Shown: positions 1-64,000 of the stretch, in pieces | Layout of the letters: every line of letters starts with the position of its first letter | Numbering within the stretch: position 1 is the first letter of the stretch | Virus record (IMG/VR): IMGVR_UViG_3300020469_000014 | Coordinates: 1 to 64,000 of that record | Source: a virus | Reading direction: 5' to 3' (one strand) | Length of the DNA: 64,000 bases | The notes under the pieces: model-generated | The model's database searches: none | What the model was told of the DNA's origin: nothing | What the model saw: only the letters and a program-made list of their open reading frames with translations | Made by a program: the position numbers and the translations under genes

Positions 1-188
1 CCATCACCGAATTCTGGTATAGCAGTTCCATCGTTACGATAGAATTCTCCTAATTCTGTTGAAGCAGCACTAACTTTAGAAAAAAGTAGCATCCCTTCTG
101 CATCTCTTCTGAGTGCATACACGAAAAAACCCGACGATTCGGAGGGGTCAAACTGTCCAGAAATAGAATTACTTAGCGTAAGTGCCAT
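1..188 (-). CDS. Partial structural-region protein, N-terminus only
   Basis: The first 62 codons of a gene that runs off the left edge of the window. It starts with ATG at 188, MALTLSNSISGQF, and lies 2 nt downstream of the stop of the Mtd-N-like gene, so it is the next gene in the late structural operon. The visible part has no recognisable domain. Position suggests a virion or tail-fibre-associated protein. Confidence 0.7.
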   Translation of the reverse strand, partial: MALTLSNSISGQFDPSESSGFFVYALRRDAEGMLLFSKVSAASTELGEFYRNDGTAIPEFGD

Positions 189-190
189 TT

Positions 191-649
191 TTAACTAGCC
201 CTATTGTTGAATACTTTCCAAAGGGATCCATTCCAAATAAAAGTCACTGACGCACCCGAAACGTCCATGATGAAAGGAGAAGATTCTTTAACTAAATGTC
301 CGTTTTCAAAACTGTATATTGATGTAACGTTAATAGGATGAATGCTAAAGAAGTTAGCAAAATCTTCGATCCATACCCAGTCACCAACCGCACGAGGAGT
401 TGGCATGGCAAGATCAAATCCATCAGGACTATTTTGGGAATCAACAGTATATTTTTGGTTTGTACTCAATGGATAAGTTCCAGATACAAACGTCCATCTT
501 GCTCTAGCAAGTTCAAATCCGCCAGGAGTAGCCCCGTCGTGTACAACAGCCGTATTCTTATCTGTGTCTACTGTTATCTCGGCTAGAGCTCCAGTAAAGT
601 TAAAGTGTTCAGCTGTAGTTCCTTTTCTAAATTGAACCTGCTTGGTCAT
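191..649 (-). CDS. Fibre-like structural protein with Mtd-N-like domain (152 aa)
   Basis: The N-terminal 50 residues (VQFRKGTTAEH, then GALAEITVDTDKNTAVVHDG) match the widespread phage fibre N-terminal module related to the Mtd N-terminal domain, which attaches fibres or decorates tail proteins. Residues about 50-150 look like the beta-rich fibre segment often ending in a GASVTFIWNGSLWKV-type strand. This is probably a virion tail or fibre protein displayed on the particle. A TAAATA late-type motif lies about 31 nt upstream. The family match is strong; the exact virion position is inferred. Confidence 0.8.
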   Translation of the reverse strand: MTKQVQFRKGTTAEHFNFTGALAEITVDTDKNTAVVHDGATPGGFELARARWTFVSGTYPLSTNQKYTVDSQNSPDGFDLAMPTPRAVGDWVWIEDFANFFSIHPINVTSIYSFENGHLVKESSPFIMDVSGASVTFIWNGSLWKVFNNRAS

Positions 650-680
650 GAATCAGATGTCCAATAGTTATGCTTCTCCA

Positions 681-690
681 TTTATTTATA
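681..690 (-). promoter_or_regulatory. Late-promoter-like TATAAATAAA
   Basis: Minus-strand TATAAATAAA about 31 nt upstream of the Mtd-N-like gene, in the short gap after the 1553-aa gene. It matches the T4-type late promoter core (TATAAATA), recognised by gp55-like sigma in that phage group. Confidence 0.6.
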
Positions 691-694
691 GGAT

Positions 695-3600
695 TTAGAT
701 TATGACAACATAAGTTCTACCTTCTTCGATGACCGCATACTCTGTTTCGGCATTACCAAAGGTGTTAACTTGACCAATTCCAACGTAAGTTGCCCGAGCG
801 AGAGATTCCTTAGATCCAGCAAGTCCTTTGAATCTTCCTTGACTCTCGTACCCAGCAAAGGTAAAGGATTCGACAGCTGATCCACTTGTCTGGTAAAGAA
901 CTGCAACACCAATACCAATCGAAGGTGTGAAATCGACAAATGGGTGTACAAGAGGTGTATTGGAGAATGTAAATGTTCCAGATGTGCCTGGATCTTTGTC
1001 GTCTCCGTAGTATCCAAATACTTGGATTTGTTTTGTAGCACCAACACCAGAGATTGTAGTAATGCCAGATGTGCCTGGATCTCTGTCGTCTCCATAGTAT
1101 CCGTAAACCTGATTGATTTCGGTAAGTGCAGATGCACCCTTGAGATCGAAGAGGACTGTGCCTTCCAGATCGTCCGCTGTAAATCTGACAATAGATGAAC
1201 CAGAGAAGGTAGCAGTACCAACACCAATTTCTCTGAAGAATCCTTGTTCTCTTGCACTTCCAGAGAATGTAACAATACCAGAACCAGTGAAAGCTGGAGT
1301 GTAATCGATGTCTGGATGTGTAAGTTCTCCAGATAATGTGAATGTACCAGATGGAACGAAGTCTTGGAATACTTGGAAGTATCTTGTTTCTGCAACACCT
1401 GTGATATCTGTAAGAATTGATCTTGCAGCAGATGGTTCGACGGTTGCCTCTGCAGCACCACCAAGAATACTGAATGTACCAGAACCTGTTGGAGACAGTC
1501 TGATACCAGTAACAACTCTTTGATCGTTGCTGAGTGTAAGAGTTCCAGATCCGTTGAACTGGCGTTGACGGAAGGCAACACTTTCTCCAGACAGTGTAAT
1601 TGTTGCAGTATCTTCTGGAGTCTGAGCAGAGAAGGATTCTTCTGCCGTTCCGTTGAATATAGAAGTTCCAGCGACAAGTTCTGCAGCAGCTGTTGCTTCT
1701 GCAATACCACCAACTGCGAATAGAGAACCAGAACCAACTTCGACGGATGATGTTGCTTCGTCTTGACCAGAACCACTGTAAGTAAATGTGCCGCCGCCAG
1801 ATGCTTGAACAGATGTTCTCTCGATTGTGAGAATACCACCTTCCTGACGAATAGTGATACCACCAGATGTGCCTGGATCTTTGTCGTCTCCATAGTATCC
1901 AAATACAGAAATTGGTCTTGCTTCTGCACCAGATGTCTGGAAGTCGAATAGGAGAGATCCAGCACCAAATTCTGTTGCAGGGATAAATCTCTCTTTTGCA
2001 CCAAACTCAACACCGTTAAGATCGCCAATTCCATCATCACCAATTTGACCATTGGCCTCAGTACCAATACCGAGAATGTAGATCGTACCATCAGTAAGAA
2101 TAGGAGCGTTGGTACGACCGATTGCCTTACCGTTAAGACTGATAATACCAGAGGTAGGATATTTGGGTACGAACCTTGTGGTAACAATGCCAGGATCTCC
2201 GTACTCTCCTCCAGTACCGCCAGGCAAGAAGGTAAAACCTGTTTCGATACCAATGTTCCTTTCGATACCATAATGAGGTGTGAAGTCGATTTGTGGGTGA
2301 TTGAGTTCTCCACTGAGTCGTAGAGTTGCCTTCTGAGATTGAGAAGCAAAGGCTGCACTGAGATCTGTATATCCACCACCAAAGATGTGTAGGTAAGTTC
2401 CTTCTGGAGGATCGAAGCTCGATCTCTCGATAGATGCTCCAGAGAATGTAGTAATACCAGAAGCGGGTGGAACGATAATCCTTCTGTAGGTTGTAAACCC
2501 AACAGCTTGAGTTTGTTGAAGGGTGATATTTCCAGATCCAACAAAGTCTTTGGTGACACTCTCGTTTGCAGTATCGTAGATATCGAATAGAACAGTTCCT
2601 TCTGGAGTCTGAGCAATGTATCTTTCTTCTGCACCACTAACGAAGTCGAATAGAGATGTTGTACTACTTGCAACTGCAACTCTCTCGACTCCAGTACCAG
2701 ATACGATAAGTGAACCAGAACCAACCCAACTTGGGATGAACTGAGTAATCGTGTCCGAGATCTGTGGGAATACAAGTTTTCCGTATGGGAAACGAGATTC
2801 TGTTGGTGCTGGCTCTGTAATGAATCCAGCATCTTCGTAACCCTGATTGATTTCTTGTGAATTGAAACCAGTGTAGTGTGGATATAAGAATTGATCGTAT
2901 GCAGGTCCGCCAACAGAACTGATGCCAAGTTCACCGTAGTCTTGAGACACAGTGTTGTCATCAAATCCGATACCATATTGACTAGTCTTATCGAAGGAAG
3001 GTAATATCTCAACACCACCAGATCCTTGGTCGTATGTGAGACCACCGTTACTAAAGAGAACGTCTTGAGAGTATCTGTTGAGTTCGTCATCAAATGTTTC
3101 AGTACCAGAAGCCTGTCCAAGTATGTTGAGTCCGAATCCAAAGCTTGGGTCTCCAAGAATACCACCGTAGTTTTCGTTCTCAGTACCAAAGAGTATAGAA
3201 GACTCATTGTAAGAATCTGTATTCTTCTCACCAGATGCCGCACCATTGACGAATAATGTTCCGCCAAACTCGTTTTCTTTGTGTTGTATAACTCTTGCGT
3301 ATGTCTGATTCTCTTCTCTACCCTGACTGAAGGTTCCTGTACCAACACCAGAGATATGTGGTGCAAATACCTGACCAGCAGTACCACCAAGATATGAGTA
3401 GTCTCCCTGTAAGTATGCCTTGGTACTGGATTCAACTGCACCACCGATACTGAATAATGTACCAGATCCTTCTGGTATGACTGGTGTAATAGACTCGTTA
3501 CCAGTACCATTAATTGTAAATTGACCTTCTTCACCAAATACTGTATGTTGTGGAGCCTGTGATAACCATAGTTCTCCAGATATGAATATACCAGCATTGT

Positions 3601-5356
3601 GTGTAGCAATACCAGATTTTCCAGAACTCTCGTATTGAATTGCAGATGCAACGTCGAGATCTTCTGAAAGTAAGAAGGTTGCTGTTCCTGTAAATCCAAC
3701 AGTCTGTCTGGAAAGTGAAGTTTCTCCAAGAGAGAATGTAACTTCTCTGTTGGGGTAGTGTTGACCACCAATCTGAACGTAGTTGAAGTCTGGAAGTAGG
3801 AATCCCCAGTTTTCTGCCGACTTGGGAATAGTCTCGTCGTTTGTATTGATTGGTCCCCAATCTTCGTAAGATTGAGTTGGAGTAGCAGTAATAAGACCCC
3901 AATCGAGCTCTTCTGTTTTTTGATCTCCAAGAGGCGATATCCAAGAAGGAGTGTAAACAGGTGTACCCTGTTGCATCCCTCCAGAGAAATCAAACAGATT
4001 TGTATTCTCGTAGTCCTTGACAAGTACAACATCTGTTGCCGAACCAGAAGTATTGAAGAGGACTGTTCCTTCGTCTCCCTGTTTAACAAGTTTGATACCA
4101 GAAACAGATCCAGTAAGTCTAACAAGTGCCTTTTTAGTATCGGGAAGTAAGACTCTACTTTCAGCACCAGTTCCAGAGATATCAAAGAGAACTGTGTTAT
4201 CAACAGTTGCAGGGACAAATGCCTCATCTGCACTACCAGATATGGCGACTTCACCCTCAAGACCGAAGATTGTACTTTGTGGAGCCTGACTGAAGAAGTT
4301 GGTTCCAGAGAATGTTCCTGTACCAGATCCAGAGTATGCAAAGAGTGATCCTTCTGCAGCAATTCCTTCTTTCTTGAACGTACCAGAACCGTGGTATCCC
4401 CTGACAAATAGATCGTGGCCCCTGACAAAGGTTGACTGATACTCGTCGAAGAAGATCCCACCTTGTAATTTTTGTAATATTACACCGTAATCTTCAGCAG
4501 ATGTAGGTGTATCTAATATACCTCCGTAACTCTCGAATGCTACCTGATCTTCGTCAGAGAATGATCTCTCCTTCGCAAGAGAATCTGTGATAACCTCGTC
4601 AAATGTGACATTGAGATCATCGAAGGATGCTCCTTCTCTAACTGTAATTGTGCCGTTATCTTCTTTCTCGAATACGTCAGACTCTGATCTGGCGTAGTTG
4701 TATATGACTTTCTCAACATCAAATAGTCGGGTATCTCCACCCTTCGCCCTAAAGGCGTTTTTGATAATTGGTAAGTAGGCTTCGTTGTATGGAGTCTGTT
4801 GTTCTCCAGTTACGGATACAGAGCCACTACCATTATAAGAATAAACTTGGTCTAGGTCGTTTGCAGACAGCCCTGACTTGGCAATCGCACCAACACCTAT
4901 GTAATTTCCTCTAGATATAGATTCTTCTGCTGTCCCAGATGGGATGAAGATGACAGCTCCCGCTGCTCCAAGATCTGGTATGACGACTCTTTCGAGACCG
5001 TTACCAAATTCATGAACAGTACCAGTACCAACCCAAGGCACTGCTGCAGATACTAGTGCAGAATCATTAACATCGAATAGGACTGTATTTGCGTTCTCTG
5101 GAATCCACTGAGTTCTTGATCTACCAAACTCGTCTCTTCCGTCTACTACATTTATTGGACCAAACGGTAGCACATCTGATGTATCGTTGATGAGTCCGTG
5201 GTCATTTACAAAGAAGAAATTCTCGTCTCTTTCGGGTTCTACATGTTGATTTATGTCGCCATAGTCAATATTCTCCACTGACGCGACGGTGATATTACCA
5301 CCGTCAAATGTAGTGAATAAATCTATCTTCGTATTGTCGTAGACAAATACTGTCAA
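695..5356 (-). CDS. Large repeat-rich structural protein (1553 aa)
   Basis: A very long beta-strand-rich, Gly/Ser/Thr-rich protein with scarcely any Cys. It is built from degenerate short repeats such as GTVLFD, SGSGTFT and GxAxES, which recur dozens of times. A 13-residue unit VFGYYGDD(K/R)DPGTSG occurs three times near the C-terminus. This is the composition of an extended fibre or shaft. I chose the TTG start at 5356 because GGGGGA sits 5 nt upstream and no in-frame ATG is better placed. A terminator hairpin lies immediately before it. It sits among late structural genes and is probably a tail-fibre or baseplate-associated virion protein; no known domain is recognised. Confidence 0.85.
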   Translation of the reverse strand: MTVFVYDNTKIDLFTTFDGGNITVASVENIDYGDINQHVEPERDENFFFVNDHGLINDTSDVLPFGPINVVDGRDEFGRSRTQWIPENANTVLFDVNDSALVSAAVPWVGTGTVHEFGNGLERVVIPDLGAAGAVIFIPSGTAEESISRGNYIGVGAIAKSGLSANDLDQVYSYNGSGSVSVTGEQQTPYNEAYLPIIKNAFRAKGGDTRLFDVEKVIYNYARSESDVFEKEDNGTITVREGASFDDLNVTFDEVITDSLAKERSFSDEDQVAFESYGGILDTPTSAEDYGVILQKLQGGIFFDEYQSTFVRGHDLFVRGYHGSGTFKKEGIAAEGSLFAYSGSGTGTFSGTNFFSQAPQSTIFGLEGEVAISGSADEAFVPATVDNTVLFDISGTGAESRVLLPDTKKALVRLTGSVSGIKLVKQGDEGTVLFNTSGSATDVVLVKDYENTNLFDFSGGMQQGTPVYTPSWISPLGDQKTEELDWGLITATPTQSYEDWGPINTNDETIPKSAENWGFLLPDFNYVQIGGQHYPNREVTFSLGETSLSRQTVGFTGTATFLLSEDLDVASAIQYESSGKSGIATHNAGIFISGELWLSQAPQHTVFGEEGQFTINGTGNESITPVIPEGSGTLFSIGGAVESSTKAYLQGDYSYLGGTAGQVFAPHISGVGTGTFSQGREENQTYARVIQHKENEFGGTLFVNGAASGEKNTDSYNESSILFGTENENYGGILGDPSFGFGLNILGQASGTETFDDELNRYSQDVLFSNGGLTYDQGSGGVEILPSFDKTSQYGIGFDDNTVSQDYGELGISSVGGPAYDQFLYPHYTGFNSQEINQGYEDAGFITEPAPTESRFPYGKLVFPQISDTITQFIPSWVGSGSLIVSGTGVERVAVASSTTSLFDFVSGAEERYIAQTPEGTVLFDIYDTANESVTKDFVGSGNITLQQTQAVGFTTYRRIIVPPASGITTFSGASIERSSFDPPEGTYLHIFGGGYTDLSAAFASQSQKATLRLSGELNHPQIDFTPHYGIERNIGIETGFTFLPGGTGGEYGDPGIVTTRFVPKYPTSGIISLNGKAIGRTNAPILTDGTIYILGIGTEANGQIGDDGIGDLNGVEFGAKERFIPATEFGAGSLLFDFQTSGAEARPISVFGYYGDDKDPGTSGGITIRQEGGILTIERTSVQASGGGTFTYSGSGQDEATSSVEVGSGSLFAVGGIAEATAAAELVAGTSIFNGTAEESFSAQTPEDTATITLSGESVAFRQRQFNGSGTLTLSNDQRVVTGIRLSPTGSGTFSILGGAAEATVEPSAARSILTDITGVAETRYFQVFQDFVPSGTFTLSGELTHPDIDYTPAFTGSGIVTFSGSAREQGFFREIGVGTATFSGSSIVRFTADDLEGTVLFDLKGASALTEINQVYGYYGDDRDPGTSGITTISGVGATKQIQVFGYYGDDKDPGTSGTFTFSNTPLVHPFVDFTPSIGIGVAVLYQTSGSAVESFTFAGYESQGRFKGLAGSKESLARATYVGIGQVNTFGNAETEYAVIEEGRTYVVII
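981..1906 (-). repeat. Three in-gene direct repeats encoding YYGDDxDPGTSG
   Basis: Near-identical stretches of about 40 nt at roughly 981-1021, 1067-1108 and 1864-1906, all in the same reading frame of the 1553-aa gene. Each encodes (V/Y)(F/Y)GYYGDD(K/R)DPGTSG. Identity at the nucleotide level suggests recent duplication or conversion. Confidence 0.8.
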
Positions 5357-5370
5357 AGGTTTCCCCCGAA

Positions 5371-5405
5371 ATAAAAAGACCCTGCCTTAATTATAAAGCA
5401 GAGTC
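5371..5405 (-). terminator. Rho-independent terminator
   Basis: On the minus strand GACTCTGC pairs with GCAGGGTC (8 bp, one G-T wobble) across a 12-nt A/T-rich loop, followed by TTTTTATTT. It closes the transcript of the 335-aa gene and lies only 14 nt before the TTG start of the 1553-aa gene. Confidence 0.75.
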
Positions 5406-5414
5406 CACATATTG

Positions 5415-5423
5415 ATATTTAGT
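5415..5423 (-). promoter_or_regulatory. Late-promoter-like CTAAATA before the terminator
   Basis: Minus-strand CACTAAATATC between the stop of the 335-aa gene and the hairpin at 5371-5405. If functional, its transcript would begin just before the hairpin, so it is either a fortuitous match or part of an attenuated leader for the 1553-aa gene. Confidence 0.35.
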
Positions 5424-5430
5424 GTTTCTA

Positions 5431-6438
5431 TTAGTCGAGTGCGACGTTTAGAGTAATCTTAATCTGGTCTCCGTTGTTTTGGATGTTGTAAGGACCGTTT
5501 GTGAATCTCTCAGCGTACATGATTGAACTATAGAGAGTTGCAGTATTTAATCCCAACACACCGTTAGATGTAGCACTCATAGATGGAGTTGTTACAAACT
5601 CATCTGCGTTTGGTACTTCAAATACAGTGTAAACATTAGACTCAAGAGTTGTGTTACCAGCACCAGCGTTAACGTAGAGGATATCACCCGCTCTAAGTCC
5701 GTGGTTGGCGAACGTAATCTTACCGAAACTGAATGTGACTGATGGGTCAGTAGCAACCTGAATGTTATCAACCAGAGGTTTGTCTAGGTAGATCGTTCTG
5801 TAAGCTCTATCAATACCGATAATCTTAGTATTAGTTGCGACACCAGAGTTACCAGCAACGAACTGTCCAAGTGTTAAGTCGTCAATACTAACTTGTGGGT
5901 CGATTGTAAGGTAAGAGTTACCGACAACACCGATAGTTGGGTCTGTGTTGTTACCCTTAGTAACAGTAGTTCCGATACCAACACCAGCACCATGAACAAC
6001 ACCCTGTACTGCGACAGGCATGTTATTTGCTCTAGTGACGTAGTAACCGTAGATGTTACCAGCAGGTCCAGTGAAAGTAAATGTTTGTTCTGGATATGTA
6101 GCGGTTGTACCACTACCAACGTTCTTGATAACCCACCTAGATCCATTTAACAGGATACCATACTGCTGGTTATAATCCTGATCTCCTCTGTTGTTTACAC
6201 AGACTGGATAACCAGTATTTGCAGTAGTACCATAACCGTTAACGTTTCCGTCAATGTAGGGTTCAAAGTACGAAGTTGCAGAAGGAACATCGCCCTCAGC
6301 AGGGGTCGTGTTACTTGTAAAAAGTTTTAATACAAGATTTCGGGGTGATGTATCTTCTAAATCTGCGACAAAGTTATTCTGAGCAATCAGATAACGCAGC
6401 GACTCAATTTCACCAATATTAGGAACGAGTAATGCCAT
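5431..6438 (-). CDS. Virion structural protein (335 aa)
   Basis: Starts MALLVPNIGEIE, with GAGG 10 nt upstream of the ATG. It resembles a commonly seen but functionally unassigned cyanomyovirus structural protein: an N-terminal segment ending in NLVLKLFTSNTTP and later segments rich in short beta strands. Only the late structural operon context and this composition support a virion role. It has its own TAAATA motif overlapping the previous stop and is followed by a strong terminator, so it may be transcribed at a higher level than its neighbours. Confidence 0.75.
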   Translation of the reverse strand: MALLVPNIGEIESLRYLIAQNNFVADLEDTSPRNLVLKLFTSNTTPAEGDVPSATSYFEPYIDGNVNGYGTTANTGYPVCVNNRGDQDYNQQYGILLNGSRWVIKNVGSGTTATYPEQTFTFTGPAGNIYGYYVTRANNMPVAVQGVVHGAGVGIGTTVTKGNNTDPTIGVVGNSYLTIDPQVSIDDLTLGQFVAGNSGVATNTKIIGIDRAYRTIYLDKPLVDNIQVATDPSVTFSFGKITFANHGLRAGDILYVNAGAGNTTLESNVYTVFEVPNADEFVTTPSMSATSNGVLGLNTATLYSSIMYAERFTNGPYNIQNNGDQIKITLNVALD

Positions 6439-6479
6439 TGAAAAACTACCTCTAGGGTCTTAGAACGTTAAGAACTATA

Positions 6480-6489
6480 CTTATTTATA
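6480..6489 (-). promoter_or_regulatory. Late-promoter-like TTATAAATAAG
   Basis: Minus-strand TTATAAATAAG about 43 nt upstream of the 335-aa gene. It overlaps the stop codon of the 224-aa gene. Confidence 0.6.
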
Positions 6490-7159
6490 ATTTTAATTTT
6501 AGAGAGATTAGTAACCTTCTAATATTGTTCACGCTTACCACAGTGAAACGGAGAATATCCCCTGCTCCAATAGTAGTCGTCCAATTATTTAGGACATCAT
6601 CAAAGTATTTATCCGAATTGGATAATTGCACTCTCGAACCACCAGTAATACTGGTGAAATTCGGATAATCTGCGAAAGTACATTTTTCTAGTTCAATAAC
6701 AATATCACCAGTCTGATCGGATAAGACTCTGATGTTTTCAATAAGTCCAGTGACATCTATTGTGATTTTGCCTTTGTCACCAGGCTGCATTGGAAGACTG
6801 CCGCTATCAATAACATAGTTTACGGTTCGTGTTAAATCAGCTGCTGCAGCAAGAGCAATAATTACTACATCGTCGTTTGCTGCTGGTGGAGTTGTAAATA
6901 CAACTTGGTCACCAGAAATATTATAATCATTTGCTGGATCTAAGAACAAACCATTTTTAGTAACAATAAGTTGTTGATTATTGTTAGGAGTATATGGTGC
7001 TCCTTGATCATTTAAGTTAAATGTGGTTTCAGTACCATCTTGTACTGGTGTTTTACCAATAATGATGTTACCATATTGGATCGACTTTGAGGGAACCTCA
7101 TAGTCTACACCGACATTATAACTGCCAGGATCGTTAAGAGTGACTAAGTAATCTGCCAT
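6485..7159 (-). CDS. Tail-fibre-like structural protein (224 aa)
   Basis: Residues about 37-105 contain the recurrent phage fibre module seen as DGTETTFNLND, then LIVTKNGLFLDPANDYNIS, then VVFTTPPAANDDVVII. This module forms a small beta sandwich in many fibre and baseplate proteins. The remainder is beta-rich without a recognisable catalytic motif. Its start overlaps the stop of the 111-aa gene by one base (TAATG), implying translational coupling. Likely a virion component; exact location unknown. Confidence 0.8.
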   Translation of the reverse strand: MADYLVTLNDPGSYNVGVDYEVPSKSIQYGNIIIGKTPVQDGTETTFNLNDQGAPYTPNNNQQLIVTKNGLFLDPANDYNISGDQVVFTTPPAANDDVVIIALAAAADLTRTVNYVIDSGSLPMQPGDKGKITIDVTGLIENIRVLSDQTGDIVIELEKCTFADYPNFTSITGGSRVQLSNSDKYFDDVLNNWTTTIGAGDILRFTVVSVNNIRRLLISLKLKL

Positions 7160-7494
7160 TATCGTGTTACGCCTGGGATTACAAGAAGGTTTCCTTGTAT
7201 TGGTCTAGTCTTATACGCATTGGGCGATTCTAAAACAAGATCATACACATATCTCCCTCCTTCTATTACAGAAGTAATAGTAGATGCCATTGCAACTTTG
7301 ATCTGTCCATTGACCCTATTGGGGAAAGATACCACAAAAGGAGTGGACTTAGATGCCTCAGGGTGCTTTCTTAGTTGAGCAGATCCACTATATCCTGTTA
7401 GATTTAAAGCGGAAGCATTTTCATTTCTGATAGTAAATGTTGCTTCAAAATCTACACCTTGATCTAAAACTAAGTTGATGTTCCTTGCTGTCAT
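7159..7494 (-). CDS. Small structural protein (111 aa)
   Basis: Starts MTARNINLVLDQGVDFEATFTI and continues as alternating beta strands ending GNLLVIPGVTR, compatible with one Ig-like beta-sandwich domain. Such small proteins accompany fibre genes in marine T4-like phages. The TAATG overlap with the 224-aa gene indicates co-translation. Function is inferred from context and fold type only. Confidence 0.75.
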   Translation of the reverse strand: MTARNINLVLDQGVDFEATFTIRNENASALNLTGYSGSAQLRKHPEASKSTPFVVSFPNRVNGQIKVAMASTITSVIEGGRYVYDLVLESPNAYKTRPIQGNLLVIPGVTR

Positions 7495-7513
7495 CTGTCA
7501 AAGGGAGGTTTTA

Positions 7514-7523
7514 GTTATTTATC
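7514..7523 (-). promoter_or_regulatory. Late-promoter-like GATAAATAAC
   Basis: Minus-strand GATAAATAAC about 20 nt upstream of the 111-aa gene, overlapping the end of the 69-aa coiled-coil gene. It matches the TAAATA core found before other late genes here. Confidence 0.55.
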
Positions 7524-7724
7524 TAATTTACTCAAAATGAGTTTCATCATATCTTTTAGTTCATCAACATCATCCTTTAGTTTATCCATTTCCTCTGCTT
7601 CTACTAACTTTCTCTCTTTTAATTTGAGGTAGTTATTGTATGCAGTATCATTGCAATTAAGAATTGCACCACTATCTTCATCTCGATAAAGAGAATTACT
7701 ATCTTTCACTTTTACTTTATTCAT
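7515..7724 (-). CDS. Small coiled-coil protein (69 aa)
   Basis: The second half (from about residue 33, LKERKLVEAEEMDKLKDD on) has heptad-spaced Leu/Met/Ile and alternating acidic and basic residues, so it should form a coiled coil. Its start overlaps the stop of the 2505-aa gene (TAATG). Possibly a small virion or assembly factor made with that protein; no family recognised. Confidence 0.7.
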   Translation of the reverse strand: MNKVKVKDSNSLYRDEDSGAILNCNDTAYNNYLKLKERKLVEAEEMDKLKDDVDELKDMMKLILSKLDK

Positions 7725-10700
7725 TAGATAGATGCAATAGTTCTTAGATCACGAATCTTGGGAACAAAAGCGAAGTTAGTTCCTGACATGATAATTTTAA
7801 TTTGGAATCCATTGAACTGTGGAAGATTCTTCACGTTAAATTCATACTCTTTGTAGTCATCTTCTGTCTGAGATGCAAGGATTCTTCTATCGGGTTTACC
7901 GTTATTTTTTGCCTGATCTATCACATTTCCATTGGAATCCAAGTTTTCAAAGCCTGGGAATAGTTCAAACAACTGATACTCAGGTGGAGCATCGATTCTG
8001 AATATCCTGTATAGAACTCTGATGTCATTTGTTGAATGTTTGTACGCATCAAACATAACCTTCAATCCATCAGCTGACTTCTCAAGATTCACAACCTTAG
8101 ATAAGTAAACTGCGGCACTAGGATCATTATTAAGTGAATTGACTCTTCTATCAGTTGCATAATTATCAATCTTAGAGTTGAGTCTATCCATGATTGTGAT
8201 CATGTTAACTCTATCTAAGTCAATCATAGGACTGACTTTAGAATCATCTGTAGATAGATTTGCTTGTAATGTAAATGACTTTCTGCCTGGGAAGTCAGTA
8301 AGTTTTGCAAGTTCGTTATTCTTAGATGCAACAATTCTAGGAGTAGATAATACGTTATTACTCTGTAGTGAAACAGACTCGTAACCTTGATCCACAAATG
8401 ATTTCAAGTTGCCATCGGGACTATTTCCAGAGAATGTTCGGATCTTAGCATCGATATCAGTTCCTTCTGGTAAGAGAGTTGCAACATTAGGTCTGACAAT
8501 ATTAAATGCAATGTTCTGTGTTGCCATAGGTCCATCAAAGTTACCGACCTGTACATACTGTTGGTCGTAACTACCACCAGACTTATTCTCTTTAAAGAAT
8601 AGTTCTGGGAATCCGTTTGCATTTCCAGTTGCTCTATCCACACCTCTACTTGAGAGACCAACCTTAATCCAGTAATGATCAACGTCAATAGGATACTTGG
8701 TATTGTCAGTAGGAATGAAACTATGAGATGTGTTTACTCTTCTAAGAGAGACACCATTCAATTCATACTTGTAAATCTTATCATTGATGTTGTAATCACC
8801 AGCCTTACTATCATCAATAGATCTAGTGATGTTATTAAGAGTTGAGGTTGTAGTTGTTACACCAGTGTATTTGATAATCTCATTTCCGACCTTAACATAG
8901 CCTGGGTTAGAACTGTTGACTTCAATGTTCTCAAATGACGTGAAGATTCCAACAGCAGTGACAGTCATATCTTCTGTACTTGAAGAATTAACGGTAGATG
9001 TCAATTTCTCTGGTTTTACATCTGCTTCAACACCACTCAAGATTACATTGTCTTCTTGTGAGTACATACCATGATTGGAATGTCTAACACGGAAGTGTAA
9101 TCCATCAGTTACATTTTGTAAGTATTGGATAGAACCACCATTTACAACACTGGTTCCACTGCCGCCAACATATACGATAGCAGATGAGGAGTCAACTTTA
9201 GGTATACCTTGAATATTATCAAGAACTAAAGTATTGAACGCACTAATTACACCAACGTTATTTGGAATTGATAATCTCAAGTCTTTTCCGAATCCACCAG
9301 TATTTGTGGCAGACACAGTAAGAACATCACCAGCAGAGTATCCTGTTCCACCAATGGCAACCGTTGCAGCAACAGCAACTCTGTTATCGACTGTCAAGTT
9401 GACAGTTGCACCAGTTCCTTTACCAAATTGTGAAACGACAGGCACATTAGAGTAAACAACAGGTGTAGCAGAAAATCCACTACCACCACTTGTAATTGTT
9501 AGATCACTACCAACACCGATTGCACCAAGAACTTTGTTTAGATTTGCACTAAAGTTTGGATTTGCCTGTTGGTAAATTGTAGTTCCTTCTGTCAATCCAG
9601 CCTGTTCTGAAGCAGTTAAACTCTTACCTAAACCAATCACTGCATTGTATGAAAGCATATCAATAGGGTTGTTAGCAAGAGAAACAATCTGTCTGTTTCC
9701 TACTTCAAGATCTGGATTATAGAAGTTGACTCTACCCGATGTTGAAGTGAAGTTTGCTCTGAATAGATTGAACTTAAGATCTTCTAACTGACTTGGATCC
9801 CATGTAGCACCGTTCTGTGATTTGAACAATGAACCAAGTAGAGGTTGTTGGGAAACAATAATTTTTTCAGAGTCATCAGCATTGAGCGTAGTTATGTCTT
9901 CCTCACCCATCCTAGAGATGAATACAAAATATTCATTAGATGCAGATAGAAGAACAATTGCAAACTCTCCTCCACCTTCACAATACACAGGTGCAGGGAA
10001 GGTAAATGTTGTTGCTTTAGATCCATCCTCAGAGATAACAACTTCATCGGGATCAAGAATAGACTCACCAAATGGTAAAATCTCTTGAGTGGGCAAACCA
10101 GTTTGAAGTGTTCTTACTTGTAAGGTAACAGGTAGTTGATTCGTATCTTTTGCTCGGAAGTAAACTTCGCATTTAGTGAGGAATACACCGTTAACATCAG
10201 GAACTTCAAACGATTGTGCAAGAGGGTCAACCCATCTAGTCTGAGATGTAGATCTGTTTTTGAAGGTATTCTTAACGACAAGTCTACTACTTGTACTACT
10301 AAGAGTTCTATCGGATGATTGAGGTATTCTCTGAACATCTGCATTTCTCATTCTGAGAGTAGATGCCTCTACAGTTTGAAGTGTACCAGATGATGTGAAG
10401 TTTGCTTCACCAGAACTATCTGTGAATCCAGAGATAGTAGAGTTAGTAAGACTTGAAGATAATGTAAATGTCTTTGTACCAGTGTTAAATGAAGGTGCAG
10501 AAGGAACTGTAGGATCAGGTAAGAACAACGATCCAAGTAATGCTCCTGCCTTATCAGTAATCAATCTGATTGAATTTACACTTGCGATAGCACCACTAGA
10601 TTGTCCAATCAACTTCATACCAGTAGTGATGTATCCATAGAAACCAGACGCAGCTTGAAGTTCTAAGGATGCAGTATCAACGTTTAATAATGTTGTGGTA

Positions 10701-13700
10701 GAAGAGTATGTAGATGAAATACTAGAAGCAGGGTCATATGGATTCTGTTTGTAAACCTGTGAAGGATTGTTGTAAGGACCATATTTGTGGTTCTGATTTG
10801 CAAGTCTAAACCTAATTGCATCGTTGTTAGTATTAGGACGACTTCCCTCAATAACTTCGCCAGCACCAAATGTACCACTTATCATTGTAATTTCGATAAG
10901 TTTAGGTATGACATACTTCTGCATGTCGATACTATCGAAGAATGGATATAATCTTGTGTTTGGTTTAAGTCTTCTACAGATAAACTCAATGTTTCTTGAT
11001 CGCATTGTAGCAAGCACTTCTGTGTTTACAACCTTGTCACCAAGACTTGTAGTATCAAATCTTTCACCAACACGGAACTGAATACCTTGTCTTGTTTGAT
11101 TTGTAGTAGTTGTGGTTGTCCTTTCTTTAAATTTTGTAATTGTATCTCTAAAGTTTGTAGTTGTAGTGACGGGAATACCACGACCTCTTCTGAATTTACC
11201 TCTTCTTCTTTTTTTGCCAGTTTTCTTAGACTTCTTAGACCTGAAAAGAGTAGGTCCAGTTGATGAACTTTGTCCAGTCCATGTTGTTTCCCATGAACCC
11301 CAATCAACAGGTGATAGTCCAGTATTACTATCCGCACCAGTGATTCCCATTGTAGAATTGAAACTACCTTCAATATCGTAGGTAGCAGCAGTTCTTCTAG
11401 TTTCAATCCATGTATCAGTGCCTGGATTTAATTCAACCTGACCAATCCAGTTAACAACAGCAAATGGGTTTACATTCTCGATACGAGTTGCAAATTTGTT
11501 CTCCAAGAAAACTGTGTCACTGTAATTTAAACATACAACGTCACCGATTCTCTTGACGTTTGAATCTCCAAGATCTTCAACAAACCTATAGTCAGCAGTA
11601 GGATTAGAAGATGTTGCAGCACCAACAATCGCCTCTGATCCAAGTAGTAAGTCAATAGATGTTGTATAGTGTTGAGGTCTTAATCTTCCCTCTGCCGCAT
11701 CAACAGATGCCTTGTATGCTGAGTTACCTACATCACCACCAGTTACAGATTTAAAGTTATCAACAAAGAATCCTGATTTGAATCTATCAAGATTTGTTTG
11801 TGGATCACGAAGAGACATGTTTGTAGTCTCAACTTCTAGGAGTGAAAGTGAAGTATAGTATTCAATATTTTTAATTCTGTTCTCAATACTTGCGATATCC
11901 TTCATTTGGAATCGCTTGTGTCTAGCAATAGTGATTTCTGCTTCTGCTGGATCGTAAAGATATGGAGGAAGTTCAATAGTTGCAACTTCTAAAGCATTAT
12001 CAATGGTGTTTGGAAGTTTTGGCAACTCAGATGGAACACCTTGAGATAGAGTGAAGAAACCCTCTTTACTTAAGAATAACTTATCAATTCTTCCAAGATA
12101 ATATTCGTAAGATAAATTCAATGATTTATCTTTGGCAAGAACATGAGAAGAAGACGATGTGCCTGGATTAAACTGTCTAGCGTCAAACTCCCAAGGAGCC
12201 TTACCAGCAACAGTAGATACAACTCTAGGTCTTAAATCAATAATATCAGAAATTGGAGTTGTTCCAATAAAAGGTAGTGCGCCTTTGTAATACTTTTTCT
12301 CGTAAGAGTTTACAGTTACAAAGTCGCCTGGATCTGAAGCATCAATAACAAAGTTGTTATAGACAATAGTAATTCTTCTAGTAGGTGCTTCCGTACCAGA
12401 TTTCTTTACAAGTGCAGAGAAGTCAACATAGTCCAATCTTTGGCCTGGATCGAACTCATAGTTATTCTTGATGTCTCTGTCGCCTGGAATAAAGGTCTGA
12501 ACTACACCAGAAACTTTAGTTTCTTCAAATACGATCTCTTCACCAATCTCAAAAGCGTTTTCGTTTTGAGATACAAAACTTACTTCATTAGATCCATTAG
12601 TTGTAACAAATACGGCAGATGCACCAGATGTCTTACCAACAATATTCTCACCAACTACAGCATTGAGAATATTGGAGTTTAGATTAGTAAGTTGTAAGAT
12701 TGGGAACTGAGGATCAGAAGCTGATGAAGATTCTAATACAGCAAGAACTTCTGCAACATCACAAACTCCAAGAGAAATTCTTTCATCTTGAACTCTATTA
12801 CCAAATGTTGTGTCATAAGTAAGACCATCATTTAACTTCATTAATCCAGTGCCTGACTGGGTTTTTGAGGAGTTGGTTAAAGTATATGTTGTTGCTCTCT
12901 TGAATACCTTTGATTTTGGTTTGACATTTACTTTCTTCCAAGTTACGGTCAATACAGCAGGACCAGAAGCATTGTCTAATCCAGATAAAGTAGCAGTTCT
13001 ACCACTAACTGTAAGTTTTTGATCTGTTAATGATTCAACTTTACCCGTTGTTTTAAATGTGAGGTTGTAGTCCTCTTCATCGAATGGTTCGAGAGTCAAA
13101 TCAGCATCAGTTTCTAGAGTTCCACTGAAAGCATTACTTGAAACTGTAACGTTATAAGATTTCTTGAATATGATGTCTGCACCATTCAAGTCAACAGATG
13201 CAATATTAGGTTTGCTTAGTTCACTGAATAAAAATGCACTAGAGTTGTTTTGAACTTCTAAAGTGACCTTAAATAGATCATTTGCAGATACAGCTGACGT
13301 AGGTAGTGTACCAGAACATACGTTCTCAACATCTGTAGTCGCTTCAAGACTGATAGCAACAGCAGTTGCAGCAGTAACTCTGCTGAATGTAGGAACGGAG
13401 TTGCCTGAAATACTATACTGAATAATATCTCCAGTCTTAATACCAGAGTTTACAAAACTGGCACTAGGAGATGTGATTGTAGATGCAGCACCAGACTTTG
13501 CACTAACAGTAAACTGTGTTGCAACTGGAGCAATCAAATGACCTAATCCCAAAACAGGATCAGCTGTGAATGGATAGTTTGTAGGATCGTTACTAACAAG
13601 TTGTTTGATATCCTCCACACCATAGTCTTCTACTTCAGTAACACTTCTATTTGCAGTAAAACCATTGAAGAATAATTCTTCACCAACTTGGAATTGTCCG

Positions 13701-15241
13701 TTTACTTGATATAAAGTTAATTGTGTCGAATTACTTGAAGAAGTATATGCGTATCCTATAGCGTTACTATTTTGACCTGTAACATAGGTTGGGCATTGTA
13801 CGCTTGTCCCAGTATTTAATTGTAGGTATGTGAATGTCTGAATGTCATATAGAGATGTCTCAAACACGGTAGAAGAGTCTGCATATCCAACATTCTTCAA
13901 CTTCATGTCATAAACTCTAGCAACACCTATCTGTTCACCATTTGATGTACCAACAGTAGAAGTTCTTTCATTGAATAGTTTTACATAAGAACTTGTACTG
14001 ATACCAATTAGAGGAGAACCATAAACGTTGTTTACTTCAATTTGTCTACCAACACTAAACGGTAAAGACTCATTGATAATCCTTGCAGTATCTCTTGGTT
14101 TAGGAACATCAACAGTAGTTGTGTTGAGTGTTTCAATCTCATATCCTTTGACGTATGCCTTGCCAGGTCCGATAGACAAGCACATTAAATCCTCAGTAGG
14201 AACATTACCCTGCTGAGTTAATTGGTTTGGATAAAATGCACCATCATTTCCTACTCTGTCATTAAGACACTCCTTAGCTGCGAGAGGGAATGGGTTCACA
14301 TAGTAGTGACCAGATTCATCATATGTTCTTCTTGCAAGTTCGTCACGAAGCAAGTTGTAGTTATCAGCGCCAGGTTTTACGAATTTTTGTAGAACGCCAT
14401 CTACAACTCTCATCAATTCTACGAAATTCTCATCATTCAAATCTGTGAGAGACTTCTTGATTAAGGTTGTTGATAGTTTGAATCTATCTGCACCAGGCGC
14501 TGCAAAGTTTGAGAAACCTCTTGCATTGTCATACAAGTCGTTATCTGATGCAGATGCAGTTACAAGTTCTTCCTTGATTAAAAGACCAATTCTATATGAT
14601 GGTTGATTGCTATATTGGTCTAAGACTACTGTAGCATCACCAACGGTAACAAAGAAACCTCTGAGGAAATAGACACCTTGGGCAATCTTTGCTGCAGCAC
14701 CTGTAGCAACTGCATTTGATATAAGTGTTGTTGCAAAACTAGCTCCCTGTCTGATACTAGACAGAGAATAATTCATATCCTCTTCTAATATAAGATTTTC
14801 ACCATCCGCAAAAGTTTTTCTTGAAAAATCAGTATCACTAGAACTGTTATACTTGATATAAAGAGTATATGATCCTTTGACTGACGTTCTATTTGTAATA
14901 TATGTTTCTACTTTAGCGGTAACACCACTAGTCTCACCTTTAATTTTTTTACCTACCAAGTTGTCTAGGTAGACAGAAACAGGGATACCTAAGTGACTGT
15001 CATCGATCTGAACACAAGTGTATTCGTTATCGTATGCAATCTGGCCTGGTATAACAACAGAACCTTCTTTGAAGAAGTGCTTACCAAATTTTTCAACCTG
15101 ATTCTGTAGAATAGATTGAAGTGTTGTGAGTTCCCTAGACTGTACAGGTAAGCCTGGTTTGAATAGTACCCTTTGATAATTTTTTAAATCATTAAAATCA
15201 TCGAAGTATGGAGATGAATTTAAGTTGGTATTTTGTGGCAT
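7724..15241 (-). CDS. Giant DUF4815-type virion protein (2505 aa)
   Basis: The N-terminal approximately 900 residues (start MPQNTNLNSSPYFDDF, then VLFKPGLPVQSRELTTLQ) match the DUF4815 type found in large baseplate/tail proteins of marine T4-like phages. Later parts contain GGxGY-type beta modules (for example SGGSGFSATPVV and GGTGYSAGDVL) also present in neighbouring proteins. A strikingly basic stretch at about residues 1334-1354 (KKSKKTGKKRRRGKFRRGRG) is followed by Thr-rich sequence. Gene order just downstream of gp8 places it where T4 carries gp9-gp12, so a peripheral baseplate or fibre-attachment role is likely. There is no evidence of catalytic activity. Confidence 0.85.
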   Translation of the reverse strand: MPQNTNLNSSPYFDDFNDLKNYQRVLFKPGLPVQSRELTTLQSILQNQVEKFGKHFFKEGSVVIPGQIAYDNEYTCVQIDDSHLGIPVSVYLDNLVGKKIKGETSGVTAKVETYITNRTSVKGSYTLYIKYNSSSDTDFSRKTFADGENLILEEDMNYSLSSIRQGASFATTLISNAVATGAAAKIAQGVYFLRGFFVTVGDATVVLDQYSNQPSYRIGLLIKEELVTASASDNDLYDNARGFSNFAAPGADRFKLSTTLIKKSLTDLNDENFVELMRVVDGVLQKFVKPGADNYNLLRDELARRTYDESGHYYVNPFPLAAKECLNDRVGNDGAFYPNQLTQQGNVPTEDLMCLSIGPGKAYVKGYEIETLNTTTVDVPKPRDTARIINESLPFSVGRQIEVNNVYGSPLIGISTSSYVKLFNERTSTVGTSNGEQIGVARVYDMKLKNVGYADSSTVFETSLYDIQTFTYLQLNTGTSVQCPTYVTGQNSNAIGYAYTSSSNSTQLTLYQVNGQFQVGEELFFNGFTANRSVTEVEDYGVEDIKQLVSNDPTNYPFTADPVLGLGHLIAPVATQFTVSAKSGAASTITSPSASFVNSGIKTGDIIQYSISGNSVPTFSRVTAATAVAISLEATTDVENVCSGTLPTSAVSANDLFKVTLEVQNNSSAFLFSELSKPNIASVDLNGADIIFKKSYNVTVSSNAFSGTLETDADLTLEPFDEEDYNLTFKTTGKVESLTDQKLTVSGRTATLSGLDNASGPAVLTVTWKKVNVKPKSKVFKRATTYTLTNSSKTQSGTGLMKLNDGLTYDTTFGNRVQDERISLGVCDVAEVLAVLESSSASDPQFPILQLTNLNSNILNAVVGENIVGKTSGASAVFVTTNGSNEVSFVSQNENAFEIGEEIVFEETKVSGVVQTFIPGDRDIKNNYEFDPGQRLDYVDFSALVKKSGTEAPTRRITIVYNNFVIDASDPGDFVTVNSYEKKYYKGALPFIGTTPISDIIDLRPRVVSTVAGKAPWEFDARQFNPGTSSSSHVLAKDKSLNLSYEYYLGRIDKLFLSKEGFFTLSQGVPSELPKLPNTIDNALEVATIELPPYLYDPAEAEITIARHKRFQMKDIASIENRIKNIEYYTSLSLLEVETTNMSLRDPQTNLDRFKSGFFVDNFKSVTGGDVGNSAYKASVDAAEGRLRPQHYTTSIDLLLGSEAIVGAATSSNPTADYRFVEDLGDSNVKRIGDVVCLNYSDTVFLENKFATRIENVNPFAVVNWIGQVELNPGTDTWIETRRTAATYDIEGSFNSTMGITGADSNTGLSPVDWGSWETTWTGQSSSTGPTLFRSKKSKKTGKKRRRGKFRRGRGIPVTTTTNFRDTITKFKERTTTTTTNQTRQGIQFRVGERFDTTSLGDKVVNTEVLATMRSRNIEFICRRLKPNTRLYPFFDSIDMQKYVIPKLIEITMISGTFGAGEVIEGSRPNTNNDAIRFRLANQNHKYGPYNNPSQVYKQNPYDPASSISSTYSSTTTLLNVDTASLELQAASGFYGYITTGMKLIGQSSGAIASVNSIRLITDKAGALLGSLFLPDPTVPSAPSFNTGTKTFTLSSSLTNSTISGFTDSSGEANFTSSGTLQTVEASTLRMRNADVQRIPQSSDRTLSSTSSRLVVKNTFKNRSTSQTRWVDPLAQSFEVPDVNGVFLTKCEVYFRAKDTNQLPVTLQVRTLQTGLPTQEILPFGESILDPDEVVISEDGSKATTFTFPAPVYCEGGGEFAIVLLSASNEYFVFISRMGEEDITTLNADDSEKIIVSQQPLLGSLFKSQNGATWDPSQLEDLKFNLFRANFTSTSGRVNFYNPDLEVGNRQIVSLANNPIDMLSYNAVIGLGKSLTASEQAGLTEGTTIYQQANPNFSANLNKVLGAIGVGSDLTITSGGSGFSATPVVYSNVPVVSQFGKGTGATVNLTVDNRVAVAATVAIGGTGYSAGDVLTVSATNTGGFGKDLRLSIPNNVGVISAFNTLVLDNIQGIPKVDSSSAIVYVGGSGTSVVNGGSIQYLQNVTDGLHFRVRHSNHGMYSQEDNVILSGVEADVKPEKLTSTVNSSSTEDMTVTAVGIFTSFENIEVNSSNPGYVKVGNEIIKYTGVTTTTSTLNNITRSIDDSKAGDYNINDKIYKYELNGVSLRRVNTSHSFIPTDNTKYPIDVDHYWIKVGLSSRGVDRATGNANGFPELFFKENKSGGSYDQQYVQVGNFDGPMATQNIAFNIVRPNVATLLPEGTDIDAKIRTFSGNSPDGNLKSFVDQGYESVSLQSNNVLSTPRIVASKNNELAKLTDFPGRKSFTLQANLSTDDSKVSPMIDLDRVNMITIMDRLNSKIDNYATDRRVNSLNNDPSAAVYLSKVVNLEKSADGLKVMFDAYKHSTNDIRVLYRIFRIDAPPEYQLFELFPGFENLDSNGNVIDQAKNNGKPDRRILASQTEDDYKEYEFNVKNLPQFNGFQIKIIMSGTNFAFVPKIRDLRTIASI

Positions 15242-15247
15242 TTGTCT

Positions 15248-16843
15248 TTAGAACTCCAGTACTATCTTGATGTCTTCCTTCTGACTTGCAGATCTAGGAA
15301 TCGCAGTCCGATTATCAATATAGATAATTTCACCTGATTTGGTATTGAATTCCGCTGATGAAATACCAGAAGTAAAACTCATACCTAATTGGTAGGTCTT
15401 ATTATTTATTGAGGTACTGACACCGTTATATGAGGTGTCAACAGACAACAACGAACCGTTTACTGATGATCCATTAATCGTTACACCGTACCCTGTATCA
15501 GGAATAGAAGTAAATGGAACAATCTTGTATCCAGTTTCACTAGAAGCAAGACCCATTGGTTGATAATACTTCAACACTCCAGTAACTTTATCCCAAGAAG
15601 CAACATATCCAATCGCAGTAGAACCAACACCAACCGTCTGTGTGATTTCAGAGTCAACAGCATAGGTTGTTGCAGTAGTCATACCACCAAGTTTCAAAGC
15701 TTTTAATCCACTCACCATTGCAGTGTCTAGCAATTCTGTGCTACTGCCAAATACGGTGGGATTCTTTATTAGTCCAACCCTAGCAAAATCATTACCCTCA
15801 ATGATATCGGGGTTAGTTTCTAGAGTTTCAAATCTAGAATAGAGTAGTGCTCTGTACGCACCAAGTTCCCTGTAGATGTCATGTCCATGACCACCCTTCG
15901 GAGGAATGATGACACTAAAGTCTGCTACCGATGTCGTTCCGATACCTGTATTGGTAAGGTTAGCAAGTACTCCGCCAGACTGACTGCCTGGAGCGCCTGG
16001 GAAAAACTGGATGGATCCATGAGTGTATCCTTCTCCTCCATCAGTAACAAATACTTCAGATACTTTTCCGAAAGAGTCAATCGTAATAGTAGCCTTTCCT
16101 CCTGCCCCATCTCCCAGAATGGGAACATTTGCAAAGGATGTTGAGATCGGTTGGTAGTTAGAACCTCTATTATCAACCACAACCACTTCAATCTTTCCAT
16201 CTATAGAATTAGCTTTTGTTGCGACAGTCTCGCCTTGTTTGCCCCAGTCTTCGGGCACTGGTATGTATTCAATAGAGTCAAATTTAACAATTTCACTAGG
16301 TTTAATTGTGTAAAGATATTTCCAAACATAACCATCGCCACTAGTGCCAGCTGCTCTTGGCTCAAGGTCAACAAATGTGGGTTGGTCATATGAAGGCCTA
16401 CCCTTCGGGTTCTCTGGGTCTGATCCATTTTGTAGACAGATGTAAACTTTCAGGTCTTCGTTCACTATGTAGTAATTTGCATCGTACAGACTACCTTGAC
16501 TAGTAATAGGTGTCAGATTATAGATGTTATAATCATGTCTATACATTTCATATGTAGTACCCGCCACCCATGAAACTTTTCTGACAAGTCTGCGAACATC
16601 TTTATCAGTCACCTTTTTCATCGCAATGATAGATTCTTTGATGGAATACTCTTCCTCAAATCCATCCAACGGTGCTGGCGTATTTGTAGCCCATGTGGCA
16701 GTACCGCCCGCCTTCGATTCAACGGAATTGGGTAATCCCATGAACGCATAATATTTGTTAACAGTAGATCCTACTCCAACAAAACTTTTTACAAAAGTCT
16801 CGGCGTTCAGAATCCTAAACTGTTCGGATATAATAGCAGGCAT
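15248..16843 (-). CDS. gp8: Baseplate wedge protein gp8-like (531 aa)
   Basis: Homologous to T4 gp8, which joins the baseplate wedge between gp6/gp7 and gp10. Landmarks aligned from memory with T4 gp8 include GTSGDGYVWKYLYTI (T4 has GDGYVWEYLFEI) and the C-terminal GEIIYIDNR...EDIKIVLEF (T4 GEMIYMENR...EEINILFTF). It is about 200 residues longer than T4 gp8 (334 aa). The extra sequence in the middle contains GGxGY beta modules such as VTDGGEGYTHGSI. A TAAATA late motif lies about 24 nt upstream of the ATG. Confident assignment. Confidence 0.9.
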   Translation of the reverse strand: MPAIISEQFRILNAETFVKSFVGVGSTVNKYYAFMGLPNSVESKAGGTATWATNTPAPLDGFEEEYSIKESIIAMKKVTDKDVRRLVRKVSWVAGTTYEMYRHDYNIYNLTPITSQGSLYDANYYIVNEDLKVYICLQNGSDPENPKGRPSYDQPTFVDLEPRAAGTSGDGYVWKYLYTIKPSEIVKFDSIEYIPVPEDWGKQGETVATKANSIDGKIEVVVVDNRGSNYQPISTSFANVPILGDGAGGKATITIDSFGKVSEVFVTDGGEGYTHGSIQFFPGAPGSQSGGVLANLTNTGIGTTSVADFSVIIPPKGGHGHDIYRELGAYRALLYSRFETLETNPDIIEGNDFARVGLIKNPTVFGSSTELLDTAMVSGLKALKLGGMTTATTYAVDSEITQTVGVGSTAIGYVASWDKVTGVLKYYQPMGLASSETGYKIVPFTSIPDTGYGVTINGSSVNGSLLSVDTSYNGVSTSINNKTYQLGMSFTSGISSAEFNTKSGEIIYIDNRTAIPRSASQKEDIKIVLEF

Positions 16844-16866
16844 TTTAAAAAAACTAGTCTTTAGGT

Positions 16867-16877
16867 CTATTTAGTGG
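16867..16877 (-). promoter_or_regulatory. Late-promoter-like CCACTAAATAG
   Basis: Minus-strand CCACTAAATAG about 24 nt upstream of the gp8 start, in the short gap after the 3000-aa gene. Confidence 0.6.
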
Positions 16878-19800
16878 TTAAGTTAGTGGTTTCTTTCTGG
16901 AGACCACCGCAGCAGTGGATAATCCAACATTTCCATTCATAGGATTGACAAGGAAACTTGTAGGATTACCAGCACCACGATTCTGATATCCAAGTAATTT
17001 ACCCCAACTATATTTACCCCAGAAAGTATCAGTAGTTGCCGTTGTGCCAACACCAACTTGAATTGTATTATTTCCGTAAGGGGTAGGACCTGGTTGGAAA
17101 GCACATGTAACTGTGACCAAACCAGAGATCGCATCACCTGTTGTGATCTGTTCAACTCTGAACACACCACCAAGATAATCACCAGAAGTTACCATACCGA
17201 CAGGTTGATTTGCACCACTTGAGGTTGTTATACCAGTCAATGCGTGGCCAACAACTAATGAACTATCGTAGATAGTAAAGAAGTCTCCCTTCTCAAGTCC
17301 ACTGAAGTTAACTCCAAGAGAGTTGAGTGAGGAATATCCATAACCCAAATTAGTATTATCATTGAACTGAGACTTAAGAGTAAAAGCCAATCTTGGTAAT
17401 ACACTTGCAGAACCTGGCAACCATGTATTTATTCCTACAATGTCGCCAAAATCACCTTCCGCATCAACAGAGAATAAATCTTCTCTCTTAGTTGCATCTG
17501 ACTGTACAATAACTGGAGGACTACTTCCTACTCTGTAACCGAATCCACCATCAGTAATGTTGATAGATGTAATTACACCAGCGGTTACGGATGCAGTTGC
17601 AGTTGCTCTATTGATAACTGGGTCTGCATAGAAGTTTGTAGTTCCAGAACCAACAACGATAACTCTTGTACTTGCAAAATCACCATAAGGTGTTTGAACA
17701 AGATCACGAATTTCATTAGGTTGAGTAACAACTCTCTTGTTCCAGTTTGCAAGGTCAAAGGAATAATAAAGATCACCAACTGTGGAAATACCAACATAGA
17801 AGTTATCAAAGAACTTAATCTTAGCAAAGTCAAAGGTAGCAGGGTGAACTGTTCCAGCAGGCAACTGTTGACTCCAAGGTTGCCAGAAGTTCTTATCGGT
17901 TGAAATACCAATAGTACCATTGTCACCTACAACGATGAATTTATTACCATCATAGATGATGTCATTTAAGTCAAAGACAGTATTACTTGTCTTATCTCCC
18001 CATCCTGTTCCATCATTAGATGCAAGAATTACACCACCATTACCAACGGCAACATATTCTGACTGTCCATAACAAACCGCATTTAGATTTTGTAATGTTC
18101 CTGAGAATTGACTGAACGCATCTGCGGTTGTAAGACCAACTGCACTAAAGATAGATCCAGCAGCACCAACAGCAACCCATGTGTTTCTACTTCCTTCCCA
18201 GATAACATCATTGAAATGTCCTGTGTAGGTACTGTCTAGTGTTTGAACTTGACCAATAGCAGGTATTTGTCTCTGTTCTAGTAGATTGATAGGAGTCCAT
18301 GAACCGATACTGTTACCGATTGAAACTCCTCTTGCCATAGATGCAAACTCACCCACAGCCATAACATTTACATTACCAGTTGCACTGTTACCAACAGACA
18401 CACCATTGAATGTGATAGTTCCACCAAATCCAATTCTACCTCTCTCCCAGAATGTTCCACTCTTAGTGTTCATGTAGTAACTACTTGCACCAACAGCGAC
18501 ATATGGATCTTCTTTGGTGATCGATTTAAACTCAATAGATGATGTAATACCAGTAATCGAATCAAACTCCCAAGCAAAGATAGGATCTTTACGTTCAATC
18601 AATGCACTGGAAATTGCAACGGTTGGATTTGAGATTTTATATCCAGTTCCTTCATCAACTATATTTAAAGAAGATATACTAGATGATGTAGAAACAATAG
18701 ATGTAACAACGCCTGGAGAGATCTCACTATCCTCAAAGATTTGAACATCTCTCTCAGATTGAACTAACAAATCAATCGCATTGAATACAGGGAAAGCATT
18801 GTTGACATAAATTTTGTCATCCAACTCCCCAACGTTCTTAATAATTCTAGTTGTAGGAAGAACCTTACTCTTCAAGCCTGGTCTTGCTTTCGAGATTAGA
18901 ACACCAGAGAGAATTTGATCTTGTCTTTGCTTCTCCCAAGAAAGTGGTCTTTCTGCAGCGGTGTTAGTGTCAATACCGATACTATCGTAAGAGAATGTTT
19001 CAAGAACATCGGAAGCAACGATTCTCTTACCTGTTCTCGCAAACTGATCAATGTCAGCAGGGTTGAGTTTGTTCTCTTTGATTTGAACAATATCACCAGC
19101 CTTAACAGATGAAACTGGTTCAACAGTTTCAACGTCTCTCGCAGATCCTCTAAAGTAGAATACAGAACATTTAGAATTTGGTTTTGGTGCTTCAGAGAAG
19201 ATGACTCTACTACCCTTAAATGTATAAGAAGACTGTGGAGTCTGTAAAATATCATTGATGTAGATAAAGATATTGTTTGTGATATCCATATCACTACCAG
19301 GCAGAGTCTTAAGACTTAAGATTTCAGTAACACCACTGGTTGTAACAGATAATGTGAACTTTGTACGAGAACCATTGAAGAATGAAGCGATATCATCAAA
19401 CAGAATAAATTGGCCTGGATAGAATCCTGAGAATGTATCATTCTCAAGTTCTTGGACTGTTAATTGGAATTCAGTTAAAACACCAACTCTAGGGTTAGTT
19501 GCAATACCAGAAACAGTTAGAACCTCATCAACTTTGTATGCTGTACCTTCTTCACGAAGCTCAAATTCACCAATGTTTCCGTCTACATTAATACGGAAGT
19601 TAACAACTGCATTTGTTCCGAGTCCAGAATTACCAGAAATGTATTCTAAGTCTCTATTAAAGTATCCAGCTGGTTCTGTAATATCAAGGAATACTGGTTT
19701 GTCAATTCTACCGCCTCTCTTGAAGAGTGCGATTTCAGTTGTAAGTCCAGCATTCACTCTAAACTTACCAGCGTCAATTTTTTCAATGACATCAAATCCA

Positions 19801-22800
19801 GAGAATCCAATCTCATTAGAAGCAGCGACTCTCTTACCCTGTTGTGAAATACCACCTCTTGCATAGTTGTGATCTACTGTTGAGATACCAACATTTACAA
19901 CGTAAGTGTGATCGTCAATAATCTTATCAACAAATGTACCGCCAGCTGCGAAGTCCTCACTACTTGGAGAGTTGTTTCTAAGCCTAGGTGCAAGAATAAC
20001 ACCTTGAATCTTACCACCACCATTATAGAAACTAGGTGTTGTTGAAGGTCCTACTTGAATCTCAATATTTTGATTATCAATAACTCTATTAACGATTGAA
20101 CCATTGTAATAAGGATCACCACCTTTAGGATATACATGCGCTGTTGCATAACCGTCCTTAGAACATGTGAAGTATATCGACTCATTCTTCAACTTGACAT
20201 TTCTAGGAGCCCCAGCTGCGGTTGTAATACCATGAGCAGTAGGTAAGAACATAGTCATGATACCTACCACATCATTATAATCTGCATGGTTGATGTTGTA
20301 CTCTACTCTAGTAGAGACTCCAACGTTTACAGTTACGTTGTTTGCAGTTACAGCAGTTGGATATAGAGATGTATTGTGTGCAGGGTCAGTAACACGAGGA
20401 TATGCGTGTTCAGTAGAGTTCTGATCCATTGTGCATGTGTACACAAATCCATTTGTCGCCAAACCTACAGAAGTTGTAGTTGACAATCCATGAGACGAAT
20501 CAGTCGTCATAGTTACCAATCCACTATTAGGATCGTAAGTAGCGTTACTTATGTTGAACTTAACTCTTGATGTAATACCAACATTCATTGTGAATGTGTC
20601 AAGAGTTGAAGAAACAATACCAACCTCTACATCGTGAATAGGATCAGTGGTTCTAGGATATGTGTGATCAGTTGCATAGTTATCCTGAGCACATCTCCAT
20701 GTGTAAGAGTTAGTAGAAAGACCAACTGTATCTCTTGCAATCAACAGTGAATCTAAGTCTGCATTTTCAAAAGTATGAATATAATTACCGCCACTGATAA
20801 CTGAACTTGTACCAGCAGAAACAAAGATGTGTTCTGTTTGATTAGATGATTTACCTACATCCAGAGTGATAGTAGTATCTGTTGTAGAAGTAATCTTAAC
20901 AGAAGTGTTATAAGCAGGATCTGGACCAGATATACCACTTGCCCTTGGGTAGAAGTGATTTGTCGCATGATTATCTAAGGCACAAGTGAATTTGAATCCC
21001 CTTGTTTTGAGTTTTACACCAGTTCCTTTTTTCAGTGTATGAGACCCAATATCTACAGTCATCAACCCTGTAAATGGATCATAAGATCCACTTGTAGGAT
21101 CGTGATAAACAAGAGGTGATGTTCCTACATTGACACTAAAGTTAGTTTCATCAATACCTGTTACAGATAACCACTTTTGATCTGATGGATCTTTTGCTCT
21201 TGGGTAACTCTTGACGCTCTGTCTCTGATTCATCAGACATCTGAATCTGATAGAATCTCTCTTAAAGTTGACTCTATTACCAGTAATCATTCCATGAGAT
21301 TGATTAGTGGTGACTGTCATAATACCACTACCAGCATCGTAGGTTGCAAACTGAATTCTCTTATCGTCGTATGCACCATTAAGACCATGAACGTTGGAGA
21401 ACACAGTCATAATACCTGTGTTAGGTGTATATGCAGCAGTAGCAATACCGTAGTTTACGATTGTGGATACACCAACATTAATTGTGAGTGTGGTTGCTGA
21501 CGTAGAACCGATACCCACAGAAACGTTACCACCAATAGGATCGTAGGAACGAGGATAAGCATGTTCTGTAGCATGATCGTCTCTGTCACATGTGAATATA
21601 ATAGAACCTGTATTGATACCAACAGTGTTTCTAGCTTTCTTAAGACCACCAGTGGTTGCACTCTGGAACCAGTAAGCATTTACAATAGTAGATACACCAA
21701 CATTTACAGAGAATGTATTTACACCAACATGATAAATTGGTAACCACTCATTCAAGAATGGATCAGAGTATCTTGGATATGCCTTAGTTGCAGTATATCC
21801 ATCTTGATCACACTTGAATGAAATTGATTCCAAATCAAACTTGACATATTCACCAGCAACAAAACCATGATTAGATATGGTTGGTTCTAGTACACCAGTA
21901 CTAGAATTATACGTTGCCGTCGAAATTGTATGAGCCGAATCATTGATATAAGAGTGTCCAGCACCCACTGTCATTGTCAACTCACCTGTTGCAGGGTTGT
22001 AGACTGATGTGGAGATACCACGTTCTCTGATTGTAGATACACCGACTCTTATTTCAAAAGTGTCAGTTGTTACAGAAACGATACCAACATTAAGGTTGTT
22101 GATAGGGTCTGTAGGACGAGGATATGCGTGAACAGTTGCATAATTATCTTTAGCACACTTGAATGATATTCCACCAGTTACAACACTAACTTTTTGAGTA
22201 GGTCTTTGAATTGCACCAGTAGTAGAATTTTGATACCAGTATGGAGTGTAGTCACCACCACCAGTGATCATTGCATCTGTACCAATGCCAGACAAATTAT
22301 ATGGGTAGGCACCACCAGCAATAACAGCATCTACCGCAACACCCTGATTGGGAACAAAAGCGTACATCTGTGATGAAGTTGTAGGTCCTACATTCACAGT
22401 AAAGAGTGTTCCAGCAGCACCAACTAAGGTTACAGTTTTTTCGTAATATGGGTCACTTGGTCTTGGATAGAAGTGTTTTGTTTGATAAAAATCTTGGTCA
22501 CATTTGAATACGATAGATCCAGGCTTAAATTTGATTGACTCTCCAACTTGGAAGTCATGAAGTCTGTCAAGAGAGACAGTCATGATACCACTCTGAGGAG
22601 TGTATGCAGCAAATCTAATATTGTACTTAACCTCTGTGGTGATACCTACTTGAGTTGTAATTGTGGTTCCAGCAACACCCAAAATAGGAACAGCAGTATC
22701 GTAAGTAGGATCTTTGGATCTTGGATAGTATTTTACAAGACTGTTTCCGTCAGCATCACAAGTAAATCCTAGTGATTCTGGTTTGAATTTGAAAGTTTGT

Positions 22801-25800
22801 CCCGATATTAGATCATGAGATCCAATACTCATGGTCATAATACCTGTAGAGGGTGTGTAGTCCGCCCCAGACACGGTGTAATCTATTCTAGTTGTGATAC
22901 CAGCAAAGACTTCAAAAGTGTCTCCTGTGACGTTACTGATAGGAACCCAAGTATTGCTTAAAGTATCAGTAGTTCGTGGGTAATATTTGGTTGTTGTAAA
23001 TCCATCAAGTGAACATTTCCAACCTATAGAATCATTTGCAATTAAAACTTGATCACCATTTGAGAATCCATGAGTAGGAACAGTGATAGTCAAGATACCC
23101 ACAATCGGGTTGTAGTTAGCAGTTGTAAGTGAATGTTGACTAGGTCCTGATAAACCATGACCAGCCGATGTTACAATTAATGAACCAGTAGTGGGAGTGT
23201 AATCTGCATTAGTAGGAGTTAACGATCCACCACCAAGAATATTGACTGCATCAGTAACAGCACTATCAAAGATGTGTGCATAGTCTCCACCAGTCTTAAT
23301 AGTCTTATCATCAGAACTTACATATGTGTGTGCATAATCACCGCCTGCGAAGGTAGATGTTGCAGTTGCACCGATGAAGGAGTGTGTATAAGGTCCTCCA
23401 GTAAGTAATGCGCCATCTACTGCACGAATAAAAGTATGATCATAGTCACCACCGTAAACTAAAGCACCATTGATTGCTTCTGAGAATAGGTGAGTATATT
23501 GATCTTTAGGAGGTGCAGCACCAACATCTATTGAAAGTGCAGTACCAGCATAACCAGTAATAGGTAGAGATGTATCGTATGCAGTAGATCTACTTCTTGG
23601 ATAGTAATGGAATCTAGAACCATTGTCTAATGAACATGTAAATGCAAGACCAGATAATATAACATCCTTAGCCACTTTGTATCCATGAGGTGCAGCAGTA
23701 GTAACAGTCATAATTCCTGTTACGTTATTGTACTGAGCAGTTGATACACCTAATGAAGGGTCGTAGTCACAAGTAAATCCAATACCAGAAAGTATTACAC
23801 AATCATCCTCTGTAAGGTTGTGTCTATCTCTAGTAAAGATAGTTGCAATACCAGATGTTTGGTCGTATTCTGCACCACCAACACGAACAGATGGAGCACT
23901 TGCAAATGTGATTGCAATACCAGTTACGTTCACAAAATCATCAGTCTCCAATCCATGACCTTCGTAAGGTATGAATGAACCAATACCAGCACCTACATTC
24001 GCAGTATGGATACCAGTGGTTGTCATTGCAACACCGATATTTACTTGGAAATTAAGTGTACTTGTTACACCTACAACACCAAAGTATCTGTTTACATTTG
24101 AAGGGAATATAATATCACCAATTCCAGTACTAAATGCAATACCAGCTAACTTAACAACATTAGAAGTTGTCAATCCATGAGCAGATGCTGAGGTAATCGT
24201 AGCGATACCAGAAGTAACGTCATAATCGACTGCATTTATATTCTTTTCGTCGCCACTCTTGTTACCAAATGCAGTAACAGTTGTAATACCATTTACAGGA
24301 GTTCCTTCAAGGAATCCAACAGTCTTAGGAGCAAAGAATCCTGTTCCTCCTTCAACAATAGTGAAGTTGGTAACGATACCCGCTTCGGCTCTGTTTACAA
24401 CACCACCACCAAAATATTGATGTGGAAATGTAGAGACACCAACAAAAGCTCTGAATGTATTTGTAGTGTGGCCACTGAGAACATCAAAACCAATAACGTT
24501 TCTACCTTCCATGATTGCGGTATCAACGCCTGCTTGCACTAATCCTCCGCTAACATAGGTCAGTGGTTGCGTGCTGACACCACAATCTACCAATACATTA
24601 TTAGCATCAATTACTTCTACAATAGGATATGCGTCTTCTCTGAATAGAGTTGTAGTTATGCCATTTGTAATTTGAACTTGTTTTACAACTAAGCTTTTAC
24701 CACTGTTAGTTGCAGTTCCAATATAGTGACCACCTGATACGCTAACAGTTGCAATACCAGTTACATAATCATATCCAAACGTGTTAATATTTCTCAGTGC
24801 AGATATAGCAGTAAATGTAAATCCAGCACCTGTAATTCTAACTAAATCATTTTCAACAAATCCATGAGATGTGCCACCAGTAACAAATGTACAGATACCT
24901 GTAAACTGGTTGTAATCCGCTGTGGAGATGGCAACTGCCGATCCAGCAGATGTACCCATCTGTGCAGTAATACTTGCACCAAAACCTTGTGAAGCCCTTA
25001 CAGTGACCACTGGGGACTCTCTATATCCTTGACCCTTTCCTTCTAGTTGAATAAACTGAAGACTACCTGTTGATCCCACACCAACTCTTGCTGCAGCTTT
25101 CAGGGGTAAGTAATATCCTGAACCAGTTTGTAATCCAACTTTATTAATTCTTCCAGCTCTAGGAACTCCACTCAGGAAGTTAATCTTATTATCTGCATTG
25201 TCAACAACTTCAAAATCAAGACCAGGCGTTTGAACAACATTGTTAATCAAGATAAACGGATTGTTGTTAATGTCAACACCTGTGTTTACACTGTTGTATA
25301 AAGAAGTGACCACACCAAGGTTTTCAGACAAGTCAAACTGTGTGCCTGCAATACCTGTAAATTCTAGAGAAATATCATCAAGAATTACGTTCTTATCTTT
25401 AGGATTGAATGGATCTAATTTTCTAGAGAATAATCTACCAGAAAAAGAAGAACTAGTTTTTAATCCAATAGGTCCTGCTTGACCATATGGTGCATCAGTA
25501 AAGAAGATGTTATCATCAACGATGTTATAGTCACCAGTAAAAACAGAATATGCAGTACCAACACCATGAGAGGTAGAAATAGTACCAAAAGCACCCCTTT
25601 CCACAACAACCTGAGATTGTGTAGATGTACTGAACACTGGATAGTATCCTACTCCAGTATTAAAGATAATGACGGAGGATATTGTTCCAACACCACTAAT
25701 TACAGGAAAGAACACACCCTCTGTTAAAGGTGTGGTTGTTCCGTCGATTGTAATTTGTGGAGGATCTGTTGCAGCGTACCCTGCACCACCGTCTAAAACT

Positions 25801-25880
25801 TCAACTTGGACTACTCCATACAATGAGTTAAAAGACGGTCTTAGTAGAGCTCCTGCTCCTGGCGTGACTCTTGTTGACAT
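16878..25880 (-). CDS. Giant modular structural protein (3000 aa)
   Basis: Begins MSTRVTPGAGALLRPSF, followed by GGxGYxxxP beta modules. Residues roughly 745-1925 consist of 12 imperfect repeats of about 90-110 residues. Each repeat carries a YxPxTGxMT strand, a single Cys in an F(K/T)C-x2-D motif, an H-x-YPR-x2-DP motif and a closing NVG(V/I)ST strand. Residues about 2560-2750 contain WVAVGAAGSI, YVAVGNGGVILAS and FIVVGDNGTIG units, resembling blades of a BNR/Ycf48-type beta-propeller. Between these lies the fibre module ending YTFKGSRVIFSEAPKP. It is encoded between the fibre-like 340-aa gene and gp8, and is probably an extended peripheral baseplate or adhesion protein. The domain calls come from motif reading and would need profile searches. 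Confidence 0.85.
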   Translation of the reverse strand: MSTRVTPGAGALLRPSFNSLYGVVQVEVLDGGAGYAATDPPQITIDGTTTPLTEGVFFPVISGVGTISSVIIFNTGVGYYPVFSTSTQSQVVVERGAFGTISTSHGVGTAYSVFTGDYNIVDDNIFFTDAPYGQAGPIGLKTSSSFSGRLFSRKLDPFNPKDKNVILDDISLEFTGIAGTQFDLSENLGVVTSLYNSVNTGVDINNNPFILINNVVQTPGLDFEVVDNADNKINFLSGVPRAGRINKVGLQTGSGYYLPLKAAARVGVGSTGSLQFIQLEGKGQGYRESPVVTVRASQGFGASITAQMGTSAGSAVAISTADYNQFTGICTFVTGGTSHGFVENDLVRITGAGFTFTAISALRNINTFGYDYVTGIATVSVSGGHYIGTATNSGKSLVVKQVQITNGITTTLFREDAYPIVEVIDANNVLVDCGVSTQPLTYVSGGLVQAGVDTAIMEGRNVIGFDVLSGHTTNTFRAFVGVSTFPHQYFGGGVVNRAEAGIVTNFTIVEGGTGFFAPKTVGFLEGTPVNGITTVTAFGNKSGDEKNINAVDYDVTSGIATITSASAHGLTTSNVVKLAGIAFSTGIGDIIFPSNVNRYFGVVGVTSTLNFQVNIGVAMTTTGIHTANVGAGIGSFIPYEGHGLETDDFVNVTGIAITFASAPSVRVGGAEYDQTSGIATIFTRDRHNLTEDDCVILSGIGFTCDYDPSLGVSTAQYNNVTGIMTVTTAAPHGYKVAKDVILSGLAFTCSLDNGSRFHYYPRSRSTAYDTSLPITGYAGTALSIDVGAAPPKDQYTHLFSEAINGALVYGGDYDHTFIRAVDGALLTGGPYTHSFIGATATSTFAGGDYAHTYVSSDDKTIKTGGDYAHIFDSAVTDAVNILGGGSLTPTNADYTPTTGSLIVTSAGHGLSGPSQHSLTTANYNPIVGILTITVPTHGFSNGDQVLIANDSIGWKCSLDGFTTTKYYPRTTDTLSNTWVPISNVTGDTFEVFAGITTRIDYTVSGADYTPSTGIMTMSIGSHDLISGQTFKFKPESLGFTCDADGNSLVKYYPRSKDPTYDTAVPILGVAGTTITTQVGITTEVKYNIRFAAYTPQSGIMTVSLDRLHDFQVGESIKFKPGSIVFKCDQDFYQTKHFYPRPSDPYYEKTVTLVGAAGTLFTVNVGPTTSSQMYAFVPNQGVAVDAVIAGGAYPYNLSGIGTDAMITGGGDYTPYWYQNSTTGAIQRPTQKVSVVTGGISFKCAKDNYATVHAYPRPTDPINNLNVGIVSVTTDTFEIRVGVSTIRERGISTSVYNPATGELTMTVGAGHSYINDSAHTISTATYNSSTGVLEPTISNHGFVAGEYVKFDLESISFKCDQDGYTATKAYPRYSDPFLNEWLPIYHVGVNTFSVNVGVSTIVNAYWFQSATTGGLKKARNTVGINTGSIIFTCDRDDHATEHAYPRSYDPIGGNVSVGIGSTSATTLTINVGVSTIVNYGIATAAYTPNTGIMTVFSNVHGLNGAYDDKRIQFATYDAGSGIMTVTTNQSHGMITGNRVNFKRDSIRFRCLMNQRQSVKSYPRAKDPSDQKWLSVTGIDETNFSVNVGTSPLVYHDPTSGSYDPFTGLMTVDIGSHTLKKGTGVKLKTRGFKFTCALDNHATNHFYPRASGISGPDPAYNTSVKITSTTDTTITLDVGKSSNQTEHIFVSAGTSSVISGGNYIHTFENADLDSLLIARDTVGLSTNSYTWRCAQDNYATDHTYPRTTDPIHDVEVGIVSSTLDTFTMNVGITSRVKFNISNATYDPNSGLVTMTTDSSHGLSTTTSVGLATNGFVYTCTMDQNSTEHAYPRVTDPAHNTSLYPTAVTANNVTVNVGVSTRVEYNINHADYNDVVGIMTMFLPTAHGITTAAGAPRNVKLKNESIYFTCSKDGYATAHVYPKGGDPYYNGSIVNRVIDNQNIEIQVGPSTTPSFYNGGGKIQGVILAPRLRNNSPSSEDFAAGGTFVDKIIDDHTYVVNVGISTVDHNYARGGISQQGKRVAASNEIGFSGFDVIEKIDAGKFRVNAGLTTEIALFKRGGRIDKPVFLDITEPAGYFNRDLEYISGNSGLGTNAVVNFRINVDGNIGEFELREEGTAYKVDEVLTVSGIATNPRVGVLTEFQLTVQELENDTFSGFYPGQFILFDDIASFFNGSRTKFTLSVTTSGVTEILSLKTLPGSDMDITNNIFIYINDILQTPQSSYTFKGSRVIFSEAPKPNSKCSVFYFRGSARDVETVEPVSSVKAGDIVQIKENKLNPADIDQFARTGKRIVASDVLETFSYDSIGIDTNTAAERPLSWEKQRQDQILSGVLISKARPGLKSKVLPTTRIIKNVGELDDKIYVNNAFPVFNAIDLLVQSERDVQIFEDSEISPGVVTSIVSTSSSISSLNIVDEGTGYKISNPTVAISSALIERKDPIFAWEFDSITGITSSIEFKSITKEDPYVAVGASSYYMNTKSGTFWERGRIGFGGTITFNGVSVGNSATGNVNVMAVGEFASMARGVSIGNSIGSWTPINLLEQRQIPAIGQVQTLDSTYTGHFNDVIWEGSRNTWVAVGAAGSIFSAVGLTTADAFSQFSGTLQNLNAVCYGQSEYVAVGNGGVILASNDGTGWGDKTSNTVFDLNDIIYDGNKFIVVGDNGTIGISTDKNFWQPWSQQLPAGTVHPATFDFAKIKFFDNFYVGISTVGDLYYSFDLANWNKRVVTQPNEIRDLVQTPYGDFASTRVIVVGSGTTNFYADPVINRATATASVTAGVITSINITDGGFGYRVGSSPPVIVQSDATKREDLFSVDAEGDFGDIVGINTWLPGSASVLPRLAFTLKSQFNDNTNLGYGYSSLNSLGVNFSGLEKGDFFTIYDSSLVVGHALTGITTSSGANQPVGMVTSGDYLGGVFRVEQITTGDAISGLVTVTCAFQPGPTPYGNNTIQVGVGTTATTDTFWGKYSWGKLLGYQNRGAGNPTSFLVNPMNGNVGLSTAAVVSRKKPLT
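20120..23645 (-). repeat. Twelve Cys/YPR protein repeats within the 3000-aa gene
   Basis: Twelve copies of an F-x-C-x2-D-x6-H-x-YPR-x2-DP block are visible, for example FKCDQDGYTATKAYPRYSDP and WRCAQDNYATDHTYPRTTDP. They are separated by YxPxTGIMT and NVGVST strands. A thirteenth, degenerate block (FTCDYDPSLGVST) precedes the first. Divergence at the DNA level is considerable, so this is an old protein-level expansion. Confidence 0.85.
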
Positions 25881-25893
25881 TTAATCGTCTTCC

Positions 25894-26916
25894 TCAGATA
25901 ATGTTAATAGAACTGCTGCAATAGACTCTGGTAACACCAGTACTATCACGCACTATACTAAAGGTTAAAATATCATCATTTGCCGTAGACGGCGGAGGGT
26001 TGCCTCCAACCCATTTAATACCATTGGCGATTGATGCACCGTTTACTTTGCATGAGTCACCATATGTGTATCCAATTCCAGAGTTGTTGATGAGTGTAAC
26101 TGTTGATGCTTTACTATTATCAGAGTTGACATTAGTAAAGTTCCAAGAACTAACGGATGTAGTTATACCACCAAGAACAACTGTTCCTTGTGATAAGTCA
26201 AATGTGAAAGTACCGCCTGCACTTACAGTCAACTGATCACTAAAGTTTCCTACAACTTTCTCTGTAATATCAGAGTTAAAGTTGACCTGATCCATCAGTG
26301 TACTTGCACCACTTACTTGGATATCTCCTCGTACATCCAATCTACATCTGGGAGCAGTAGAACCAATACCAGTATATGCTTCATTAGTAACTACAAAAGA
26401 TTTGTTGTCAGATATATCTGCATCGGATACTCGCAATCCATGTCCATTGCCTTTTGCGACTGCCCAGATAGTTGGTCTTTGATTTGAGAATGATGCAACT
26501 TCTAGTTGTGATGTAGGTAATGAAGTTCCAATGCCGACCATACCGTCTGCTTTGATTCGGAACATCGTTGCAGCAAATCCAACTTCAATAGGACCATCTG
26601 TGATCGCACCAGGCTGTTGAATTGTTATCTTACCAATATCTGCATAACTTGACGTTACAACACCAGTTGTGTTGATATCAATATTACCAGTAACGCTCGA
26701 TGCCATACCAGCAAGAACAGATGTCGATGCAATACCAGCATTTGTGGAATACCCAGCGGTACTAGCGAAAGAAACAAAACTTACAAGGTTTGCACCATCT
26801 CCGAAAATATCGTATAGCTCGTTGAAGTTATCATTTATCTTAATAGTCCCTGCCAATAGGGTATCGCCCGTCCCATCATTAGGAGCCGAACCAGTACTAA
26901 TCCCTTGTTTAGACAT
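25894..26916 (-). CDS. Fibre-like structural protein (340 aa)
   Basis: The N-terminus (GSAPNDGTGDTLLAG, then KINDNFNELYDIF) is a motif I know from cyanomyovirus tail-fibre/structural proteins, where it begins the virion-attached end. Residues about 50-95 are Ala/Ser/Thr/Gly-rich. Later segments such as MVGIGTSLPTSQLEV and RLDVRGDIQVSG are the strand-turn units typical of fibres that precede peptidase-S74 domains, but no S74 domain is present. A late TAAATA motif lies about 20 nt upstream. Probably a trimeric fibre-like virion protein. Confidence 0.8.
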   Translation of the reverse strand: MSKQGISTGSAPNDGTGDTLLAGTIKINDNFNELYDIFGDGANLVSFVSFASTAGYSTNAGIASTSVLAGMASSVTGNIDINTTGVVTSSYADIGKITIQQPGAITDGPIEVGFAATMFRIKADGMVGIGTSLPTSQLEVASFSNQRPTIWAVAKGNGHGLRVSDADISDNKSFVVTNEAYTGIGSTAPRCRLDVRGDIQVSGASTLMDQVNFNSDITEKVVGNFSDQLTVSAGGTFTFDLSQGTVVLGGITTSVSSWNFTNVNSDNSKASTVTLINNSGIGYTYGDSCKVNGASIANGIKWVGGNPPPSTANDDILTFSIVRDSTGVTRVYCSSSINII

Positions 26917-26935
26917 TACTTAAAAACGTTTTTTC

Positions 26936-26945
26936 TTTATTTATA
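26936..26945 (-). promoter_or_regulatory. Late-promoter-like ACTATAAATAAAG
   Basis: Minus-strand TATAAATAAA about 20 nt upstream of the 340-aa gene and immediately after the stop of the 3007-aa gene. It is a full match to the T4-type late core TATAAATA. Confidence 0.65.
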
Positions 26946-26946
26946 G

Positions 26947-29900
26947 TTAATATGGAGGGTTATCATCGTGAGTAGCAAATGTGCTGCCACATTTAGTCAC
27001 GGTTGAGTTAACTCTCTTAGTATCATAATAGAAATCAGTATCGACTGTACTGTTTGCCAATGCAGATCTTGACTGCACAAATGTAGTGTCTCCAATTTGA
27101 TTAATTTTAATCAATTCATCATCCAGTCTGATGATGTCTCCTTTAGAAAGAGAACCAATACCAACACCGATTGCAATACCCTGATCAGTTGTTCCAACTG
27201 GGACAGAGACCTGTACTCCCAATTTCTTGTTCTTGATAGGAGTTTGAATAATATTATCAATCATAATCAAGGCCTGTTTGTTTGGATCAGCAACCTTGAG
27301 TAAGTGAGTTCCAGTTCCTAGACCTGTAAATTGGAATGGTAATGATGTAGATAAACCAGAGATTCTGAACTTAACATCATCAACCTTTTGAACAAACAAT
27401 TCATTAGGCATTACATCTGTTCCAAGTTCAACTGGACTTAAGAAGATATTATCAGTAGGTGTACTACCACCAACATATGTACCAGCAATAGAGATAACGT
27501 TAGTAGAGGCATACCCAGTACCGCCATTTATAACATCAATATTAGTAACATCCAAGTTACCATCTCTAGTGATACTGAATACGCCACCAGAACCAGTTCC
27601 ATCATTTGTCGATGGAACATTAAGATACGATGTCTGAACACCTGTTCTTGTACCAGTAACTTTTGTAACTGGGAATGTAAGATCATTAGCAGGGGTTGCA
27701 CCACCTAAATGAGTTCCAGCAATACTTACATTGTCTCCAACAAAGTATCCAGCACCACCAATAGTCAAAGTAACTGCTGTAGATATGCACAGTCCTGTAG
27801 TTTGATTAAAATCAAACTTAACTTGGAATCGTGCATCTTGACCTCTAGTGGAGATGCCAGGCAATCCACCATCAATATTTCCAAATCCATAGATCCTAAA
27901 CAAGTCGCCTGGTGGGTTAGCAGTGACTGCGGTTCCTGTAACAGGACCTGGGATCTGAACATTATATCCATTTTCAAACATTGCACTACCACCGATACCA
28001 GATGATCTGGCAGCCATGATGATGTCTTTAGTTCCTGTGGTATGAGATGTAGTTGCAATACCAATCTTAGAACCACCTTGAGTATCAAGAATTACAGTCT
28101 GTCCAGTTTGGAAGTTATGATTCTGGATACTAATGATATTTAATGCAAGATCAACATTAGCAGTTGCCGCAGAATTGTATGACTTCTTGAATACGGGTTC
28201 ACCCCCAACAGAGAGTGAGAACTGTTTACTACCAACTAGTGTTCCTGATCTATTATGAGTACCATTAAAACCAGCGGAGATATCATCTAAGTTCAAGACT
28301 TTGTTAGTCTTGTTCATAATGAAACTCTTAATTGGTCTGCCTTCTGGGAAGAAGATTCTCTGTATTGAACCATTATCCAACTGATCGTCCTCAGTTACCA
28401 TGGCAAAGTTGGTTCTCTTACCCAAGTAAATCTCATTATCAATGTTCAAGATGAGATCTACCTTTGTATCTACAGCCTTAACCTTCATATTGTTGGACTT
28501 AGCAATACCAACATTTACAAGATCTAGTGTAGTTGCATCTTTCTTAGAATCACTTTCAATAATCAAGTCCGAGAACTCTAAGAATCCTGATGGATGAACA
28601 ATAGATCTTACAGACTCTTTCCATGTGTTATATGGAAGTCTACTCTTGATTGAGTATGAGAACTTTTGGAAGTAGAAGTTATCCGATAATCTTTGACTGA
28701 AATCGTTGAGGATTCCAATGTTCATGTCATTCTTAGTAACCTTATCTCTAGTAACGCCGAGAGTTGTTCTAACACTAAATCTGTTTACATCTCTTACGTT
28801 ACCTTTTAGACCAGAAACTTCACCAACTAATGTGTCACCAGATCTGAGAGTTCCGATAGTGTCTCTCAATCTAAGTTGACTAATCTTACCTTGCCAACCA
28901 CCTTCTGCAACAAATCCCTCAAATCTATTGGATGTAACTTTTTCACCAGATAGGAACTTAGCATCGTCAATGATTGTCATGTTGAACTTCGCCATATCAT
29001 TGAAGTTCACAATAGATCCTAAAGTGAAGTCATCATCATAAGAACCAAGTGTGACCGTAGAAATGCCAGGAGCATTTCCCATGTCAAATGTAACAGTTGA
29101 ATTTGTGGTATTAATCCCAGTTACGGTATAGAACGCAAAGTCATAAACATCAGAGTTGAAGTTACCTTCTCCATTTGCAAGTGAAGCTGGTTTGATTCTA
29201 CAGTTCTCAACAAATACCTTATCACCAACATTAAATGGTAACTTGACATCTGTAGATCCATAGCCTGTTGTTACGGGAAGATTGAACTGTGGATCTAAAA
29301 GAAGTTCAACTGTAACACTTGTACCACTATGAGTGATAGCATCAATGTCATAACCATTGGAGTTGTTTGTTGTAATGACACTAAGTGGTTCAGTGAATTC
29401 AAAAGCATTTTCTAAGATGTCAACTTTATCAACTGATCCACCTTTAACAGTCGCAACAATTTTTACTCTGTTATTACCACGAACTGCAAGTGTGGGAGGT
29501 TGGTTGTATCTTGTACCACCGTCAACCACTTGAATCTCATCCATTCTTGCAATACCGCTGATATCAACGATTGCAGGGACGCTTAGGAAGGGAAGTAGAG
29601 TAGGATCAGTAGGATAGTCAAATCCATCTTTGATTCTTTCAATAATGTCAATTTGACCAATCTCAGGAGATGAAACTTTGACAATACCATCTTTACCTTG
29701 TGTACTAGCAAAACCAATGACTCTAGGAAGAATAGTGTATCCTTTGCCTGGAAAATTAATCTTGGTAGATTTAATAGGTCCTCTAGCATTACTAGAAGCA
29801 GTGCTATATGTGATTGTACTTACACCAACTCTGGATATGAGTCTTTGAGGTGCAGTTGGTTTTTCCTTCAAGTTAAAGGTAAATGCCTTATCATCTTTTC

Positions 29901-32900
29901 TGATAATTTCATGATCAGTCTTAAGAACGACATTTTTAAATGTTATGTTGTTTCTACCTGTAACATCCGTGTCAGAAGATCCATATGTCTTTCTAGCATC
30001 AGAAGGAACAACAGGAGTCAAGTCATAGAAGGTCTTTTTAGGCCAATCAGTGTTTGTTGTTATCTTAACTGTAGAACCGACGTTTCCAGAGATACCATCT
30101 CTTATGATGTTGAATCCATCATCATTAGTTCCACTAACATCAAGCCTTTGAGTGAAATTAAGATCTCCAAAGAAATCAAGTTTCATATCCAACAAACTTT
30201 GATCCGAAACATCAAAAGTGATGATGTTACCAGTTATGAACTCTAATGGAGGATTAACCTTAGCAATAAAACTTGGATTGGTTGAAGTTGGCGTTGTTAT
30301 AGTTGTAATCGCTACAGGATTAGATTCAGACACATCAGACTTGTATTTACAGAGTTTGATGTTATCAATATCTTCTCTAAGCACAAAGTAAGTCTCATTA
30401 TGTACTAATCCACCAATAGTGTTGCCATTATCGTAATAAACAACTTTATCACCACTTTGGAAGTCATCATCTGCGATATTGAAACTTCTTAAGTCCGCAG
30501 TGAAATCAGACTTGGAGAATCCAACTTTTGCAGTTGTAATCTTAGCAACAACTGGATCATACCTAAGTTCAACAGTTTCAGCAGATTGTGGAAGTGCATC
30601 CAGTGTAATAATGTCACCAGTCAATAATTCGTGTACAGAACTAACTCCAACTTCTCCAAAGAACCTTTCTACCTTACTTGTAACTTTAGGGAAGTTGGTG
30701 GTAAAGGAATGTGCAAATCCAGCGTTTGAAGCAACACCATAGAACCAAATTGCATTACCTGTGGTGGGAATACCAGTTGTAGATAATCCAATGTAGTCTT
30801 GTTCAAAGTTAATTACATAAACACTACTATCGTTAACTAGAACCTCGGTTCCGACACCAGATGTAGCACCAGCAGAAACTTTTGCCCATACAAGAGATGT
30901 TCCACCAATACCCATGTTGTAAGTCAACTCTTGACCTGTAAAGAACGTATGTCCCTTAATAAAGATTCGTTGTTGAGGCACAAACCTGTTTTCGATGGTT
31001 TGTGATACAGCTGTGGATAATCCTGTAAGAGGAATACTGTAATGTGTGCCTGTAGAGCCAACACCGACTGTTTCTCGTGGATTAAAGTATGTGGTGCTGT
31101 TCTCAAAGGTAAATCTAGTGACAGTTGAATTACCAACAGGGAAAGAGAACTTAGTTGGTTTTAAAACAATGTTATTAGTGCCAACTGCGTGGGTCATTGC
31201 AGCACCAACGTAGTTTTCTCTGTTTACGAACAATCTAGAGAACCTTGAGTCAATATTGGTAACTGTCATGTTCTCCGTACCAATACCAATCCTATCGCCA
31301 GGTTCAAACCCTCTTACATCAGTAACAAAGATGGCAGTGCTAACACCAGTGGTATTAACGTTATCTAAGAATTGAGAAAGACCAGATGTTCTAGTAATAA
31401 CGCTAACTTTGCGGATACCATTGAACTCAGTAAAGTCCGCAGTGCTAATACCACTTAAAATTACAGTTTCACCACTTGCAATCTCATGAGGTATAGTTGT
31501 TACACCAGTAATCGTTTCTTTGGTCTTAACTAACTCAGTTCCACGGAAAGTAGTAACTCCAATCTCCACTTTATCGACAGGTTTACCCAGAACTGATCCA
31601 ATAACAATATTTGCTCCAGTTCCGTTAGTTCCACTATTATCAAGTTCCAATACATCATTAACTTTGTATCCATCACCTCTAGAAAAGATAGTTACGGAAG
31701 AAATACCAGAACTCTTTGTTTTGGTGACTTCAAATTCTTGTTTTAGGGCATCCTTGACATCATCAATCAATTCGTAGTCAGAATTACCATAAGAGAGATA
31801 ATATGGTGCTACGTTTCTTGTAATTTCTCTAGATGCAATATCAATGTCTTGATTGAAGAAAGTTGTGAAGTTTTCTTCGATTGGACTGTCCTTAAATGAT
31901 GAACCAAGTAAATATGGGAATTTTGGTTTAGCAACTCCACTAGAATCAACATCTACACTGTAGAAGTAAGCATATGATCCATCGGGGTACTGTGGTGTCA
32001 CACAATAACGCCCACCATGCACGTCAAGGTCTCCAGAGTTGTCAAAGAGGTAATCATTGGTGAAATACCCAAAGGCAAAGCCAGGAGGTCTCAGACCCGA
32101 TCTCGGAGTGGTGTCAAGAATGTATCCTGACTGCAATCTTCTAACGGCTCCTCCAGTTGGGGTTTGATATCCATAAGGACCATAAATTGGATTACCGTCG
32201 TAAGCAAAACCGAGTATAGGGGAGTGAAAAGCATTGGGAGTCTCTAGATTACCAGAATCGATATTGTCTCCAAGCTGGAATCTAAGTTTTTGTGGTGGAT
32301 AGATGCCTATTGTCTGTAATTGGAAGGCAGGGTTTGTACTTGGTTTAGTAAGTAGCGAATCTTCATCACTAATAATGGCATCGTTCTTCTGAACTTGGTT
32401 AATCTTCCATTCACGAACATTTGCAATGAACTTTGCAGATTTACCTCTGTTTTGTAGATCAAGTGTAGTATCACCTGATTTATAACCGATACCACCGTCG
32501 AGAACTCTTACACCAGTAATCTTATCACCAGTGATGACTGGTCTGATGTCTGCAAAGTCGCCTGTAGGACTGTAGATGACGATATCAGAGTCTTTACGGT
32601 ATCCTTTACCAGAAGCAAGGATTTGAACGTCTACGATCGATCCTTCAATGATGATTGGTTTGAGAAGTGCTTGATAAACAACAGTGGAGATACCAACATC
32701 GGGTCTTCTGTGGAAATCCATGATGTTAGTACAACCATAACCAGTACCACCCTCTTCTAGGTAAACACTTTCGATTTCACCAAGAACCAAAGGTGAAAAC
32801 TCAGGTCGAATGGCAGTTGTACTACCGATAGCAGATAAACTTTCAACATTAACAATAATGGGAGGATATTTGAAGGTATGCTTACCAGAACCAAATCCAC

Positions 32901-35900
32901 GAATGACAGTTGGCTTGTTTTTGTTATAATTGGTAAGATTTCTTTGTGTAGTAACTCCAACATCACATAATCTAAATCTATTATTGTCAATTACCTTAAC
33001 TGCATATTGTGTGGTTGTAGAAAGACCACTTGCAATAATTCCATCCGAAGAATACTCAACAATTTCACCATTATTGAAGTTATGATTAAATGCAAGAACA
33101 TAATCGTCTGATGTGCTAATACCTGACTGTGCATCACCGTTAGTTGGTCTACCTTGAACGATGACTTTCTTGTTTGAGTAACCAGATCCAGAATTTTTTA
33201 CATAGATCCTAGTAATTGTGTTTTTCGCTTGCACCGTCGTAAGACTGTGGAAACCAAAACTAATATTTCCAATATTTACGGTATTAATGCCTGCCTTTGC
33301 ATCTTCAGGTGTTTTATGTAACTTAACCGTCTTCTCATCGATAACACCAGCATAATATGTTGAACCATCAACGATATTGACAATAGGAGTGTTACCTCTT
33401 GCATCATAAATGATGCCTTCTCCAGATTCAAAGTTATGTCTCTTTTGGAAGGTGATACTTTCGTCAAATGTATTAACAGATGTACCATCAGCCTTGAAGT
33501 TAGCTACAATACGACCTCTGACTAGGTTAGACTCAAGAACGGCACCAGTTCCGTTACCACCGATAACAGTAATCTTAGGTTTTTCCTGATATCCGATGCC
33601 AGGAGTAACTAGTTTAACCTCTCTGAATGATCCAGAGACATTAGCATGAGCAAAAGCACCACTTCCCTGTTGATCGTTGATGATGAGTGGAGGTCCTGTG
33701 ATAACATCATAATCTTTACCCGAATTAGTGACTTTAACTTCTGTGATGTCACCGTGGAAGATCTGTTCATCAAAAACAGTAGGAGGGAATAGTTCAACAC
33801 CGTTTGCTAACAGTCCAACTGCTCTGTTATTAATTTGTCTCTGGTTCTTATCGTCGAATAAAGTCTGTTGTTTGTAATTAGGATACTTTCTAAGAATTTT
33901 TTGGTTTTTAAGAGTTTTGTTCTCCCATCCCGACTTATAGATGAACTGTCCAGAAGTATCAGTCCTAACAGCAATGTATTTTTTAGCAAATACATCAGAA
34001 CCACTATATGACAAGTAGAAGTCAGTTTGGTTGATAGCAGTTACAAAGTAGATACCAGTGCTGATACCACTATTGGTTGAATTGTCCCAATAAACCTTAT
34101 CACCAGTTACATAGTTGTGATTTAGGAGTTGATTAGTGTTTGATCCTAGACTGAATGAGGAGTCGTAAGACTGTAGGGTATAAGTAAACCCACCACCAAG
34201 TAAAGGTGTCCCAAAACCGTCCACAACCTCCACTGAGGAACTTTTTGTAAAGACCTTATTATCAGTTGCAAAGATAGGATAGTTAGGTAGACCAGAAGAA
34301 GTGATATAGAAGAATTCTTCGTTCTTATCTAAGTAACTATTATGAACTCCAACAGGAAATTCATCTACGCCTGGGAAATAGTCTGAGTTGTGAGATGCTT
34401 TAGTAACTGTTTTTGTAATTACATTTGGATTGACTGGAATTGCTGTGGCAGTCTGAACAACAACAGTATTTGCATAGACCTTAGAAGTATTGCTTGCGTC
34501 ATACTCAATATCCTTAACTGTAATAAGAGAAGACTCTCCATTTTGATTTTTGATGACTAAAACTTCGTCAACGTAGAAAACAACAGAATCAAAGATACTA
34601 ATTCTGTAAGTATTGACGTTTACCTGACTAACTTTAGAAATATTATGACTGGAAGGAATATTATAGATCCAGTTATTGAATTGTGGCTTTTGCCCTAAGT
34701 CTGTACCGAATGAAAGCAACTTAAGACTGTCACCAATTTGCATATTGGTGGATTGACTTGCATCTGCATTATCAATGACGTTTACAAGTCTAAATTGCAT
34801 TATAGATGTTTGGCCAAAACCAGCATAAGCGTATGCAAGTTTATTTTCAAGAATATCTGCACCAAATATCAAGTCAGTAGAGATTCCAGAAACGCCTAGG
34901 AACTGATTAATAGTTTTATCGTTATAACTGACGTTTAGGAAGTTAGAACCCTTTGTAGGTCTTACAAGAAGAGTTCCTGACTGTCCGAATCCAACTGTAG
35001 AGTCAACTACAATCGTACTTGACGCAGCATTAATGATCTCAAGTGTTTTTGTCTTACCAGGCACTTGAAAATTGCCATCAAATGATGTAGAGTCCAATGA
35101 CAACTCGAAAAAGTCAGTCTGGTTGATCGGTCTATACTCTACATTGTAGATTGAAGCACTTACAGTACCAATTCCAGCAACATCTTGGAATAAGAAATTA
35201 CCAATAGATTCCAATGGTTGTCCACCGAAAAGGTTTTCAACTAAAACATGTTTGGTTTTGAAATATACGTTTGCAGACGGAGTTAGAGTACTATCAATCG
35301 GTTTGAGGAGTTCAATGTCCTCACCGTATAGAAGTTTGAAAAGAATCTGGTAGGAAGCGTCAGTTCCCTTCGACATGTAGAAGTCTTTTGCCCTAGTAAG
35401 GATGTTAGTAACAGATGTACCAGAGATAAAGTTTCTGTTTTCAAATCCAGGCAAAAATTCAGTCTTGAATTTTGAAAAGAATGTTTGTAGGAATAGATTG
35501 CTTAAATTTAAGACTACAGATCCACTTGGATGTGCAACTGACTCTGTTTCGTTGAACTGTAGGAACTCAGCATCATCGTCTTTTGATATTTGATCAATAC
35601 CACTGAATCCTCTAGCACATTCCACAAAGGATGTGGCAGTTTTAGACTTGTAAGTTATAATCTCGTTTTCAATCTTCAACAAACCATAAGTATCTGGCCA
35701 ACCAACTGTTGAAGCAACTTCAATTACGTCGTCACCAGCAAAACAAGATGCGGTAAGAGCGGTATTTGGTATTAAAGTCTCATTATTGAAGGCACTAATC
35801 TTTCTATACTCGGCAAGGTTGTTTGCCAAGTCAGTCATACCTGATTGATGTTCCTGAGACTGGTAATACAGATCTAGGAAAGACTGGAACAGTGCAGACT

Positions 35901-35970
35901 CTTCGTTAATGAACTCAGGAATCTGAGACTCAACTAAATGAGATATCTTTACTCTTTTAATATCTGTCAT
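26947..35970 (-). CDS. Giant baseplate-associated protein in gp7 position (3007 aa)
   Basis: Encoded directly after gp6 with a 1-nt gap, the place of gp7 in T4. The first approximately 270 residues are globular (SHLVESQIPEFINEESALFQ, then SKGTDASYQILFKLLYGEDI) and resemble the conserved N-terminal part of this cyanophage protein. The rest is made of many GGxGY-type beta modules. At about residues 1250-1340 there is a YHYH-like domain: AYDGNPIYGPYGYQ, FTNDYLFDNSGDLDVHGGRY and DGSYAYFYSVD. It is three times the length of T4 gp7 (1032 aa), so direct homology is uncertain, but a baseplate-wedge or wedge-periphery role fits the order. Confidence 0.85.
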   Translation of the reverse strand: MTDIKRVKISHLVESQIPEFINEESALFQSFLDLYYQSQEHQSGMTDLANNLAEYRKISAFNNETLIPNTALTASCFAGDDVIEVASTVGWPDTYGLLKIENEIITYKSKTATSFVECARGFSGIDQISKDDDAEFLQFNETESVAHPSGSVVLNLSNLFLQTFFSKFKTEFLPGFENRNFISGTSVTNILTRAKDFYMSKGTDASYQILFKLLYGEDIELLKPIDSTLTPSANVYFKTKHVLVENLFGGQPLESIGNFLFQDVAGIGTVSASIYNVEYRPINQTDFFELSLDSTSFDGNFQVPGKTKTLEIINAASSTIVVDSTVGFGQSGTLLVRPTKGSNFLNVSYNDKTINQFLGVSGISTDLIFGADILENKLAYAYAGFGQTSIMQFRLVNVIDNADASQSTNMQIGDSLKLLSFGTDLGQKPQFNNWIYNIPSSHNISKVSQVNVNTYRISIFDSVVFYVDEVLVIKNQNGESSLITVKDIEYDASNTSKVYANTVVVQTATAIPVNPNVITKTVTKASHNSDYFPGVDEFPVGVHNSYLDKNEEFFYITSSGLPNYPIFATDNKVFTKSSSVEVVDGFGTPLLGGGFTYTLQSYDSSFSLGSNTNQLLNHNYVTGDKVYWDNSTNSGISTGIYFVTAINQTDFYLSYSGSDVFAKKYIAVRTDTSGQFIYKSGWENKTLKNQKILRKYPNYKQQTLFDDKNQRQINNRAVGLLANGVELFPPTVFDEQIFHGDITEVKVTNSGKDYDVITGPPLIINDQQGSGAFAHANVSGSFREVKLVTPGIGYQEKPKITVIGGNGTGAVLESNLVRGRIVANFKADGTSVNTFDESITFQKRHNFESGEGIIYDARGNTPIVNIVDGSTYYAGVIDEKTVKLHKTPEDAKAGINTVNIGNISFGFHSLTTVQAKNTITRIYVKNSGSGYSNKKVIVQGRPTNGDAQSGISTSDDYVLAFNHNFNNGEIVEYSSDGIIASGLSTTTQYAVKVIDNNRFRLCDVGVTTQRNLTNYNKNKPTVIRGFGSGKHTFKYPPIIVNVESLSAIGSTTAIRPEFSPLVLGEIESVYLEEGGTGYGCTNIMDFHRRPDVGISTVVYQALLKPIIIEGSIVDVQILASGKGYRKDSDIVIYSPTGDFADIRPVITGDKITGVRVLDGGIGYKSGDTTLDLQNRGKSAKFIANVREWKINQVQKNDAIISDEDSLLTKPSTNPAFQLQTIGIYPPQKLRFQLGDNIDSGNLETPNAFHSPILGFAYDGNPIYGPYGYQTPTGGAVRRLQSGYILDTTPRSGLRPPGFAFGYFTNDYLFDNSGDLDVHGGRYCVTPQYPDGSYAYFYSVDVDSSGVAKPKFPYLLGSSFKDSPIEENFTTFFNQDIDIASREITRNVAPYYLSYGNSDYELIDDVKDALKQEFEVTKTKSSGISSVTIFSRGDGYKVNDVLELDNSGTNGTGANIVIGSVLGKPVDKVEIGVTTFRGTELVKTKETITGVTTIPHEIASGETVILSGISTADFTEFNGIRKVSVITRTSGLSQFLDNVNTTGVSTAIFVTDVRGFEPGDRIGIGTENMTVTNIDSRFSRLFVNRENYVGAAMTHAVGTNNIVLKPTKFSFPVGNSTVTRFTFENSTTYFNPRETVGVGSTGTHYSIPLTGLSTAVSQTIENRFVPQQRIFIKGHTFFTGQELTYNMGIGGTSLVWAKVSAGATSGVGTEVLVNDSSVYVINFEQDYIGLSTTGIPTTGNAIWFYGVASNAGFAHSFTTNFPKVTSKVERFFGEVGVSSVHELLTGDIITLDALPQSAETVELRYDPVVAKITTAKVGFSKSDFTADLRSFNIADDDFQSGDKVVYYDNGNTIGGLVHNETYFVLREDIDNIKLCKYKSDVSESNPVAITTITTPTSTNPSFIAKVNPPLEFITGNIITFDVSDQSLLDMKLDFFGDLNFTQRLDVSGTNDDGFNIIRDGISGNVGSTVKITTNTDWPKKTFYDLTPVVPSDARKTYGSSDTDVTGRNNITFKNVVLKTDHEIIRKDDKAFTFNLKEKPTAPQRLISRVGVSTITYSTASSNARGPIKSTKINFPGKGYTILPRVIGFASTQGKDGIVKVSSPEIGQIDIIERIKDGFDYPTDPTLLPFLSVPAIVDISGIARMDEIQVVDGGTRYNQPPTLAVRGNNRVKIVATVKGGSVDKVDILENAFEFTEPLSVITTNNSNGYDIDAITHSGTSVTVELLLDPQFNLPVTTGYGSTDVKLPFNVGDKVFVENCRIKPASLANGEGNFNSDVYDFAFYTVTGINTTNSTVTFDMGNAPGISTVTLGSYDDDFTLGSIVNFNDMAKFNMTIIDDAKFLSGEKVTSNRFEGFVAEGGWQGKISQLRLRDTIGTLRSGDTLVGEVSGLKGNVRDVNRFSVRTTLGVTRDKVTKNDMNIGILNDFSQRLSDNFYFQKFSYSIKSRLPYNTWKESVRSIVHPSGFLEFSDLIIESDSKKDATTLDLVNVGIAKSNNMKVKAVDTKVDLILNIDNEIYLGKRTNFAMVTEDDQLDNGSIQRIFFPEGRPIKSFIMNKTNKVLNLDDISAGFNGTHNRSGTLVGSKQFSLSVGGEPVFKKSYNSAATANVDLALNIISIQNHNFQTGQTVILDTQGGSKIGIATTSHTTGTKDIIMAARSSGIGGSAMFENGYNVQIPGPVTGTAVTANPPGDLFRIYGFGNIDGGLPGISTRGQDARFQVKFDFNQTTGLCISTAVTLTIGGAGYFVGDNVSIAGTHLGGATPANDLTFPVTKVTGTRTGVQTSYLNVPSTNDGTGSGGVFSITRDGNLDVTNIDVINGGTGYASTNVISIAGTYVGGSTPTDNIFLSPVELGTDVMPNELFVQKVDDVKFRISGLSTSLPFQFTGLGTGTHLLKVADPNKQALIMIDNIIQTPIKNKKLGVQVSVPVGTTDQGIAIGVGIGSLSKGDIIRLDDELIKINQIGDTTFVQSRSALANSTVDTDFYYDTKRVNSTVTKCGSTFATHDDNPPY

Positions 35971-37845
35971 TTATCTTGTGTAGATTGATTCGCTAGCGTA
36001 ACTAGATGTTGTGACGTAGGCAGTAGCAGATGTATTCTCACCAGAGGATACAACGTCAGGAAGTGCATTAACAGAACTGTTGGTAACGTCTAACTGTAGA
36101 TAAAGATCTTTAAGAGCGATAACATCATTAGACTGAGGAATTGCCTCAACCTGTATCTGACCATTCGCTAAAGAAGTACCTGTTATATTTACCACATCAA
36201 GATTGATCTCTCCGTGAACGTAATCAATTGTACCAGCATCATTTTTGACGACTAAAGGTAGGTTGTTTTCAAGTTTAAAGAAAATGATCTTACCTACATC
36301 AGTTCCAGCGATAGGAATATCTCCCATGTAAATGGTTCCAGAGATATTACTTACGTTAAATCCTGTGGAACGTATTCCATATCCATTACGTTGTTTAAAG
36401 AACGCATTTCCATAACAAAGTTCATAAGTTGCAAAAGTATTGATCTCAGGAGTGATGTCCCTTCTCATTTTTACCTTTGTAATGTTAGAAGTAACACCCC
36501 TTGCAGAGTTATCAACCAATCCAACAATTTTAGAGTACTTAAATCTTCCACCAAAAGCATTGATATCAGATGATCGTGAATATGATGTCAAAGCCTTTGT
36601 TACAGATGTAACTAATTCAGTGGCATCTGAAAGTGCGTTACTATTGTAGTAGACAGAAGTGTCAACTTCAACGTAAAGATATTTGAGGTCAATAATTTCT
36701 GGTTTGATACCAGCAATAGAATATTGTTTAAGTTGTCTGGAGATATCGTCCTTTGTAATCTGTGAAAGGAAAGAACCATTCTTTGGTTTGATGGAAATGA
36801 ACACTTTTCCATACTCAGGTGGATCAAGTTCCTCTCCACCGTAGGAGGTCACAGATTCAACGTTAGGATACACGAATGGAATTATACCTGTGTAGTCATT
36901 TGCCGTCACTGCACGGTATTGTGAGGAGTATATACGAGGTGCTAGGTATTTGATAGAACTAATGTCTTCAATATTGTCTCCATCAGCTGCTGCCTGTGAA
37001 GTTCTGACAACTGAGATGCCTGATGTTACCGATTGCCCTTGATCATCCTCCAAAACTCCGACAAATGAGAATTTTCTAGCTTCGTTTCCGTTCTTTCCAT
37101 TTGTGACAATGTAATTTACGGTAACTGTAGCTCCAGCTGGCGGTCTTTTTCCTAAAATACCGTCTCCAAAGAGAAGTTCATACTGTTCATCTTCAATTTC
37201 TTGAATTAGGAAGAGTTTTGACGTAGCATCGACTCTTAAAATGTTATCATAGAGTGTATAAATCTCTTTTGTCGTAGATTCGACAATAACACGAATAGAA
37301 GTTGAGTCAATATTTGCGTTTGGAAGAATAAAACGTTGATTTGGTTGAGAATAATCAACTTGGAAAGTTTTTTGAAGGTAAATTCCTTCGTAAATGTTTA
37401 AATTATTAAATCTAGCTACATTAGTTTCGTCTGTTGTTGCAACAAAGTCGTCTGGAATCGAAAAAATGTAAGATCCACCTTGTTGAGCACCTAAGGCAAC
37501 CTGTCCAGCCTTCAAAGTTACGATTCTAGTTTCATTGTCACCCATGTTTACTGAGAAATTGATGACTGCCCTAGCAGATCTAGTCGATCTAGGTACATAT
37601 CCAATGTTTCTAGCAAGTGAAACAACGTTTTCTCTTAGAGTTGCACTGTCAAGGAAGCACTCATTGACTGCCATGTTAGTATTGTAGGCAGTAATGTAAC
37701 TATTGTACGCTAAAAGATCAATTAGAATCGAAAAGTTAGATCCCTCAAAGTCAAAATCTGAGAAATCACTATTAGTTCTAAGGTAATCTTTGATTTGAGC
37801 TCGAAGATCAGCGAAGTCTAGGTTTGTGAATTGATTGAAGGACAT
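35971..37845 (-). CDS. gp6: Baseplate wedge protein gp6-like (624 aa)
   Basis: The conserved gp6/J-like wedge protein. It starts MSFNQFTNLDFADLRAQIK and contains the helical N-terminal motif NFSILIDLLAYNSYITAYN-x3-NECF, which forms the iris and inter-wedge contacts in T4. Length is close to T4 gp6 (660 aa). It begins at the stop of gp25 and is followed 1 nt later by the 3007-aa gene, so gp25-gp6-gp7-position is one translational unit. Confident assignment. Confidence 0.92.
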   Translation of the reverse strand: MSFNQFTNLDFADLRAQIKDYLRTNSDFSDFDFEGSNFSILIDLLAYNSYITAYNTNMAVNECFLDSATLRENVVSLARNIGYVPRSTRSARAVINFSVNMGDNETRIVTLKAGQVALGAQQGGSYIFSIPDDFVATTDETNVARFNNLNIYEGIYLQKTFQVDYSQPNQRFILPNANIDSTSIRVIVESTTKEIYTLYDNILRVDATSKLFLIQEIEDEQYELLFGDGILGKRPPAGATVTVNYIVTNGKNGNEARKFSFVGVLEDDQGQSVTSGISVVRTSQAAADGDNIEDISSIKYLAPRIYSSQYRAVTANDYTGIIPFVYPNVESVTSYGGEELDPPEYGKVFISIKPKNGSFLSQITKDDISRQLKQYSIAGIKPEIIDLKYLYVEVDTSVYYNSNALSDATELVTSVTKALTSYSRSSDINAFGGRFKYSKIVGLVDNSARGVTSNITKVKMRRDITPEINTFATYELCYGNAFFKQRNGYGIRSTGFNVSNISGTIYMGDIPIAGTDVGKIIFFKLENNLPLVVKNDAGTIDYVHGEINLDVVNITGTSLANGQIQVEAIPQSNDVIALKDLYLQLDVTNSSVNALPDVVSSGENTSATAYVTTSSYASESIYTR

Positions 37846-38261
37846 TATATTCTAGTTGATTGAAGGATAAAGTCTACATTTTGTCTTGGAATAGTTAATC
37901 CAACGATATCGTAAGCAATAGTTATGTTTAAATTATTGGTATCAATAGGAACAGATATCTGACACTTAATATTATTGATTCTAGGTTCAAAGTTTTCTAG
38001 CAGAAGGTACAAATCATCCTCTAAACTGTAGGCCATAGCCTCATCAGCATTCTCAAATAGAGAATTTTCAATCTCACTTCCTAAACGTGGAGCATAAAAC
38101 CTCTCTCCAAGCTTAGTTCTTACCAAATTCTCAACAGATCGCTTGATTGCATCCTCATTTGTCAAAGATCCAATGTCATCTGTGACAGGATGCTTTGCAA
38201 AACTAAGACTAATATCCCGAAAATACCTTTTCTGGACTAACGCTCTATCGATTTTGGACAT
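37845..38261 (-). CDS. gp25: Baseplate wedge protein gp25 (138 aa)
   Basis: A gp25/GPW lysozyme-like-fold family protein that helps nucleate sheath assembly on the T4 baseplate. Family landmarks include an early SFAKHPVTDDIGSLTNEDAI segment, then LVRTKLGERFYAPRLGSEI, and the C-terminal beta strands. Length matches T4 gp25 (132 aa). It is coupled to the upstream 45-aa gene and to gp6 by one-base overlaps. Confident. Confidence 0.93.
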   Translation of the reverse strand: MSKIDRALVQKRYFRDISLSFAKHPVTDDIGSLTNEDAIKRSVENLVRTKLGERFYAPRLGSEIENSLFENADEAMAYSLEDDLYLLLENFEPRINNIKCQISVPIDTNNLNITIAYDIVGLTIPRQNVDFILQSTRI

Positions 38262-38398
38262 TATTCACTCAGATTTTGTTTTCTTTTCTTATCATTAGTG
38301 TCATCGCCAACAACTTCACGCAACATATCGTCTGATTCTTCTGGTTTTTCGATAAAACCATCGTCAGGAATGGTGAATTGGGTGTTTTTTAACTTCAT
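38261..38398 (-). CDS. Small acidic protein (45 aa) upstream of gp25
   Basis: An ATG at 38398 opens a 45-codon frame, MKLKNTQFTIPDDGF to KKRKQNLSE, with an acidic centre and a basic tail. Its TAA shares its last base with the gp25 ATG (TAATG). A late-type TCTAAATA motif is about 24 nt upstream. The coupling and promoter support a real gene; function unknown. Confidence 0.65.
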   Translation of the reverse strand: MKLKNTQFTIPDDGFIEKPEESDDMLREVVGDDTNDKKRKQNLSE

Positions 38399-38420
38399 CT
38401 TGGACAAAATTATTATCATT

Positions 38421-38430
38421 ATGTATTTAG
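38421..38430 (-). promoter_or_regulatory. Late-promoter-like CTAAATACAT for the gp25-gp6 operon
   Basis: Minus-strand GTCTAAATACAT between a strong terminator and the 45-aa/gp25/gp6 gene string. It probably starts the baseplate transcript. Confidence 0.6.
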
Positions 38431-38434
38431 ACAC

Positions 38435-38460
38435 AAAAAAAGACCCTTTTTAGGGTCTTT
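38435..38460. terminator. Perfect bidirectional-looking terminator
   Basis: AAAGACCCT and AGGGTCTTT form a perfect 9-bp stem with a 4-nt loop. On the minus strand it is followed by TTTTTTTGTG, so it ends the transcript of the 50-aa gene just before the baseplate operon promoter. Confidence 0.85.
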
Positions 38461-38480
38461 GAAAGAATTATAAGTTAATA

Positions 38481-38633
38481 TCAACCAGCAGATAGTGGAG
38501 ACTGTGATGAATTGGTGTTTGCGGCAGCCTTTTTGCGAGCTTGAGCGCTAACATCGTACTGACCTTTGACACTGCCGTCCTTAAAACCAGCGCTTTCTAC
38601 ATTCCTTGGTGACTTTGTAGGATCTGAATCCAT
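38481..38633 (-). CDS. Small hypothetical protein (50 aa)
   Basis: Encodes MDSDPTKSPRNVESAGF to NTNSSQSPLSAG, a polar, probably disordered peptide with a central QARKKAAA basic patch. A GATAAATAAA late motif lies 22 nt upstream and a strong terminator 20 nt downstream, so it forms a self-contained late transcription unit. No family recognised. Confidence 0.65.
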   Translation of the reverse strand: MDSDPTKSPRNVESAGFKDGSVKGQYDVSAQARKKAAANTNSSQSPLSAG

Positions 38634-38654
38634 AACTACTTTCCTTTTTTTCTT

Positions 38655-38662
38655 TTATTTAT
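38655..38662 (-). promoter_or_regulatory. Late-promoter-like GATAAATAAA
   Basis: Minus-strand GATAAATAAA overlapping the last codons of the 54-aa gene and 22 nt upstream of the 50-aa gene. Confidence 0.55.
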
Positions 38663-38819
38663 CAATTTGAGCCCGTAATCGGTCTGGAGAAATACCTTCT
38701 GAGAGGTAAAACTCCAGTCTGGATTGTGCTTCGTCCTTAGTAAGACCTGTATCTTGCTTAGGATTGTTTACACACCATCCAGAAGTACCCAATTCGACTA
38801 CTTTGTACTTAGTATCCAT
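38655..38819 (-). CDS. Small hypothetical protein (54 aa)
   Basis: Encodes MDTKYKVVELGTSGWCVN to PDRLRAQIDK. The pattern is a short beta hairpin with GTSGW, then a helix (LTKDEAQSRLEFYLSEG) in which a TKDEAQ motif begins the helix, as in small phage DNA- or protein-binding domains. Its ATG overlaps the stop of the glycosyltransferase-like gene (TAATG). Function unknown. Confidence 0.7.
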   Translation of the reverse strand: MDTKYKVVELGTSGWCVNNPKQDTGLTKDEAQSRLEFYLSEGISPDRLRAQIDK

Positions 38820-39577
38820 TAGAGAATCCTTGTTTTTTCGTGTCCAACGCGAATCTTAGGATCAATCCAAATCTCCATACCAGCTTCTTTTGCATCTAAG
38901 CAGAAAGAAACGTCCTCTCCACACATATCTTGGACTTCTCCTGAGTCAAAGACTTGCATTTTAGGTGCAAACCAAGGATACTTCATCTCTGTATGTTCAA
39001 ATACACCGTTCTCGATGAGCAACCAACCAAATCCAGTGTAGTCAACTGTGAAAGGCTTGCGACGACGAGAGATAGATTCAATGGTTTCGTGATTCATAAC
39101 CCCACCATTCTTGGCAAAGTCCTCTTCTTCCAACCAATGTGCCACTGAAGTGGTCTTTCCATCCTCTGTGCAATACCAACCACCTGCAATCTGTTTCTGC
39201 ATCCAAACCAAACGGTAGAACTTCTCTGTATCAAAGACGATATCAGAGTCAATCCAGAGTTGCCAGTCGTACTTGAGTTTACCATCCCAAGGAACTTGAT
39301 CAGGTCCACGCAATACGTTTGCACCTAGGCACTTGCAACGTGCAAAGTTGACCATAGATGAGTAGTCTTGACTGATCTGAATAGAAGAACCATTCTGAAC
39401 TAGATCAAAACAAAGTTGAACGAAATTCTTGAGGAAGATATATGACACGCCTCTGCCTGGTAGACAGAATACGATCGCTTTTCCTTTTGCTAATGCCTTC
39501 GCTTCCTCAAGATTAAAATCATCCTCGACTTTCTTAGTCTTGGGAGCGTTTGCTTTTACTGTAAATCCTTTAGCCAT
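38819..39577 (-). CDS. Glycosyltransferase-like protein, GT-A fold (252 aa)
   Basis: A segment AIVFCLPGRGVSYIFLKNF is followed by VNFARCKCLGANVLRG and, at residues 104-114, YDWQLWIDSDIVF. The D110-S-D112 motif after a hydrophobic strand is the DxD metal/nucleotide-sugar site of GT-A glycosyltransferases. The C-terminal EDVSFCLDAKEAGMEIWID resembles the catalytic ED motif region of family-2 enzymes. It could transfer sugar to a virion protein, to DNA or to host lipopolysaccharide; substrate not deducible. It lies between small late genes and the 2OG oxygenase gene at 39655. Confidence 0.75.
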   Translation of the reverse strand: MAKGFTVKANAPKTKKVEDDFNLEEAKALAKGKAIVFCLPGRGVSYIFLKNFVQLCFDLVQNGSSIQISQDYSSMVNFARCKCLGANVLRGPDQVPWDGKLKYDWQLWIDSDIVFDTEKFYRLVWMQKQIAGGWYCTEDGKTTSVAHWLEEEDFAKNGGVMNHETIESISRRRKPFTVDYTGFGWLLIENGVFEHTEMKYPWFAPKMQVFDSGEVQDMCGEDVSFCLDAKEAGMEIWIDPKIRVGHEKTRIL

Positions 39578-39599
39578 AACTTATTGTCAGTACATAGTA

Positions 39600-39608
39600 A
39601 GTATACCA
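39600..39608 (-). promoter_or_regulatory. Extended -10 promoter candidate
   Basis: Minus-strand TGGTATACT, a TG-n extended -10 element, 22 nt upstream of the glycosyltransferase-like gene. There is no good -35 at the usual distance. Confidence 0.4.
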
Positions 39609-39654
39609 CGGTCAAATCAATTTGTCCATAGTGTTATATTATATAGTCACGAAA

Positions 39655-40305
39655 TCAAAGGAACTCCTGACTATTACAGGGACCTAGAGGCATATGTTGA
39701 TCATAGGCTTCTCCGTAAACCATGCTGTTGATTGTGATGTCGCCAGCAACGGATATTCTCTTTTCATCTGTTAACCAATGGGGGTAAACCGCATGATAAC
39801 AGTCACTTGGAAAGAGTAATAGATGTCCCTCATTGTATTGTTTTTCTAATTTCCAGTTGACCTTACGAGTCCTACCTACAATATCACTATAGGTAAGTAT
39901 AAAGTCCCCTGCCTCTGGGTGCATAGTATGTGGAACATGTTGTTCCTCTTGTGAATGATAAGGTATATTCAACCATGCCACAAAAGAAAACACTGAGTCA
40001 TGATTATGTAATGCTTGATATTGTCCCCTACCAGTTTTATTCACCCAGAACTTCTGAAAGGTAAGTTCATGTATATGAGTTGTTTTGAGTTTCTCAGGAA
40101 ACCCCCACTCTTCAATATACTCGTTTACTGCTTCGTTTAAAACTTCTTTCTGAAAGCGATTACCATCATCTATAAGCATCCACTGTTGATGTGATTGCTT
40201 TGGTTCATACTTCTCTATTAAAGAGTAGAGAAAATCTGTATGACTCTTTTCCAGTGTAACATCCAGAAACCCATAGTTGGGCGGATTAATCTTTTTGCTC
40301 TTCAT
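39655..40305 (-). CDS. 2OG-Fe(II) oxygenase, HxH type (216 aa)
   Basis: A 2-oxoglutarate/Fe(II) dioxygenase of the TIGR02466/PF13759-like group common in cyanophages. The predicted metal site is H100-N-H102 in GQYQALHNHDSVFSFVAWL plus distal H171 in PSDCYHAVYP; R183 in EKRISVAGDI should bind 2-oxoglutarate. The substrate is unknown; related enzymes hydroxylate proteins or small molecules. It overlaps the upstream 56-aa gene by 20 nt. A TATA-rich gap separates it from the glycosyltransferase-like gene downstream. Confidence 0.85.
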   Translation of the reverse strand: MKSKKINPPNYGFLDVTLEKSHTDFLYSLIEKYEPKQSHQQWMLIDDGNRFQKEVLNEAVNEYIEEWGFPEKLKTTHIHELTFQKFWVNKTGRGQYQALHNHDSVFSFVAWLNIPYHSQEEQHVPHTMHPEAGDFILTYSDIVGRTRKVNWKLEKQYNEGHLLLFPSDCYHAVYPHWLTDEKRISVAGDITINSMVYGEAYDQHMPLGPCNSQEFL

Positions 40306-40456
40306 TCTTAATCACTCGTATCTCTTCATGACGCAGAGAATCATCAGGATAGTGTTTAAAATATTCTGTTAAGTAATCCAGTTTATGTTTAATATCGCCT
40401 TCGGGAATATCTCTCATAATTTGAGACTCCCCAATATACACATTATAAGTATTCAT
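40286..40456 (-). CDS. Small hypothetical protein (56 aa)
   Basis: Starts at ATG 40456, MNTYNVYIGESQIMRD, preferred over an upstream TTG. The sequence is amphipathic and helical (GDIKHKLDYLTEYFKHYPDD) with a charged C-terminus. It overlaps the 55-aa gene upstream by 14 nt and the oxygenase gene downstream by 20 nt. No family recognised. Confidence 0.65.
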   Translation of the reverse strand: MNTYNVYIGESQIMRDIPEGDIKHKLDYLTEYFKHYPDDSLRHEEIRVIKNEEQKD

Positions 40457-40610
40457 CTTCCCATTCAGCAAGCATATCCTCTAAGTCTTTGCGAATGTCT
40501 GGATGATACAATAAATGTGTGTCGTTCTCTAAGCGGAACTGAACCGATTCGTAGATGTACTCTAGTGCCTTGGCATCCAATTCGACATTCATTTCGTAAG
40601 TTTGTTTCAT
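40443..40610 (-). CDS. Small acidic protein (55 aa)
   Basis: Encodes MKQTYEMNVELDAKALEYIYE to LAEWEDEYL, an acidic helical protein. Overlap with the next gene and placement in a run of minus-strand genes support it. A TATAAT-like element occurs in the gap upstream (about 40626-40632). Function unknown. Confidence 0.65.
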   Translation of the reverse strand: MKQTYEMNVELDAKALEYIYESVQFRLENDTHLLYHPDIRKDLEDMLAEWEDEYL

Positions 40611-40625
40611 TAAGTTATCTATACA

Positions 40626-41108
40626 TTATAATTTTTCACGATACCTTCTACGACCAGTGACTACTTTCTCCATTTGGTTATCACTATAGCGAGTCGTATA
40701 ATATCCCTTACTATCTAAGAGTTTCGCAGAGTCGTCCAACGCGGTAATTTTTTGAACCATAACGATTGTAAATAACTGATCAATCTTAGTGACTAACCAT
40801 AAGTCTTTCCTCTTACAGTTTAAGAAAGTATTCAGAGCATCAACGCCGCCGCCTATAGACTCTGTAGTAATATGATTCGCGTTACTATGTGCTGCAACAA
40901 TTACTACATCATGAGTGCCATCGAACTTATCACATTCATCTGACACTACTTCCCAGAAGTCATATGCAGAGAAATAGTCATATACCTTTCTAAGTCTGAG
41001 ATTAGCCTTCTTTGCATATGGACATCTACTCATGCCATTAGAAGTGGGTTCCTGTAGATGAGCAATCCAATCATCGGTAAAGTCCTCCAAGTTATCAAGA
41101 GGGTGCAT
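40626..41108 (-). CDS. Hypothetical protein (160 aa)
   Basis: Residues about 14-40 read WIAHLQEPTSNGMSRCPYAKKANL, a W...CP(Y/F)A pattern that resembles the start of DUF1415-type proteins. That family is uncharacterised and the match is weak. The second half contains DVVIVAAHSNANHIT and a very basic C-terminus, VVTGRRRYREKL. Its ATG overlaps the stop of the 57-aa gene (TAATG). Function unknown. Confidence 0.7.
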   Translation of the reverse strand: MHPLDNLEDFTDDWIAHLQEPTSNGMSRCPYAKKANLRLRKVYDYFSAYDFWEVVSDECDKFDGTHDVVIVAAHSNANHITTESIGGGVDALNTFLNCKRKDLWLVTKIDQLFTIVMVQKITALDDSAKLLDSKGYYTTRYSDNQMEKVVTGRRRYREKL

Positions 41109-41281
41109 TAGAAAGAACTCTCCTCTAAACTAGTATCTCCCATAATGAGAGAGTACGACAAACTATCTGTATGATAAGACTTATAGATCCTGCCCCAGAT
41201 AATATCAAACTCCTCCTCATCTAGATCCTTAAACAAACACTTGTCATCATAGTATATGTGATAGGTCTTTAATTGTTTCAA
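41108..41281 (-). CDS. Small hypothetical protein (57 aa), TTG start
   Basis: The frame reads (M)KQLKTYHIYYDDKCLFKDLD to MGDTSLEESSF, with an acidic stretch DLDEEEFDIIWGRIY. It has no upstream in-frame ATG. A TTG at 41281 overlaps the TGA of the AbrB-like gene, and its stop overlaps the next ATG (TAATG), so it is inserted seamlessly in the gene string. Confidence 0.6.
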   Translation of the reverse strand: MKQLKTYHIYYDDKCLFKDLDEEEFDIIWGRIYKSYHTDSLSYSLIMGDTSLEESSF

Positions 41282-41421
41282 TTTCTTTTTACCAAGGTAA
41301 ACGATCCATCGTCATTCGGAATCCATTCTAGCGTATCTCCTTCCTTCCAACCAGTCTCTTCGAGAAGTTCATCGGGGAGATTTAGAATACCATCCTCATC
41401 AACTGTTAGGGTATACTTCAT
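41278..41421 (-). CDS. AbrB/MazE-like DNA-binding protein (47 aa)
   Basis: The whole protein, MKYTLTVDEDGILNLPDELL then EETGWKEGDTLEWIPNDDGS, follows the swapped-hairpin AbrB/SpoVT/MazE pattern (V-D-x-x-G-x-L-x-L-P-x-x-L-x-x-x-x-G-W-x-x-G-D-x-L-x-W). Members bind DNA as dimers, as transition-state regulators or antitoxins. No adjacent MazF- or PIN-like toxin is visible, so a stand-alone phage transcription regulator is more likely than an antitoxin. The protein is more acidic than typical DNA-binding members. ATG at 41421 is 3 nt from the previous stop. Confidence 0.75.
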   Translation of the reverse strand: MKYTLTVDEDGILNLPDELLEETGWKEGDTLEWIPNDDGSFTLVKRN

Positions 41422-41423
41422 AT

Positions 41424-41708
41424 TCAATCAAAGGAGATTCCTTCCTCATCAGGGAGATTATGTAGTCTAGTCTCAACCCAGTGCTCCTTGTTATCAATCC
41501 TAGCTGCCTCAACATACCTCATGATATGTACATCCACTTGCTTATAGACATCATGCAAGTCAATATCCATCCGAATGTCATGTGCAATCTCTGCTACCTG
41601 CTTCTCTGTCAAACAATGATCTGGATGAAGAAGATCACAACAGGGGATACGCTTCTCAATTAACTGATTAATGTTAATGCGAATTTCGTAATCGTTGTAT
41701 ACGGCCAT
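41424..41708 (-). CDS. Hypothetical protein (94 aa)
   Basis: Encodes MAVYNDYEIRININQLIEKR, then a helical body with HPDHCLTEKQVAEIAHDIRMD. The LTEKQVAEIAHDI segment looks like a small helix-turn-helix-sized element, but there is no convincing family match. First gene of an operon started by a near-consensus promoter just upstream, leading into the AbrB-like gene. Confidence 0.7.
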   Translation of the reverse strand: MAVYNDYEIRININQLIEKRIPCCDLLHPDHCLTEKQVAEIAHDIRMDIDLHDVYKQVDVHIMRYVEAARIDNKEHWVETRLHNLPDEEGISFD

Positions 41709-41730
41709 AGTATATGTGTTGTACTCCTAT

Positions 41731-41759
41731 AGTATAACATGACCTATGCCAGTAGTCAA
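41731..41759 (-). promoter_or_regulatory. Sigma-70 promoter TTGACT-17-TATACT
   Basis: Minus strand TTGACT, a 17-bp spacer, then TATACT, ending 22 nt before the ATG of the 94-aa gene. It should drive the 94-aa, AbrB-like, 57-aa and 160-aa gene string. Confidence 0.75.
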
Positions 41760-41875
41760 CCTATGAGGGCATTTTTATATACTGGAATTTTTTTAAATAC
41801 GAATAATATATAGCTCTCGATTCTGGCTCGTTGTAGGTTAGGGACTTATCGGTTTTTATAACCCGCTAATAATAT

Positions 41876-41919
41876 AAAGAAAACCCTGGCATATCCGCCA
41901 GCAGCAGGGGGTCTCCCCC
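41876..41919 (-). terminator. Double-hairpin terminator
   Basis: Directly after the stop of the 69-aa gene: GGGGG-AGA-CCCCC, then CTGGC-GGATAT-GCCAG followed by GGTTTTCTTT. The second hairpin with its T-run is the likely terminator. The remaining gap to 41730 holds only A/T-rich sequence. Confidence 0.65.
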
Positions 41920-42129
41920 TTAGACTGCCTTTGCTGCTTTGTTACCTGTGCCGATGCTCGCAGCGTGTGTTGCCATTCCAGCGTGCATGAAACTGCCTTT
42001 GGGTGCTGCATTGCTCCAAGCACGCCTAGCGGCAGTGGCACCAGCGTTAGAGCGCTTGAGCACTGTATAGGTGATTACTCTGCCAGTGCTGGTCTTTAAG
42101 CGTGTCTGCTGTTTGATGTTGTTTGCCAT
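41920..42129 (-). CDS. Small basic Ala-rich protein (69 aa)
   Basis: Starts at ATG 42129, MANNIKQQTRLKTSTGRVIT, which follows the AACAAACAAGCACAC leader that marks true starts in this region; upstream alternatives are ignored. It is rich in Lys/Arg/Ala with no acidic residues visible (AGATAARRAWSNAAPKG), so it could bind nucleic acid. Unusually basic among acidic neighbours, and GC-richer. Function unknown. Confidence 0.75.
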   Translation of the reverse strand: MANNIKQQTRLKTSTGRVITYTVLKRSNAGATAARRAWSNAAPKGSFMHAGMATHAASIGTGNKAAKAV

Positions 42130-42153
42130 GTGTGCTTGTTTGTTGTTGGTCCT

Positions 42154-42187
42154 ATTGTACATTAAAAAAGGGAGCATATCTGCCCCC
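42154..42187 (-). terminator. Terminator abutting a TACAAT -10 element
   Basis: On the minus strand GGGGGCA-GATA-TGCTCCC (7 bp with one G-T) followed by TTTTTT ends the 113-aa gene (stem and T-run 42164-42187). Immediately downstream is TACAAT (42154-42159), the probable -10 element for the 69-aa gene, whose -35 zone lies inside the hairpin. Confidence 0.65.
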
Positions 42188-42201
42188 TGTGTGCCAGTGT
42201 C

Positions 42202-42543
42202 TTAAGCGACTGCCAGTGATACTCCGTTAACGAAATCGGATGTAGCACCAGCACTAGTCACGAACCAGGACCAGTTCTTTTGAAAGACGCCATTCTGTCT
42301 GCCATCTGTGAACTCATTGATCAGAGCGTTTAAGCGTGATTTGGTTGTATTAGACTGCCAACCGCCATCGAAGAGGACCAGAGCATCGTTAGTGATAGTG
42401 GCGATATGATTGCCATGTAGTTTAACTACTGCCTCCATTTGATTTGTATCAGAGTTGAAAGCATTCTCTACAGTAGTATTAGAAGAGCGGAAGTCCTGGC
42501 GTGAACGGATTGCGGTGTTCATTTGAGTTTCGATCTTACGCAT
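42202..42543 (-). CDS. Hypothetical protein (113 aa)
   Basis: Encodes MRKIETQMNTAIRSRQDF, then TIT-NDALVLFDGGWQSNTT and FQKNWSWFVTSAGATSDF. Helix-rich N-terminus with a beta-rich C-terminal half; I recall similar hypothetical proteins in cyanophages but no function. Expressed from a CTGACA-17-TATAAT promoter with the standard AACAAACAAACA leader, so probably an early gene. Confidence 0.75.
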   Translation of the reverse strand: MRKIETQMNTAIRSRQDFRSSNTTVENAFNSDTNQMEAVVKLHGNHIATITNDALVLFDGGWQSNTTKSRLNALINEFTDGRQNGVFQKNWSWFVTSAGATSDFVNGVSLAVA

Positions 42544-42570
42544 GATTGTTTGTTTGTTTGTTATGTACTT

Positions 42571-42629
42571 ATTATAATAGCATGGCGGGTCGCTGTCAGC
42601 CAGCTCTGTGCCAGTTCTTCTAGTGGCAC
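42571..42629 (-). promoter_or_regulatory. Early promoter cassette sharing its dyad with a divergent promoter
   Basis: Minus strand CTGACA (42594-42599), 17-bp spacer, TATAAT (42571-42576), then the AACAAACAAACA leader to the 113-aa gene. The GTGCCA...TGGCAC dyad at 42608-42629 lies between this promoter and the plus-strand promoter at 42649, so one dyad separates two divergent promoters. Confidence 0.8.
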
Positions 42630-42676
42630 ACTGAGCGCTTCTGCTTGGTTGACATTCTCTGGCAGTGCCCTATAAT
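42608..42676 (+). promoter_or_regulatory. Inverted cassette: dyad + TTGACA-16-TATAAT on plus strand
   Basis: Dyad GTGCCA-N10-TGGCAC at 42608-42629, perfect -35 TTGACA at 42649-42654, 16-bp spacer ending GTGCCC, perfect -10 TATAAT at 42671-42676. This is the same design as the minus-strand cassettes at 44.5-49.4 kb but in opposite orientation. No annotated plus-strand gene follows. Confidence 0.8.
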
Positions 42677-43031
42677 GGACCTATAAGAGATTCGGGGTAG
42701 GATCTATAAACTATTCGACACTGGTGCTGCTCCGCATTAATTGTTACAGCGTGTTACGGAATACCTATGGCACACTTGACGGGCCTTGTCTACCCTTATG
42801 TTGAGCAATGTGTCTTATGTGTGGTTATGAGGATTCGGGGCATTCTCGGTTGACTTATGAGCGTTTCCGTGTTATAATGCCCGCTTAGATGTCTATAAGA
42901 TTCACCCTTATTTCGCTTTACTTAGTGATCTCTATACAAAACAGAAGTATATTTAATTAACCTTTTTTAATGATTCTCAAATGATACTTAAAAGAGACAA
43001 TTAGACCCACTAAGTGTAGCAAACTCTCTCC
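42677..43031 (+). other. ORF-poor region behind two plus-strand promoters; candidate ncRNAs or micro-ORFs
   Basis: No frame longer than about 30 codons is evident on either strand. Transcripts from the promoters at 42649 and 42850 would begin similarly (CTATAAGAGATTC and CTATAAGATTC). Two tiny plus-strand frames exist: 42767-42853 (28 aa, MAHLTGLVYPYVEQCVLCVV...) and 42889-42960 (23 aa, hydrophobic MSIRFTLISLYLVISIQ...). Either small RNAs or microproteins are possible. No tRNA cloverleaf was recognised. Confidence 0.45.
42850..42878 (+). promoter_or_regulatory. Plus-strand promoter TTGACT-17-TATAAT
   Basis: TTGACT at 42850-42855, 17-bp spacer, TATAAT at 42873-42878. It points against all surrounding genes. 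A 23-codon hydrophobic frame begins about 10 nt downstream. Confidence 0.7.
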
Positions 43032-43226
43032 TTATAGTTCATCATTTAGTTCATATATCTTTCTCTGAATTTGCTTTAGTTTAGCATAGATACTTCCCTG
43101 TCTATTTGCTACTGGTAGAGCATTGTAATTAGCAAGACTTTCTAATACTAACAACTTGATAAGTGCCATTTCCTCATTATCAAATAGAGGGGCACTTAGC
43201 ATGAGGTTCGCTTCTTTAAGGGTCAT
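43032..43226 (-). CDS. Small hypothetical protein (64 aa)
   Basis: Starts at ATG 43226, MTLKEANLMLSAPLFDN, preferred because GAGG lies 9 nt upstream and it overlaps the previous gene by only 11 nt. The sequence is helical throughout, NEEMALIKLLVLESLANY then KLKQIQRKIYELNDEL. The MTLKEA opening recalls the LTDxQFNxL openings of other small proteins in this region. Confidence 0.7.
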   Translation of the reverse strand: MTLKEANLMLSAPLFDNEEMALIKLLVLESLANYNALPVANRQGSIYAKLKQIQRKIYELNDEL

Positions 43227-43362
43227 ACGATTCAACCTCGATTTCGATAGCATAGTCTGGGTAAGTTGTCTCTTCTACATTATCATTACTATCCGCTAAT
43301 CTCTGTAGAAATGCTTCACTTGATTCCCTTACAGTTTCTTCGATTGTTATTACTTTATCCAT
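43216..43362 (-). CDS. Small acidic protein (48 aa)
   Basis: Encodes MDKVITIEETVRESSEAFLQ to EIEVESYDP. Acidic, with one predicted helix. It begins directly at the stop of the 68-aa gene and overlaps the next gene by 11 nt, forming a three-gene operon from the promoter at 43597. Function unknown. Confidence 0.65.
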   Translation of the reverse strand: MDKVITIEETVRESSEAFLQRLADSNDNVEETTYPDYAIEIEVESYDP

Positions 43363-43569
43363 CTAGACTGCCTCCTTAGTGTTATACTTACTAATGGCAA
43401 TTTGTCCCAGATTCTCAACATATAGAGTCTTAACTCTCTCTCCATTCTTATCATTCAACTCTAGTAGTTTGTTCCAGTTCCAGTTACTTGGCGAAACACA
43501 GTTTGCTTCACTTACTGTAAAGTCTAATGTAACACGATAGCGAGTTACTGATTGTGATTGAGAGTCCAT
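43363..43569 (-). CDS. Small hypothetical protein (68 aa)
   Basis: Encodes MDSQSQSVTRYRVTLDFTVS, then WNWNKLLELNDKNGERVKT. A beta-alpha-beta-like small domain, reminiscent of short phage proteins whose strands flank a WNW helix; no family assignment. First gene after a strong promoter. Confidence 0.7.
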   Translation of the reverse strand: MDSQSQSVTRYRVTLDFTVSEANCVSPSNWNWNKLLELNDKNGERVKTLYVENLGQIAISKYNTKEAV

Positions 43570-43596
43570 AAGAATGAGAGTGGTGGATTACATTTA

Positions 43597-43625
43597 ATTC
43601 TACCAGATATTGCACTAATTGTCAA
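43597..43625 (-). promoter_or_regulatory. Sigma-70 promoter TTGACA-17-TAGAAT
   Basis: Minus strand TTGACA, a 17-bp spacer and TAGAAT, 28 nt upstream of the 68-aa gene. Unlike the cassettes further right it lacks both the AACAAACA leader and the GTGCCA dyad. Confidence 0.75.
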
Positions 43626-43881
43626 CCAGTGGACGATATTTCCTCTACTACATTGTTATTTAGTGGGGAAACATTGACGATGATTGTGATTACTTAAGCA
43701 CGCTTATATAAAAAAATTCGGGCGTTCGCCTCTAAGGGACTAGGAACTATGTAATACTAATAAAGACGAATTACTCTTATTAGTTTACAACTAGTGGTCT
43801 TACTAAGTGATTAACAAACAACTCACTTATGCCACTAAGTATAGCGATTAAAGACGATTAATCACTCATTAGAACTGTCAT
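43626..43881 (-). other. A/T-rich intergenic region with weak terminator and late-like motif
   Basis: No credible gene. On the minus strand GAGGCGAACGCCCG followed by TTTTTTT (about 43710-43735) could terminate the 44-aa gene's operon. CCACTAAATAAC (about 43649-43660) matches the late TAAATA motif upstream of the 68-aa gene. AGTGATTAA and TTAATCACT half-sites lie about 43 nt apart (43806-43874). Confidence 0.4.
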
Positions 43882-44016
43882 TCACCTCTTTTTCTTTTTG
43901 GACTGTTTAACCATCTTGTTAAACTTCTTTGATTGACTGGGTGACATACCACAAAAATAGTTCAGTAGATTGCCTTCATACTGGTCAGCAATGTTTGAAA
44001 GTTCGTTATCCATCAT
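43882..44016 (-). CDS. Small basic-tailed protein (44 aa)
   Basis: Encodes MMDNELSNIADQYEGNLLNY, then FNKMVKQSKKKKR. An acidic helical N-terminus is followed by a strongly basic tail. The start overlaps the stop of the 54-aa gene (ATGA). Last gene of a four-gene operon from the cassette at 44558. Function unknown. Confidence 0.6.
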   Translation of the reverse strand: MMDNELSNIADQYEGNLLNYFCGMSPSQSKKFNKMVKQSKKKKR

Positions 44017-44177
44017 TGTGCTAAACTCTCAAAACGCTTCATCGCAAGTTTAATTGCTTCCTCATCGATTTGATCAATAGTGACGATTTGTCCTTTATAA
44101 CGATAAAAGTTTTCAATTTCTTCTAGTGACTCCTCATAAAGTGTTTCAAGTAATTCATCATTAACAGCGCAACTCAT
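44013..44177 (-). CDS. Small acidic protein (54 aa)
   Basis: Encodes MSCAVNDELLETLYEESLEE to KLAMKRFESLAQ, mostly helical and acidic. Its stop overlaps the next start by ATGA and it begins right after the stop of the 44-aa acidic gene. No family recognised. Confidence 0.65.
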   Translation of the reverse strand: MSCAVNDELLETLYEESLEEIENFYRYKGQIVTIDQIDEEAIKLAMKRFESLAQ

Positions 44178-44312
44178 TTAATTTTCCTCATAGATAGGGG
44201 CGAACAATTGATAGTAAAGGTCATTCATGAGACCGAATTCAAACGAAGTGGAAGCGTGCTCCTCATCAACACCTTCCCAACACTTCATAATTTCAGTGTA
44301 AGTATCTTCCAT
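44178..44312 (-). CDS. Small acidic protein (44 aa)
   Basis: Encodes MEDTYTEIMKCWEGVDEEHA to APIYEEN. Acidic, with aromatic clusters. Coupled by TAATG to the 85-aa gene upstream, and its TAA abuts the next ATG. Function unknown. Confidence 0.65.
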   Translation of the reverse strand: MEDTYTEIMKCWEGVDEEHASTSFEFGLMNDLYYQLFAPIYEEN

Positions 44313-44569
44313 TATAGACACTCACTAGGTGCGAAACCGATAGAAGCGATAGCATTATCAAGCGCAACTCTATCAAGGTCAGGATCATCAAAATCAACGC
44401 CTGCAGCGTGATCTACACCCCACTCGAGCACCTCATCACAAAAATCTGAGAAATCTTTGCATACCCAAGCAACATTTTCAAAGTTTTCTACTTCTTTGAT
44501 TCTGTTAATTAATCTGTCTGTTTTAGTCATGTTTGTTTGTTTGTTTGTTATACTATTATTATAGGGCAT
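44312..44569 (-). CDS. Hypothetical acidic protein (85 aa)
   Basis: The ATG at 44569 comes directly after AACAAACAAACAAAC, the signature leader of this region. A short N-terminal part (MPYNNSITNKQT) would lie in the leader, so the internal MTKTDRLINRIKEVENFENV start at 44530 is the actual downstream ATG adjoining that leader; I keep the longest frame but favour 44530. The acidic C-terminus includes GVDHAAGVDFDDPDLDRVAL. Function unknown. Confidence 0.65.
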   Translation of the reverse strand: MPYNNSITNKQTNMTKTDRLINRIKEVENFENVAWVCKDFSDFCDEVLEWGVDHAAGVDFDDPDLDRVALDNAIASIGFAPSECL

Positions 44570-44615
44570 TGAGATTGAATATCAACCCCACTTGTGCCAG
44601 TTTGATTAGTGGCAC
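44558..44615 (-). promoter_or_regulatory. Stem-loop/early-promoter cassette
   Basis: Minus strand: dyad GTGCCA-N10-TGGCAC (44594-44615) right after the stop of the upstream gene, then TTGATA (44580-44585), 16-bp spacer, TATAAT (44558-44563), then AACAAACAAACAAAC and ATG at 44530. A textbook copy of the recurring module. Confidence 0.85.
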
Positions 44616-44616
44616 A

Positions 44617-44856
44617 CTATCGGTTGACTTTCTCCAAGTCACTTAGATAGCATTCCACTGTATGAAACTCATAGTCATTAATGTAAGTTTTAATAACAGC
44701 GTAGTCTCTACTTCTATCCAATAAAACTACATCACCTTCTAGATCATCATGTACGAGCGATTTAACACTAGTGCCTAGTTTGATGTTTGCTGTTACATCT
44801 TGACCAATTTTAAGAACATCTTTTTTACATAGTTCTTTGTATTCTTGAATTGTCAT
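44617..44856 (-). CDS. Hypothetical protein (79 aa)
   Basis: Starts at ATG 44856 (TAATG overlap with the previous gene), MTIQEYKELCKKDVLKIGQD. A helical start is followed by beta strands (VKSLVHDDLEGDVVLLD, YAVIKTYINDYEFHTVECYL), perhaps an SH3-like small barrel. Downstream stop is followed at once by the stem-loop cassette. Function unknown. Confidence 0.7.
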   Translation of the reverse strand: MTIQEYKELCKKDVLKIGQDVTANIKLGTSVKSLVHDDLEGDVVLLDRSRDYAVIKTYINDYEFHTVECYLSDLEKVNR

Positions 44857-45017
44857 TATAGTTGATTCTCCCATACTGTTGATTTAAAACGTCTCACTGC
44901 TTTGTCTAACAGTTTAATATCACCATCGCAGATATCAGCGGCAGACTCATCCTCTACATGAGAGAATGAATTGTTGATATCACCTATGAGAGTGAGTAAT
45001 GCTTCGTAATTAGTCAT
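44856..45017 (-). CDS. Small acidic protein (53 aa)
   Basis: Encodes MTNYEALLTLIGDINNSFSH to KSTVWENQL. ATG at 45017 follows the AACAAACAAACAACT leader. Helical and acidic in the middle (VEDESAADICDGD). Function unknown. Confidence 0.7.
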   Translation of the reverse strand: MTNYEALLTLIGDINNSFSHVEDESAADICDGDIKLLDKAVRRFKSTVWENQL

Positions 45018-45040
45018 AGTTGTTTGTTTGTTATACTACT

Positions 45041-45046
45041 ATTATA
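45041..45046 (-). promoter_or_regulatory. TATAAT with standard leader
   Basis: Minus-strand CGACTATAATAGTAGTATAACAAACAAACAACT upstream of the 53-aa gene. It keeps the -10 and leader of the cassette, but lacks the dyad and a good -35, because the preceding gene's stop is only 10 nt away. Confidence 0.65.
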
Positions 45047-45056
45047 GTCGATCGAA

Positions 45057-45329
45057 CTAGAATTTAGTCCTTGATTGTGCCACTTTAGCGATTGTCCTAC
45101 TATTCATAAACTGAGCAGGTCTCTTTGTATTACATGTAACAGCATAATTCATATCAAGTAAAATATCAATTTCTTCCGCCATGTTAAACACGTTGATTGC
45201 TTCATTTTCGACTGTCTTACCTTTATAGGTAACCACCTTCAATCTAGTAAGGTTACTAACTTTATTTTGTCCATCTTTGACTTCATAATAGTCAACAACT
45301 GTGTTTAGGTTATCAGATTGAAATTGCAT
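45057..45329 (-). CDS. Hypothetical protein (90 aa)
   Basis: Encodes MQFQSDNLNTVVDYYEVKDG, then VSNLTRLKVVTYKGKTVENE. Beta-hairpin-rich first half, helical NMAEEIDILLDMNYAV, basic C-terminal AKVAQSRTKF. The start is set by the leader after the cassette at 45355. Function unknown. Confidence 0.75.
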   Translation of the reverse strand: MQFQSDNLNTVVDYYEVKDGQNKVSNLTRLKVVTYKGKTVENEAINVFNMAEEIDILLDMNYAVTCNTKRPAQFMNSRTIAKVAQSRTKF

Positions 45330-45354
45330 GATGTTCTTTGTTTGTTATACTATC

Positions 45355-45415
45355 ATTATAGGGCACTGATATGCAATAACAACACTTAGTGTGCCACTAA
45401 TCAAACTGGCACACT
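45355..45415 (-). promoter_or_regulatory. Stem-loop/early-promoter cassette with 9-bp stem
   Basis: Dyad AGTGTGCCA-N10-TGGCACACT (45388-45415), -35 TTGTTA (45377-45382), 16-bp spacer ending GTGCCC, -10 TATAAT (45355-45360), then the AACAAACAAAG leader. It has the longest perfect stem of the set. Confidence 0.85.
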
Positions 45416-45429
45416 GTTGGTTGATTATA

Positions 45430-45678
45430 TCACCAATCTGGGGTAGGTTGCTTTGCCTGTGCTTTTTCGACCTTATCATAGTATTTGTCAACTGAACCCT
45501 CTAAGATTTCAAAGATAGTATCAACTTCATTTACATAATCATCAAATGGTTCTAATAATTGACCTTTAACTCTGTCCGCTCTGTAATGCTCACTCTTTTT
45601 AACACTATCCTCAAGTGAGCATAGGATAACACCTATTTGTGCTTCGGTTAGTGTGACTTTGTATAGTGTATTATTCAT
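45430..45678 (-). CDS. Small protein with LTEAQ-type N-terminus (82 aa)
   Basis: Start placed at ATG 45678, MNNTLYKVTLTEAQIGVILC, overlapping the previous stop by 8 nt. An alternative ATG at 45699 has AAGGAG 6 nt upstream and would add 7 residues. A beta-strand followed by LTEAQ-x2-VILCSLED matches the LTDxQFNxL small-protein family of this region. Charged helical remainder. Function unknown. Confidence 0.7.
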   Translation of the reverse strand: MNNTLYKVTLTEAQIGVILCSLEDSVKKSEHYRADRVKGQLLEPFDDYVNEVDTIFEILEGSVDKYYDKVEKAQAKQPTPDW

Positions 45679-45943
45679 GGATCCAGTTTCCTTGCTCATC
45701 ATAATCTCCTTCAGTAATAGATTCTAATCCATATGGATCACTATCAATAACGACTGATTGTAAACCTTTATAATCACGTCCCTGTAAACGATAGACTTCT
45801 TTCTGTTGTCTCATATCTCGATCGAGTCTATAACATAATTCTGCATTTAGTGCCATTAATTGACGTTTATCATCACTATGTTCAGAATAATGAAAGTTCA
45901 TACACTCTAACATGTATTCAAGTTCAATAATAGTAAATTTCAT
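45671..45943 (-). CDS. Hypothetical protein (90 aa)
   Basis: Starts at ATG 45943, MKFTIIELEYMLECMNFHYS, with GGAGGAG 9 nt upstream. Helical body with RQLMALNAELCYRLDRDMRQ, then an acidic, Asp/Gly-rich tail. The N-terminus (strand then ELEYMLE) resembles the LTDxQF family. Function unknown. Confidence 0.7.
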   Translation of the reverse strand: MKFTIIELEYMLECMNFHYSEHSDDKRQLMALNAELCYRLDRDMRQQKEVYRLQGRDYKGLQSVVIDSDPYGLESITEGDYDEQGNWIHE

Positions 45944-45944
45944 T

Positions 45945-46121
45945 TTAGTAGTCTCCTCCATATATTTCTTCCATCAACTCATCATAAAGTTTCTTTAGTT
46001 TAGTTGCTGTAATACTCTTTGCTTTATCATTAATTTTCTCTTCTGTCTTATCATCAAAATTCTTAGCAAGATCTTTGATCTCTTTGATGTAATAACGACA
46101 GTCTGATCTTGTTATGGTCAT
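45945..46121 (-). CDS. Small helical Lys-rich protein (58 aa)
   Basis: Encodes MTITRSDCRYYIKEIKDLAK, then NDKAKSITATKLKKLYDELM. Almost entirely amphipathic helix with many Lys/Glu pairs. ATG at 46121 follows AACAAACAAACAAATCT, the standard leader. Function unknown. Confidence 0.7.
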   Translation of the reverse strand: MTITRSDCRYYIKEIKDLAKNFDDKTEEKINDKAKSITATKLKKLYDELMEEIYGGDY

Positions 46122-46146
46122 AGATTTGTTTGTTTGTTATACTACT

Positions 46147-46203
46147 ATTATAGTAGCATGAGATTCAATAACAACCACGACTATGCCAGTAATTAAACTG
46201 GCA
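46147..46203 (-). promoter_or_regulatory. Stem-loop/early-promoter cassette with stop codon in the loop
   Basis: Dyad TGCCAGT-TTAATT-ACTGGCA (46184-46203) contains the TAA of the 56-aa gene in its loop. It is followed by TTGTTA (46169-46174), 16-bp spacer and TATAAT (46147-46152), then the AACAAACAAACAAA leader. Confidence 0.85.
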
Positions 46204-46363
46204 CATCATAGGTTGATTTATTTTTAAGAACATGCCAATATTCTTCATAAGATAGAGTTTCTTCTTTATCTGTATCGGTATTGAGTACAATATCAAAAGG
46301 ATAAAAAGCATAATATCTCATATGATCATCAACATACTCTTTGATTTGTTTATACTTAGTCAT
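46193..46363 (-). CDS. Small hypothetical protein (56 aa)
   Basis: Starts at ATG 46363, MTKYKQIKEYVDDHMRYYAF, with AAGGGG 7 nt upstream and an 8-nt overlap with the previous gene. Aromatic-rich. Its last codons (GTG CCA GTT TAA) are part of the downstream hairpin. Function unknown. Confidence 0.7.
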   Translation of the reverse strand: MTKYKQIKEYVDDHMRYYAFYPFDIVLNTDTDKEETLSYEEYWHVLKNKSTYDVPV

Positions 46364-46589
46364 CAGAACACCCCTTGATAACGCTTTGTATAGTATCGGT
46401 AAAATCCTCATCAAAGAATTCTTCGATCTCTACCATAGCATCATTAAATGAATGGTCATCTATCCATTTTTGCATATCTTGAGCAACATATACAACTAAA
46501 TCCTCGACTGACATTCCATCAACGACTCGATCGATATAACGCTCTTTAAGAGCATTGAATTGTTTGTCTGTTAGTTTTGTTTTGTTCAT
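46356..46589 (-). CDS. Small acidic LTDKQF-family protein (77 aa)
   Basis: Start placed at ATG 46589, MNKTKLTDKQFNALKERYID; an ATG 12 nt upstream is also possible. The N-terminal LTDKQFNAL is shared with two other genes at 48898 and 50863. The rest is helical and very acidic (VEIEEFFDEDFTDTIQ). Function unknown. Confidence 0.7.
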   Translation of the reverse strand: MNKTKLTDKQFNALKERYIDRVVDGMSVEDLVVYVAQDMQKWIDDHSFNDAMVEIEEFFDEDFTDTIQSVIKGCSDD

Positions 46590-46593
46590 AGTG

Positions 46594-46797
46594 TTAATCA
46601 TGGATGATAGAATCAAAAATTGTGTCATCATTAGGGAACTCATTTACCTTAGCAATTGCTGCTGCGGCAACCATGTTCCAGACCTTTTGTCCTGACATTT
46701 TCTGATCTTGACAATGGAAAGCAACTGTATCCTCTAAGAGTTCAAGCACTTCCATTGACTCATTAAAGAGTTTTTCGTATTCTACAGGGTTCATCAT
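46594..46797 (-). CDS. Small hypothetical protein (67 aa)
   Basis: Encodes MMNPVEYEKLFNESMEVLEL, then QKMSGQKVWNMVAAAAIAKV. GAGG 5 nt upstream of the ATG; overlaps the previous stop by ATGA. Helical. The YEKLFNES opening is loosely like the small-protein family. Function unknown. Confidence 0.7.
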   Translation of the reverse strand: MMNPVEYEKLFNESMEVLELLEDTVAFHCQDQKMSGQKVWNMVAAAAIAKVNEFPNDDTIFDSIIHD

Positions 46798-47027
46798 ACA
46801 GTCCTCACGAATAGTTTTGAAATGCGATCGTCAATTTCATTGACTCTCTCATAAACTGATCTGCCTTCGATCAATTCATCTTCTTGCATACTGTCATCAT
46901 CATAACAACGATAATCTTCAAGTGCATTTGAAATAGTGTCCCATTCTCCATCAGTGAAAAATGAGCGAATTGTTTGTAGTTGGTCAAAAGAGAAGTCTCT
47001 AACCAGTGATCCTTGACGATTCATCAT
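46794..47027 (-). CDS. Small acidic protein (77 aa)
   Basis: Encodes MMNRQGSLVRDFSFDQLQTI, then EWDTISNALEDYRCYDDDSM. The start (either of two adjacent ATGs) follows the AACAAACAAACAAACTTT leader. FSFDQLQTIRSFF is again a strand-then-helix opening. First gene of a four-gene operon. Function unknown. Confidence 0.7.
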   Translation of the reverse strand: MMNRQGSLVRDFSFDQLQTIRSFFTDGEWDTISNALEDYRCYDDDSMQEDELIEGRSVYERVNEIDDRISKLFVRTV

Positions 47028-47053
47028 AAAGTTTGTTTGTTTGTTATACTATC

Positions 47054-47108
47054 ATTATAGGGCAGTGACTCAAAGAATCAACCGCCCTTGTGCCAGTTTG
47101 TCTACTGG
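47054..47108 (-). promoter_or_regulatory. Stem-loop/early-promoter cassette with stop codon in dyad
   Basis: Dyad CCAGT-AGACAA-ACTGG (47093-47108) contains the TAG of the 100-aa gene. Then TTGATT (47076-47081), 16-bp spacer ending CTGCCC, TATAAT (47054-47059) and the AACAAACAAACAAAC leader. Confidence 0.8.
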
Positions 47109-47404
47109 TCTAATGCCCATAGACTTCCACCATCAAAATCGGTAGGGTATCCATAGTTTCTAACTAACATATCTCTAACTCTTTCTCTGTCAAGTGAATC
47201 ACCATCGCCCCAAGTGAATCTATCATTATCCAAATCAGATATCACTTGTAAGTAATCTTCCGTAGCAAGTGTAATGTCACCTTTAGTAACATTCATTTGA
47301 TAAAGTGCATCATCAGCACCATAGAATGAAAAGACATAATCAATAAACTCATCAAGTTGATTGATGTCATATTTTGATTTTCCGATAGCAACGATAGAAG
47401 TCAT
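47102..47404 (-). CDS. Hypothetical acidic protein (100 aa)
   Basis: Encodes MTSIVAIGKSKYDINQLDEF, then FTWGDGDSLDRERVRDMLVR. Acidic alpha/beta protein, sole gene of its transcription unit, with its own cassette upstream. Function unknown. Confidence 0.75.
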   Translation of the reverse strand: MTSIVAIGKSKYDINQLDEFIDYVFSFYGADDALYQMNVTKGDITLATEDYLQVISDLDNDRFTWGDGDSLDRERVRDMLVRNYGYPTDFDGGSLWALDQ

Positions 47405-47429
47405 AAACCTGTTTGTTTGTTATACTATC

Positions 47430-47487
47430 ATTATAGGGCAGTGATATTGAATATCAACCGCCCTTGTGCCACTTATTCAACTGTCAC
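47430..47487 (-). promoter_or_regulatory. Stem-loop/early-promoter cassette with stop codon in the loop
   Basis: Dyad GTGACA...TGGCAC (47466-47487, one mismatch) contains the TGA of the 64-aa gene. TTGATA (47452-47457), 16-bp spacer, TATAAT (47430-47435), then the AACAAACAAACAGG leader. Confidence 0.8.
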
Positions 47488-47671
47488 TAGGTACAACCAT
47501 TTGTGGGATTCCATCTTGAATATCCGCTAAGTGTCCTAGTTTATGACGAATTTTCCTAAAATTAACGTCAAAATCATCGCTCAACTTGTCAGTAACCCTA
47601 CAAGGCGTACCTAAGATAAGTTGAAGCAGAGCGTCACACTCTGCTGCGGTTAGATTTGGGTCATTCATCAT
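47477..47671 (-). CDS. Small hypothetical protein (64 aa)
   Basis: Encodes MMNDPNLTAAECDALLQLIL, then FDVNFRKIRHKLGHLADIQD. GAGG 6 nt upstream; overlaps the previous stop by ATGA. The LTAAECDALLQLI opening fits the LTDxQFNxL-type family. Function unknown. Confidence 0.7.
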   Translation of the reverse strand: MMNDPNLTAAECDALLQLILGTPCRVTDKLSDDFDVNFRKIRHKLGHLADIQDGIPQMVVPSDS

Positions 47672-48150
47672 GCTACCTCGTATAATTCTTTTGGATAATC
47701 AGCAGGGATAGTTTCTTTGATAGGTTTGAATGTATCGTTGAAATCTTTAGTCTCTTTGTTCCAAAAACTGAGACCATAACACTCTAGAGTTCCGTCAAGT
47801 TCCTTGACGTAAGCATACTCTCCACAACACTTGTCAGTATCCTCAAAGAAGTGAGAGATAGTTTTGTGAAGTTTAGGAGCATTATCATCCATAGACTCAC
47901 CTCGCTCTGTATAATAGCAAGGTTTGTACTCTCTACCTTCTAACTCTTCGGGTTCCTTAAGATCCCAACCTGAGTTAGTATAGCAACAACTCATGTTACC
48001 ACCATCAATAAGTTCAGCGAATTGGTCTCTAGTATCATAGTGCTTGTTGAGAGTAACTCCCAACCACTGTGGATAACCATCCCAGTGATGATATACTGAA
48101 AGGATTGAACCATCAGCAAGGCGAAGTCCGATTCTTGAATTTGTTGACAT
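47668..48150 (-). CDS. Conserved phage hypothetical protein with YHHWDGYP motif (160 aa)
   Basis: Starts MSTNSRIGLRLADGSILSVY, immediately followed by HHWDGYPQWLG. This N-terminal pattern is found in hypothetical proteins of many unrelated phages. Four Cys residues in CCYTNSG and DKCCGEY might bind metal. Transcribed from the cassette at 48178. Biochemical role unknown. Confidence 0.8.
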   Translation of the reverse strand: MSTNSRIGLRLADGSILSVYHHWDGYPQWLGVTLNKHYDTRDQFAELIDGGNMSCCYTNSGWDLKEPEELEGREYKPCYYTERGESMDDNAPKLHKTISHFFEDTDKCCGEYAYVKELDGTLECYGLSFWNKETKDFNDTFKPIKETIPADYPKELYEVA

Positions 48151-48177
48151 AGTGTGTTGTTTGTTTGTTATGTACTT

Positions 48178-48238
48178 ATTATAGTGTGGTGGGAATGGAA
48201 ATCAACCACCTGTGTGCCACTAATCTAAGTGTCACAGG
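48178..48238 (-). promoter_or_regulatory. Stem-loop/early-promoter cassette
   Basis: Extended hairpin CCTGTG-A-CACT-TAGATT-AGTG-G-CACACAGG (48209-48238) overlaps the TGA of the 85-aa gene. Then TTGATT (48200-48205), 16-bp spacer, TATAAT (48178-48183) and the ATAACAAACAAACAAC leader. Confidence 0.8.
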
Positions 48239-48489
48239 TCTGCTGGGTCTGAAGGCATCACCTGTGGTACGATCATCAGTTGTAACCTATCAACGACAGC
48301 GGGCACTAGATAACTACCATCAAAAGAGCAAGTTCCGTCATCATTCTTGTTACCTAACTTCTCACAAATTGCATCACTAACTAACTCATATAAAACGTTA
48401 TGTTTCCTTGGGTTCTGATAAATGTGTTCAATAACTTCCAATACCAAAGCATCAGCAAGTTTGTTTAATGTCTCTTTAGATAGAGTCAT
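48232..48489 (-). CDS. Hypothetical protein (85 aa)
   Basis: Encodes MTLSKETLNKLADALVLEVI, then YELVSDAICEKLGNKNDDGT. AGGAGG lies 6 nt upstream, one of the strongest ribosome-binding sites in this region. Mainly helical. Last gene of a four-gene operon from 49317. Function unknown. Confidence 0.75.
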   Translation of the reverse strand: MTLSKETLNKLADALVLEVIEHIYQNPRKHNVLYELVSDAICEKLGNKNDDGTCSFDGSYLVPAVVDRLQLMIVPQVMPSDPADL

Positions 48490-48514
48490 TTAGTCCTCCT
48501 TTTTGTTTGTGTGG

Positions 48515-48901
48515 TCATTTTCCAATTCCCATAGGGTCATCTGATTCGCTCTCTAATTGAGAGACAATTGCACTATCAATTTTGTCTAGTTCTTCTTGAT
48601 GAAACTTTCTTGTCCATCCATCATTGTATGATGAATTTGCATTTACCAAATGGTGTGCTCGGTTTCCAATCAAAACATCATTTTCTTCTCTATAATATTC
48701 ATAAACAAGTTGTTGATATATGTCAAACAACTCTTGCAATACTACTCCTTCGAGATCAGTCCATGAACCAACGTAGTCAACTTGTGTCTCATCATATCCG
48801 CCCTTCTTGAAACTAGGAGCACTAAAAAAGTGCATATCTGTGTCTATCATGAAGTGATGACCATACTTCTCACTCTCGTAAGTTTTTACATATGTCCTCA
48901 T
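48515..48901 (-). CDS. Hypothetical protein (128 aa)
   Basis: Encodes MRTYVKTYESEKYGHHFMID, then YREENDVLIGNRAHHLVNAN. GGAGG 6 nt upstream and an ATGA overlap with the previous gene. Mixed alpha/beta with several His residues. No known family. Confidence 0.75.
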   Translation of the reverse strand: MRTYVKTYESEKYGHHFMIDTDMHFFSAPSFKKGGYDETQVDYVGSWTDLEGVVLQELFDIYQQLVYEYYREENDVLIGNRAHHLVNANSSYNDGWTRKFHQEELDKIDSAIVSQLESESDDPMGIGK

Positions 48902-49083
48902 TTTGTACCTCCATCAACTGCTATCATTTTGTGGTATATGTCATATGAAATATAATCTCTAATATCATTTGAGAGATCAGGGTCATGCTTTGTTTCTACT
49001 CTCTCTTTGAGTGAGAAATAAGTCGGTTCAAATATCTCAAAGAGTCTATTGAACTCGGTATCTGTTAGGTTTAATGTTTTCAT
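48898..49083 (-). CDS. Small LTDTEF-family protein (61 aa)
   Basis: Encodes MKTLNLTDTEFNRLFEIFEP, then SLKERVETKHDPDLSNDIRD. The N-terminal strand plus LTDxxFNxL helix matches the genes at 46356 and 50863. Overlaps its neighbours on both sides by ATGA. Function unknown. Confidence 0.75.
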   Translation of the reverse strand: MKTLNLTDTEFNRLFEIFEPTYFSLKERVETKHDPDLSNDIRDYISYDIYHKMIAVDGGTK

Positions 49084-49295
49084 AGGTCAATAGTATGCTC
49101 AAGTTTTAGACGTAATAGTGAGTCAACAACCGATTCCATAGTTGTCTTAGAGTAACCAACTGCATAGGGATAATCCTTCTTGTAGTCAGCGGCACTCTGT
49201 TCCGAAGCACCATAACATACCTCAATTGATTCATTGAGTGACATAATTATTGCATCAATAACGTAGGTCGGGATTTCAAGTTTGGGATCTGGCAT
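49080..49295 (-). CDS. Small hypothetical protein (71 aa)
   Basis: Encodes MPDPKLEIPTYVIDAIIMSL, then ESVVDSLLRLKLEHTIDL. Helical; first gene of its operon behind a TTGCAA-16-TATAAT promoter. Function unknown. Confidence 0.7.
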   Translation of the reverse strand: MPDPKLEIPTYVIDAIIMSLNESIEVCYGASEQSAADYKKDYPYAVGYSKTTMESVVDSLLRLKLEHTIDL

Positions 49296-49316
49296 TGAAT
49301 TACCTTATATGTTTAT

Positions 49317-49374
49317 ATTATAGTATAATAAAATAGGATTGCAACCACTCATGTGACATTTATTCAACTGGCAC
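49317..49374 (-). promoter_or_regulatory. Stem-loop/early-promoter cassette, leader variant
   Basis: Imperfect dyad GTGCCA...TGTCAC (49353-49374), -35 TTGCAA (49339-49344), 16-bp spacer, -10 TATAAT (49317-49322). The leader here is ATATAAACATATAAGG rather than AACAAACA. Confidence 0.75.
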
Positions 49375-49388
49375 ACCCGATGAAGTGA

Positions 49389-50360
49389 TTAAGAGTTGGT
49401 AATCACTTCATCTGGTACGCCCCATGTCTTTTTCATGTTAAAGTTTGCATAACTGAAGCGTTGACGTTTGACAAGTTTGTATGTACCATATTTGTTAGTC
49501 ATCACATAACCCTCATGTTCATAGGGTTGACCATCAATAAGACACTCTACATCTTGTGACGTAGTGATGCCTTGCATCAATAGTTCTTTAACTTCGATAA
49601 TCATATTGTACAAGTGGAATAGGTTTTTTGAATATCCTGTATCACTTGCAAGTTGATCTGGGTTAAGTTTCTTGCCTTCCCTCACATAACTGTTGACGAT
49701 TACCTTTAGTGTTTTCCCTTCCTTGAGCGTGGGGAACTCGGTGAATCGTACCAACGTGCGAATAAGAATGAGCAAAAATTCGATCTTTGCATTTAAGCGG
49801 TTTGATCGGGCGCCCATACTAGCATGAGTATCAACTTGATAGTGTCTCAAGTTGGTACAGTCGAGATTCCCATAGTTATTAGTCCTATAATGGAATACTG
49901 CATCTAATTCTTGAATAGTTGCACCAACATATTCAGTATGAGTCGCTACAACCACTGATTGTTTGATTACTTTATCAAATTTGTAGGTGATTGTGTTAGG
50001 TTTGTAAGTATCATTACCACCATAACCAATGAAGTCGCACTGATATACCCCATGCTCTGTGGGCAGGGTCTCAAGACAAGTGTGTAGAATACTTGCTACG
50101 TTTGGGATGTTCCCATGATTAGTTTCAATGTCATCATGAGTATAGTTTATCTTGATCTTTTTCTTATTGAATACTGATTTAGTACCAACAAAGAATCTAC
50201 CATTCTCAGGGTTGACTCCATAGACGACAGCGGGGGCACCATCATATTTGACTGATATTTGATTTCTCTTGCTCTTCAGAAACTTGATCACATCAACAGC
50301 ACCCTCCTTACCAAGGGTCAGGATGCTGTCCTCTGGGTGTTCTAGGTGTTTGTTCTTCAT
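49389..50360 (-). CDS. Nucleotidyltransferase/ligase-like protein (323 aa)
   Basis: Resembles the covalent nucleotidyltransferase superfamily (DNA/RNA ligases, capping enzymes). Motif I K38-Y-D-G in ISVKYDGAPAVVYG supplies the candidate adenylated lysine. A motif III-like strand GVYQCDFIGYG is at 104-114. Near residue 285 EHEGYVMTNKYG followed by YKLVKRQRF resembles motifs IV and V. I chose ATG 50360 because the longer frame starts upstream of the TATAAT box; that box is only 6 nt from this ATG, so the mRNA is probably leaderless. It may be a polynucleotide ligase, or a relative that has taken up another role. Related proteins occur in T4-like phages. Confidence 0.7.
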   Translation of the reverse strand: MKNKHLEHPEDSILTLGKEGAVDVIKFLKSKRNQISVKYDGAPAVVYGVNPENGRFFVGTKSVFNKKKIKINYTHDDIETNHGNIPNVASILHTCLETLPTEHGVYQCDFIGYGGNDTYKPNTITYKFDKVIKQSVVVATHTEYVGATIQELDAVFHYRTNNYGNLDCTNLRHYQVDTHASMGARSNRLNAKIEFLLILIRTLVRFTEFPTLKEGKTLKVIVNSYVREGKKLNPDQLASDTGYSKNLFHLYNMIIEVKELLMQGITTSQDVECLIDGQPYEHEGYVMTNKYGTYKLVKRQRFSYANFNMKKTWGVPDEVITNS

Positions 50361-50366
50361 ACTACC

Positions 50367-50424
50367 ATTATACACCATGCCAACAGGAAAACAACCCTCT
50401 CTGTACCAGTTTGTAGACTGTCAC
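50367..50424 (-). promoter_or_regulatory. Promoter cassette producing a leaderless mRNA
   Basis: Imperfect dyad GTGACAGT...ACTGGTAC (50403-50424) overlapping the TGA of the 102-aa gene. -35 TTGTTT (50389-50394), 16-bp spacer, TATAAT (50367-50372). The ATG of the ligase-like gene begins 6 nt after the -10 box. Confidence 0.75.
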
Positions 50425-50729
50425 ACAAAGAATTGTTCTAGTGGGGTCAAGTTAAGTTTCATTGCAGTATAGGGCGAAGTGTCCTCTATTGAGACTTCTT
50501 TACCTATTCTATTTGAATTGATGGGGGCGTAGTAAGCGTGCGTACTGCTTCTCTTTGTTCTCTTATGCTTGACGAATCCCCAGATACAACGAGATTCATC
50601 ACCATCATTATAGAGAAACCTATAGTCAGATACAGTCCAGATAGCATCCACATTAGTTTTAAATTGTATCGACTCATAGCGGTATCCTTTAGGTGGTTGG
50701 TGAATAAAATCGTCTGGAAGTGCGGTCAC
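50421..50729 (-). CDS. Hypothetical protein (102 aa), GTG start
   Basis: GTG at 50729 opens (M)TALPDDFIHQPPKGYRYESI. The core has IWTVSDYRFLYNDGDESRCI and RTKRSSTHAYYAPINSNRIG, a beta-rich domain with a basic loop. It is preceded by a roughly 80-nt structured leader, unusual here. I recall similar cyanophage hypotheticals; function unknown. Confidence 0.7.
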   Translation of the reverse strand: MTALPDDFIHQPPKGYRYESIQFKTNVDAIWTVSDYRFLYNDGDESRCIWGFVKHKRTKRSSTHAYYAPINSNRIGKEVSIEDTSPYTAMKLNLTPLEQFFV

Positions 50730-50749
50730 AATTTATCAGTTAAAAGATT

Positions 50750-50809
50750 GTGGGAGAGATTCGACTTAAAGAGCATTTTCCACTGGGGTCGCTCACTCTT
50801 GCCTCCCAC
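50750..50809 (-). promoter_or_regulatory. Structured 5' leader, GTGGGAG...CTCCCAC
   Basis: Inverted repeat GTGGGAG (50803-50809) and CTCCCAC (50750-50756) with about 46 nt between, in the leader of the 102-aa gene just after its promoter. It resembles the leader hairpin at 54854 in position and in the initial GTGG(G)AGG sequence. Confidence 0.55.
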
Positions 50810-50815
50810 ATTTAT

Positions 50816-50873
50816 ATAATAATCCATTGGGATAGGATTACAACCAGTAGTGTGCCAGTTTATTATATGTCAC
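50816..50873 (-). promoter_or_regulatory. Stem-loop/promoter cassette TTGTAA-16-TATTAT
   Basis: Imperfect dyad GTGACA...TGGCAC (50852-50873) containing the TAA of the 63-aa gene, -35 TTGTAA (50838-50843), 16-bp spacer, -10 TATTAT (50816-50821). Confidence 0.7.
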
Positions 50874-51054
50874 ATTCGGGGTTGAGAAATTGTCTATTTC
50901 GCTTTACCTTAGTAGTTGAAATATCAATTAGGTCTTCTAACTCTTCAATAGAATTAGATAGGTTATCATCATCTTTCTCTTCAGAATAGAAAAATAATGC
51001 TTCACTTAACAAGTTGAATTGCTTGTCAGTTAGTGTTACATCGATCTTATACAT
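50863..51054 (-). CDS. Small acidic LTDKQF-family protein (63 aa)
   Basis: Encodes MYKIDVTLTDKQFNLLSEAL, then EEKDDDNLSNSIEELEDLID and a basic C-terminal patch. Shares LTDKQFNxL with 46356 and LTDxEFNxL with 48898. GAGG 4 nt upstream, 1 nt after the oxygenase stop. Function unknown. Confidence 0.75.
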   Translation of the reverse strand: MYKIDVTLTDKQFNLLSEALFFYSEEKDDDNLSNSIEELEDLIDISTTKVKRNRQFLNPECDI

Positions 51055-51055
51055 C

Positions 51056-51667
51056 TTACCTCATAGGTATGTTAAATGACATGATTGTCCTCTGTTTATC
51101 TGATTTAGATACTGGCGATTCATGTAACAATACAGAGGGGAAAGTTAGAATCTCACCTTCATTTACTGAAGGCGCAACCTTATCTATTGTACCATAAAAA
51201 GGGTTAGGATTAGGACTATAAAATGTAGTGGGAAAGTGCTCTTCTGCATCAAATTCAACATATAATACACATGATATATTCATTAAACCATGATTGTGGG
51301 CACCATGATATTGTCCTCTGTCATATCTCTGTGACCATAGTTGCCAATCCTCAATACCTTTGAAAGGGCAATCTCCTCTATATCTATCATTCAATATCTG
51401 TGTGTATTCATTAACTAACCTATCTAAATCAGTTTCCAATATCTCATAAAACTCCATAAGATATGGTGCTGAAGTCTGATACTTATAGTAATCAGTCTGG
51501 CACTCATAATCTTGTTTAAAGTAATCAAACTCTTGAAGATCATCACCAGTAAAATCCATTAGATTTAAGAGTTTAGATTTCTTGTCACTCCAATCATCTA
51601 CCACAAACTTAGTGATAGGGAACCCAAATAGATTTAGAGATTGACCGTTCATTTCTTGTGATTTCAT
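51056..51667 (-). CDS. 2OG-Fe(II) oxygenase, HxH type (203 aa)
   Basis: A PF13759-like 2OG dioxygenase. H124-N-H126 in GQYHGAHNHGLMNISCVLYV and distal H182 in PSVLLHESPV form the iron site; R193 in KQRTIMSFNI binds 2-oxoglutarate. The short N-terminal domain (LNLFGFPITKFVVDDW) is typical of cyanophage versions. Substrate unknown. It starts at the ATGA overlap with a possible 29-aa gene and precedes an LTDKQF-type gene. Confidence 0.85.
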   Translation of the reverse strand: MKSQEMNGQSLNLFGFPITKFVVDDWSDKKSKLLNLMDFTGDDLQEFDYFKQDYECQTDYYKYQTSAPYLMEFYEILETDLDRLVNEYTQILNDRYRGDCPFKGIEDWQLWSQRYDRGQYHGAHNHGLMNISCVLYVEFDAEEHFPTTFYSPNPNPFYGTIDKVAPSVNEGEILTFPSVLLHESPVSKSDKQRTIMSFNIPMR

Positions 51668-51753
51668 TTTCTGTCTTGAGAACCCTTGCCACCACTAGAC
51701 CAAAGACCTGTTTTTTCCATAATTCTGTCCGTCAGGTGTGTTTGGTCATCCAT
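51664..51753 (-). CDS. Possible very small protein (29 aa)
   Basis: ATG at 51753 opens MDDQTHLTDRIMEKTGLWSS...GSQDRK, whose TGA overlaps the oxygenase ATG (ATGA). GGG directly precedes the ATG. The coupling is suggestive but the frame is short. Confidence 0.4.
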   Translation of the reverse strand: MDDQTHLTDRIMEKTGLWSSGGKGSQDRK

Positions 51754-51797
51754 CCCACTCTCGTTATGGAAAAAAGACTAAGTGTCATCCTAGAAGT

Positions 51798-51968
51798 TCA
51801 TTTGTGCTTATAGTTCTTTCTTGATTTGCGCCTTGGTTTTATACCCTTGTCTCTCTTCAACTCTGCTTTAAGTTTCTTTAGAAATTTCAAGTGATCAGGA
51901 TACACCAATCTCATCAGATCCTTTTTAGTCTGTCTCGATTCTTTACTAATCTCTGTCCACCTCAACAT
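51798..51968 (-). CDS. Small very basic protein (56 aa)
   Basis: ATG at 51968 opens MLRWTEISKESRQTKKDLMR, ending KPRRKSRKNYKHK; a further ATG lies just upstream at 51971. About 20 of 56 residues are Lys/Arg, suggesting nucleic-acid binding. Overlaps the end of the acidic 88-aa gene by about 20 nt in another frame. Function unknown. Confidence 0.6.
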   Translation of the reverse strand: MLRWTEISKESRQTKKDLMRLVYPDHLKFLKKLKAELKRDKGIKPRRKSRKNYKHK

Positions 51969-52212
51969 CATTTATGTCCTGAAATGTAATGTTTGCGATG
52001 TCCGAATCAGTCCAATCTGTGATATCATCAAGGAATAAGTCGGTATCATCAAAATCATCTGCCTCGATCATCATTTCCTGTACTAATGCCTCAGCGTCCT
52101 CAAGTCGAACTTTATCCACCAAACTACTCATCTGTGTGGCGAATTGCTCTTCCATGACTGAAAGGCATTGTGCTCTGATCTTGTCAATTTGTGCCATTGG
52201 TTTAATTACCAT
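51946..52212 (-). CDS. Acidic hypothetical protein (88 aa)
   Basis: Encodes MVIKPMAQIDKIRAQCLSVM, then LVDKVRLEDAEALVQEMMIE and a highly acidic second half (DDFDDTDLFLDDITDWTDSD). The ATG is only 8 nt after the TATAAT box, so translation is nearly leaderless, or starts at Met-6 (52197). Acidic partner to the basic 56-aa protein encoded next. Function unknown. Confidence 0.7.
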   Translation of the reverse strand: MVIKPMAQIDKIRAQCLSVMEEQFATQMSSLVDKVRLEDAEALVQEMMIEADDFDDTDLFLDDITDWTDSDIANITFQDINDVEVDRD

Positions 52213-52220
52213 GTAGTTTA

Positions 52221-52249
52221 ATTATACTATAATGTTAAGTTATTTGCAA
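52221..52249 (-). promoter_or_regulatory. Promoter TTGCAA-17-TATAAT
   Basis: -35 TTGCAA (52244-52249) directly abuts the stop codon of the helicase gene; 17-bp spacer; TATAAT at 52221-52226. Confidence 0.7.
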
Positions 52250-53467
52250 CTACCTTGTCGCTCTTGATACCTGTGACTCTCCTCTAGTAAAGATAGTGTC
52301 AACAACTGATTGAAGGCGACGTTCTGTACCAATACCCACATTGCTGTAAACTGGTACAAACATCTTGCCAAATGGTTTTACATAACCATTTCCATTGATG
52401 TTAGGTTTGAGAGCACCTGTACTAATCTTAAGTGCATCTTCCTTATGTAGTCGAATGACTCGACCAATAGTCTGTGCCATGGTGATTAGATCAAGATTCC
52501 TCAATAGAATACAAGCAGTCAATCCGCTCACATTCATACCCTCTGAGAGAATAGAATGATGAAACATGACAAACTTCTTGTCAGGGTCAGCACCCCACTT
52601 GTTCATCAAATTGAAGAATGTCTTGCGAGTGACCTTCTTACCATTGATGATAGCACCATACTTTGATGTAATCCACATTACATTGTATTTCATAGAGTGA
52701 CATACTGCCATGAAATCAGTTTGAGTAATCAACTTGTGAATGTTCTTACTAGACTTAGCAGTGACCAATACTTTGTCCATGTGATCTTCATTTTCAAGAG
52801 CATCAAGAATCATACACCTGTCAATCTGCTCGACTGATTCATAGAACCCGATAGGATACTTGACTGACTTGACTTGAGGCGGTACAATGTAACCCTTTTC
52901 AATCAACTCTGGAGCAGCGACTTCTGCAATAACATTACCATACACCTTGACATTGTTCATACCTCTCTCTTGTGATGTATGATGTTTAGGTGTGGCAGTG
53001 AAGTAAAACTTACGTCTGGTAATCTTAGAGCGATTCTTGACACTCTCAAAGAAGTTCCTTTGAACTGAATTGTGTGCCTCATCATAATATACTGTGTCTG
53101 CTTCAACATCTTCTCTGACTTTGTGAAGTGAGTGATATGTTGTAAAGATCAACTGGTTCCTTGTACTGTTATGATGCCACTCTTGAATCTCTTCTGGGTT
53201 AGTAGTAGTCTTATAGTTAGTCTCTCCACTATGAACATGAAGCACCTCGACATTATCAATGTGCTCTAAGAACTCCTCACACAACTGTTGTGCAAGTAAG
53301 ATTCTAGGAGCAACAACAATAATAGTCTGCGGAATAGGCATACTGAATCGCCACTTAGCGTCCATAATCATACATATTGTTTTACCGCCACCTGTGGGTA
53401 CAAGAACCTGCCCCCACTTGTGTTGCATGGTATCAATTATGTCTGTTTGATGGTCACGAAGTTGCAT
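52250..53467 (-). CDS. DEAH-box SF2 helicase, UvsW-like (405 aa)
   Basis: A superfamily-2 helicase. Walker A is V-P-T-G-G-G-K-T at 23-30, motif II D129-E-A-H in VYYDEAHNSVQ, motif III TAT at 157-159, and motif VI QTIGRVIRLHK near residue 340. It begins almost at the helicase core (MQLRDHQTDIIDTM). T4 UvsW (503 aa) and its cyanophage relatives carry a longer N-terminal DNA-binding part, which this lacks. The probable role is branch migration or unwinding in recombination and origin use, or as a restriction-enzyme-type translocase. I use ATG 53467 because an upstream TTG has no ribosome-binding site. A TATAAT lies 23 nt upstream. Confidence 0.85.
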   Translation of the reverse strand: MQLRDHQTDIIDTMQHKWGQVLVPTGGGKTICMIMDAKWRFSMPIPQTIIVVAPRILLAQQLCEEFLEHIDNVEVLHVHSGETNYKTTTNPEEIQEWHHNSTRNQLIFTTYHSLHKVREDVEADTVYYDEAHNSVQRNFFESVKNRSKITRRKFYFTATPKHHTSQERGMNNVKVYGNVIAEVAAPELIEKGYIVPPQVKSVKYPIGFYESVEQIDRCMILDALENEDHMDKVLVTAKSSKNIHKLITQTDFMAVCHSMKYNVMWITSKYGAIINGKKVTRKTFFNLMNKWGADPDKKFVMFHHSILSEGMNVSGLTACILLRNLDLITMAQTIGRVIRLHKEDALKISTGALKPNINGNGYVKPFGKMFVPVYSNVGIGTERRLQSVVDTIFTRGESQVSRATR

Positions 53468-53489
53468 AGTCAGTTGTCTCAATACTCAT

Positions 53490-53525
53490 ATTATAGGATA
53501 AAAAAAGACCCCTGCATGGGGTCTT
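53490..53525 (-). terminator. Terminator followed by TATAAT
   Basis: AAGACCCC-ATGCA-GGGGTCTT then TTTTTT (about 53499-53525) ends the 56-aa gene's transcript. TATAAT at 53490-53495 follows at once and is the probable -10 of the helicase gene, though no -35 match is evident. Confidence 0.75.
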
Positions 53526-53534
53526 GTGACAGTT

Positions 53535-53705
53535 TCAGAACTGTGCCAATAGTTTTTGAGTCTCAGGATCGAACTCCTCTTTGACTCCATTGATGTCCAT
53601 CAACCAATCATCTGCCTCAAGTCGTTCAAACTCTTCGGTTCCAAGTGTCCATTCGGGATCGCCCGAGAACATTTGGGCATTTTCTTCAAACTCTTGTGGG
53701 GTCAT
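53535..53705 (-). CDS. Small acidic protein (56 aa)
   Basis: Starts at ATG 53705, MTPQEFEENAQMFSGDPEWT; a TTG 15 nt upstream is ignored. Acidic, with a C-terminal EEFDPETQKLLAQF helix. Terminator 10 nt downstream. Function unknown. Confidence 0.65.
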   Translation of the reverse strand: MTPQEFEENAQMFSGDPEWTLGTEEFERLEADDWLMDINGVKEEFDPETQKLLAQF

Positions 53706-53750
53706 TGTCTTAATAATCAAAATTTACAAAAAATAATAAACACATCAAAC

Positions 53751-53984
53751 TCAGCAACTTGCAGGCGAGTATTGTTGTGGTTCAGTCAGGAAATCTGTCA
53801 CCTGATAACCAAGATCGAGACGTGAATTGATTGTCTCAGTCATTTCTCTCTTGCTCATCAGTCGCATTGACATAGCATTAACTTCGCCTTGATTGTTCTT
53901 CAGTTTGAGAGTATAAACGAATTTCTCAGTCAAAATGTTGTGAGGGCGGAACTCTACTGACATTGAACCTGATGTGAGTTGCAT
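53751..53984 (-). CDS. Small beta-rich protein (77 aa)
   Basis: Encodes MQLTSGSMSVEFRPHNILTE, then FVYTLKLKNNQGEVNAMSMR and INSRLDLGYQVTDFL. Alternating strands suggest a small beta domain. First gene of a unit behind a TTGCAG-16-TATAAT promoter. Function unknown. Confidence 0.7.
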   Translation of the reverse strand: MQLTSGSMSVEFRPHNILTEKFVYTLKLKNNQGEVNAMSMRLMSKREMTETINSRLDLGYQVTDFLTEPQQYSPASC

Positions 53985-54008
53985 GGGGTCTCTTGTGTTT
54001 ACTCTCTT

Positions 54009-54063
54009 ATTATAATGGGATCAGAGTCCCCTGCAACCACCTGTGTGCCAGTTATCCAACTGG
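54009..54063 (-). promoter_or_regulatory. Stem-loop/early-promoter cassette with stop codon in the dyad
   Basis: Dyad CCAGT-TGGATA-ACTGG (54048-54063) contains the TAA of the 99-aa gene; -35 TTGCAG (54031-54036), 16-bp spacer, TATAAT (54009-54014). Confidence 0.75.
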
Positions 54064-54351
54064 TGGTGTGCCTGGTGCCTGAGCAGGCATTGATTCCATA
54101 TCAAACTTACTAGATGCCTTCTCTAGTTCTACCTTACCCTTGAGGGCATTGACCTCTGCAATAAGAGTCTTAATATCATCTTGTTGTTTATACAAGGCAG
54201 CATTAACCAATGACTCCAATGTAGTCAATCTCTCATCAAGATTACCAATGGTTCGCATTGATGCTTGTAATTGTTTCTTTAGTCTATCTACTTGTTGCAA
54301 CTTAGTTTTAGTAAGTGCTTCTGTGTCTGATGTTAGTGAATCGTATCCCAT
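54052..54351 (-). CDS. Coiled-coil protein (99 aa), possibly late
   Basis: Residues about 10-78 form a continuous coiled coil (LTKTKLQQVDRLKKQLQ, TLESLVNAALYKQQDDIKTL, AEVNALKGKVELEKASS), with a Pro-rich C-terminal tail, MPAQAPGTPPVG. Unlike its neighbours it is preceded by a TATCTAAATAA late-type motif, so it may be a virion or assembly protein embedded in the early region. Function unknown. Confidence 0.75.
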   Translation of the reverse strand: MGYDSLTSDTEALTKTKLQQVDRLKKQLQASMRTIGNLDERLTTLESLVNAALYKQQDDIKTLIAEVNALKGKVELEKASSKFDMESMPAQAPGTPPVG

Positions 54352-54369
54352 AATTTATGTTACTCTTTG

Positions 54370-54380
54370 ATTATTTAGAT
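54370..54380 (-). promoter_or_regulatory. Late-promoter-like TATCTAAATAA
   Basis: Minus-strand TATCTAAATAA about 20 nt upstream of the 99-aa coiled-coil gene, far from the main structural cluster. Confidence 0.5.
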
Positions 54381-54391
54381 AGGTGTGCGTA

Positions 54392-54817
54392 TTACCTGAT
54401 GTACAGATAACCACCTGCCCAGTCACAGTTTGATAGCATCCACTGACGTTGATTGATGTCTCTCATATCAAATCTAACGTGTTTAGCAGGTGCTTTCCAT
54501 GAAGCAGGTTTGTAAACCTCTCCTGTCATTTTGTCAACAAAAGCATGAACCCCTGCACTATCATATTTGCCTTGGTGGTAGTCATTCTGAATGATCTTAT
54601 GATACCTTTTGCCTGATGTTATAGTAAACCTCATGCACTCTTCATCATTCTCAATTTTGTTAATCCTATCCTGTAGGTATGGATTATTTTCCTCTGAATT
54701 ATTCTTGATGCAAGAGCGAACTGCGTAGTTCTTATACTGTTGTTCGAGAGCACGGCAAAGTGTCTCTGTCCATTGAAGTACTTCTACTTTTGTGAGTGAT
54801 TGTTCTAGTGTTGACAT
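54392..54817 (-). CDS. Conserved phage hypothetical protein (141 aa)
   Basis: The C-terminal part HAFVDKMTGEVYKPASWKAP, then AKHVRFDMRD, is a pattern I recognise from hypothetical proteins of many phages. The N-terminal region is helical (LQWTETLCRALEQQY). One recurring idea is nucleic-acid binding, but no activity is established. The leader contains a strong hairpin with a U-rich tail, so expression may be attenuated. Confidence 0.8.
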   Translation of the reverse strand: MSTLEQSLTKVEVLQWTETLCRALEQQYKNYAVRSCIKNNSEENNPYLQDRINKIENDEECMRFTITSGKRYHKIIQNDYHQGKYDSAGVHAFVDKMTGEVYKPASWKAPAKHVRFDMRDINQRQWMLSNCDWAGGYLYIR

Positions 54818-54853
54818 AATCTTTGTTTGTATTGTTGTTTGTTAAAGAGAAAA

Positions 54854-54889
54854 GGGGGGAAAGGTAACAAACACAAAACCTTTCCCTCC
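54854..54889 (-). promoter_or_regulatory. Leader hairpin with U-rich tail (attenuator-like)
   Basis: GGAGGGAAAGG pairs with CCTTTCCCCCC around a 14-nt loop, followed by TTTTCTCTTT, between the promoter at 54898 and the 141-aa gene. Looks like a terminator inside the 5' leader. Confidence 0.7.
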
Positions 54890-54897
54890 ACATTCAT

Positions 54898-54956
54898 ATA
54901 TTACTGCTTTATGGTGGTAATACAACCACCTATGTGCCACTACTTCAACTGTCCAC
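54898..54956 (-). promoter_or_regulatory. Stem-loop/promoter cassette TTGTAT-16-TAATAT
   Basis: Degenerate dyad near 54934-54956 overlapping the TAG of the 58-aa gene; -35 TTGTAT (54920-54925), 16-bp spacer, -10 TAATAT (54898-54903). Confidence 0.65.
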
Positions 54957-55116
54957 TCTTACCAAGTCTGTGTAGATAGTAACCTATGAGAGCACCAATA
55001 CCCATCTTAAACAAGGCACTGAAAGAATTGTCAATTCGATTCAAATTAATATCTGTGCCTGTACCATACTCACTATTCCTCAAATGATAGTGAACAGTTT
55101 TGGGTCTGGTTTTCAT
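54940..55116 (-). CDS. Small membrane protein candidate (58 aa)
   Basis: Starts at ATG 55116, MKTRPKTVHYHLRNSEYGTG. Residues about 35-55 (SALFKMGIGALIGYYLHRLG) form a single hydrophobic, possibly membrane-spanning helix with a basic end. The start overlaps the stop of an upstream open frame (ATGA). Could be a host-membrane-targeted early protein; function unknown. Confidence 0.6.
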   Translation of the reverse strand: MKTRPKTVHYHLRNSEYGTGTDINLNRIDNSFSALFKMGIGALIGYYLHRLGKSGQLK

Positions 55117-55226
55117 GGCAATAATATAGTTGGGTGCGAGAAACAAAAACGTGGACTTAAACTCATTGACTTCTTTTTACGTTTAGGACTTGCACCTAAC
55201 CCAATGGATGCCAGTTTTGTTTCCCA
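55113..55226 (-). other. Open frame of 37 codons without a clear start
   Basis: The frame ending at TGA 55113-55115 reads KLASIGLGASPKRKKKSMSL...ILLP and overlaps the next ATG (ATGA), as real genes here do, but has no ATG/GTG/TTG at its head. An ATG (55227) in another frame gives only a 14-codon peptide, MGNKTGIHWVRCKS. A frameshift or non-canonical start may join them. Confidence 0.35.
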
Positions 55227-55231
55227 TTATC

Positions 55232-55260
55232 ATTATAGGTCATCTACCTGTCCTTGTCAA
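55232..55260 (-). promoter_or_regulatory. Consensus promoter TTGACA-17-TATAAT
   Basis: Perfect -35 TTGACA (55255-55260) within the final codons of the 241-aa oxygenase gene, 17-bp spacer, perfect -10 TATAAT (55232-55237). It drives the unclear frame and the 58-aa gene. Confidence 0.8.
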
Positions 55261-55969
55261 GTTCTTGGTTCTCATTGTACTGAGGGTTGCACTCTTCTGT
55301 AAATGCTTTCCTTCTCTCTTGTGGTGTTAGTTGTACCACTCGCCAACCGTAGTCTCCATTAGTGACAATGGTGGGCATCATGTTCATTGATAATGTGACT
55401 CTGTTGTCTCCATTATTATGTTGATAACCATGTATGACTTGAGCAGGGAAAATCATCAGTTCGCCCTCTTTCACCTGTACTTGATTATCCTGATTGTGGT
55501 CTGTAAACTTCTTCCGCATCAATGTTAGACTAGGCATTACAGGATAGTATAAATTTTCTTCTCTTGTGAAGTGTGTATTTACATGATCTTTTGTAACATC
55601 AAAGTTCACATAATATATGCAACTTAGGTAAGAATTGCTATGAAAGTGTGGATGTTGGTATCCACCCTTGTCGCTTATGTTATACCAACTATCTGTAACT
55701 GCTACTGTCTCCTGTATATAATGACCTAGAACTTCCTTTGCATAATATTCTCCTTGTTGTTCACACCAATTTTTAAATCTACCATACTTCATATCCTCAT
55801 GGAGCACAGAGTAATGTCCAAGGTGCTTTAACGCCTTTGAGTTTGCATTGTAAGATAACTGATTGCTTTTCTGTTCTTCAATGTCATCTAACATATTTTG
55901 CTTTACCTTATCATGGAATGGGCACTCCACGATAAGAACTGGCGTTGGCAGAATGTTTACTACTTCCAT
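55244..55969 (-). CDS. 2OG-Fe(II) oxygenase, HxH type (241 aa)
   Basis: A PF13759/TIGR02466-like dioxygenase. Iron ligands H108-F-H110 in GYQHPHFHSNSYLSCIYYV and H180 in FPAQVIHGYQ; 2OG-binding R190 in DNRVTLSMNMMP. It is a clear paralogue of the next gene upstream (55971): same N-terminus (VVNILP/VVDILP), same DSW motif and identical positions for all four active-site residues. It starts 1 nt after that gene's stop. Substrate unknown. Confidence 0.87.
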   Translation of the reverse strand: MEVVNILPTPVLIVECPFHDKVKQNMLDDIEEQKSNQLSYNANSKALKHLGHYSVLHEDMKYGRFKNWCEQQGEYYAKEVLGHYIQETVAVTDSWYNISDKGGYQHPHFHSNSYLSCIYYVNFDVTKDHVNTHFTREENLYYPVMPSLTLMRKKFTDHNQDNQVQVKEGELMIFPAQVIHGYQHNNGDNRVTLSMNMMPTIVTNGDYGWRVVQLTPQERRKAFTEECNPQYNENQELDKDR

Positions 55970-55970
55970 G

Positions 55971-56672
55971 TTATAAATTAGGATAATCCCATAGTTCGCC
56001 TGACCTTTGGTTAGTCATGGCATTGTGTCTCTCTTGTTTGGTCAGAGGTTCAATTCTCACCTCATTCACATATCTAGGCATCAAATTACTTGATACTGTA
56101 ATTCTATTGTTACTGTAATTAGTTGCATAACCATGGCAAGTATTAGCAGGCCACAGTAACAACGAACCCTCTAATCCTACCACTTCATTAACATAATTAT
56201 ACTTTGTTTTCTCGTAATTTGTCAACATATATGCAAAGTAGTCAGGATTTTTCTGACTATTGTTTGGTCTGTAAAAATATGTTGGAGCGTGGACTTCATC
56301 ATCAAAGTTGATATAATATAAGGCACATATAACGGCATTTATATGAAAATGCGGACTCTGACGACCACCTTCATCACACACATTTAACCAACTATCTGTC
56401 AATACAAAATCAGATGTATCATAGTTAAGTATATCTTTTGCGTATATTTCTGCCTGTAGTTCTATCCACTCCCTAAACTCCTTGTACTTATCTTGAGATA
56501 GAGGCGAGTAGTAATCAAGGTGTTCTAATCTTTTTGCGGGTGCGTCAACCTTTTTATGTTCATAGTCATTACCATGACTATTGATCTCATCAGTAATTAA
56601 TGACTTTAGTTTCTCATGCTCAGGGTATAATACTGCTCCTAACTGTAAAGGTAGTATATCAACCACTCTCAT
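55971..56672 (-). CDS. 2OG-Fe(II) oxygenase, HxH type (233 aa)
   Basis: Paralogue of the 241-aa enzyme: H108-F-H110 in GRQSPHFHINAVICALYYI, H180 in WPANTCHGYAT, R190 in NNRITVSSNLMP. ATG at 56672 (overlapping the previous TGA) is preferred over a TTG one codon upstream. Conserved LTDSWLNVCDEGG segment shared with its partner. Possibly acts on related substrates; the tandem pair points to duplication and specialisation. Confidence 0.87.
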   Translation of the reverse strand: MRVVDILPLQLGAVLYPEHEKLKSLITDEINSHGNDYEHKKVDAPAKRLEHLDYYSPLSQDKYKEFREWIELQAEIYAKDILNYDTSDFVLTDSWLNVCDEGGRQSPHFHINAVICALYYINFDDEVHAPTYFYRPNNSQKNPDYFAYMLTNYEKTKYNYVNEVVGLEGSLLLWPANTCHGYATNYSNNRITVSSNLMPRYVNEVRIEPLTKQERHNAMTNQRSGELWDYPNL

Positions 56673-57307
56673 CAACTTTCACCTACACTATTTGGGTGGT
56701 TTTCTCCCCAAACTTCCTTTAAAAATGATTCAGGCAACATATCTCTAGGAGCAGGCGAAGTGTTGAAACTTACAGTAATTCGTTCCTGATCTGTATTATT
56801 AACTCTGCTTCCATGTTCTAACCAAGAAGGAAATAGGTATAGATGATTTTCTTTAATTGGTATATCCATTTCATATACACCATAACGTGTAGGTTGTATG
56901 TTATGAATACACATCATATATGGTTTGAGTGGCGATACCACGAAAAACTGTCCAAAATCTCCCTCTGGTAACTCAAGATAGAAAGCACCACTTACAACAC
57001 TAGACTCATGGCGATGTTTATCTGTGTATCCACCTTTGGGCAGCATATTATACCATGCTCCACTAATAATTGCAGGGTAGTTTCCTATTTTAGCATTATA
57101 ATCATTCAAACACTCATGAAAAACATTTAATATATCATAACAACCCTCATCTTGTAACGGATCCCAACCACCATGAGAACTGACACCATTCACTGCTAAA
57201 GAATGTCCATGTGTTTTACCTTGTTCTTTTATATGTTTTTTAAAATAATCTAAACCAGGCGCCTCTGTTAGATCATATTCTTCCAATAGTGTGGGAAATA
57301 AATCCAT
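56672..57307 (-). CDS. 2OG-Fe(II) oxygenase, HxH type (211 aa)
   Basis: Third of four consecutive oxygenases. H98-R-H100 in GGYTDKHRHESSVVSGAFYL and H165 in SWLEHGSRV bind iron; R176 in DQERITVSFNTSP binds 2-oxoglutarate. More distant from the preceding pair, closest in style to bacterial TIGR02466 proteins. Overlaps the next gene by ATGA-type coupling and starts 1 nt after the 174-aa gene. Confidence 0.87.
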   Translation of the reverse strand: MDLFPTLLEEYDLTEAPGLDYFKKHIKEQGKTHGHSLAVNGVSSHGGWDPLQDEGCYDILNVFHECLNDYNAKIGNYPAIISGAWYNMLPKGGYTDKHRHESSVVSGAFYLELPEGDFGQFFVVSPLKPYMMCIHNIQPTRYGVYEMDIPIKENHLYLFPSWLEHGSRVNNTDQERITVSFNTSPAPRDMLPESFLKEVWGENHPNSVGES

Positions 57308-57308
57308 A

Positions 57309-57833
57309 TCAATTCCATTTACAATAGTCTATGTTGAGAACAACTCTCAGGTCAGCATCAGTACATGACGTACCTGCGTGAAGCAAATCACCTGAGAATA
57401 TAACTGCCCTATTCTCTTTTGATACCACTTTCTGTCCGTCCTCAAAGTATGTATATCCATCATTGTCATTGAAGTATATCACACAAATATGATAGTCTGG
57501 TATGTCAGTAAAGTTGCCTTGACTATCTTGGGGACCTGATACATCAACGTGTAATGGTTTCTCTTTTATGTTTGTCGTTCTAGGTGTGGCATTGAACTTA
57601 ATCCTATGCAATGCAAATGGATTAATTGTAGCAAATATTGGTTTAATTATACCATAAAGATCTGATATTGGTTCAGAGTCTATGTAACAGGCATGAGTAA
57701 ATTGTGGGCAACCATCGCCTTCCATCACAGAGGTAGGAGAATAGTACCAAGGCATAACCCCACCAAAGATATACTCTTTGATAGGGTTAAAAACCTCAGT
57801 AGGTAGGAAGTTATCGTAAACTTCTATGCTCAT
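57309..57833 (-). CDS. 2OG-Fe(II) oxygenase, HxD type (174 aa)
   Basis: A different 2OG subfamily, with the classic facial triad H95-V-D97 (KPLHVDVSG), distal H152 (GDLLHAGTS) and R163 (DLRVVLNIDY). Short; starts MSIEVYDNFLPTEVF like prolyl-4-hydroxylase-type and related 2OG enzymes that open with DxFLP. Overlaps the DUF262-HNH-like gene by ATGA. Substrate unknown. Confidence 0.85.
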   Translation of the reverse strand: MSIEVYDNFLPTEVFNPIKEYIFGGVMPWYYSPTSVMEGDGCPQFTHACYIDSEPISDLYGIIKPIFATINPFALHRIKFNATPRTTNIKEKPLHVDVSGPQDSQGNFTDIPDYHICVIYFNDNDGYTYFEDGQKVVSKENRAVIFSGDLLHAGTSCTDADLRVVLNIDYCKWN

Positions 57834-59347
57834 ACACTATCGCTTTTTGCAAGGTTCTGATCTTTGAATACTACTTGAATGTTCTCCATTGTAGTTTTGC
57901 CTCCTAGTGAGTGTGGAGTGATATGATCTAGACTTGTGATATCTGGGTCTTTTGCTTCCTCACGACTAATGGGGCGACCAGATAGAGGACAAACTCTGTT
58001 CTGTCCTTCCCATAGAGGGATTCTCCAACGTGGATCTGCAAGTCTTACTTCATCTTTGACTACTGCAATACCTGCTTCAACTAACATAGGAATTAAATCC
58101 TCACGAATGTGCTCAACTCTGTGCTTTGCCTTGTACCAAGTGTTTGCACCATAGAGATCATAGAACTTAACCCATGTCTCACGATCTTGACCTGTATTGT
58201 ACTTAGGTGTTTTGTCCTGACACTTCTCGTCATACCACGCCATGTAGACATCAAATAGTCTCTTGTAGTTACTCTTAGCAACTGAACCATTGAGTCTCTC
58301 AATCTCAACAAACAACCAATAGAAATCATGTAAGATGTTTCTACCACCAGTTGCAGCAAGGTTCTTCCTCTTTTGAACAGTTTCCCTCATGAAAGGAAGG
58401 AAAATGTTATTAAGGAACTTGACAAAATTATCATAGTTCTTTGTTACCTTTGTGTTATTGGTACTTCCAACAACGTAGTCAGCATCAAGAGTAGATGTTG
58501 CATAAGGGTCAATCTGACCATACCATGTATAGTAGTTAGACCATGCTGCGAGGTAGGCACAGAATTTGTATCTGATAGAATTAGACTTTGTGATGAAGTC
58601 TGCAGCAAGGAACTCTTCCTTGAGTACGTCATTCAAGTCACGAATAGCACGACAATAGATCGAAGTATTGCAGTTACGGAACTCCTCAGTAGTCAAGTCC
58701 TCATTGTTGTTCAATTTGATGAACAAATCTTTCCTCTCTTCAGAGGTTAGAGAAGGATACTCAAACCAGTTGAACAAAGCAGAATCAACTGCCTCTACAA
58801 GTTTAGCATAGTCTTGACCCAAGTTCAAGAGAACTGACTTTGTGTAGTAGTCATCTTGATCTAAGATAACTGTGGTGTTCTTATAATCTCCAATGATGCC
58901 GTCCCACTCTCTAACTGTATAGTTACCAGACTCCAGAGGAACTAGATCATTGTCCCAATCTTCAATGGCATCACATCTGTTACCACCATCAATGTGTAGA
59001 TACTTATAACCTTGTTCTTGGAAAAAGATAAGTCTCTCTCTATATTCAACATCTAAAGGATCATTGTACACAGCAATCCTTGCGTTCATGGCATAAATTG
59101 TCTTTGCAATATTTACCATATGAAATGATGAAAGTTCAGCGTATCCTTGAATAACAGCACTAATATAAGATGACTGTTTGCCTGGAAGATGTCTCCACAC
59201 TGACTCTCGTTGTACGTCACGATCACGACCTGCTGCTTTCAGAATCTCCTTGAAAGCATGTCCAGTCACCTCATAAAAAGGTTCTTTCTCAAGGCACTTA
59301 TGTGACTTTAGATTCCTGATCGGAATTTTCTTTGATGATTTAGGCAT
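57830..59347 (-). CDS. DUF262-like protein with C-terminal HNH nuclease (505 aa)
   Basis: The N-terminal half carries H-I-D120-G-G-N-R124, resembling the DGxxR nucleotide-binding/hydrolysis motif of DUF262 (ParB-like, GmrS-type) domains. The C-terminus is an HNH module: C453-P-L-S-G, then L-D474-H475-I-T-P-H-S-L-G-G and an N-x2-V-V-F-K-D-Q-N run. The helical linker resembles DUF262-HNH proteins. Such proteins act in modification-dependent restriction (GmrSD, BrxU types); a phage copy could attack host or competing phage DNA. The second Cys pair expected of zinc-HNH forms is not seen. ATG 59347 was preferred to a TTG 21 nt upstream. Confidence 0.75.
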   Translation of the reverse strand: MPKSSKKIPIRNLKSHKCLEKEPFYEVTGHAFKEILKAAGRDRDVQRESVWRHLPGKQSSYISAVIQGYAELSSFHMVNIAKTIYAMNARIAVYNDPLDVEYRERLIFFQEQGYKYLHIDGGNRCDAIEDWDNDLVPLESGNYTVREWDGIIGDYKNTTVILDQDDYYTKSVLLNLGQDYAKLVEAVDSALFNWFEYPSLTSEERKDLFIKLNNNEDLTTEEFRNCNTSIYCRAIRDLNDVLKEEFLAADFITKSNSIRYKFCAYLAAWSNYYTWYGQIDPYATSTLDADYVVGSTNNTKVTKNYDNFVKFLNNIFLPFMRETVQKRKNLAATGGRNILHDFYWLFVEIERLNGSVAKSNYKRLFDVYMAWYDEKCQDKTPKYNTGQDRETWVKFYDLYGANTWYKAKHRVEHIREDLIPMLVEAGIAVVKDEVRLADPRWRIPLWEGQNRVCPLSGRPISREEAKDPDITSLDHITPHSLGGKTTMENIQVVFKDQNLAKSDSV

Positions 59348-59402
59348 AATAATGACCAATTGTGACAATCTGGTACTGCGTACCTCATGTCTTTACATAT
59401 TC

Positions 59403-59431
59403 ACTATAACAGGTCCTCTTTGCCTTGTCAA
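59403..59431 (-). promoter_or_regulatory. Promoter TTGACA-17-TATAGT
   Basis: TTGACA (59426-59431), 17-bp spacer, TATAGT (59403-59408), upstream of the DUF262-HNH and oxygenase operon. The leader contains a perfect GGTAC-GCA-GTACC hairpin that would bury a GAGG sequence. Confidence 0.75.
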
Positions 59432-59434
59432 CCC

Positions 59435-59563
59435 CTAATCCACAAATATGTGAGAACACTTGGGACAACAGTGAACTTCCTTCTCCTTGTACATTTGTTT
59501 GTACTCTCTGGGGTTGGAACGTTTAAACATTAACTCATCAATCTTTTTTACTTGTTTTCTCAT
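59435..59563 (-). CDS. Small zinc-ribbon-like protein (42 aa)
   Basis: Encodes MRKQVKKIDELMFKRSNPRE to HCCPKCSHIFVD. A basic N-terminus is followed by a single CxxC (C32/C33-P-K-C36); with only one knuckle, metal binding would need dimerisation. It overlaps the end of the upstream coiled-coil gene by 26 nt; a shorter start at Met-12 is possible. Function unknown. Confidence 0.55.
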   Translation of the reverse strand: MRKQVKKIDELMFKRSNPREYKQMYKEKEVHCCPKCSHIFVD

Positions 59564-59702
59564 TTTCGATGATTTGCAACATTTCAAGAGCGCCTTGCAC
59601 TTTCAAAAATTCTTCTTTCTTGAGTTCAAAAGTTTTACTCAATTCTTGGATTTCTGCTTGAAGGTCTGTCGCCCTCTTTGTCAAATCTTCTTTGTGACTC
59701 AT
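59538..59702 (-). CDS. Small coiled-coil protein (54 aa)
   Basis: Encodes MSHKEDLTKRATDLQAEIQE to ENEKTSKKD, a continuous heptad-type helix (LQAEIQELSKTFELKKEEF). Divergent from the plus-strand adhesin gene. Possibly a small virion or regulatory protein; no family recognised. Confidence 0.65.
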   Translation of the reverse strand: MSHKEDLTKRATDLQAEIQELSKTFELKKEEFLKVQGALEMLQIIENEKTSKKD

Positions 59703-59736
59703 AATAATCTTGCACTACATGATATATATCATACCA

Positions 59737-59746
59737 TAATAAATAG
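59737..59746 (+). promoter_or_regulatory. Late-promoter-like TAATAAATAG on plus strand
   Basis: TAATAAATAG about 25 nt upstream of the adhesin-like gene, the only late-type motif seen on the plus strand in front of a gene. It suggests this lone plus-strand gene is late. Confidence 0.55.
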
Positions 59747-59770
59747 ATTTGGCAAGATCTACCTAACAAT

Positions 59771-61363
59771 ATGAACGAGAATTATTCTTTAGAAGAAGAA
59801 CAAAAAGAATATGAGATAGAATCTAATCCCGAACTGCAAAGGAATGAGTTAAATCCCTCTGTAGCAACGGTCATGTATTCACATGAGAAGGTCTATAAGA
59901 CTCTTGCAACTGTTGGAGACTTTGTATGTCATATTTGGTACTATGATGATAACTATGACCCTCAGAGATCCACTGAGGGGTCTAAGAGAATCCATATTGT
60001 ACCTACTGACAATATTCTAAGGCATGATACTGACAGTGAACTGGTAAACTACTGGTTTAACATTGCCAATGACAAGTGGCCTCAAGGTGTAATCTTTGTC
60101 AACCCTATCATAAGGAGAAATGGGGTTAAGTTTGTAAGCAACAGTGACCTTAGAGACTGTGTGAAGTATATGTCAGGTGTTGCTGCACACTATGATGCAA
60201 ACTCTAGTGACATTGTGGCGATTGATGTTGAAGACGGCAATAAAATGTATGAGATGAGTTATGATGTGTCCGCTTCTAAGATATACTCTGACGTATCAAA
60301 CAACACCTATGATGACTTCACTTCAGGACCCCTTAGTGGTGGTAGTTTAAGTCTATCATACGATCAATCGTTTGGAAGTGGTCAGATCTCTATGAGTAGT
60401 CTTGCTGTTACACTAAGTGGTTCGTCTCCAGAAAATTTCAGTCAGTATTATAGAGGCAACAAAGTTGCAAATATATCTCAAAACAATAGTGTTCCCACTA
60501 GTGGCACTTTCTCATTCAGTCAGTTGAGAAACGTAACCACTGGTGTGACTGCTAATGCTAATGGAAATTGGATGCACCTACAAGCAAGATGGGAAGTATT
60601 TACTGGTGGAATATGGGAATCCAATTTAAATAAGAGATTGAATGTAACTGGTAGTGTTGGAGGAGCGACTGACAACCCTGCACTGCGATTTAATGGTTCT
60701 GGCGCAGGCAAAATTGATGTATCTATTTCGGGTGATGTGAGGGGAGTCTCTGGCACGCCTGGTTTGCAAGGTGTCGCAGGCCTTGGTAAACCTGGCGGAA
60801 CTGCAAATAAGGCAATGCACGTTGCAAGTCCAATCAGGATGTCTAGTGGTGACCTAAACAGCAGAATCCGTGGCGGTGGCGGCGGAGGCGGTGGTGGCGG
60901 TGGTGGAGGTAAAGGTGGTGGCGGAGGTCACGGCGGAGGTAGAAGATGTAGAGGTTGGTTCTGTAATAGTTCCGAAAGAGTATGCCACAATAATGGTGGT
61001 CAAGGTGGTGCTGGTGGTAATGGAGGAATTGGTGGAGTAGGTGCTGGATATGTTTGGGCTGGATCTTATTTCGCAGCGCACTCTGGTAGTGCTGGATATG
61101 GTGGCCAAGGCGGTTCAGGCGGTAGTTCTAGAGGAGGTGGCCAAGGCGGAAATGGTGGTGGCGGCGGTAGAGGCGGCGGACATGAACAAAATGGCACTGC
61201 TGGTAACCAAGGTTCAAAAGGCGATCGAGGCGAAAGAAACGAGGAAAGTTGCGGATATGCCGGCGATGGTAGACGTGGTGGACAAGGCAGTAATGGAGGC
61301 GCTGGAGGTGGTAATGCAGGTAAGTGGACAACTAGTGGTAGTGGAGGTATAACTAATATCTAA
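59771..61363 (+). CDS. Glycine-rich, collagen-like tail adhesin candidate (530 aa)
   Basis: The only plus-strand gene. Residues 1-180 are a globular N-terminal part. Residues about 205-252 (ISMSSLAVTLSGSSPENFSQYYRG, then VPTSGTFSFSQLRN) match a short module common in phage tail and fibre proteins. Gly-x-y triplets occur at 325-339 (GVSGTPGLQGVAGLG) and 475-489. Poly-Gly at 368-380 starts a Gly-rich region to residue 525, interrupted by four Cys (393, 398, 405, 494) and by aromatic segments. Gly-rich polyglycine-II regions with variable loops are the design of gp38-type adhesins of T2/S16-like phages, so a receptor-binding tip is likely. It ends tail-to-tail with the 314-aa gene. Confidence 0.75.
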   Translation: MNENYSLEEEQKEYEIESNPELQRNELNPSVATVMYSHEKVYKTLATVGDFVCHIWYYDDNYDPQRSTEGSKRIHIVPTDNILRHDTDSELVNYWFNIANDKWPQGVIFVNPIIRRNGVKFVSNSDLRDCVKYMSGVAAHYDANSSDIVAIDVEDGNKMYEMSYDVSASKIYSDVSNNTYDDFTSGPLSGGSLSLSYDQSFGSGQISMSSLAVTLSGSSPENFSQYYRGNKVANISQNNSVPTSGTFSFSQLRNVTTGVTANANGNWMHLQARWEVFTGGIWESNLNKRLNVTGSVGGATDNPALRFNGSGAGKIDVSISGDVRGVSGTPGLQGVAGLGKPGGTANKAMHVASPIRMSSGDLNSRIRGGGGGGGGGGGGGKGGGGGHGGGRRCRGWFCNSSERVCHNNGGQGGAGGNGGIGGVGAGYVWAGSYFAAHSGSAGYGGQGGSGGSSRGGGQGGNGGGGGRGGGHEQNGTAGNQGSKGDRGERNEESCGYAGDGRRGGQGSNGGAGGGNAGKWTTSGSGGITNI

Positions 61364-62304
61364 TCTAAACCATAAACTAATTCTAACTTAGTACCATCAT
61401 GTCCAGCAGTGATAATGGTGGCACCATGTACTGCTTTGGGTTGTTCTTCCCATGAAATTATCTCTTTCTGCCATTCTTCTGACATCCCATACCAATTGGT
61501 TGCACTAGTGGAAATGTTAGATACCGATGTTTTATGAGATTGATGTCTCTCCAAATAGACTCCAAAATTATCTTGGGCTGTTGTTCCCTCTGGAGCATCA
61601 TATGAAAATGTTGTAGATAAAGCATATCCTATCTCTTTAACCAATCCAGTTGAATTGAATTCAATAAGAATTTCAACATCACTGTCACTGTCTATTACGA
61701 GTTGGTCAACCAACTTACTCACACCTTCAATATTCTGATATATCTTAGTGTTTGATCTAGTACCATATAATTTTAATAGATCCTCTGATATAGAGGTAGA
61801 TTCTTTCAACAATCCTATTCTAATAGACTTATCTACTACACTAATATTCGCTGTAGATATTTCATAATCAAACTCATCAGGTTCTAACATCTTCAACACT
61901 TCTCTTAAAGATGATGTGTCAGTATTACCTGTGACCTCAGTTGCAAGCTGACATAAGGCATCAATGGTAGGATCAATTAGAGCAGGCGATTCAAATGATA
62001 GTATCTCATTTGTCATCACATTATTCTTAAAGTATAAGAACTTATATTTGTTCATATATTTGAACAATACATTGTTACCCAAGCGTCCATCGAAGTACTC
62101 ATACTGTTCAATACCTGTAGGAATACTGTACTTAAATCCATACTTTGAGACTTCACCCTCAGACTTGATAAGTCCGATAGAATCATGAGCACTAGAGATT
62201 ATCTCAGGATATATCTCTGACAGTTCTCTTATAGCATCAACATCCGCACTGTTAAACAGATTAGGGTATTTGGATATTGAACTTAAGTGTTCTAAATTAA
62301 CCAT
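61360..62304 (-). CDS. Unknown protein (314 aa) beside the adhesin
   Basis: ATG 62304, MVNLEHLSSISKYPNLFNSA, is chosen because AAGGAAAAG precedes it; a TTG 27 nt upstream is weaker. It is mostly soluble alpha/beta with IRELSEIYPEIISSAHDSIG and a long middle rich in Ser/Asp (LVIDSDSDVEILIEFNSTGL). The C-terminus has WEEQPKAVHGATIITAGHDG. No family recognised. Its position between the oxygenases and the adhesin suggests a chaperone, modifier or substrate in fibre maturation, but this is inference. Confidence 0.75.
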   Translation of the reverse strand: MVNLEHLSSISKYPNLFNSADVDAIRELSEIYPEIISSAHDSIGLIKSEGEVSKYGFKYSIPTGIEQYEYFDGRLGNNVLFKYMNKYKFLYFKNNVMTNEILSFESPALIDPTIDALCQLATEVTGNTDTSSLREVLKMLEPDEFDYEISTANISVVDKSIRIGLLKESTSISEDLLKLYGTRSNTKIYQNIEGVSKLVDQLVIDSDSDVEILIEFNSTGLVKEIGYALSTTFSYDAPEGTTAQDNFGVYLERHQSHKTSVSNISTSATNWYGMSEEWQKEIISWEEQPKAVHGATIITAGHDGTKLELVYGLD

Positions 62305-62873
62305 TCTTTTCCTTTTTGGTAACTGAACCAAGTGATAACAGAATATCTTTCACCTTTTGTCACAGGTTTGACCTCGTGTATGAACAAGTGATTACTTGGA
62401 TATACATGAACAGAGTTGCTTTCAGATATCATATTATGATTACCCCAAAAACAAATATTGCCGCCCTCATAATCATCATTGATAGTATATGATGTGGTTA
62501 CTGAACCAGCATCAGCATCAACGTCTGTGTGAGGAGATAGATAACCGCCTTCTGGATACTTACATAACCAGTATCCTGAGTATTTATCGTATATTGGGTC
62601 TGTTGGTAATGTGCCTTTGTAATCATTGTATATTGCAGGCATCAATCTAATGTGTGCCTTGTGAATCAAATCAAATATCTTTCCATGCTCAGGTTCTATC
62701 AACATTTGTGACCTGTAACCTTTCAAGTTATAGTATGAAGTAGGAGGAGGATTGTCTGGTTCAGGCCAATCTAATCCTTTAACGAGTTCGAGCAATCGTC
62801 TATGATCGACTGTAGAAAGAACATTCCCATGATGAAAGATATAGTGAAGTAGTCCTTTTGTTTCATTCAGCAT
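62292..62873 (-). CDS. 2OG-Fe(II) oxygenase, prolyl-4-hydroxylase-like (193 aa)
   Basis: A classic P4H-type triad: H115-T-D117 (GGYLSPHTDVDA), distal H166 (SNHLFIHEVKPV) and R176 (GERYSVITWF). The DYEGGNICFW strand matches the EGG(E/N)xxF hallmark of prolyl-hydroxylase-like 2OG enzymes. Overlaps the upstream 255-aa oxygenase by 11 nt and the 314-aa gene by 13 nt. It could hydroxylate Pro or Lys in fibre proteins, but the substrate is untested. Confidence 0.87.
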   Translation of the reverse strand: MLNETKGLLHYIFHHGNVLSTVDHRRLLELVKGLDWPEPDNPPPTSYYNLKGYRSQMLIEPEHGKIFDLIHKAHIRLMPAIYNDYKGTLPTDPIYDKYSGYWLCKYPEGGYLSPHTDVDADAGSVTTSYTINDDYEGGNICFWGNHNMISESNSVHVYPSNHLFIHEVKPVTKGERYSVITWFSYQKGKEWLI

Positions 62874-63630
62874 TGATATCTACGTTTAACGAGTCTGCAA
62901 ATATAAATCCCGACAACGATGTTCTAGGCGTATCCTTATACCACCCCTTCTTCATTATTGCACTGTGCCACATGTATGAAGGATATATTATCAACCTATT
63001 GAATTTCATGGGAACATGATATTCTTCTTCCCATACATCTTCAATGAGCATTGTATCATTATCTATCATATCAGTTGCTTTATCAGAAAAATCATAGAAC
63101 CACTCTTTCAAATTCCAATACTCTTCCGTTCTTTTAAATGGTTTATGTATGTTTTCAGTATTAGTTAGACCAGTTGCCTTGTGTTTAAAAAATGAGGTTC
63201 CACCTTGTCCATCATTCAAATATAATACTGTTGCATATACTGCTGGGTCAATGTGTGGTTGCACCGATACCCTAGGCACTTGTCTGTCACTAAACATTGA
63301 ATTGACCTGATATGACACTTTCGCATAATTAGTATCAATATTCTCAAATTCTGTACACTTCTCAATCATATGAAAAATAAGTTTACTCAACTCTGGCAGT
63401 TCAATGAATAACCTAGACTGATAGCCTGGGAATACCTCATCGGGTTCACCCCTGCTGTCTAGATCATTATATTGCATAGGCAATTTCTCCACCACCTCAC
63501 TAATGAAGTCATGGGGATTCTCCAGCACGTCATCAATTATGATTACTGGATGTGATTCTACTCTGGATACTTCATACTTTACTTCATCATTGACTCTGTG
63601 AGTCTCGTCATTAACAATGTTCAAATTCAT
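62863..63630 (-). CDS. 2OG-Fe(II) oxygenase, DUF6445-like (255 aa)
   Basis: Facial triad H126-I-D128 (VSVQPHIDPAVYATVLYLN), distal H222 (YPSYMWHSAIMKKGWY) and R236 (TPRTSLSGFIF). The GGTSFFKHK segment and overall order resemble the DUF6445 group of 2OG enzymes. Starts 3 nt after the 71-aa gene. Substrate unknown; located directly downstream of a tail-fibre gene. Confidence 0.83.
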   Translation of the reverse strand: MNLNIVNDETHRVNDEVKYEVSRVESHPVIIIDDVLENPHDFISEVVEKLPMQYNDLDSRGEPDEVFPGYQSRLFIELPELSKLIFHMIEKCTEFENIDTNYAKVSYQVNSMFSDRQVPRVSVQPHIDPAVYATVLYLNDGQGGTSFFKHKATGLTNTENIHKPFKRTEEYWNLKEWFYDFSDKATDMIDNDTMLIEDVWEEEYHVPMKFNRLIIYPSYMWHSAIMKKGWYKDTPRTSLSGFIFADSLNVDINAE

Positions 63631-63633
63631 GGT

Positions 63634-63849
63634 TTATAATTGTAGGTTGTATTCAGCAATCATGGCGAACATCTTACTTTGTATATGTTCTAGGTATGAT
63701 TTGTTGATTGGCGGTATATCCTCAAATGTATTAAGATAATCGGTGACAGTGTGATGAAGTATTCTTACCTCTTCAATTCCCATCACCGCCTCACAATGCC
63801 AATCACCATCATGAAACTCTTCTGGTAACCACTCTTCAGGACTTTCCAT
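63634..63849 (-). CDS. Hypothetical protein (71 aa) next to fibre gene
   Basis: Start placed at ATG 63849, MESPEEWLPEEFHDGDWHCE, overlapping the end of the fibre gene by 14 nt; GGTGGAT lies just before it. A longer frame from 63879 is also possible. Acidic N-terminus, helical remainder (NKSYLEHIQSKMFAMIAEYN). Perhaps a small fibre-assembly protein; function unknown. Confidence 0.65.
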   Translation of the reverse strand: MESPEEWLPEEFHDGDWHCEAVMGIEEVRILHHTVTDYLNTFEDIPPINKSYLEHIQSKMFAMIAEYNLQL

Positions 63850-64000
63850 ATCCACCAGTCTTAAGACTTTCAATTTCATCTTTGAGTTCTTTGATTGCCT
63901 CAATCAGTACTGGGACTAACTTCTCATATTTAACAGTTAAGTAATTGTCATTTTCTCGTTTAACAACTGCCTCTGGGAAGACCTTTTCTACCTCTTGTGC
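63836..64000 (-). CDS. Partial tail-fibre protein: C-terminal end of peptidase S74 chaperone domain
   Basis: Last 54 codons of a gene entering from the right edge. AQEVEKVFPEAVVKREN, then YLTVKYEKLVPVLIEAIKEL and KDEIESLK, is the signature end of the peptidase-S74 intramolecular chaperone, which trimerises phage fibres and then cleaves itself off. The catalytic Ser/Lys region lies outside the window. This shows that a tail-fibre or tailspike gene precedes the oxygenase cluster. Confidence 0.88.
   Translation of the reverse strand, partial: AQEVEKVFPEAVVKRENDNYLTVKYEKLVPVLIEAIKELKDEIESLKTGGYGKS

Follow-up and report, generated by a model that had tools for sequence, protein, structure and literature searches.

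A yfr2-type dyad at putative early promoters of T4-like cyanophages, a candidate site for the host regulator PlmA

T4-like cyanophages probably borrow the host regulator PlmA at activator-type early promoters that bear a dyad of the yfr2 type, as judged from sequence comparison. In a 64,000-nt stretch of a viral record (hereafter the window), we located 15 cassettes, all on the minus strand between 42.15 and 54.96 kb (coordinates are given on the plus strand), with a fixed layout of a 24-bp dyad, a gap of 30 or 31 bp, a TATAAT-like box and a predicted start 7 nt further on. In the proposed mechanism, PlmA, present in the cell ahead of any phage gene expression, would occupy the dyad at about −65 to −42 relative to the predicted start and recruit host RNA polymerase, which would transcribe the many small genes behind the cassettes, presumed early genes, from a start 7 nt after TATAAT. 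We favor activation because the geometry is fixed across unrelated spacers, the dyad arms do not covary, a TTG −35 hexamer is dispensable, some copies embed a hairpin between dyad and −10 box, and the palindrome resembles that of host Cyano-1 promoters.

The dyad has a consensus of about TGTGnCAGTTnnnnAAcTGGCACA, of which the promoter-proximal TGGCACA is the best-kept part. Scanning with a strict pattern, TGGCAC (at most one change) followed by 8 bp, a hexamer, 16 bp and a TATAAT-like box, returned 12 copies; the dyad at 42607–42630 provided a 13th, in which the 8 bp were kept and the spacer was 17 bp, and a matrix of the dyad plus the −10 box added two more, at 53525–53548 and 42190–42213, the latter just beyond the interval marked in the first-pass annotation. 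The at least 12 copies claimed there were thus recovered (12 strict and three looser), and so was its 16-bp spacer in most copies, exact in 12, while its dyad-to-−35 distance of 8–20 nt held as a gap but not as a range, the distance being a constant 8 bp in 13 copies. The 15 copies scored 23.5–47.3 with the matrix, compared with a top score of 13.8 in eight Markov-shuffled genomes, and the remainder of the 134-kb record held no score above 20; five further sites in the record scored 13.3–15.7, four of them being the palindrome read backwards. An Rfam search of the window at gathering scores gave no match.

From the upper end of the interval, the dyads at 54933–54956 (TTGTAT in the −35 place, −10-like TAATAT at 54898–54903, predicted start 54891), 54044–54067 (TTGCAG, TATAAT 54009–54014, predicted start 54002) and 50851–50874 (TTGTAA, TATTAT 50816–50821, predicted start 50809) each enclose the stop codon of the upstream ORF. 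The cassette at 53525–53548, with TATAAT at 53490–53495 and a predicted start at 53483, carries a GC hairpin and T-run embedded in its spacer in place of the −35 and precedes ORF 53482–52250, an ortholog of the S-SSM7 helicase. At 50402–50425 (TTGTTT, TATAAT 50367–50372) the predicted start, 50360, is the A of an ATG, and the copy at 49352–49375 has TTGCAA, TATAAT at 49317–49322 and a predicted start at 49310. Below these, the leader noticed in the first-pass annotation was confirmed, as AACAAACAAACA in seven copies and as the one-base variant AACAAACAAAGA in an eighth, at 45390–45413 (TTGTTA, TATAAT 45355–45360, predicted start 45348). The seven are 48213–48236 (TTGATT, TATAAT 48178–48183, predicted start 48171), 47465–47488 (TTGATA, TATAAT 47430–47435, predicted start 47423), 47089–47112 (TTGATT, TATAAT 47054–47059, predicted start 47047), 46182–46205 (TTGTTA, TATAAT 46147–46152, predicted start 46140), 45076–45099 (TATAAT 45041–45046, predicted start 45034), 44593–44616 (TTGATA, TATAAT 44558–44563, predicted start 44551), where the upstream stop abuts the dyad, and 42607–42630 (31-bp gap, TATAAT 42571–42576, predicted start 42564), which has no upstream stop nearby. 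The copy at 45076–45099 has a non-consensus ACTAAA in the −35 place, identical in S-SSM7. The A-rich leader would form an unstructured 5′ UTR lacking a clear Shine-Dalgarno sequence. The last copy, a weaker dyad at 42190–42213, embeds a terminator-like hairpin in its 31-bp gap and has TACAAT at 42154–42159 and a predicted start at 42147. On the plus strand, a divergent sigma-70-type promoter-like site (TTGACA-16-TATAAT, 42649–42676) lies 41 bp from the dyad at 42607–42630, and the ORF list gives no ORF of at least 40 aa beyond it, from 42676 to 43031; this 41-bp gap class was also looked at in viral contigs.

The geometry extended to other viruses. All nine T4-like cyanophage genomes examined, our own record among them, had sites scoring above 20, whereas neither of two T7-like cyanophage genomes did. 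Among the matches listed, 213 unique viral sites, counted without demanding a −35, had a dyad-to-box gap of 30 bp in 146, 31 bp in 40, 29 bp in 8 and another value in 19, and 148 dissimilar sites gave 89, 34, 8 and 17, respectively. A TTG at a 15–18-bp spacer was absent from 81 of the 123 dissimilar sites listed at 30 or 31 bp, a pool that includes loci from TTG-requiring scans, so that the true TTG-less share is probably higher; given that these copies keep the spacing, the TTG −35 appears dispensable. Two strict patterns found the composite in at least 119 and at least 120 stretches of viral contigs; the matches listed from a variable-gap scan with a short pattern were mostly chance, and that scan was set aside for these stricter patterns. 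Five Syn9 sites exceeded 20 (48558, 51000, 51211, 148742 and 157270), with −10 boxes of TATTCT twice, AACAAT twice and TATAAT once; that at 157270, which both S-PM2 and S-CRM01 also have with a lower score, is probably conserved coding sequence and a chance hit. The strict pattern showed no excess in Syn9 (three against three in the control), and S-TIM5, searched with this pattern alone, had no copies.

Of 386 cyanobacterial genomes, 9 carried the full palindrome, compared with none for a reversed-pattern control, and 8 of its 10 places precede a Cyano-1/Yfr2 sRNA. A matrix trained on phage dyads alone was then run on 44 Cyano-1 upstream regions found by a separate family search, which include near relatives and are not independent events: 20 passed the 99% null and 24 fell below it, compared with 0.98% of 1538 background windows passing, one of which scored 27.5. 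Measured from the GTGAGGAG motif, the site lay at −44 to −47 in 18 of the 20, hence 18 of the 44, a single fixed distance that agrees with the spacing between dyad and predicted start in the phages. The composite of dyad, 30 bp and TANNNT occurred in 8 of the 386 genomes, three of them near-identical, and nowhere in the control. Phage-encoded Yfr2 gave no match above cut-off in any of 12 phage records, and the sub-cut-off matches, in G000 and P-SSM2, reached E values of only 0.3–0.8.

A host factor of the GntR family, PMM1637, is described as binding yfr2 promoters and mediating Yfr2 induction (PMC6778093), and PlmA has been linked to Yfr2, with thioredoxin and the PII-PipX complex as its reported interaction partners (PMC6243067). 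We infer that the dyad corresponds to the published CGRE1 motif and that the cassette binder is this host regulator, PMM1637/PlmA. Each of four cyanobacterial genomes encoded one GntR-domain protein, which from its length, domain and uniqueness we take to be PlmA. Pfam assigned these proteins to GntR and no NCBIfam model matched above cut-off; the N-terminal domain of three host proteins had PdxR as its best NCBIfam match, far below cut-off. Two likenesses to GntR motifs are suggestive: those of the YtrA type (PlmA is called near YtrA and MocR) are long, and their GT and AC stand well away from the centre; and the published PdxR motif, AAAGTGGW(-/T)CTA, has AAAGTGG in common with the commoner proximal-arm variants of the dyad (motifs from PMC4494728). 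In the literature searched, outside which the two most relevant papers lay, neither the GntR factor nor the Yfr2 promoter was found linked to phage early promoters.

The strongest competitor keeps the activator-type early promoter but assigns the dyad to a phage protein, injected or made first, or to another host factor, the likeness to Yfr2 promoters then reflecting shared ancestry or convergence. The composite is very common in viral contigs but turned up at just 9 places across 84,980 genomes and in no Synechococcus- or Prochlorococcus-titled record, as a phage binder would lead one to expect. The best-kept half also differs: two small, low-GC genomes (G109 and G116), presumed from size and GC to be marine picocyanobacteria, have one clear half-site each, the distal one, unlike the phage sites, which keep the proximal half best. 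A GntR domain was found in 0 of 12 phage records, which counts against a phage binder but leaves room for one of another kind, and for our own record, possibly a fragment, the missing gene is weak evidence. However, the host palindrome stands equidistant from the RNA in many cyanobacteria, and the binder named for the yfr2 promoter in PMC6778093 is a host GntR protein; a different binder therefore seems unlikely, though it is the alternative to be taken most seriously.

The first-pass annotation described the dyad as a hairpin and offered a compact terminator/promoter unit, an operator or a recombination target as its function. Were the dyad to act in RNA, as a hairpin at which the mRNA of the upstream gene is terminated or processed in the manner of a PeSL-like terminator plus promoter, its arms should pair, yet the compensatory changes looked for in relatives did not appear. 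Across 106 dyads from nine phages (matrix score above 20, a threshold that could hide odd variants and that kept chance hits such as Syn9 157270), none of the 12 positions showed Watson-Crick pairing over 0.01 above what independence predicts, and at the position with G/C flips 42 dyads pair and 47 do not. Nor does the dyad fit an intrinsic terminator, a GC hairpin and then a U-run, as mixed sequence rather than a T-run follows it in the window copies. Where a terminator is present it is a distinct hairpin with a T-run between the dyad and the −10 box, called in 24 of the 106 copies by an automatic rule that lets in some weak ones, compared with 2.55 on average and 6 at most in shuffled spacers. 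The terminator part of the compact unit thus applies to this separate hairpin and not to the dyad; the word hairpin needs correcting, the dyad being without sign of selection at the RNA level, and it is the operator option, taken to mean an activator site, that fixed spacing, missing covariation and the dispensable −35 support.

The adjoining hairpins do favor an RNA role to some extent, as do the stop codons. That these lie inside the dyad in at least seven copies, as first claimed, was borne out: among the 15 copies, the stop of an upstream ORF of at least 40 aa fell within the 24-bp dyad in 10 (one, at 46205, depends on a TTG-start ORF), abutted it in one and was outside or absent in four. 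In P-SSM2, however, genes upstream of the cassettes stop short of the dyad, stop within it or use the TAA of the TATAAT box as their stop codon, the last at 44640, 55757, 58535, 60626 and 61988, and because these endings vary relative to the dyad, the stop codons within it look like tight packing. Five P-SSM2 dyads lie wholly within the upstream coding region, no 40-aa ORF ends near 42607–42630, and the 30/31-bp phasing to TATAAT is constant across diverged sequence. An RNA hairpin is therefore highly improbable and was rejected; we read the dyad as working in double-stranded DNA, as the putative activator site of its promoter.

Being a palindrome next to a strong promoter, the dyad could also be the operator of a repressor that shuts these promoters off later in infection, and GntR proteins are often repressors. 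The position at −65 to −42, the strict phasing and the lack of a TTG −35 from the majority of dissimilar copies fit activation, and PMM1637 is described in PMC6778093 as mediating Yfr2 induction, making repression very unlikely. Maintenance of the cassettes mainly as recombination targets for shuffling small genes is very improbable: two gene-content differences from S-SSM7 are cassette-bounded (near 45.0 kb a replacement, and at 50.4–50.9 kb a window-only gene), but five of the seven unmatched window ORFs in the compared stretch are not, gene order is otherwise common to both phages, spacers differ among copies and so offer little homology, and recombination needs no phasing.

A review calls the early and middle control of cyanomyoviruses unresolved (PMC2984593). 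These phages are without the means by which T4 redirects host RNA polymerase, and naming a host activator opens the question to testing. A broader proposal, which we put forward only tentatively, is that marine and freshwater T4-like cyanophages took the yfr2 promoter switch from their hosts, with host PlmA as first activator and with light/redox and nitrogen gating. If so, early phage transcription would be gated by the light/redox and nitrogen state of the host, joining that state to the start of infection, and PlmA, which cyanobacteria are all said to share, would help account for a broad range of hosts. Such promoters could also be recognized in viral metagenomes with the motif as a sequence mark.

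Several known systems resemble the cassette. Doron et al. (2016, ISME J) reportedly described a 'novel regulatory element' of early genes in Syn9 and P-TIM40, said to be conserved among T4-like cyanophages, and Syn9 is reportedly the phage with published start mapping; this element is perhaps the cassette dyad. PeSL cassettes of T4-type phages are said to have been described by Arbiol (2010) and Comeau (2014). PeSLs are small terminator/promoter units that recur amid variable small genes, with a sigma-70-like promoter (PMC4503421), and the 15 copies at 42.15–54.96 kb likewise repeat a sigma-70-like promoter between small genes; by contrast, the terminator of our cassettes is distinct from the dyad and, when present, lies within the promoter spacer. 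As in T4 middle promoters, an activator site would replace the −35 and a TATAAT-like box is retained. The MotA box of T4 middle promoters lies at about −30, whereas the cassette site is a palindrome centred near −53. T4 middle promoters rely on phage MotA/AsiA; cyanomyoviruses are stated to be without T4 alt, motA and asi (PMC2984593). The closest likeness is to the CGRE1 promoters of yfr2 (Cyano-1, RF01701), where a palindrome of this consensus likewise stands at a fixed distance ahead of the RNA; there it serves a host sRNA and its right half is often TGTCACA, whereas the phage copies keep TGGCACA, are many per genome and in some cases carry a terminator-like hairpin between the dyad and the −10 box.

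The cassette, a 24-bp dyad followed after 30 or 31 bp by a TATAAT-like box, is a real and widespread activator-type promoter. A strict scan used TGGCAC, the promoter-proximal arm of the dyad, and a TATAAT-like box as anchors; in the 12 copies that it recovered, the anchors are always separated by 8 bp, a hexamer and 16 bp. A looser matrix of the dyad plus the −10, trained on viral contigs, scored 15 minus-strand copies at 23.5 to 47.3, all of them within 42.15–54.96 kb. Since the top score in eight Markov-shuffled genomes was 13.8 and no other place in the rest of the record exceeded 20, the pattern lies far beyond chance. The first-pass annotation, which had proposed a recurring cassette with the leader AACAAACAAACA and a stop codon inside the dyad in seven or more copies, is borne out in these respects: the leader lies downstream of seven copies, with a variant in an eighth, and the upstream stop codon ends within the dyad in 10 of 15. 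The window covers bases 1–64,000 of a virus record that totals 134,054 bp, possibly a fragment, and the nearest named relative in the phage collection is the T4-like cyanophage Synechococcus phage S-SSM7 (Kyanoviridae, Lipsvirus), in which the small minus-strand ORFs of the cassette region lie in largely the same order.

Matrix sites scoring above 20 were present in all nine T4-like cyanophage genomes scanned (15 in the window's own record, 20 in S-SSM7, 18 in P-SSM2, 17 in S-CRM01, 11 each in S-PM2 and P-HM2, 8 in P-SSM4, 5 in Syn9 and 4 in S-RSM4) and in neither of two T7-like cyanophages (Syn5, and P-SSP7 scanned to 40 kb). Some are probably chance matches, such as Syn9 157270 (score 20.9), which recurs at lower scores in S-PM2 and S-CRM01 in apparently conserved coding sequence. 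A strict pattern matched in 8 of 11 records, with none in S-TIM5, P-SSP7 or Syn5 and no excess over the control in Syn9 (3 and 3). In freshwater S-CRM01, several copies at 127–170 kb carry another −10/start block, for example TATGCTAGCTAAGTGG, in place of TATAATA.

Viral contigs were scanned for the dyad plus TATAATA at variable distance, with no −35 required, and pooled with viral loci collected earlier. Among the matches listed, the dyad-to-box gap at 213 unique sites was 30 bp in 146, 31 bp in 40, 29 bp in 8 and another length in 19. Of the 123 dissimilar 30/31-bp sites among these matches, 81 had no TTG at the normal −35 distance, a share probably underestimated because the pool includes loci fetched with TTG, and the others had TTG spacers of 16 bp (34), 17 bp (7) or 15 bp (1). 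The dyad can replace the −35 as a promoter element, and the operator suggested at first pass survives as an activator-type promoter site with a constant 30/31-bp gap and a dispensable −35. A/G-T-A is conserved behind TATAATA at the viral sites, and the start is therefore predicted 7 nt after TATAAT. In five viral contigs the gap is 25 bp, with TTGACA or TTGACT 2 bp past TGGCAC in all five dyads, a possible second phasing class.

In a minor class (4 of the 213 sites, among the matches listed) the gap is 41 bp, longer by roughly one helical turn, and three of the four carry a conserved start motif of the TATAAGAGATTCGGGGTAGGATCTATAAACT type. The dyad at 42607–42630 combines a minus-strand promoter at 31 bp with a divergent plus-strand promoter-like site at 41 bp. 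Window 42670–43031 (+) is a candidate phage non-coding RNA: it holds no ORF of 40 aa, opens with a promoter-like plus-strand site, and aligns at 74% to S-SSM7 (878–1059 of stretch L134), and its conserved start TATAAGAGATTCGGGGTAGGATCTATAAACT recurs after TATAAT in four viral contigs. A second promoter-like site, TTGACT-17-TATAAT, can be read at 42840–42890 (+) inside the same ORF-free stretch. In P-SSM2, two plus-strand genes are separated by 400 bp (66279–66679) that contain several dyads with −10-like boxes facing both ways, perhaps another non-coding RNA locus.

The proposed terminator/promoter unit stands in part, with the terminator displaced from the dyad: a separate terminator-like hairpin with a T-rich tail lies between dyad and −10 in 24 of 106 copies, against a mean of 2.55 in shuffled spacers, under an automatic rule that admitted some weak ones. 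Three of the 24 are window copies, all on the minus strand; the hairpin is clear at the dyads 53525–53548 and 42190–42213 and weak at 49352–49375. A role of the cassettes in gene exchange is neither proved nor excluded by comparison with S-SSM7, where most cassettes occupy corresponding places; of seven window ORFs unmatched there, two lie in cassette-bounded blocks (50.4–50.9 kb and near 45.0 kb), whereas five are not so bounded. The claim that the dyad itself forms an RNA hairpin or terminator is not supported, as 106 distinct dyads, drawn from nine T4-like cyanophage genomes at scores over 20 with overlapping matches merged, show no covariation and no T-run follows the window copies.

At each of the 12 dyad positions, the Watson–Crick share was at or below the independent-column expectation, and a position flipping between G and C paired in 42 cases and was unpaired in 47. 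The promoter-proximal arm is near-invariant and the distal arm variable. Very probably, the dyad is a promoter element at the DNA level and not a hairpin. The stop-in-dyad pattern suggests that genes and promoters are closely packed, because upstream genes in P-SSM2 stop short of the dyad (53915, 56567), end within it (57047, 67166, 67742, 68046) or, in five annotated cases, end precisely with the TAA of TATAAT (44640, 55757, 58535, 60626, 61988).

The full palindrome occurred at 10 places in 9 of 386 cyanobacterial genomes (reversed-pattern control, 0), and 8 of the 10 sit just upstream of the Cyano-1 RNA (RF01701), which we take to be the Yfr2 family. Separately, we took Cyano-1 loci from a family search (matches in 48 of 117 genomes; 30 loci plus 13 fetched stretches) and scored their 110-nt upstream regions using a matrix whose training set held only phage dyads, 15 from the window and 19 from S-SSM7. 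Among 44 distinct upstream regions, near relatives included, 20 passed the 99% null and 24 failed; in the background, 0.98% of 1538 windows passed, one scoring 27.5. Eighteen of the 20 passing sites lie at −44 to −47 from the GTGAGGAG motif, in agreement with the phage geometry. Two small low-GC genomes show just a single clear half-site upstream of Cyano-1. One cyanobacterial dyad-30-TANNNT locus has a strong c-di-AMP riboswitch match nearby, probably a coincidence.

A Syn9 transcriptome study (Doron 2016) reportedly describes a novel early-gene regulatory element conserved among T4-like cyanophages; the cassette could well be this element, and its novelty is limited accordingly. A review describes sigma-70-like motifs upstream of early-gene homologues in S-PM2 and Syn9, and states that cyanomyoviruses lack alt, modA, modB, motA and asi (PMC2984593). 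S-PM2 is described as having candidate stem-loops at a density much below that of promoter-early-stem-loop cassettes elsewhere (PMC4503421). No text available to our literature search linked such promoters with GntR factors or with the Yfr2 promoter, and none described terminators within them.

According to PMC6778093, yfr2 promoters with CGRE1, a motif found nowhere else in the MED4 genome, are bound by PMM1637, a GntR-family regulator that all cyanobacteria share and that mediates Yfr2 induction; PMC6243067 counts Yfr2 regulation among the functions of PlmA and links PlmA to PII-PipX and thioredoxin. Each of four cyanobacterial genomes had one GntR-domain match (328–330 aa in the three translated), and none was found in 12 phage records. 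Most likely a GntR activator of the host binds the dyad, which we infer to correspond to CGRE1 and to be, with fair likelihood, a PlmA site. Against NCBIfam, the N-terminal domain of the host proteins matches PdxR best, though far below the cut-off. A GntR motif study (PMC4494728) puts PlmA close to the YtrA and MocR subfamilies, describes YtrA-type sites as long, with GT and AC distant from the centre, and reports a PdxR motif that contains AAAGTGG; the phage dyad fits the style of these sites, a likeness that is suggestive only.
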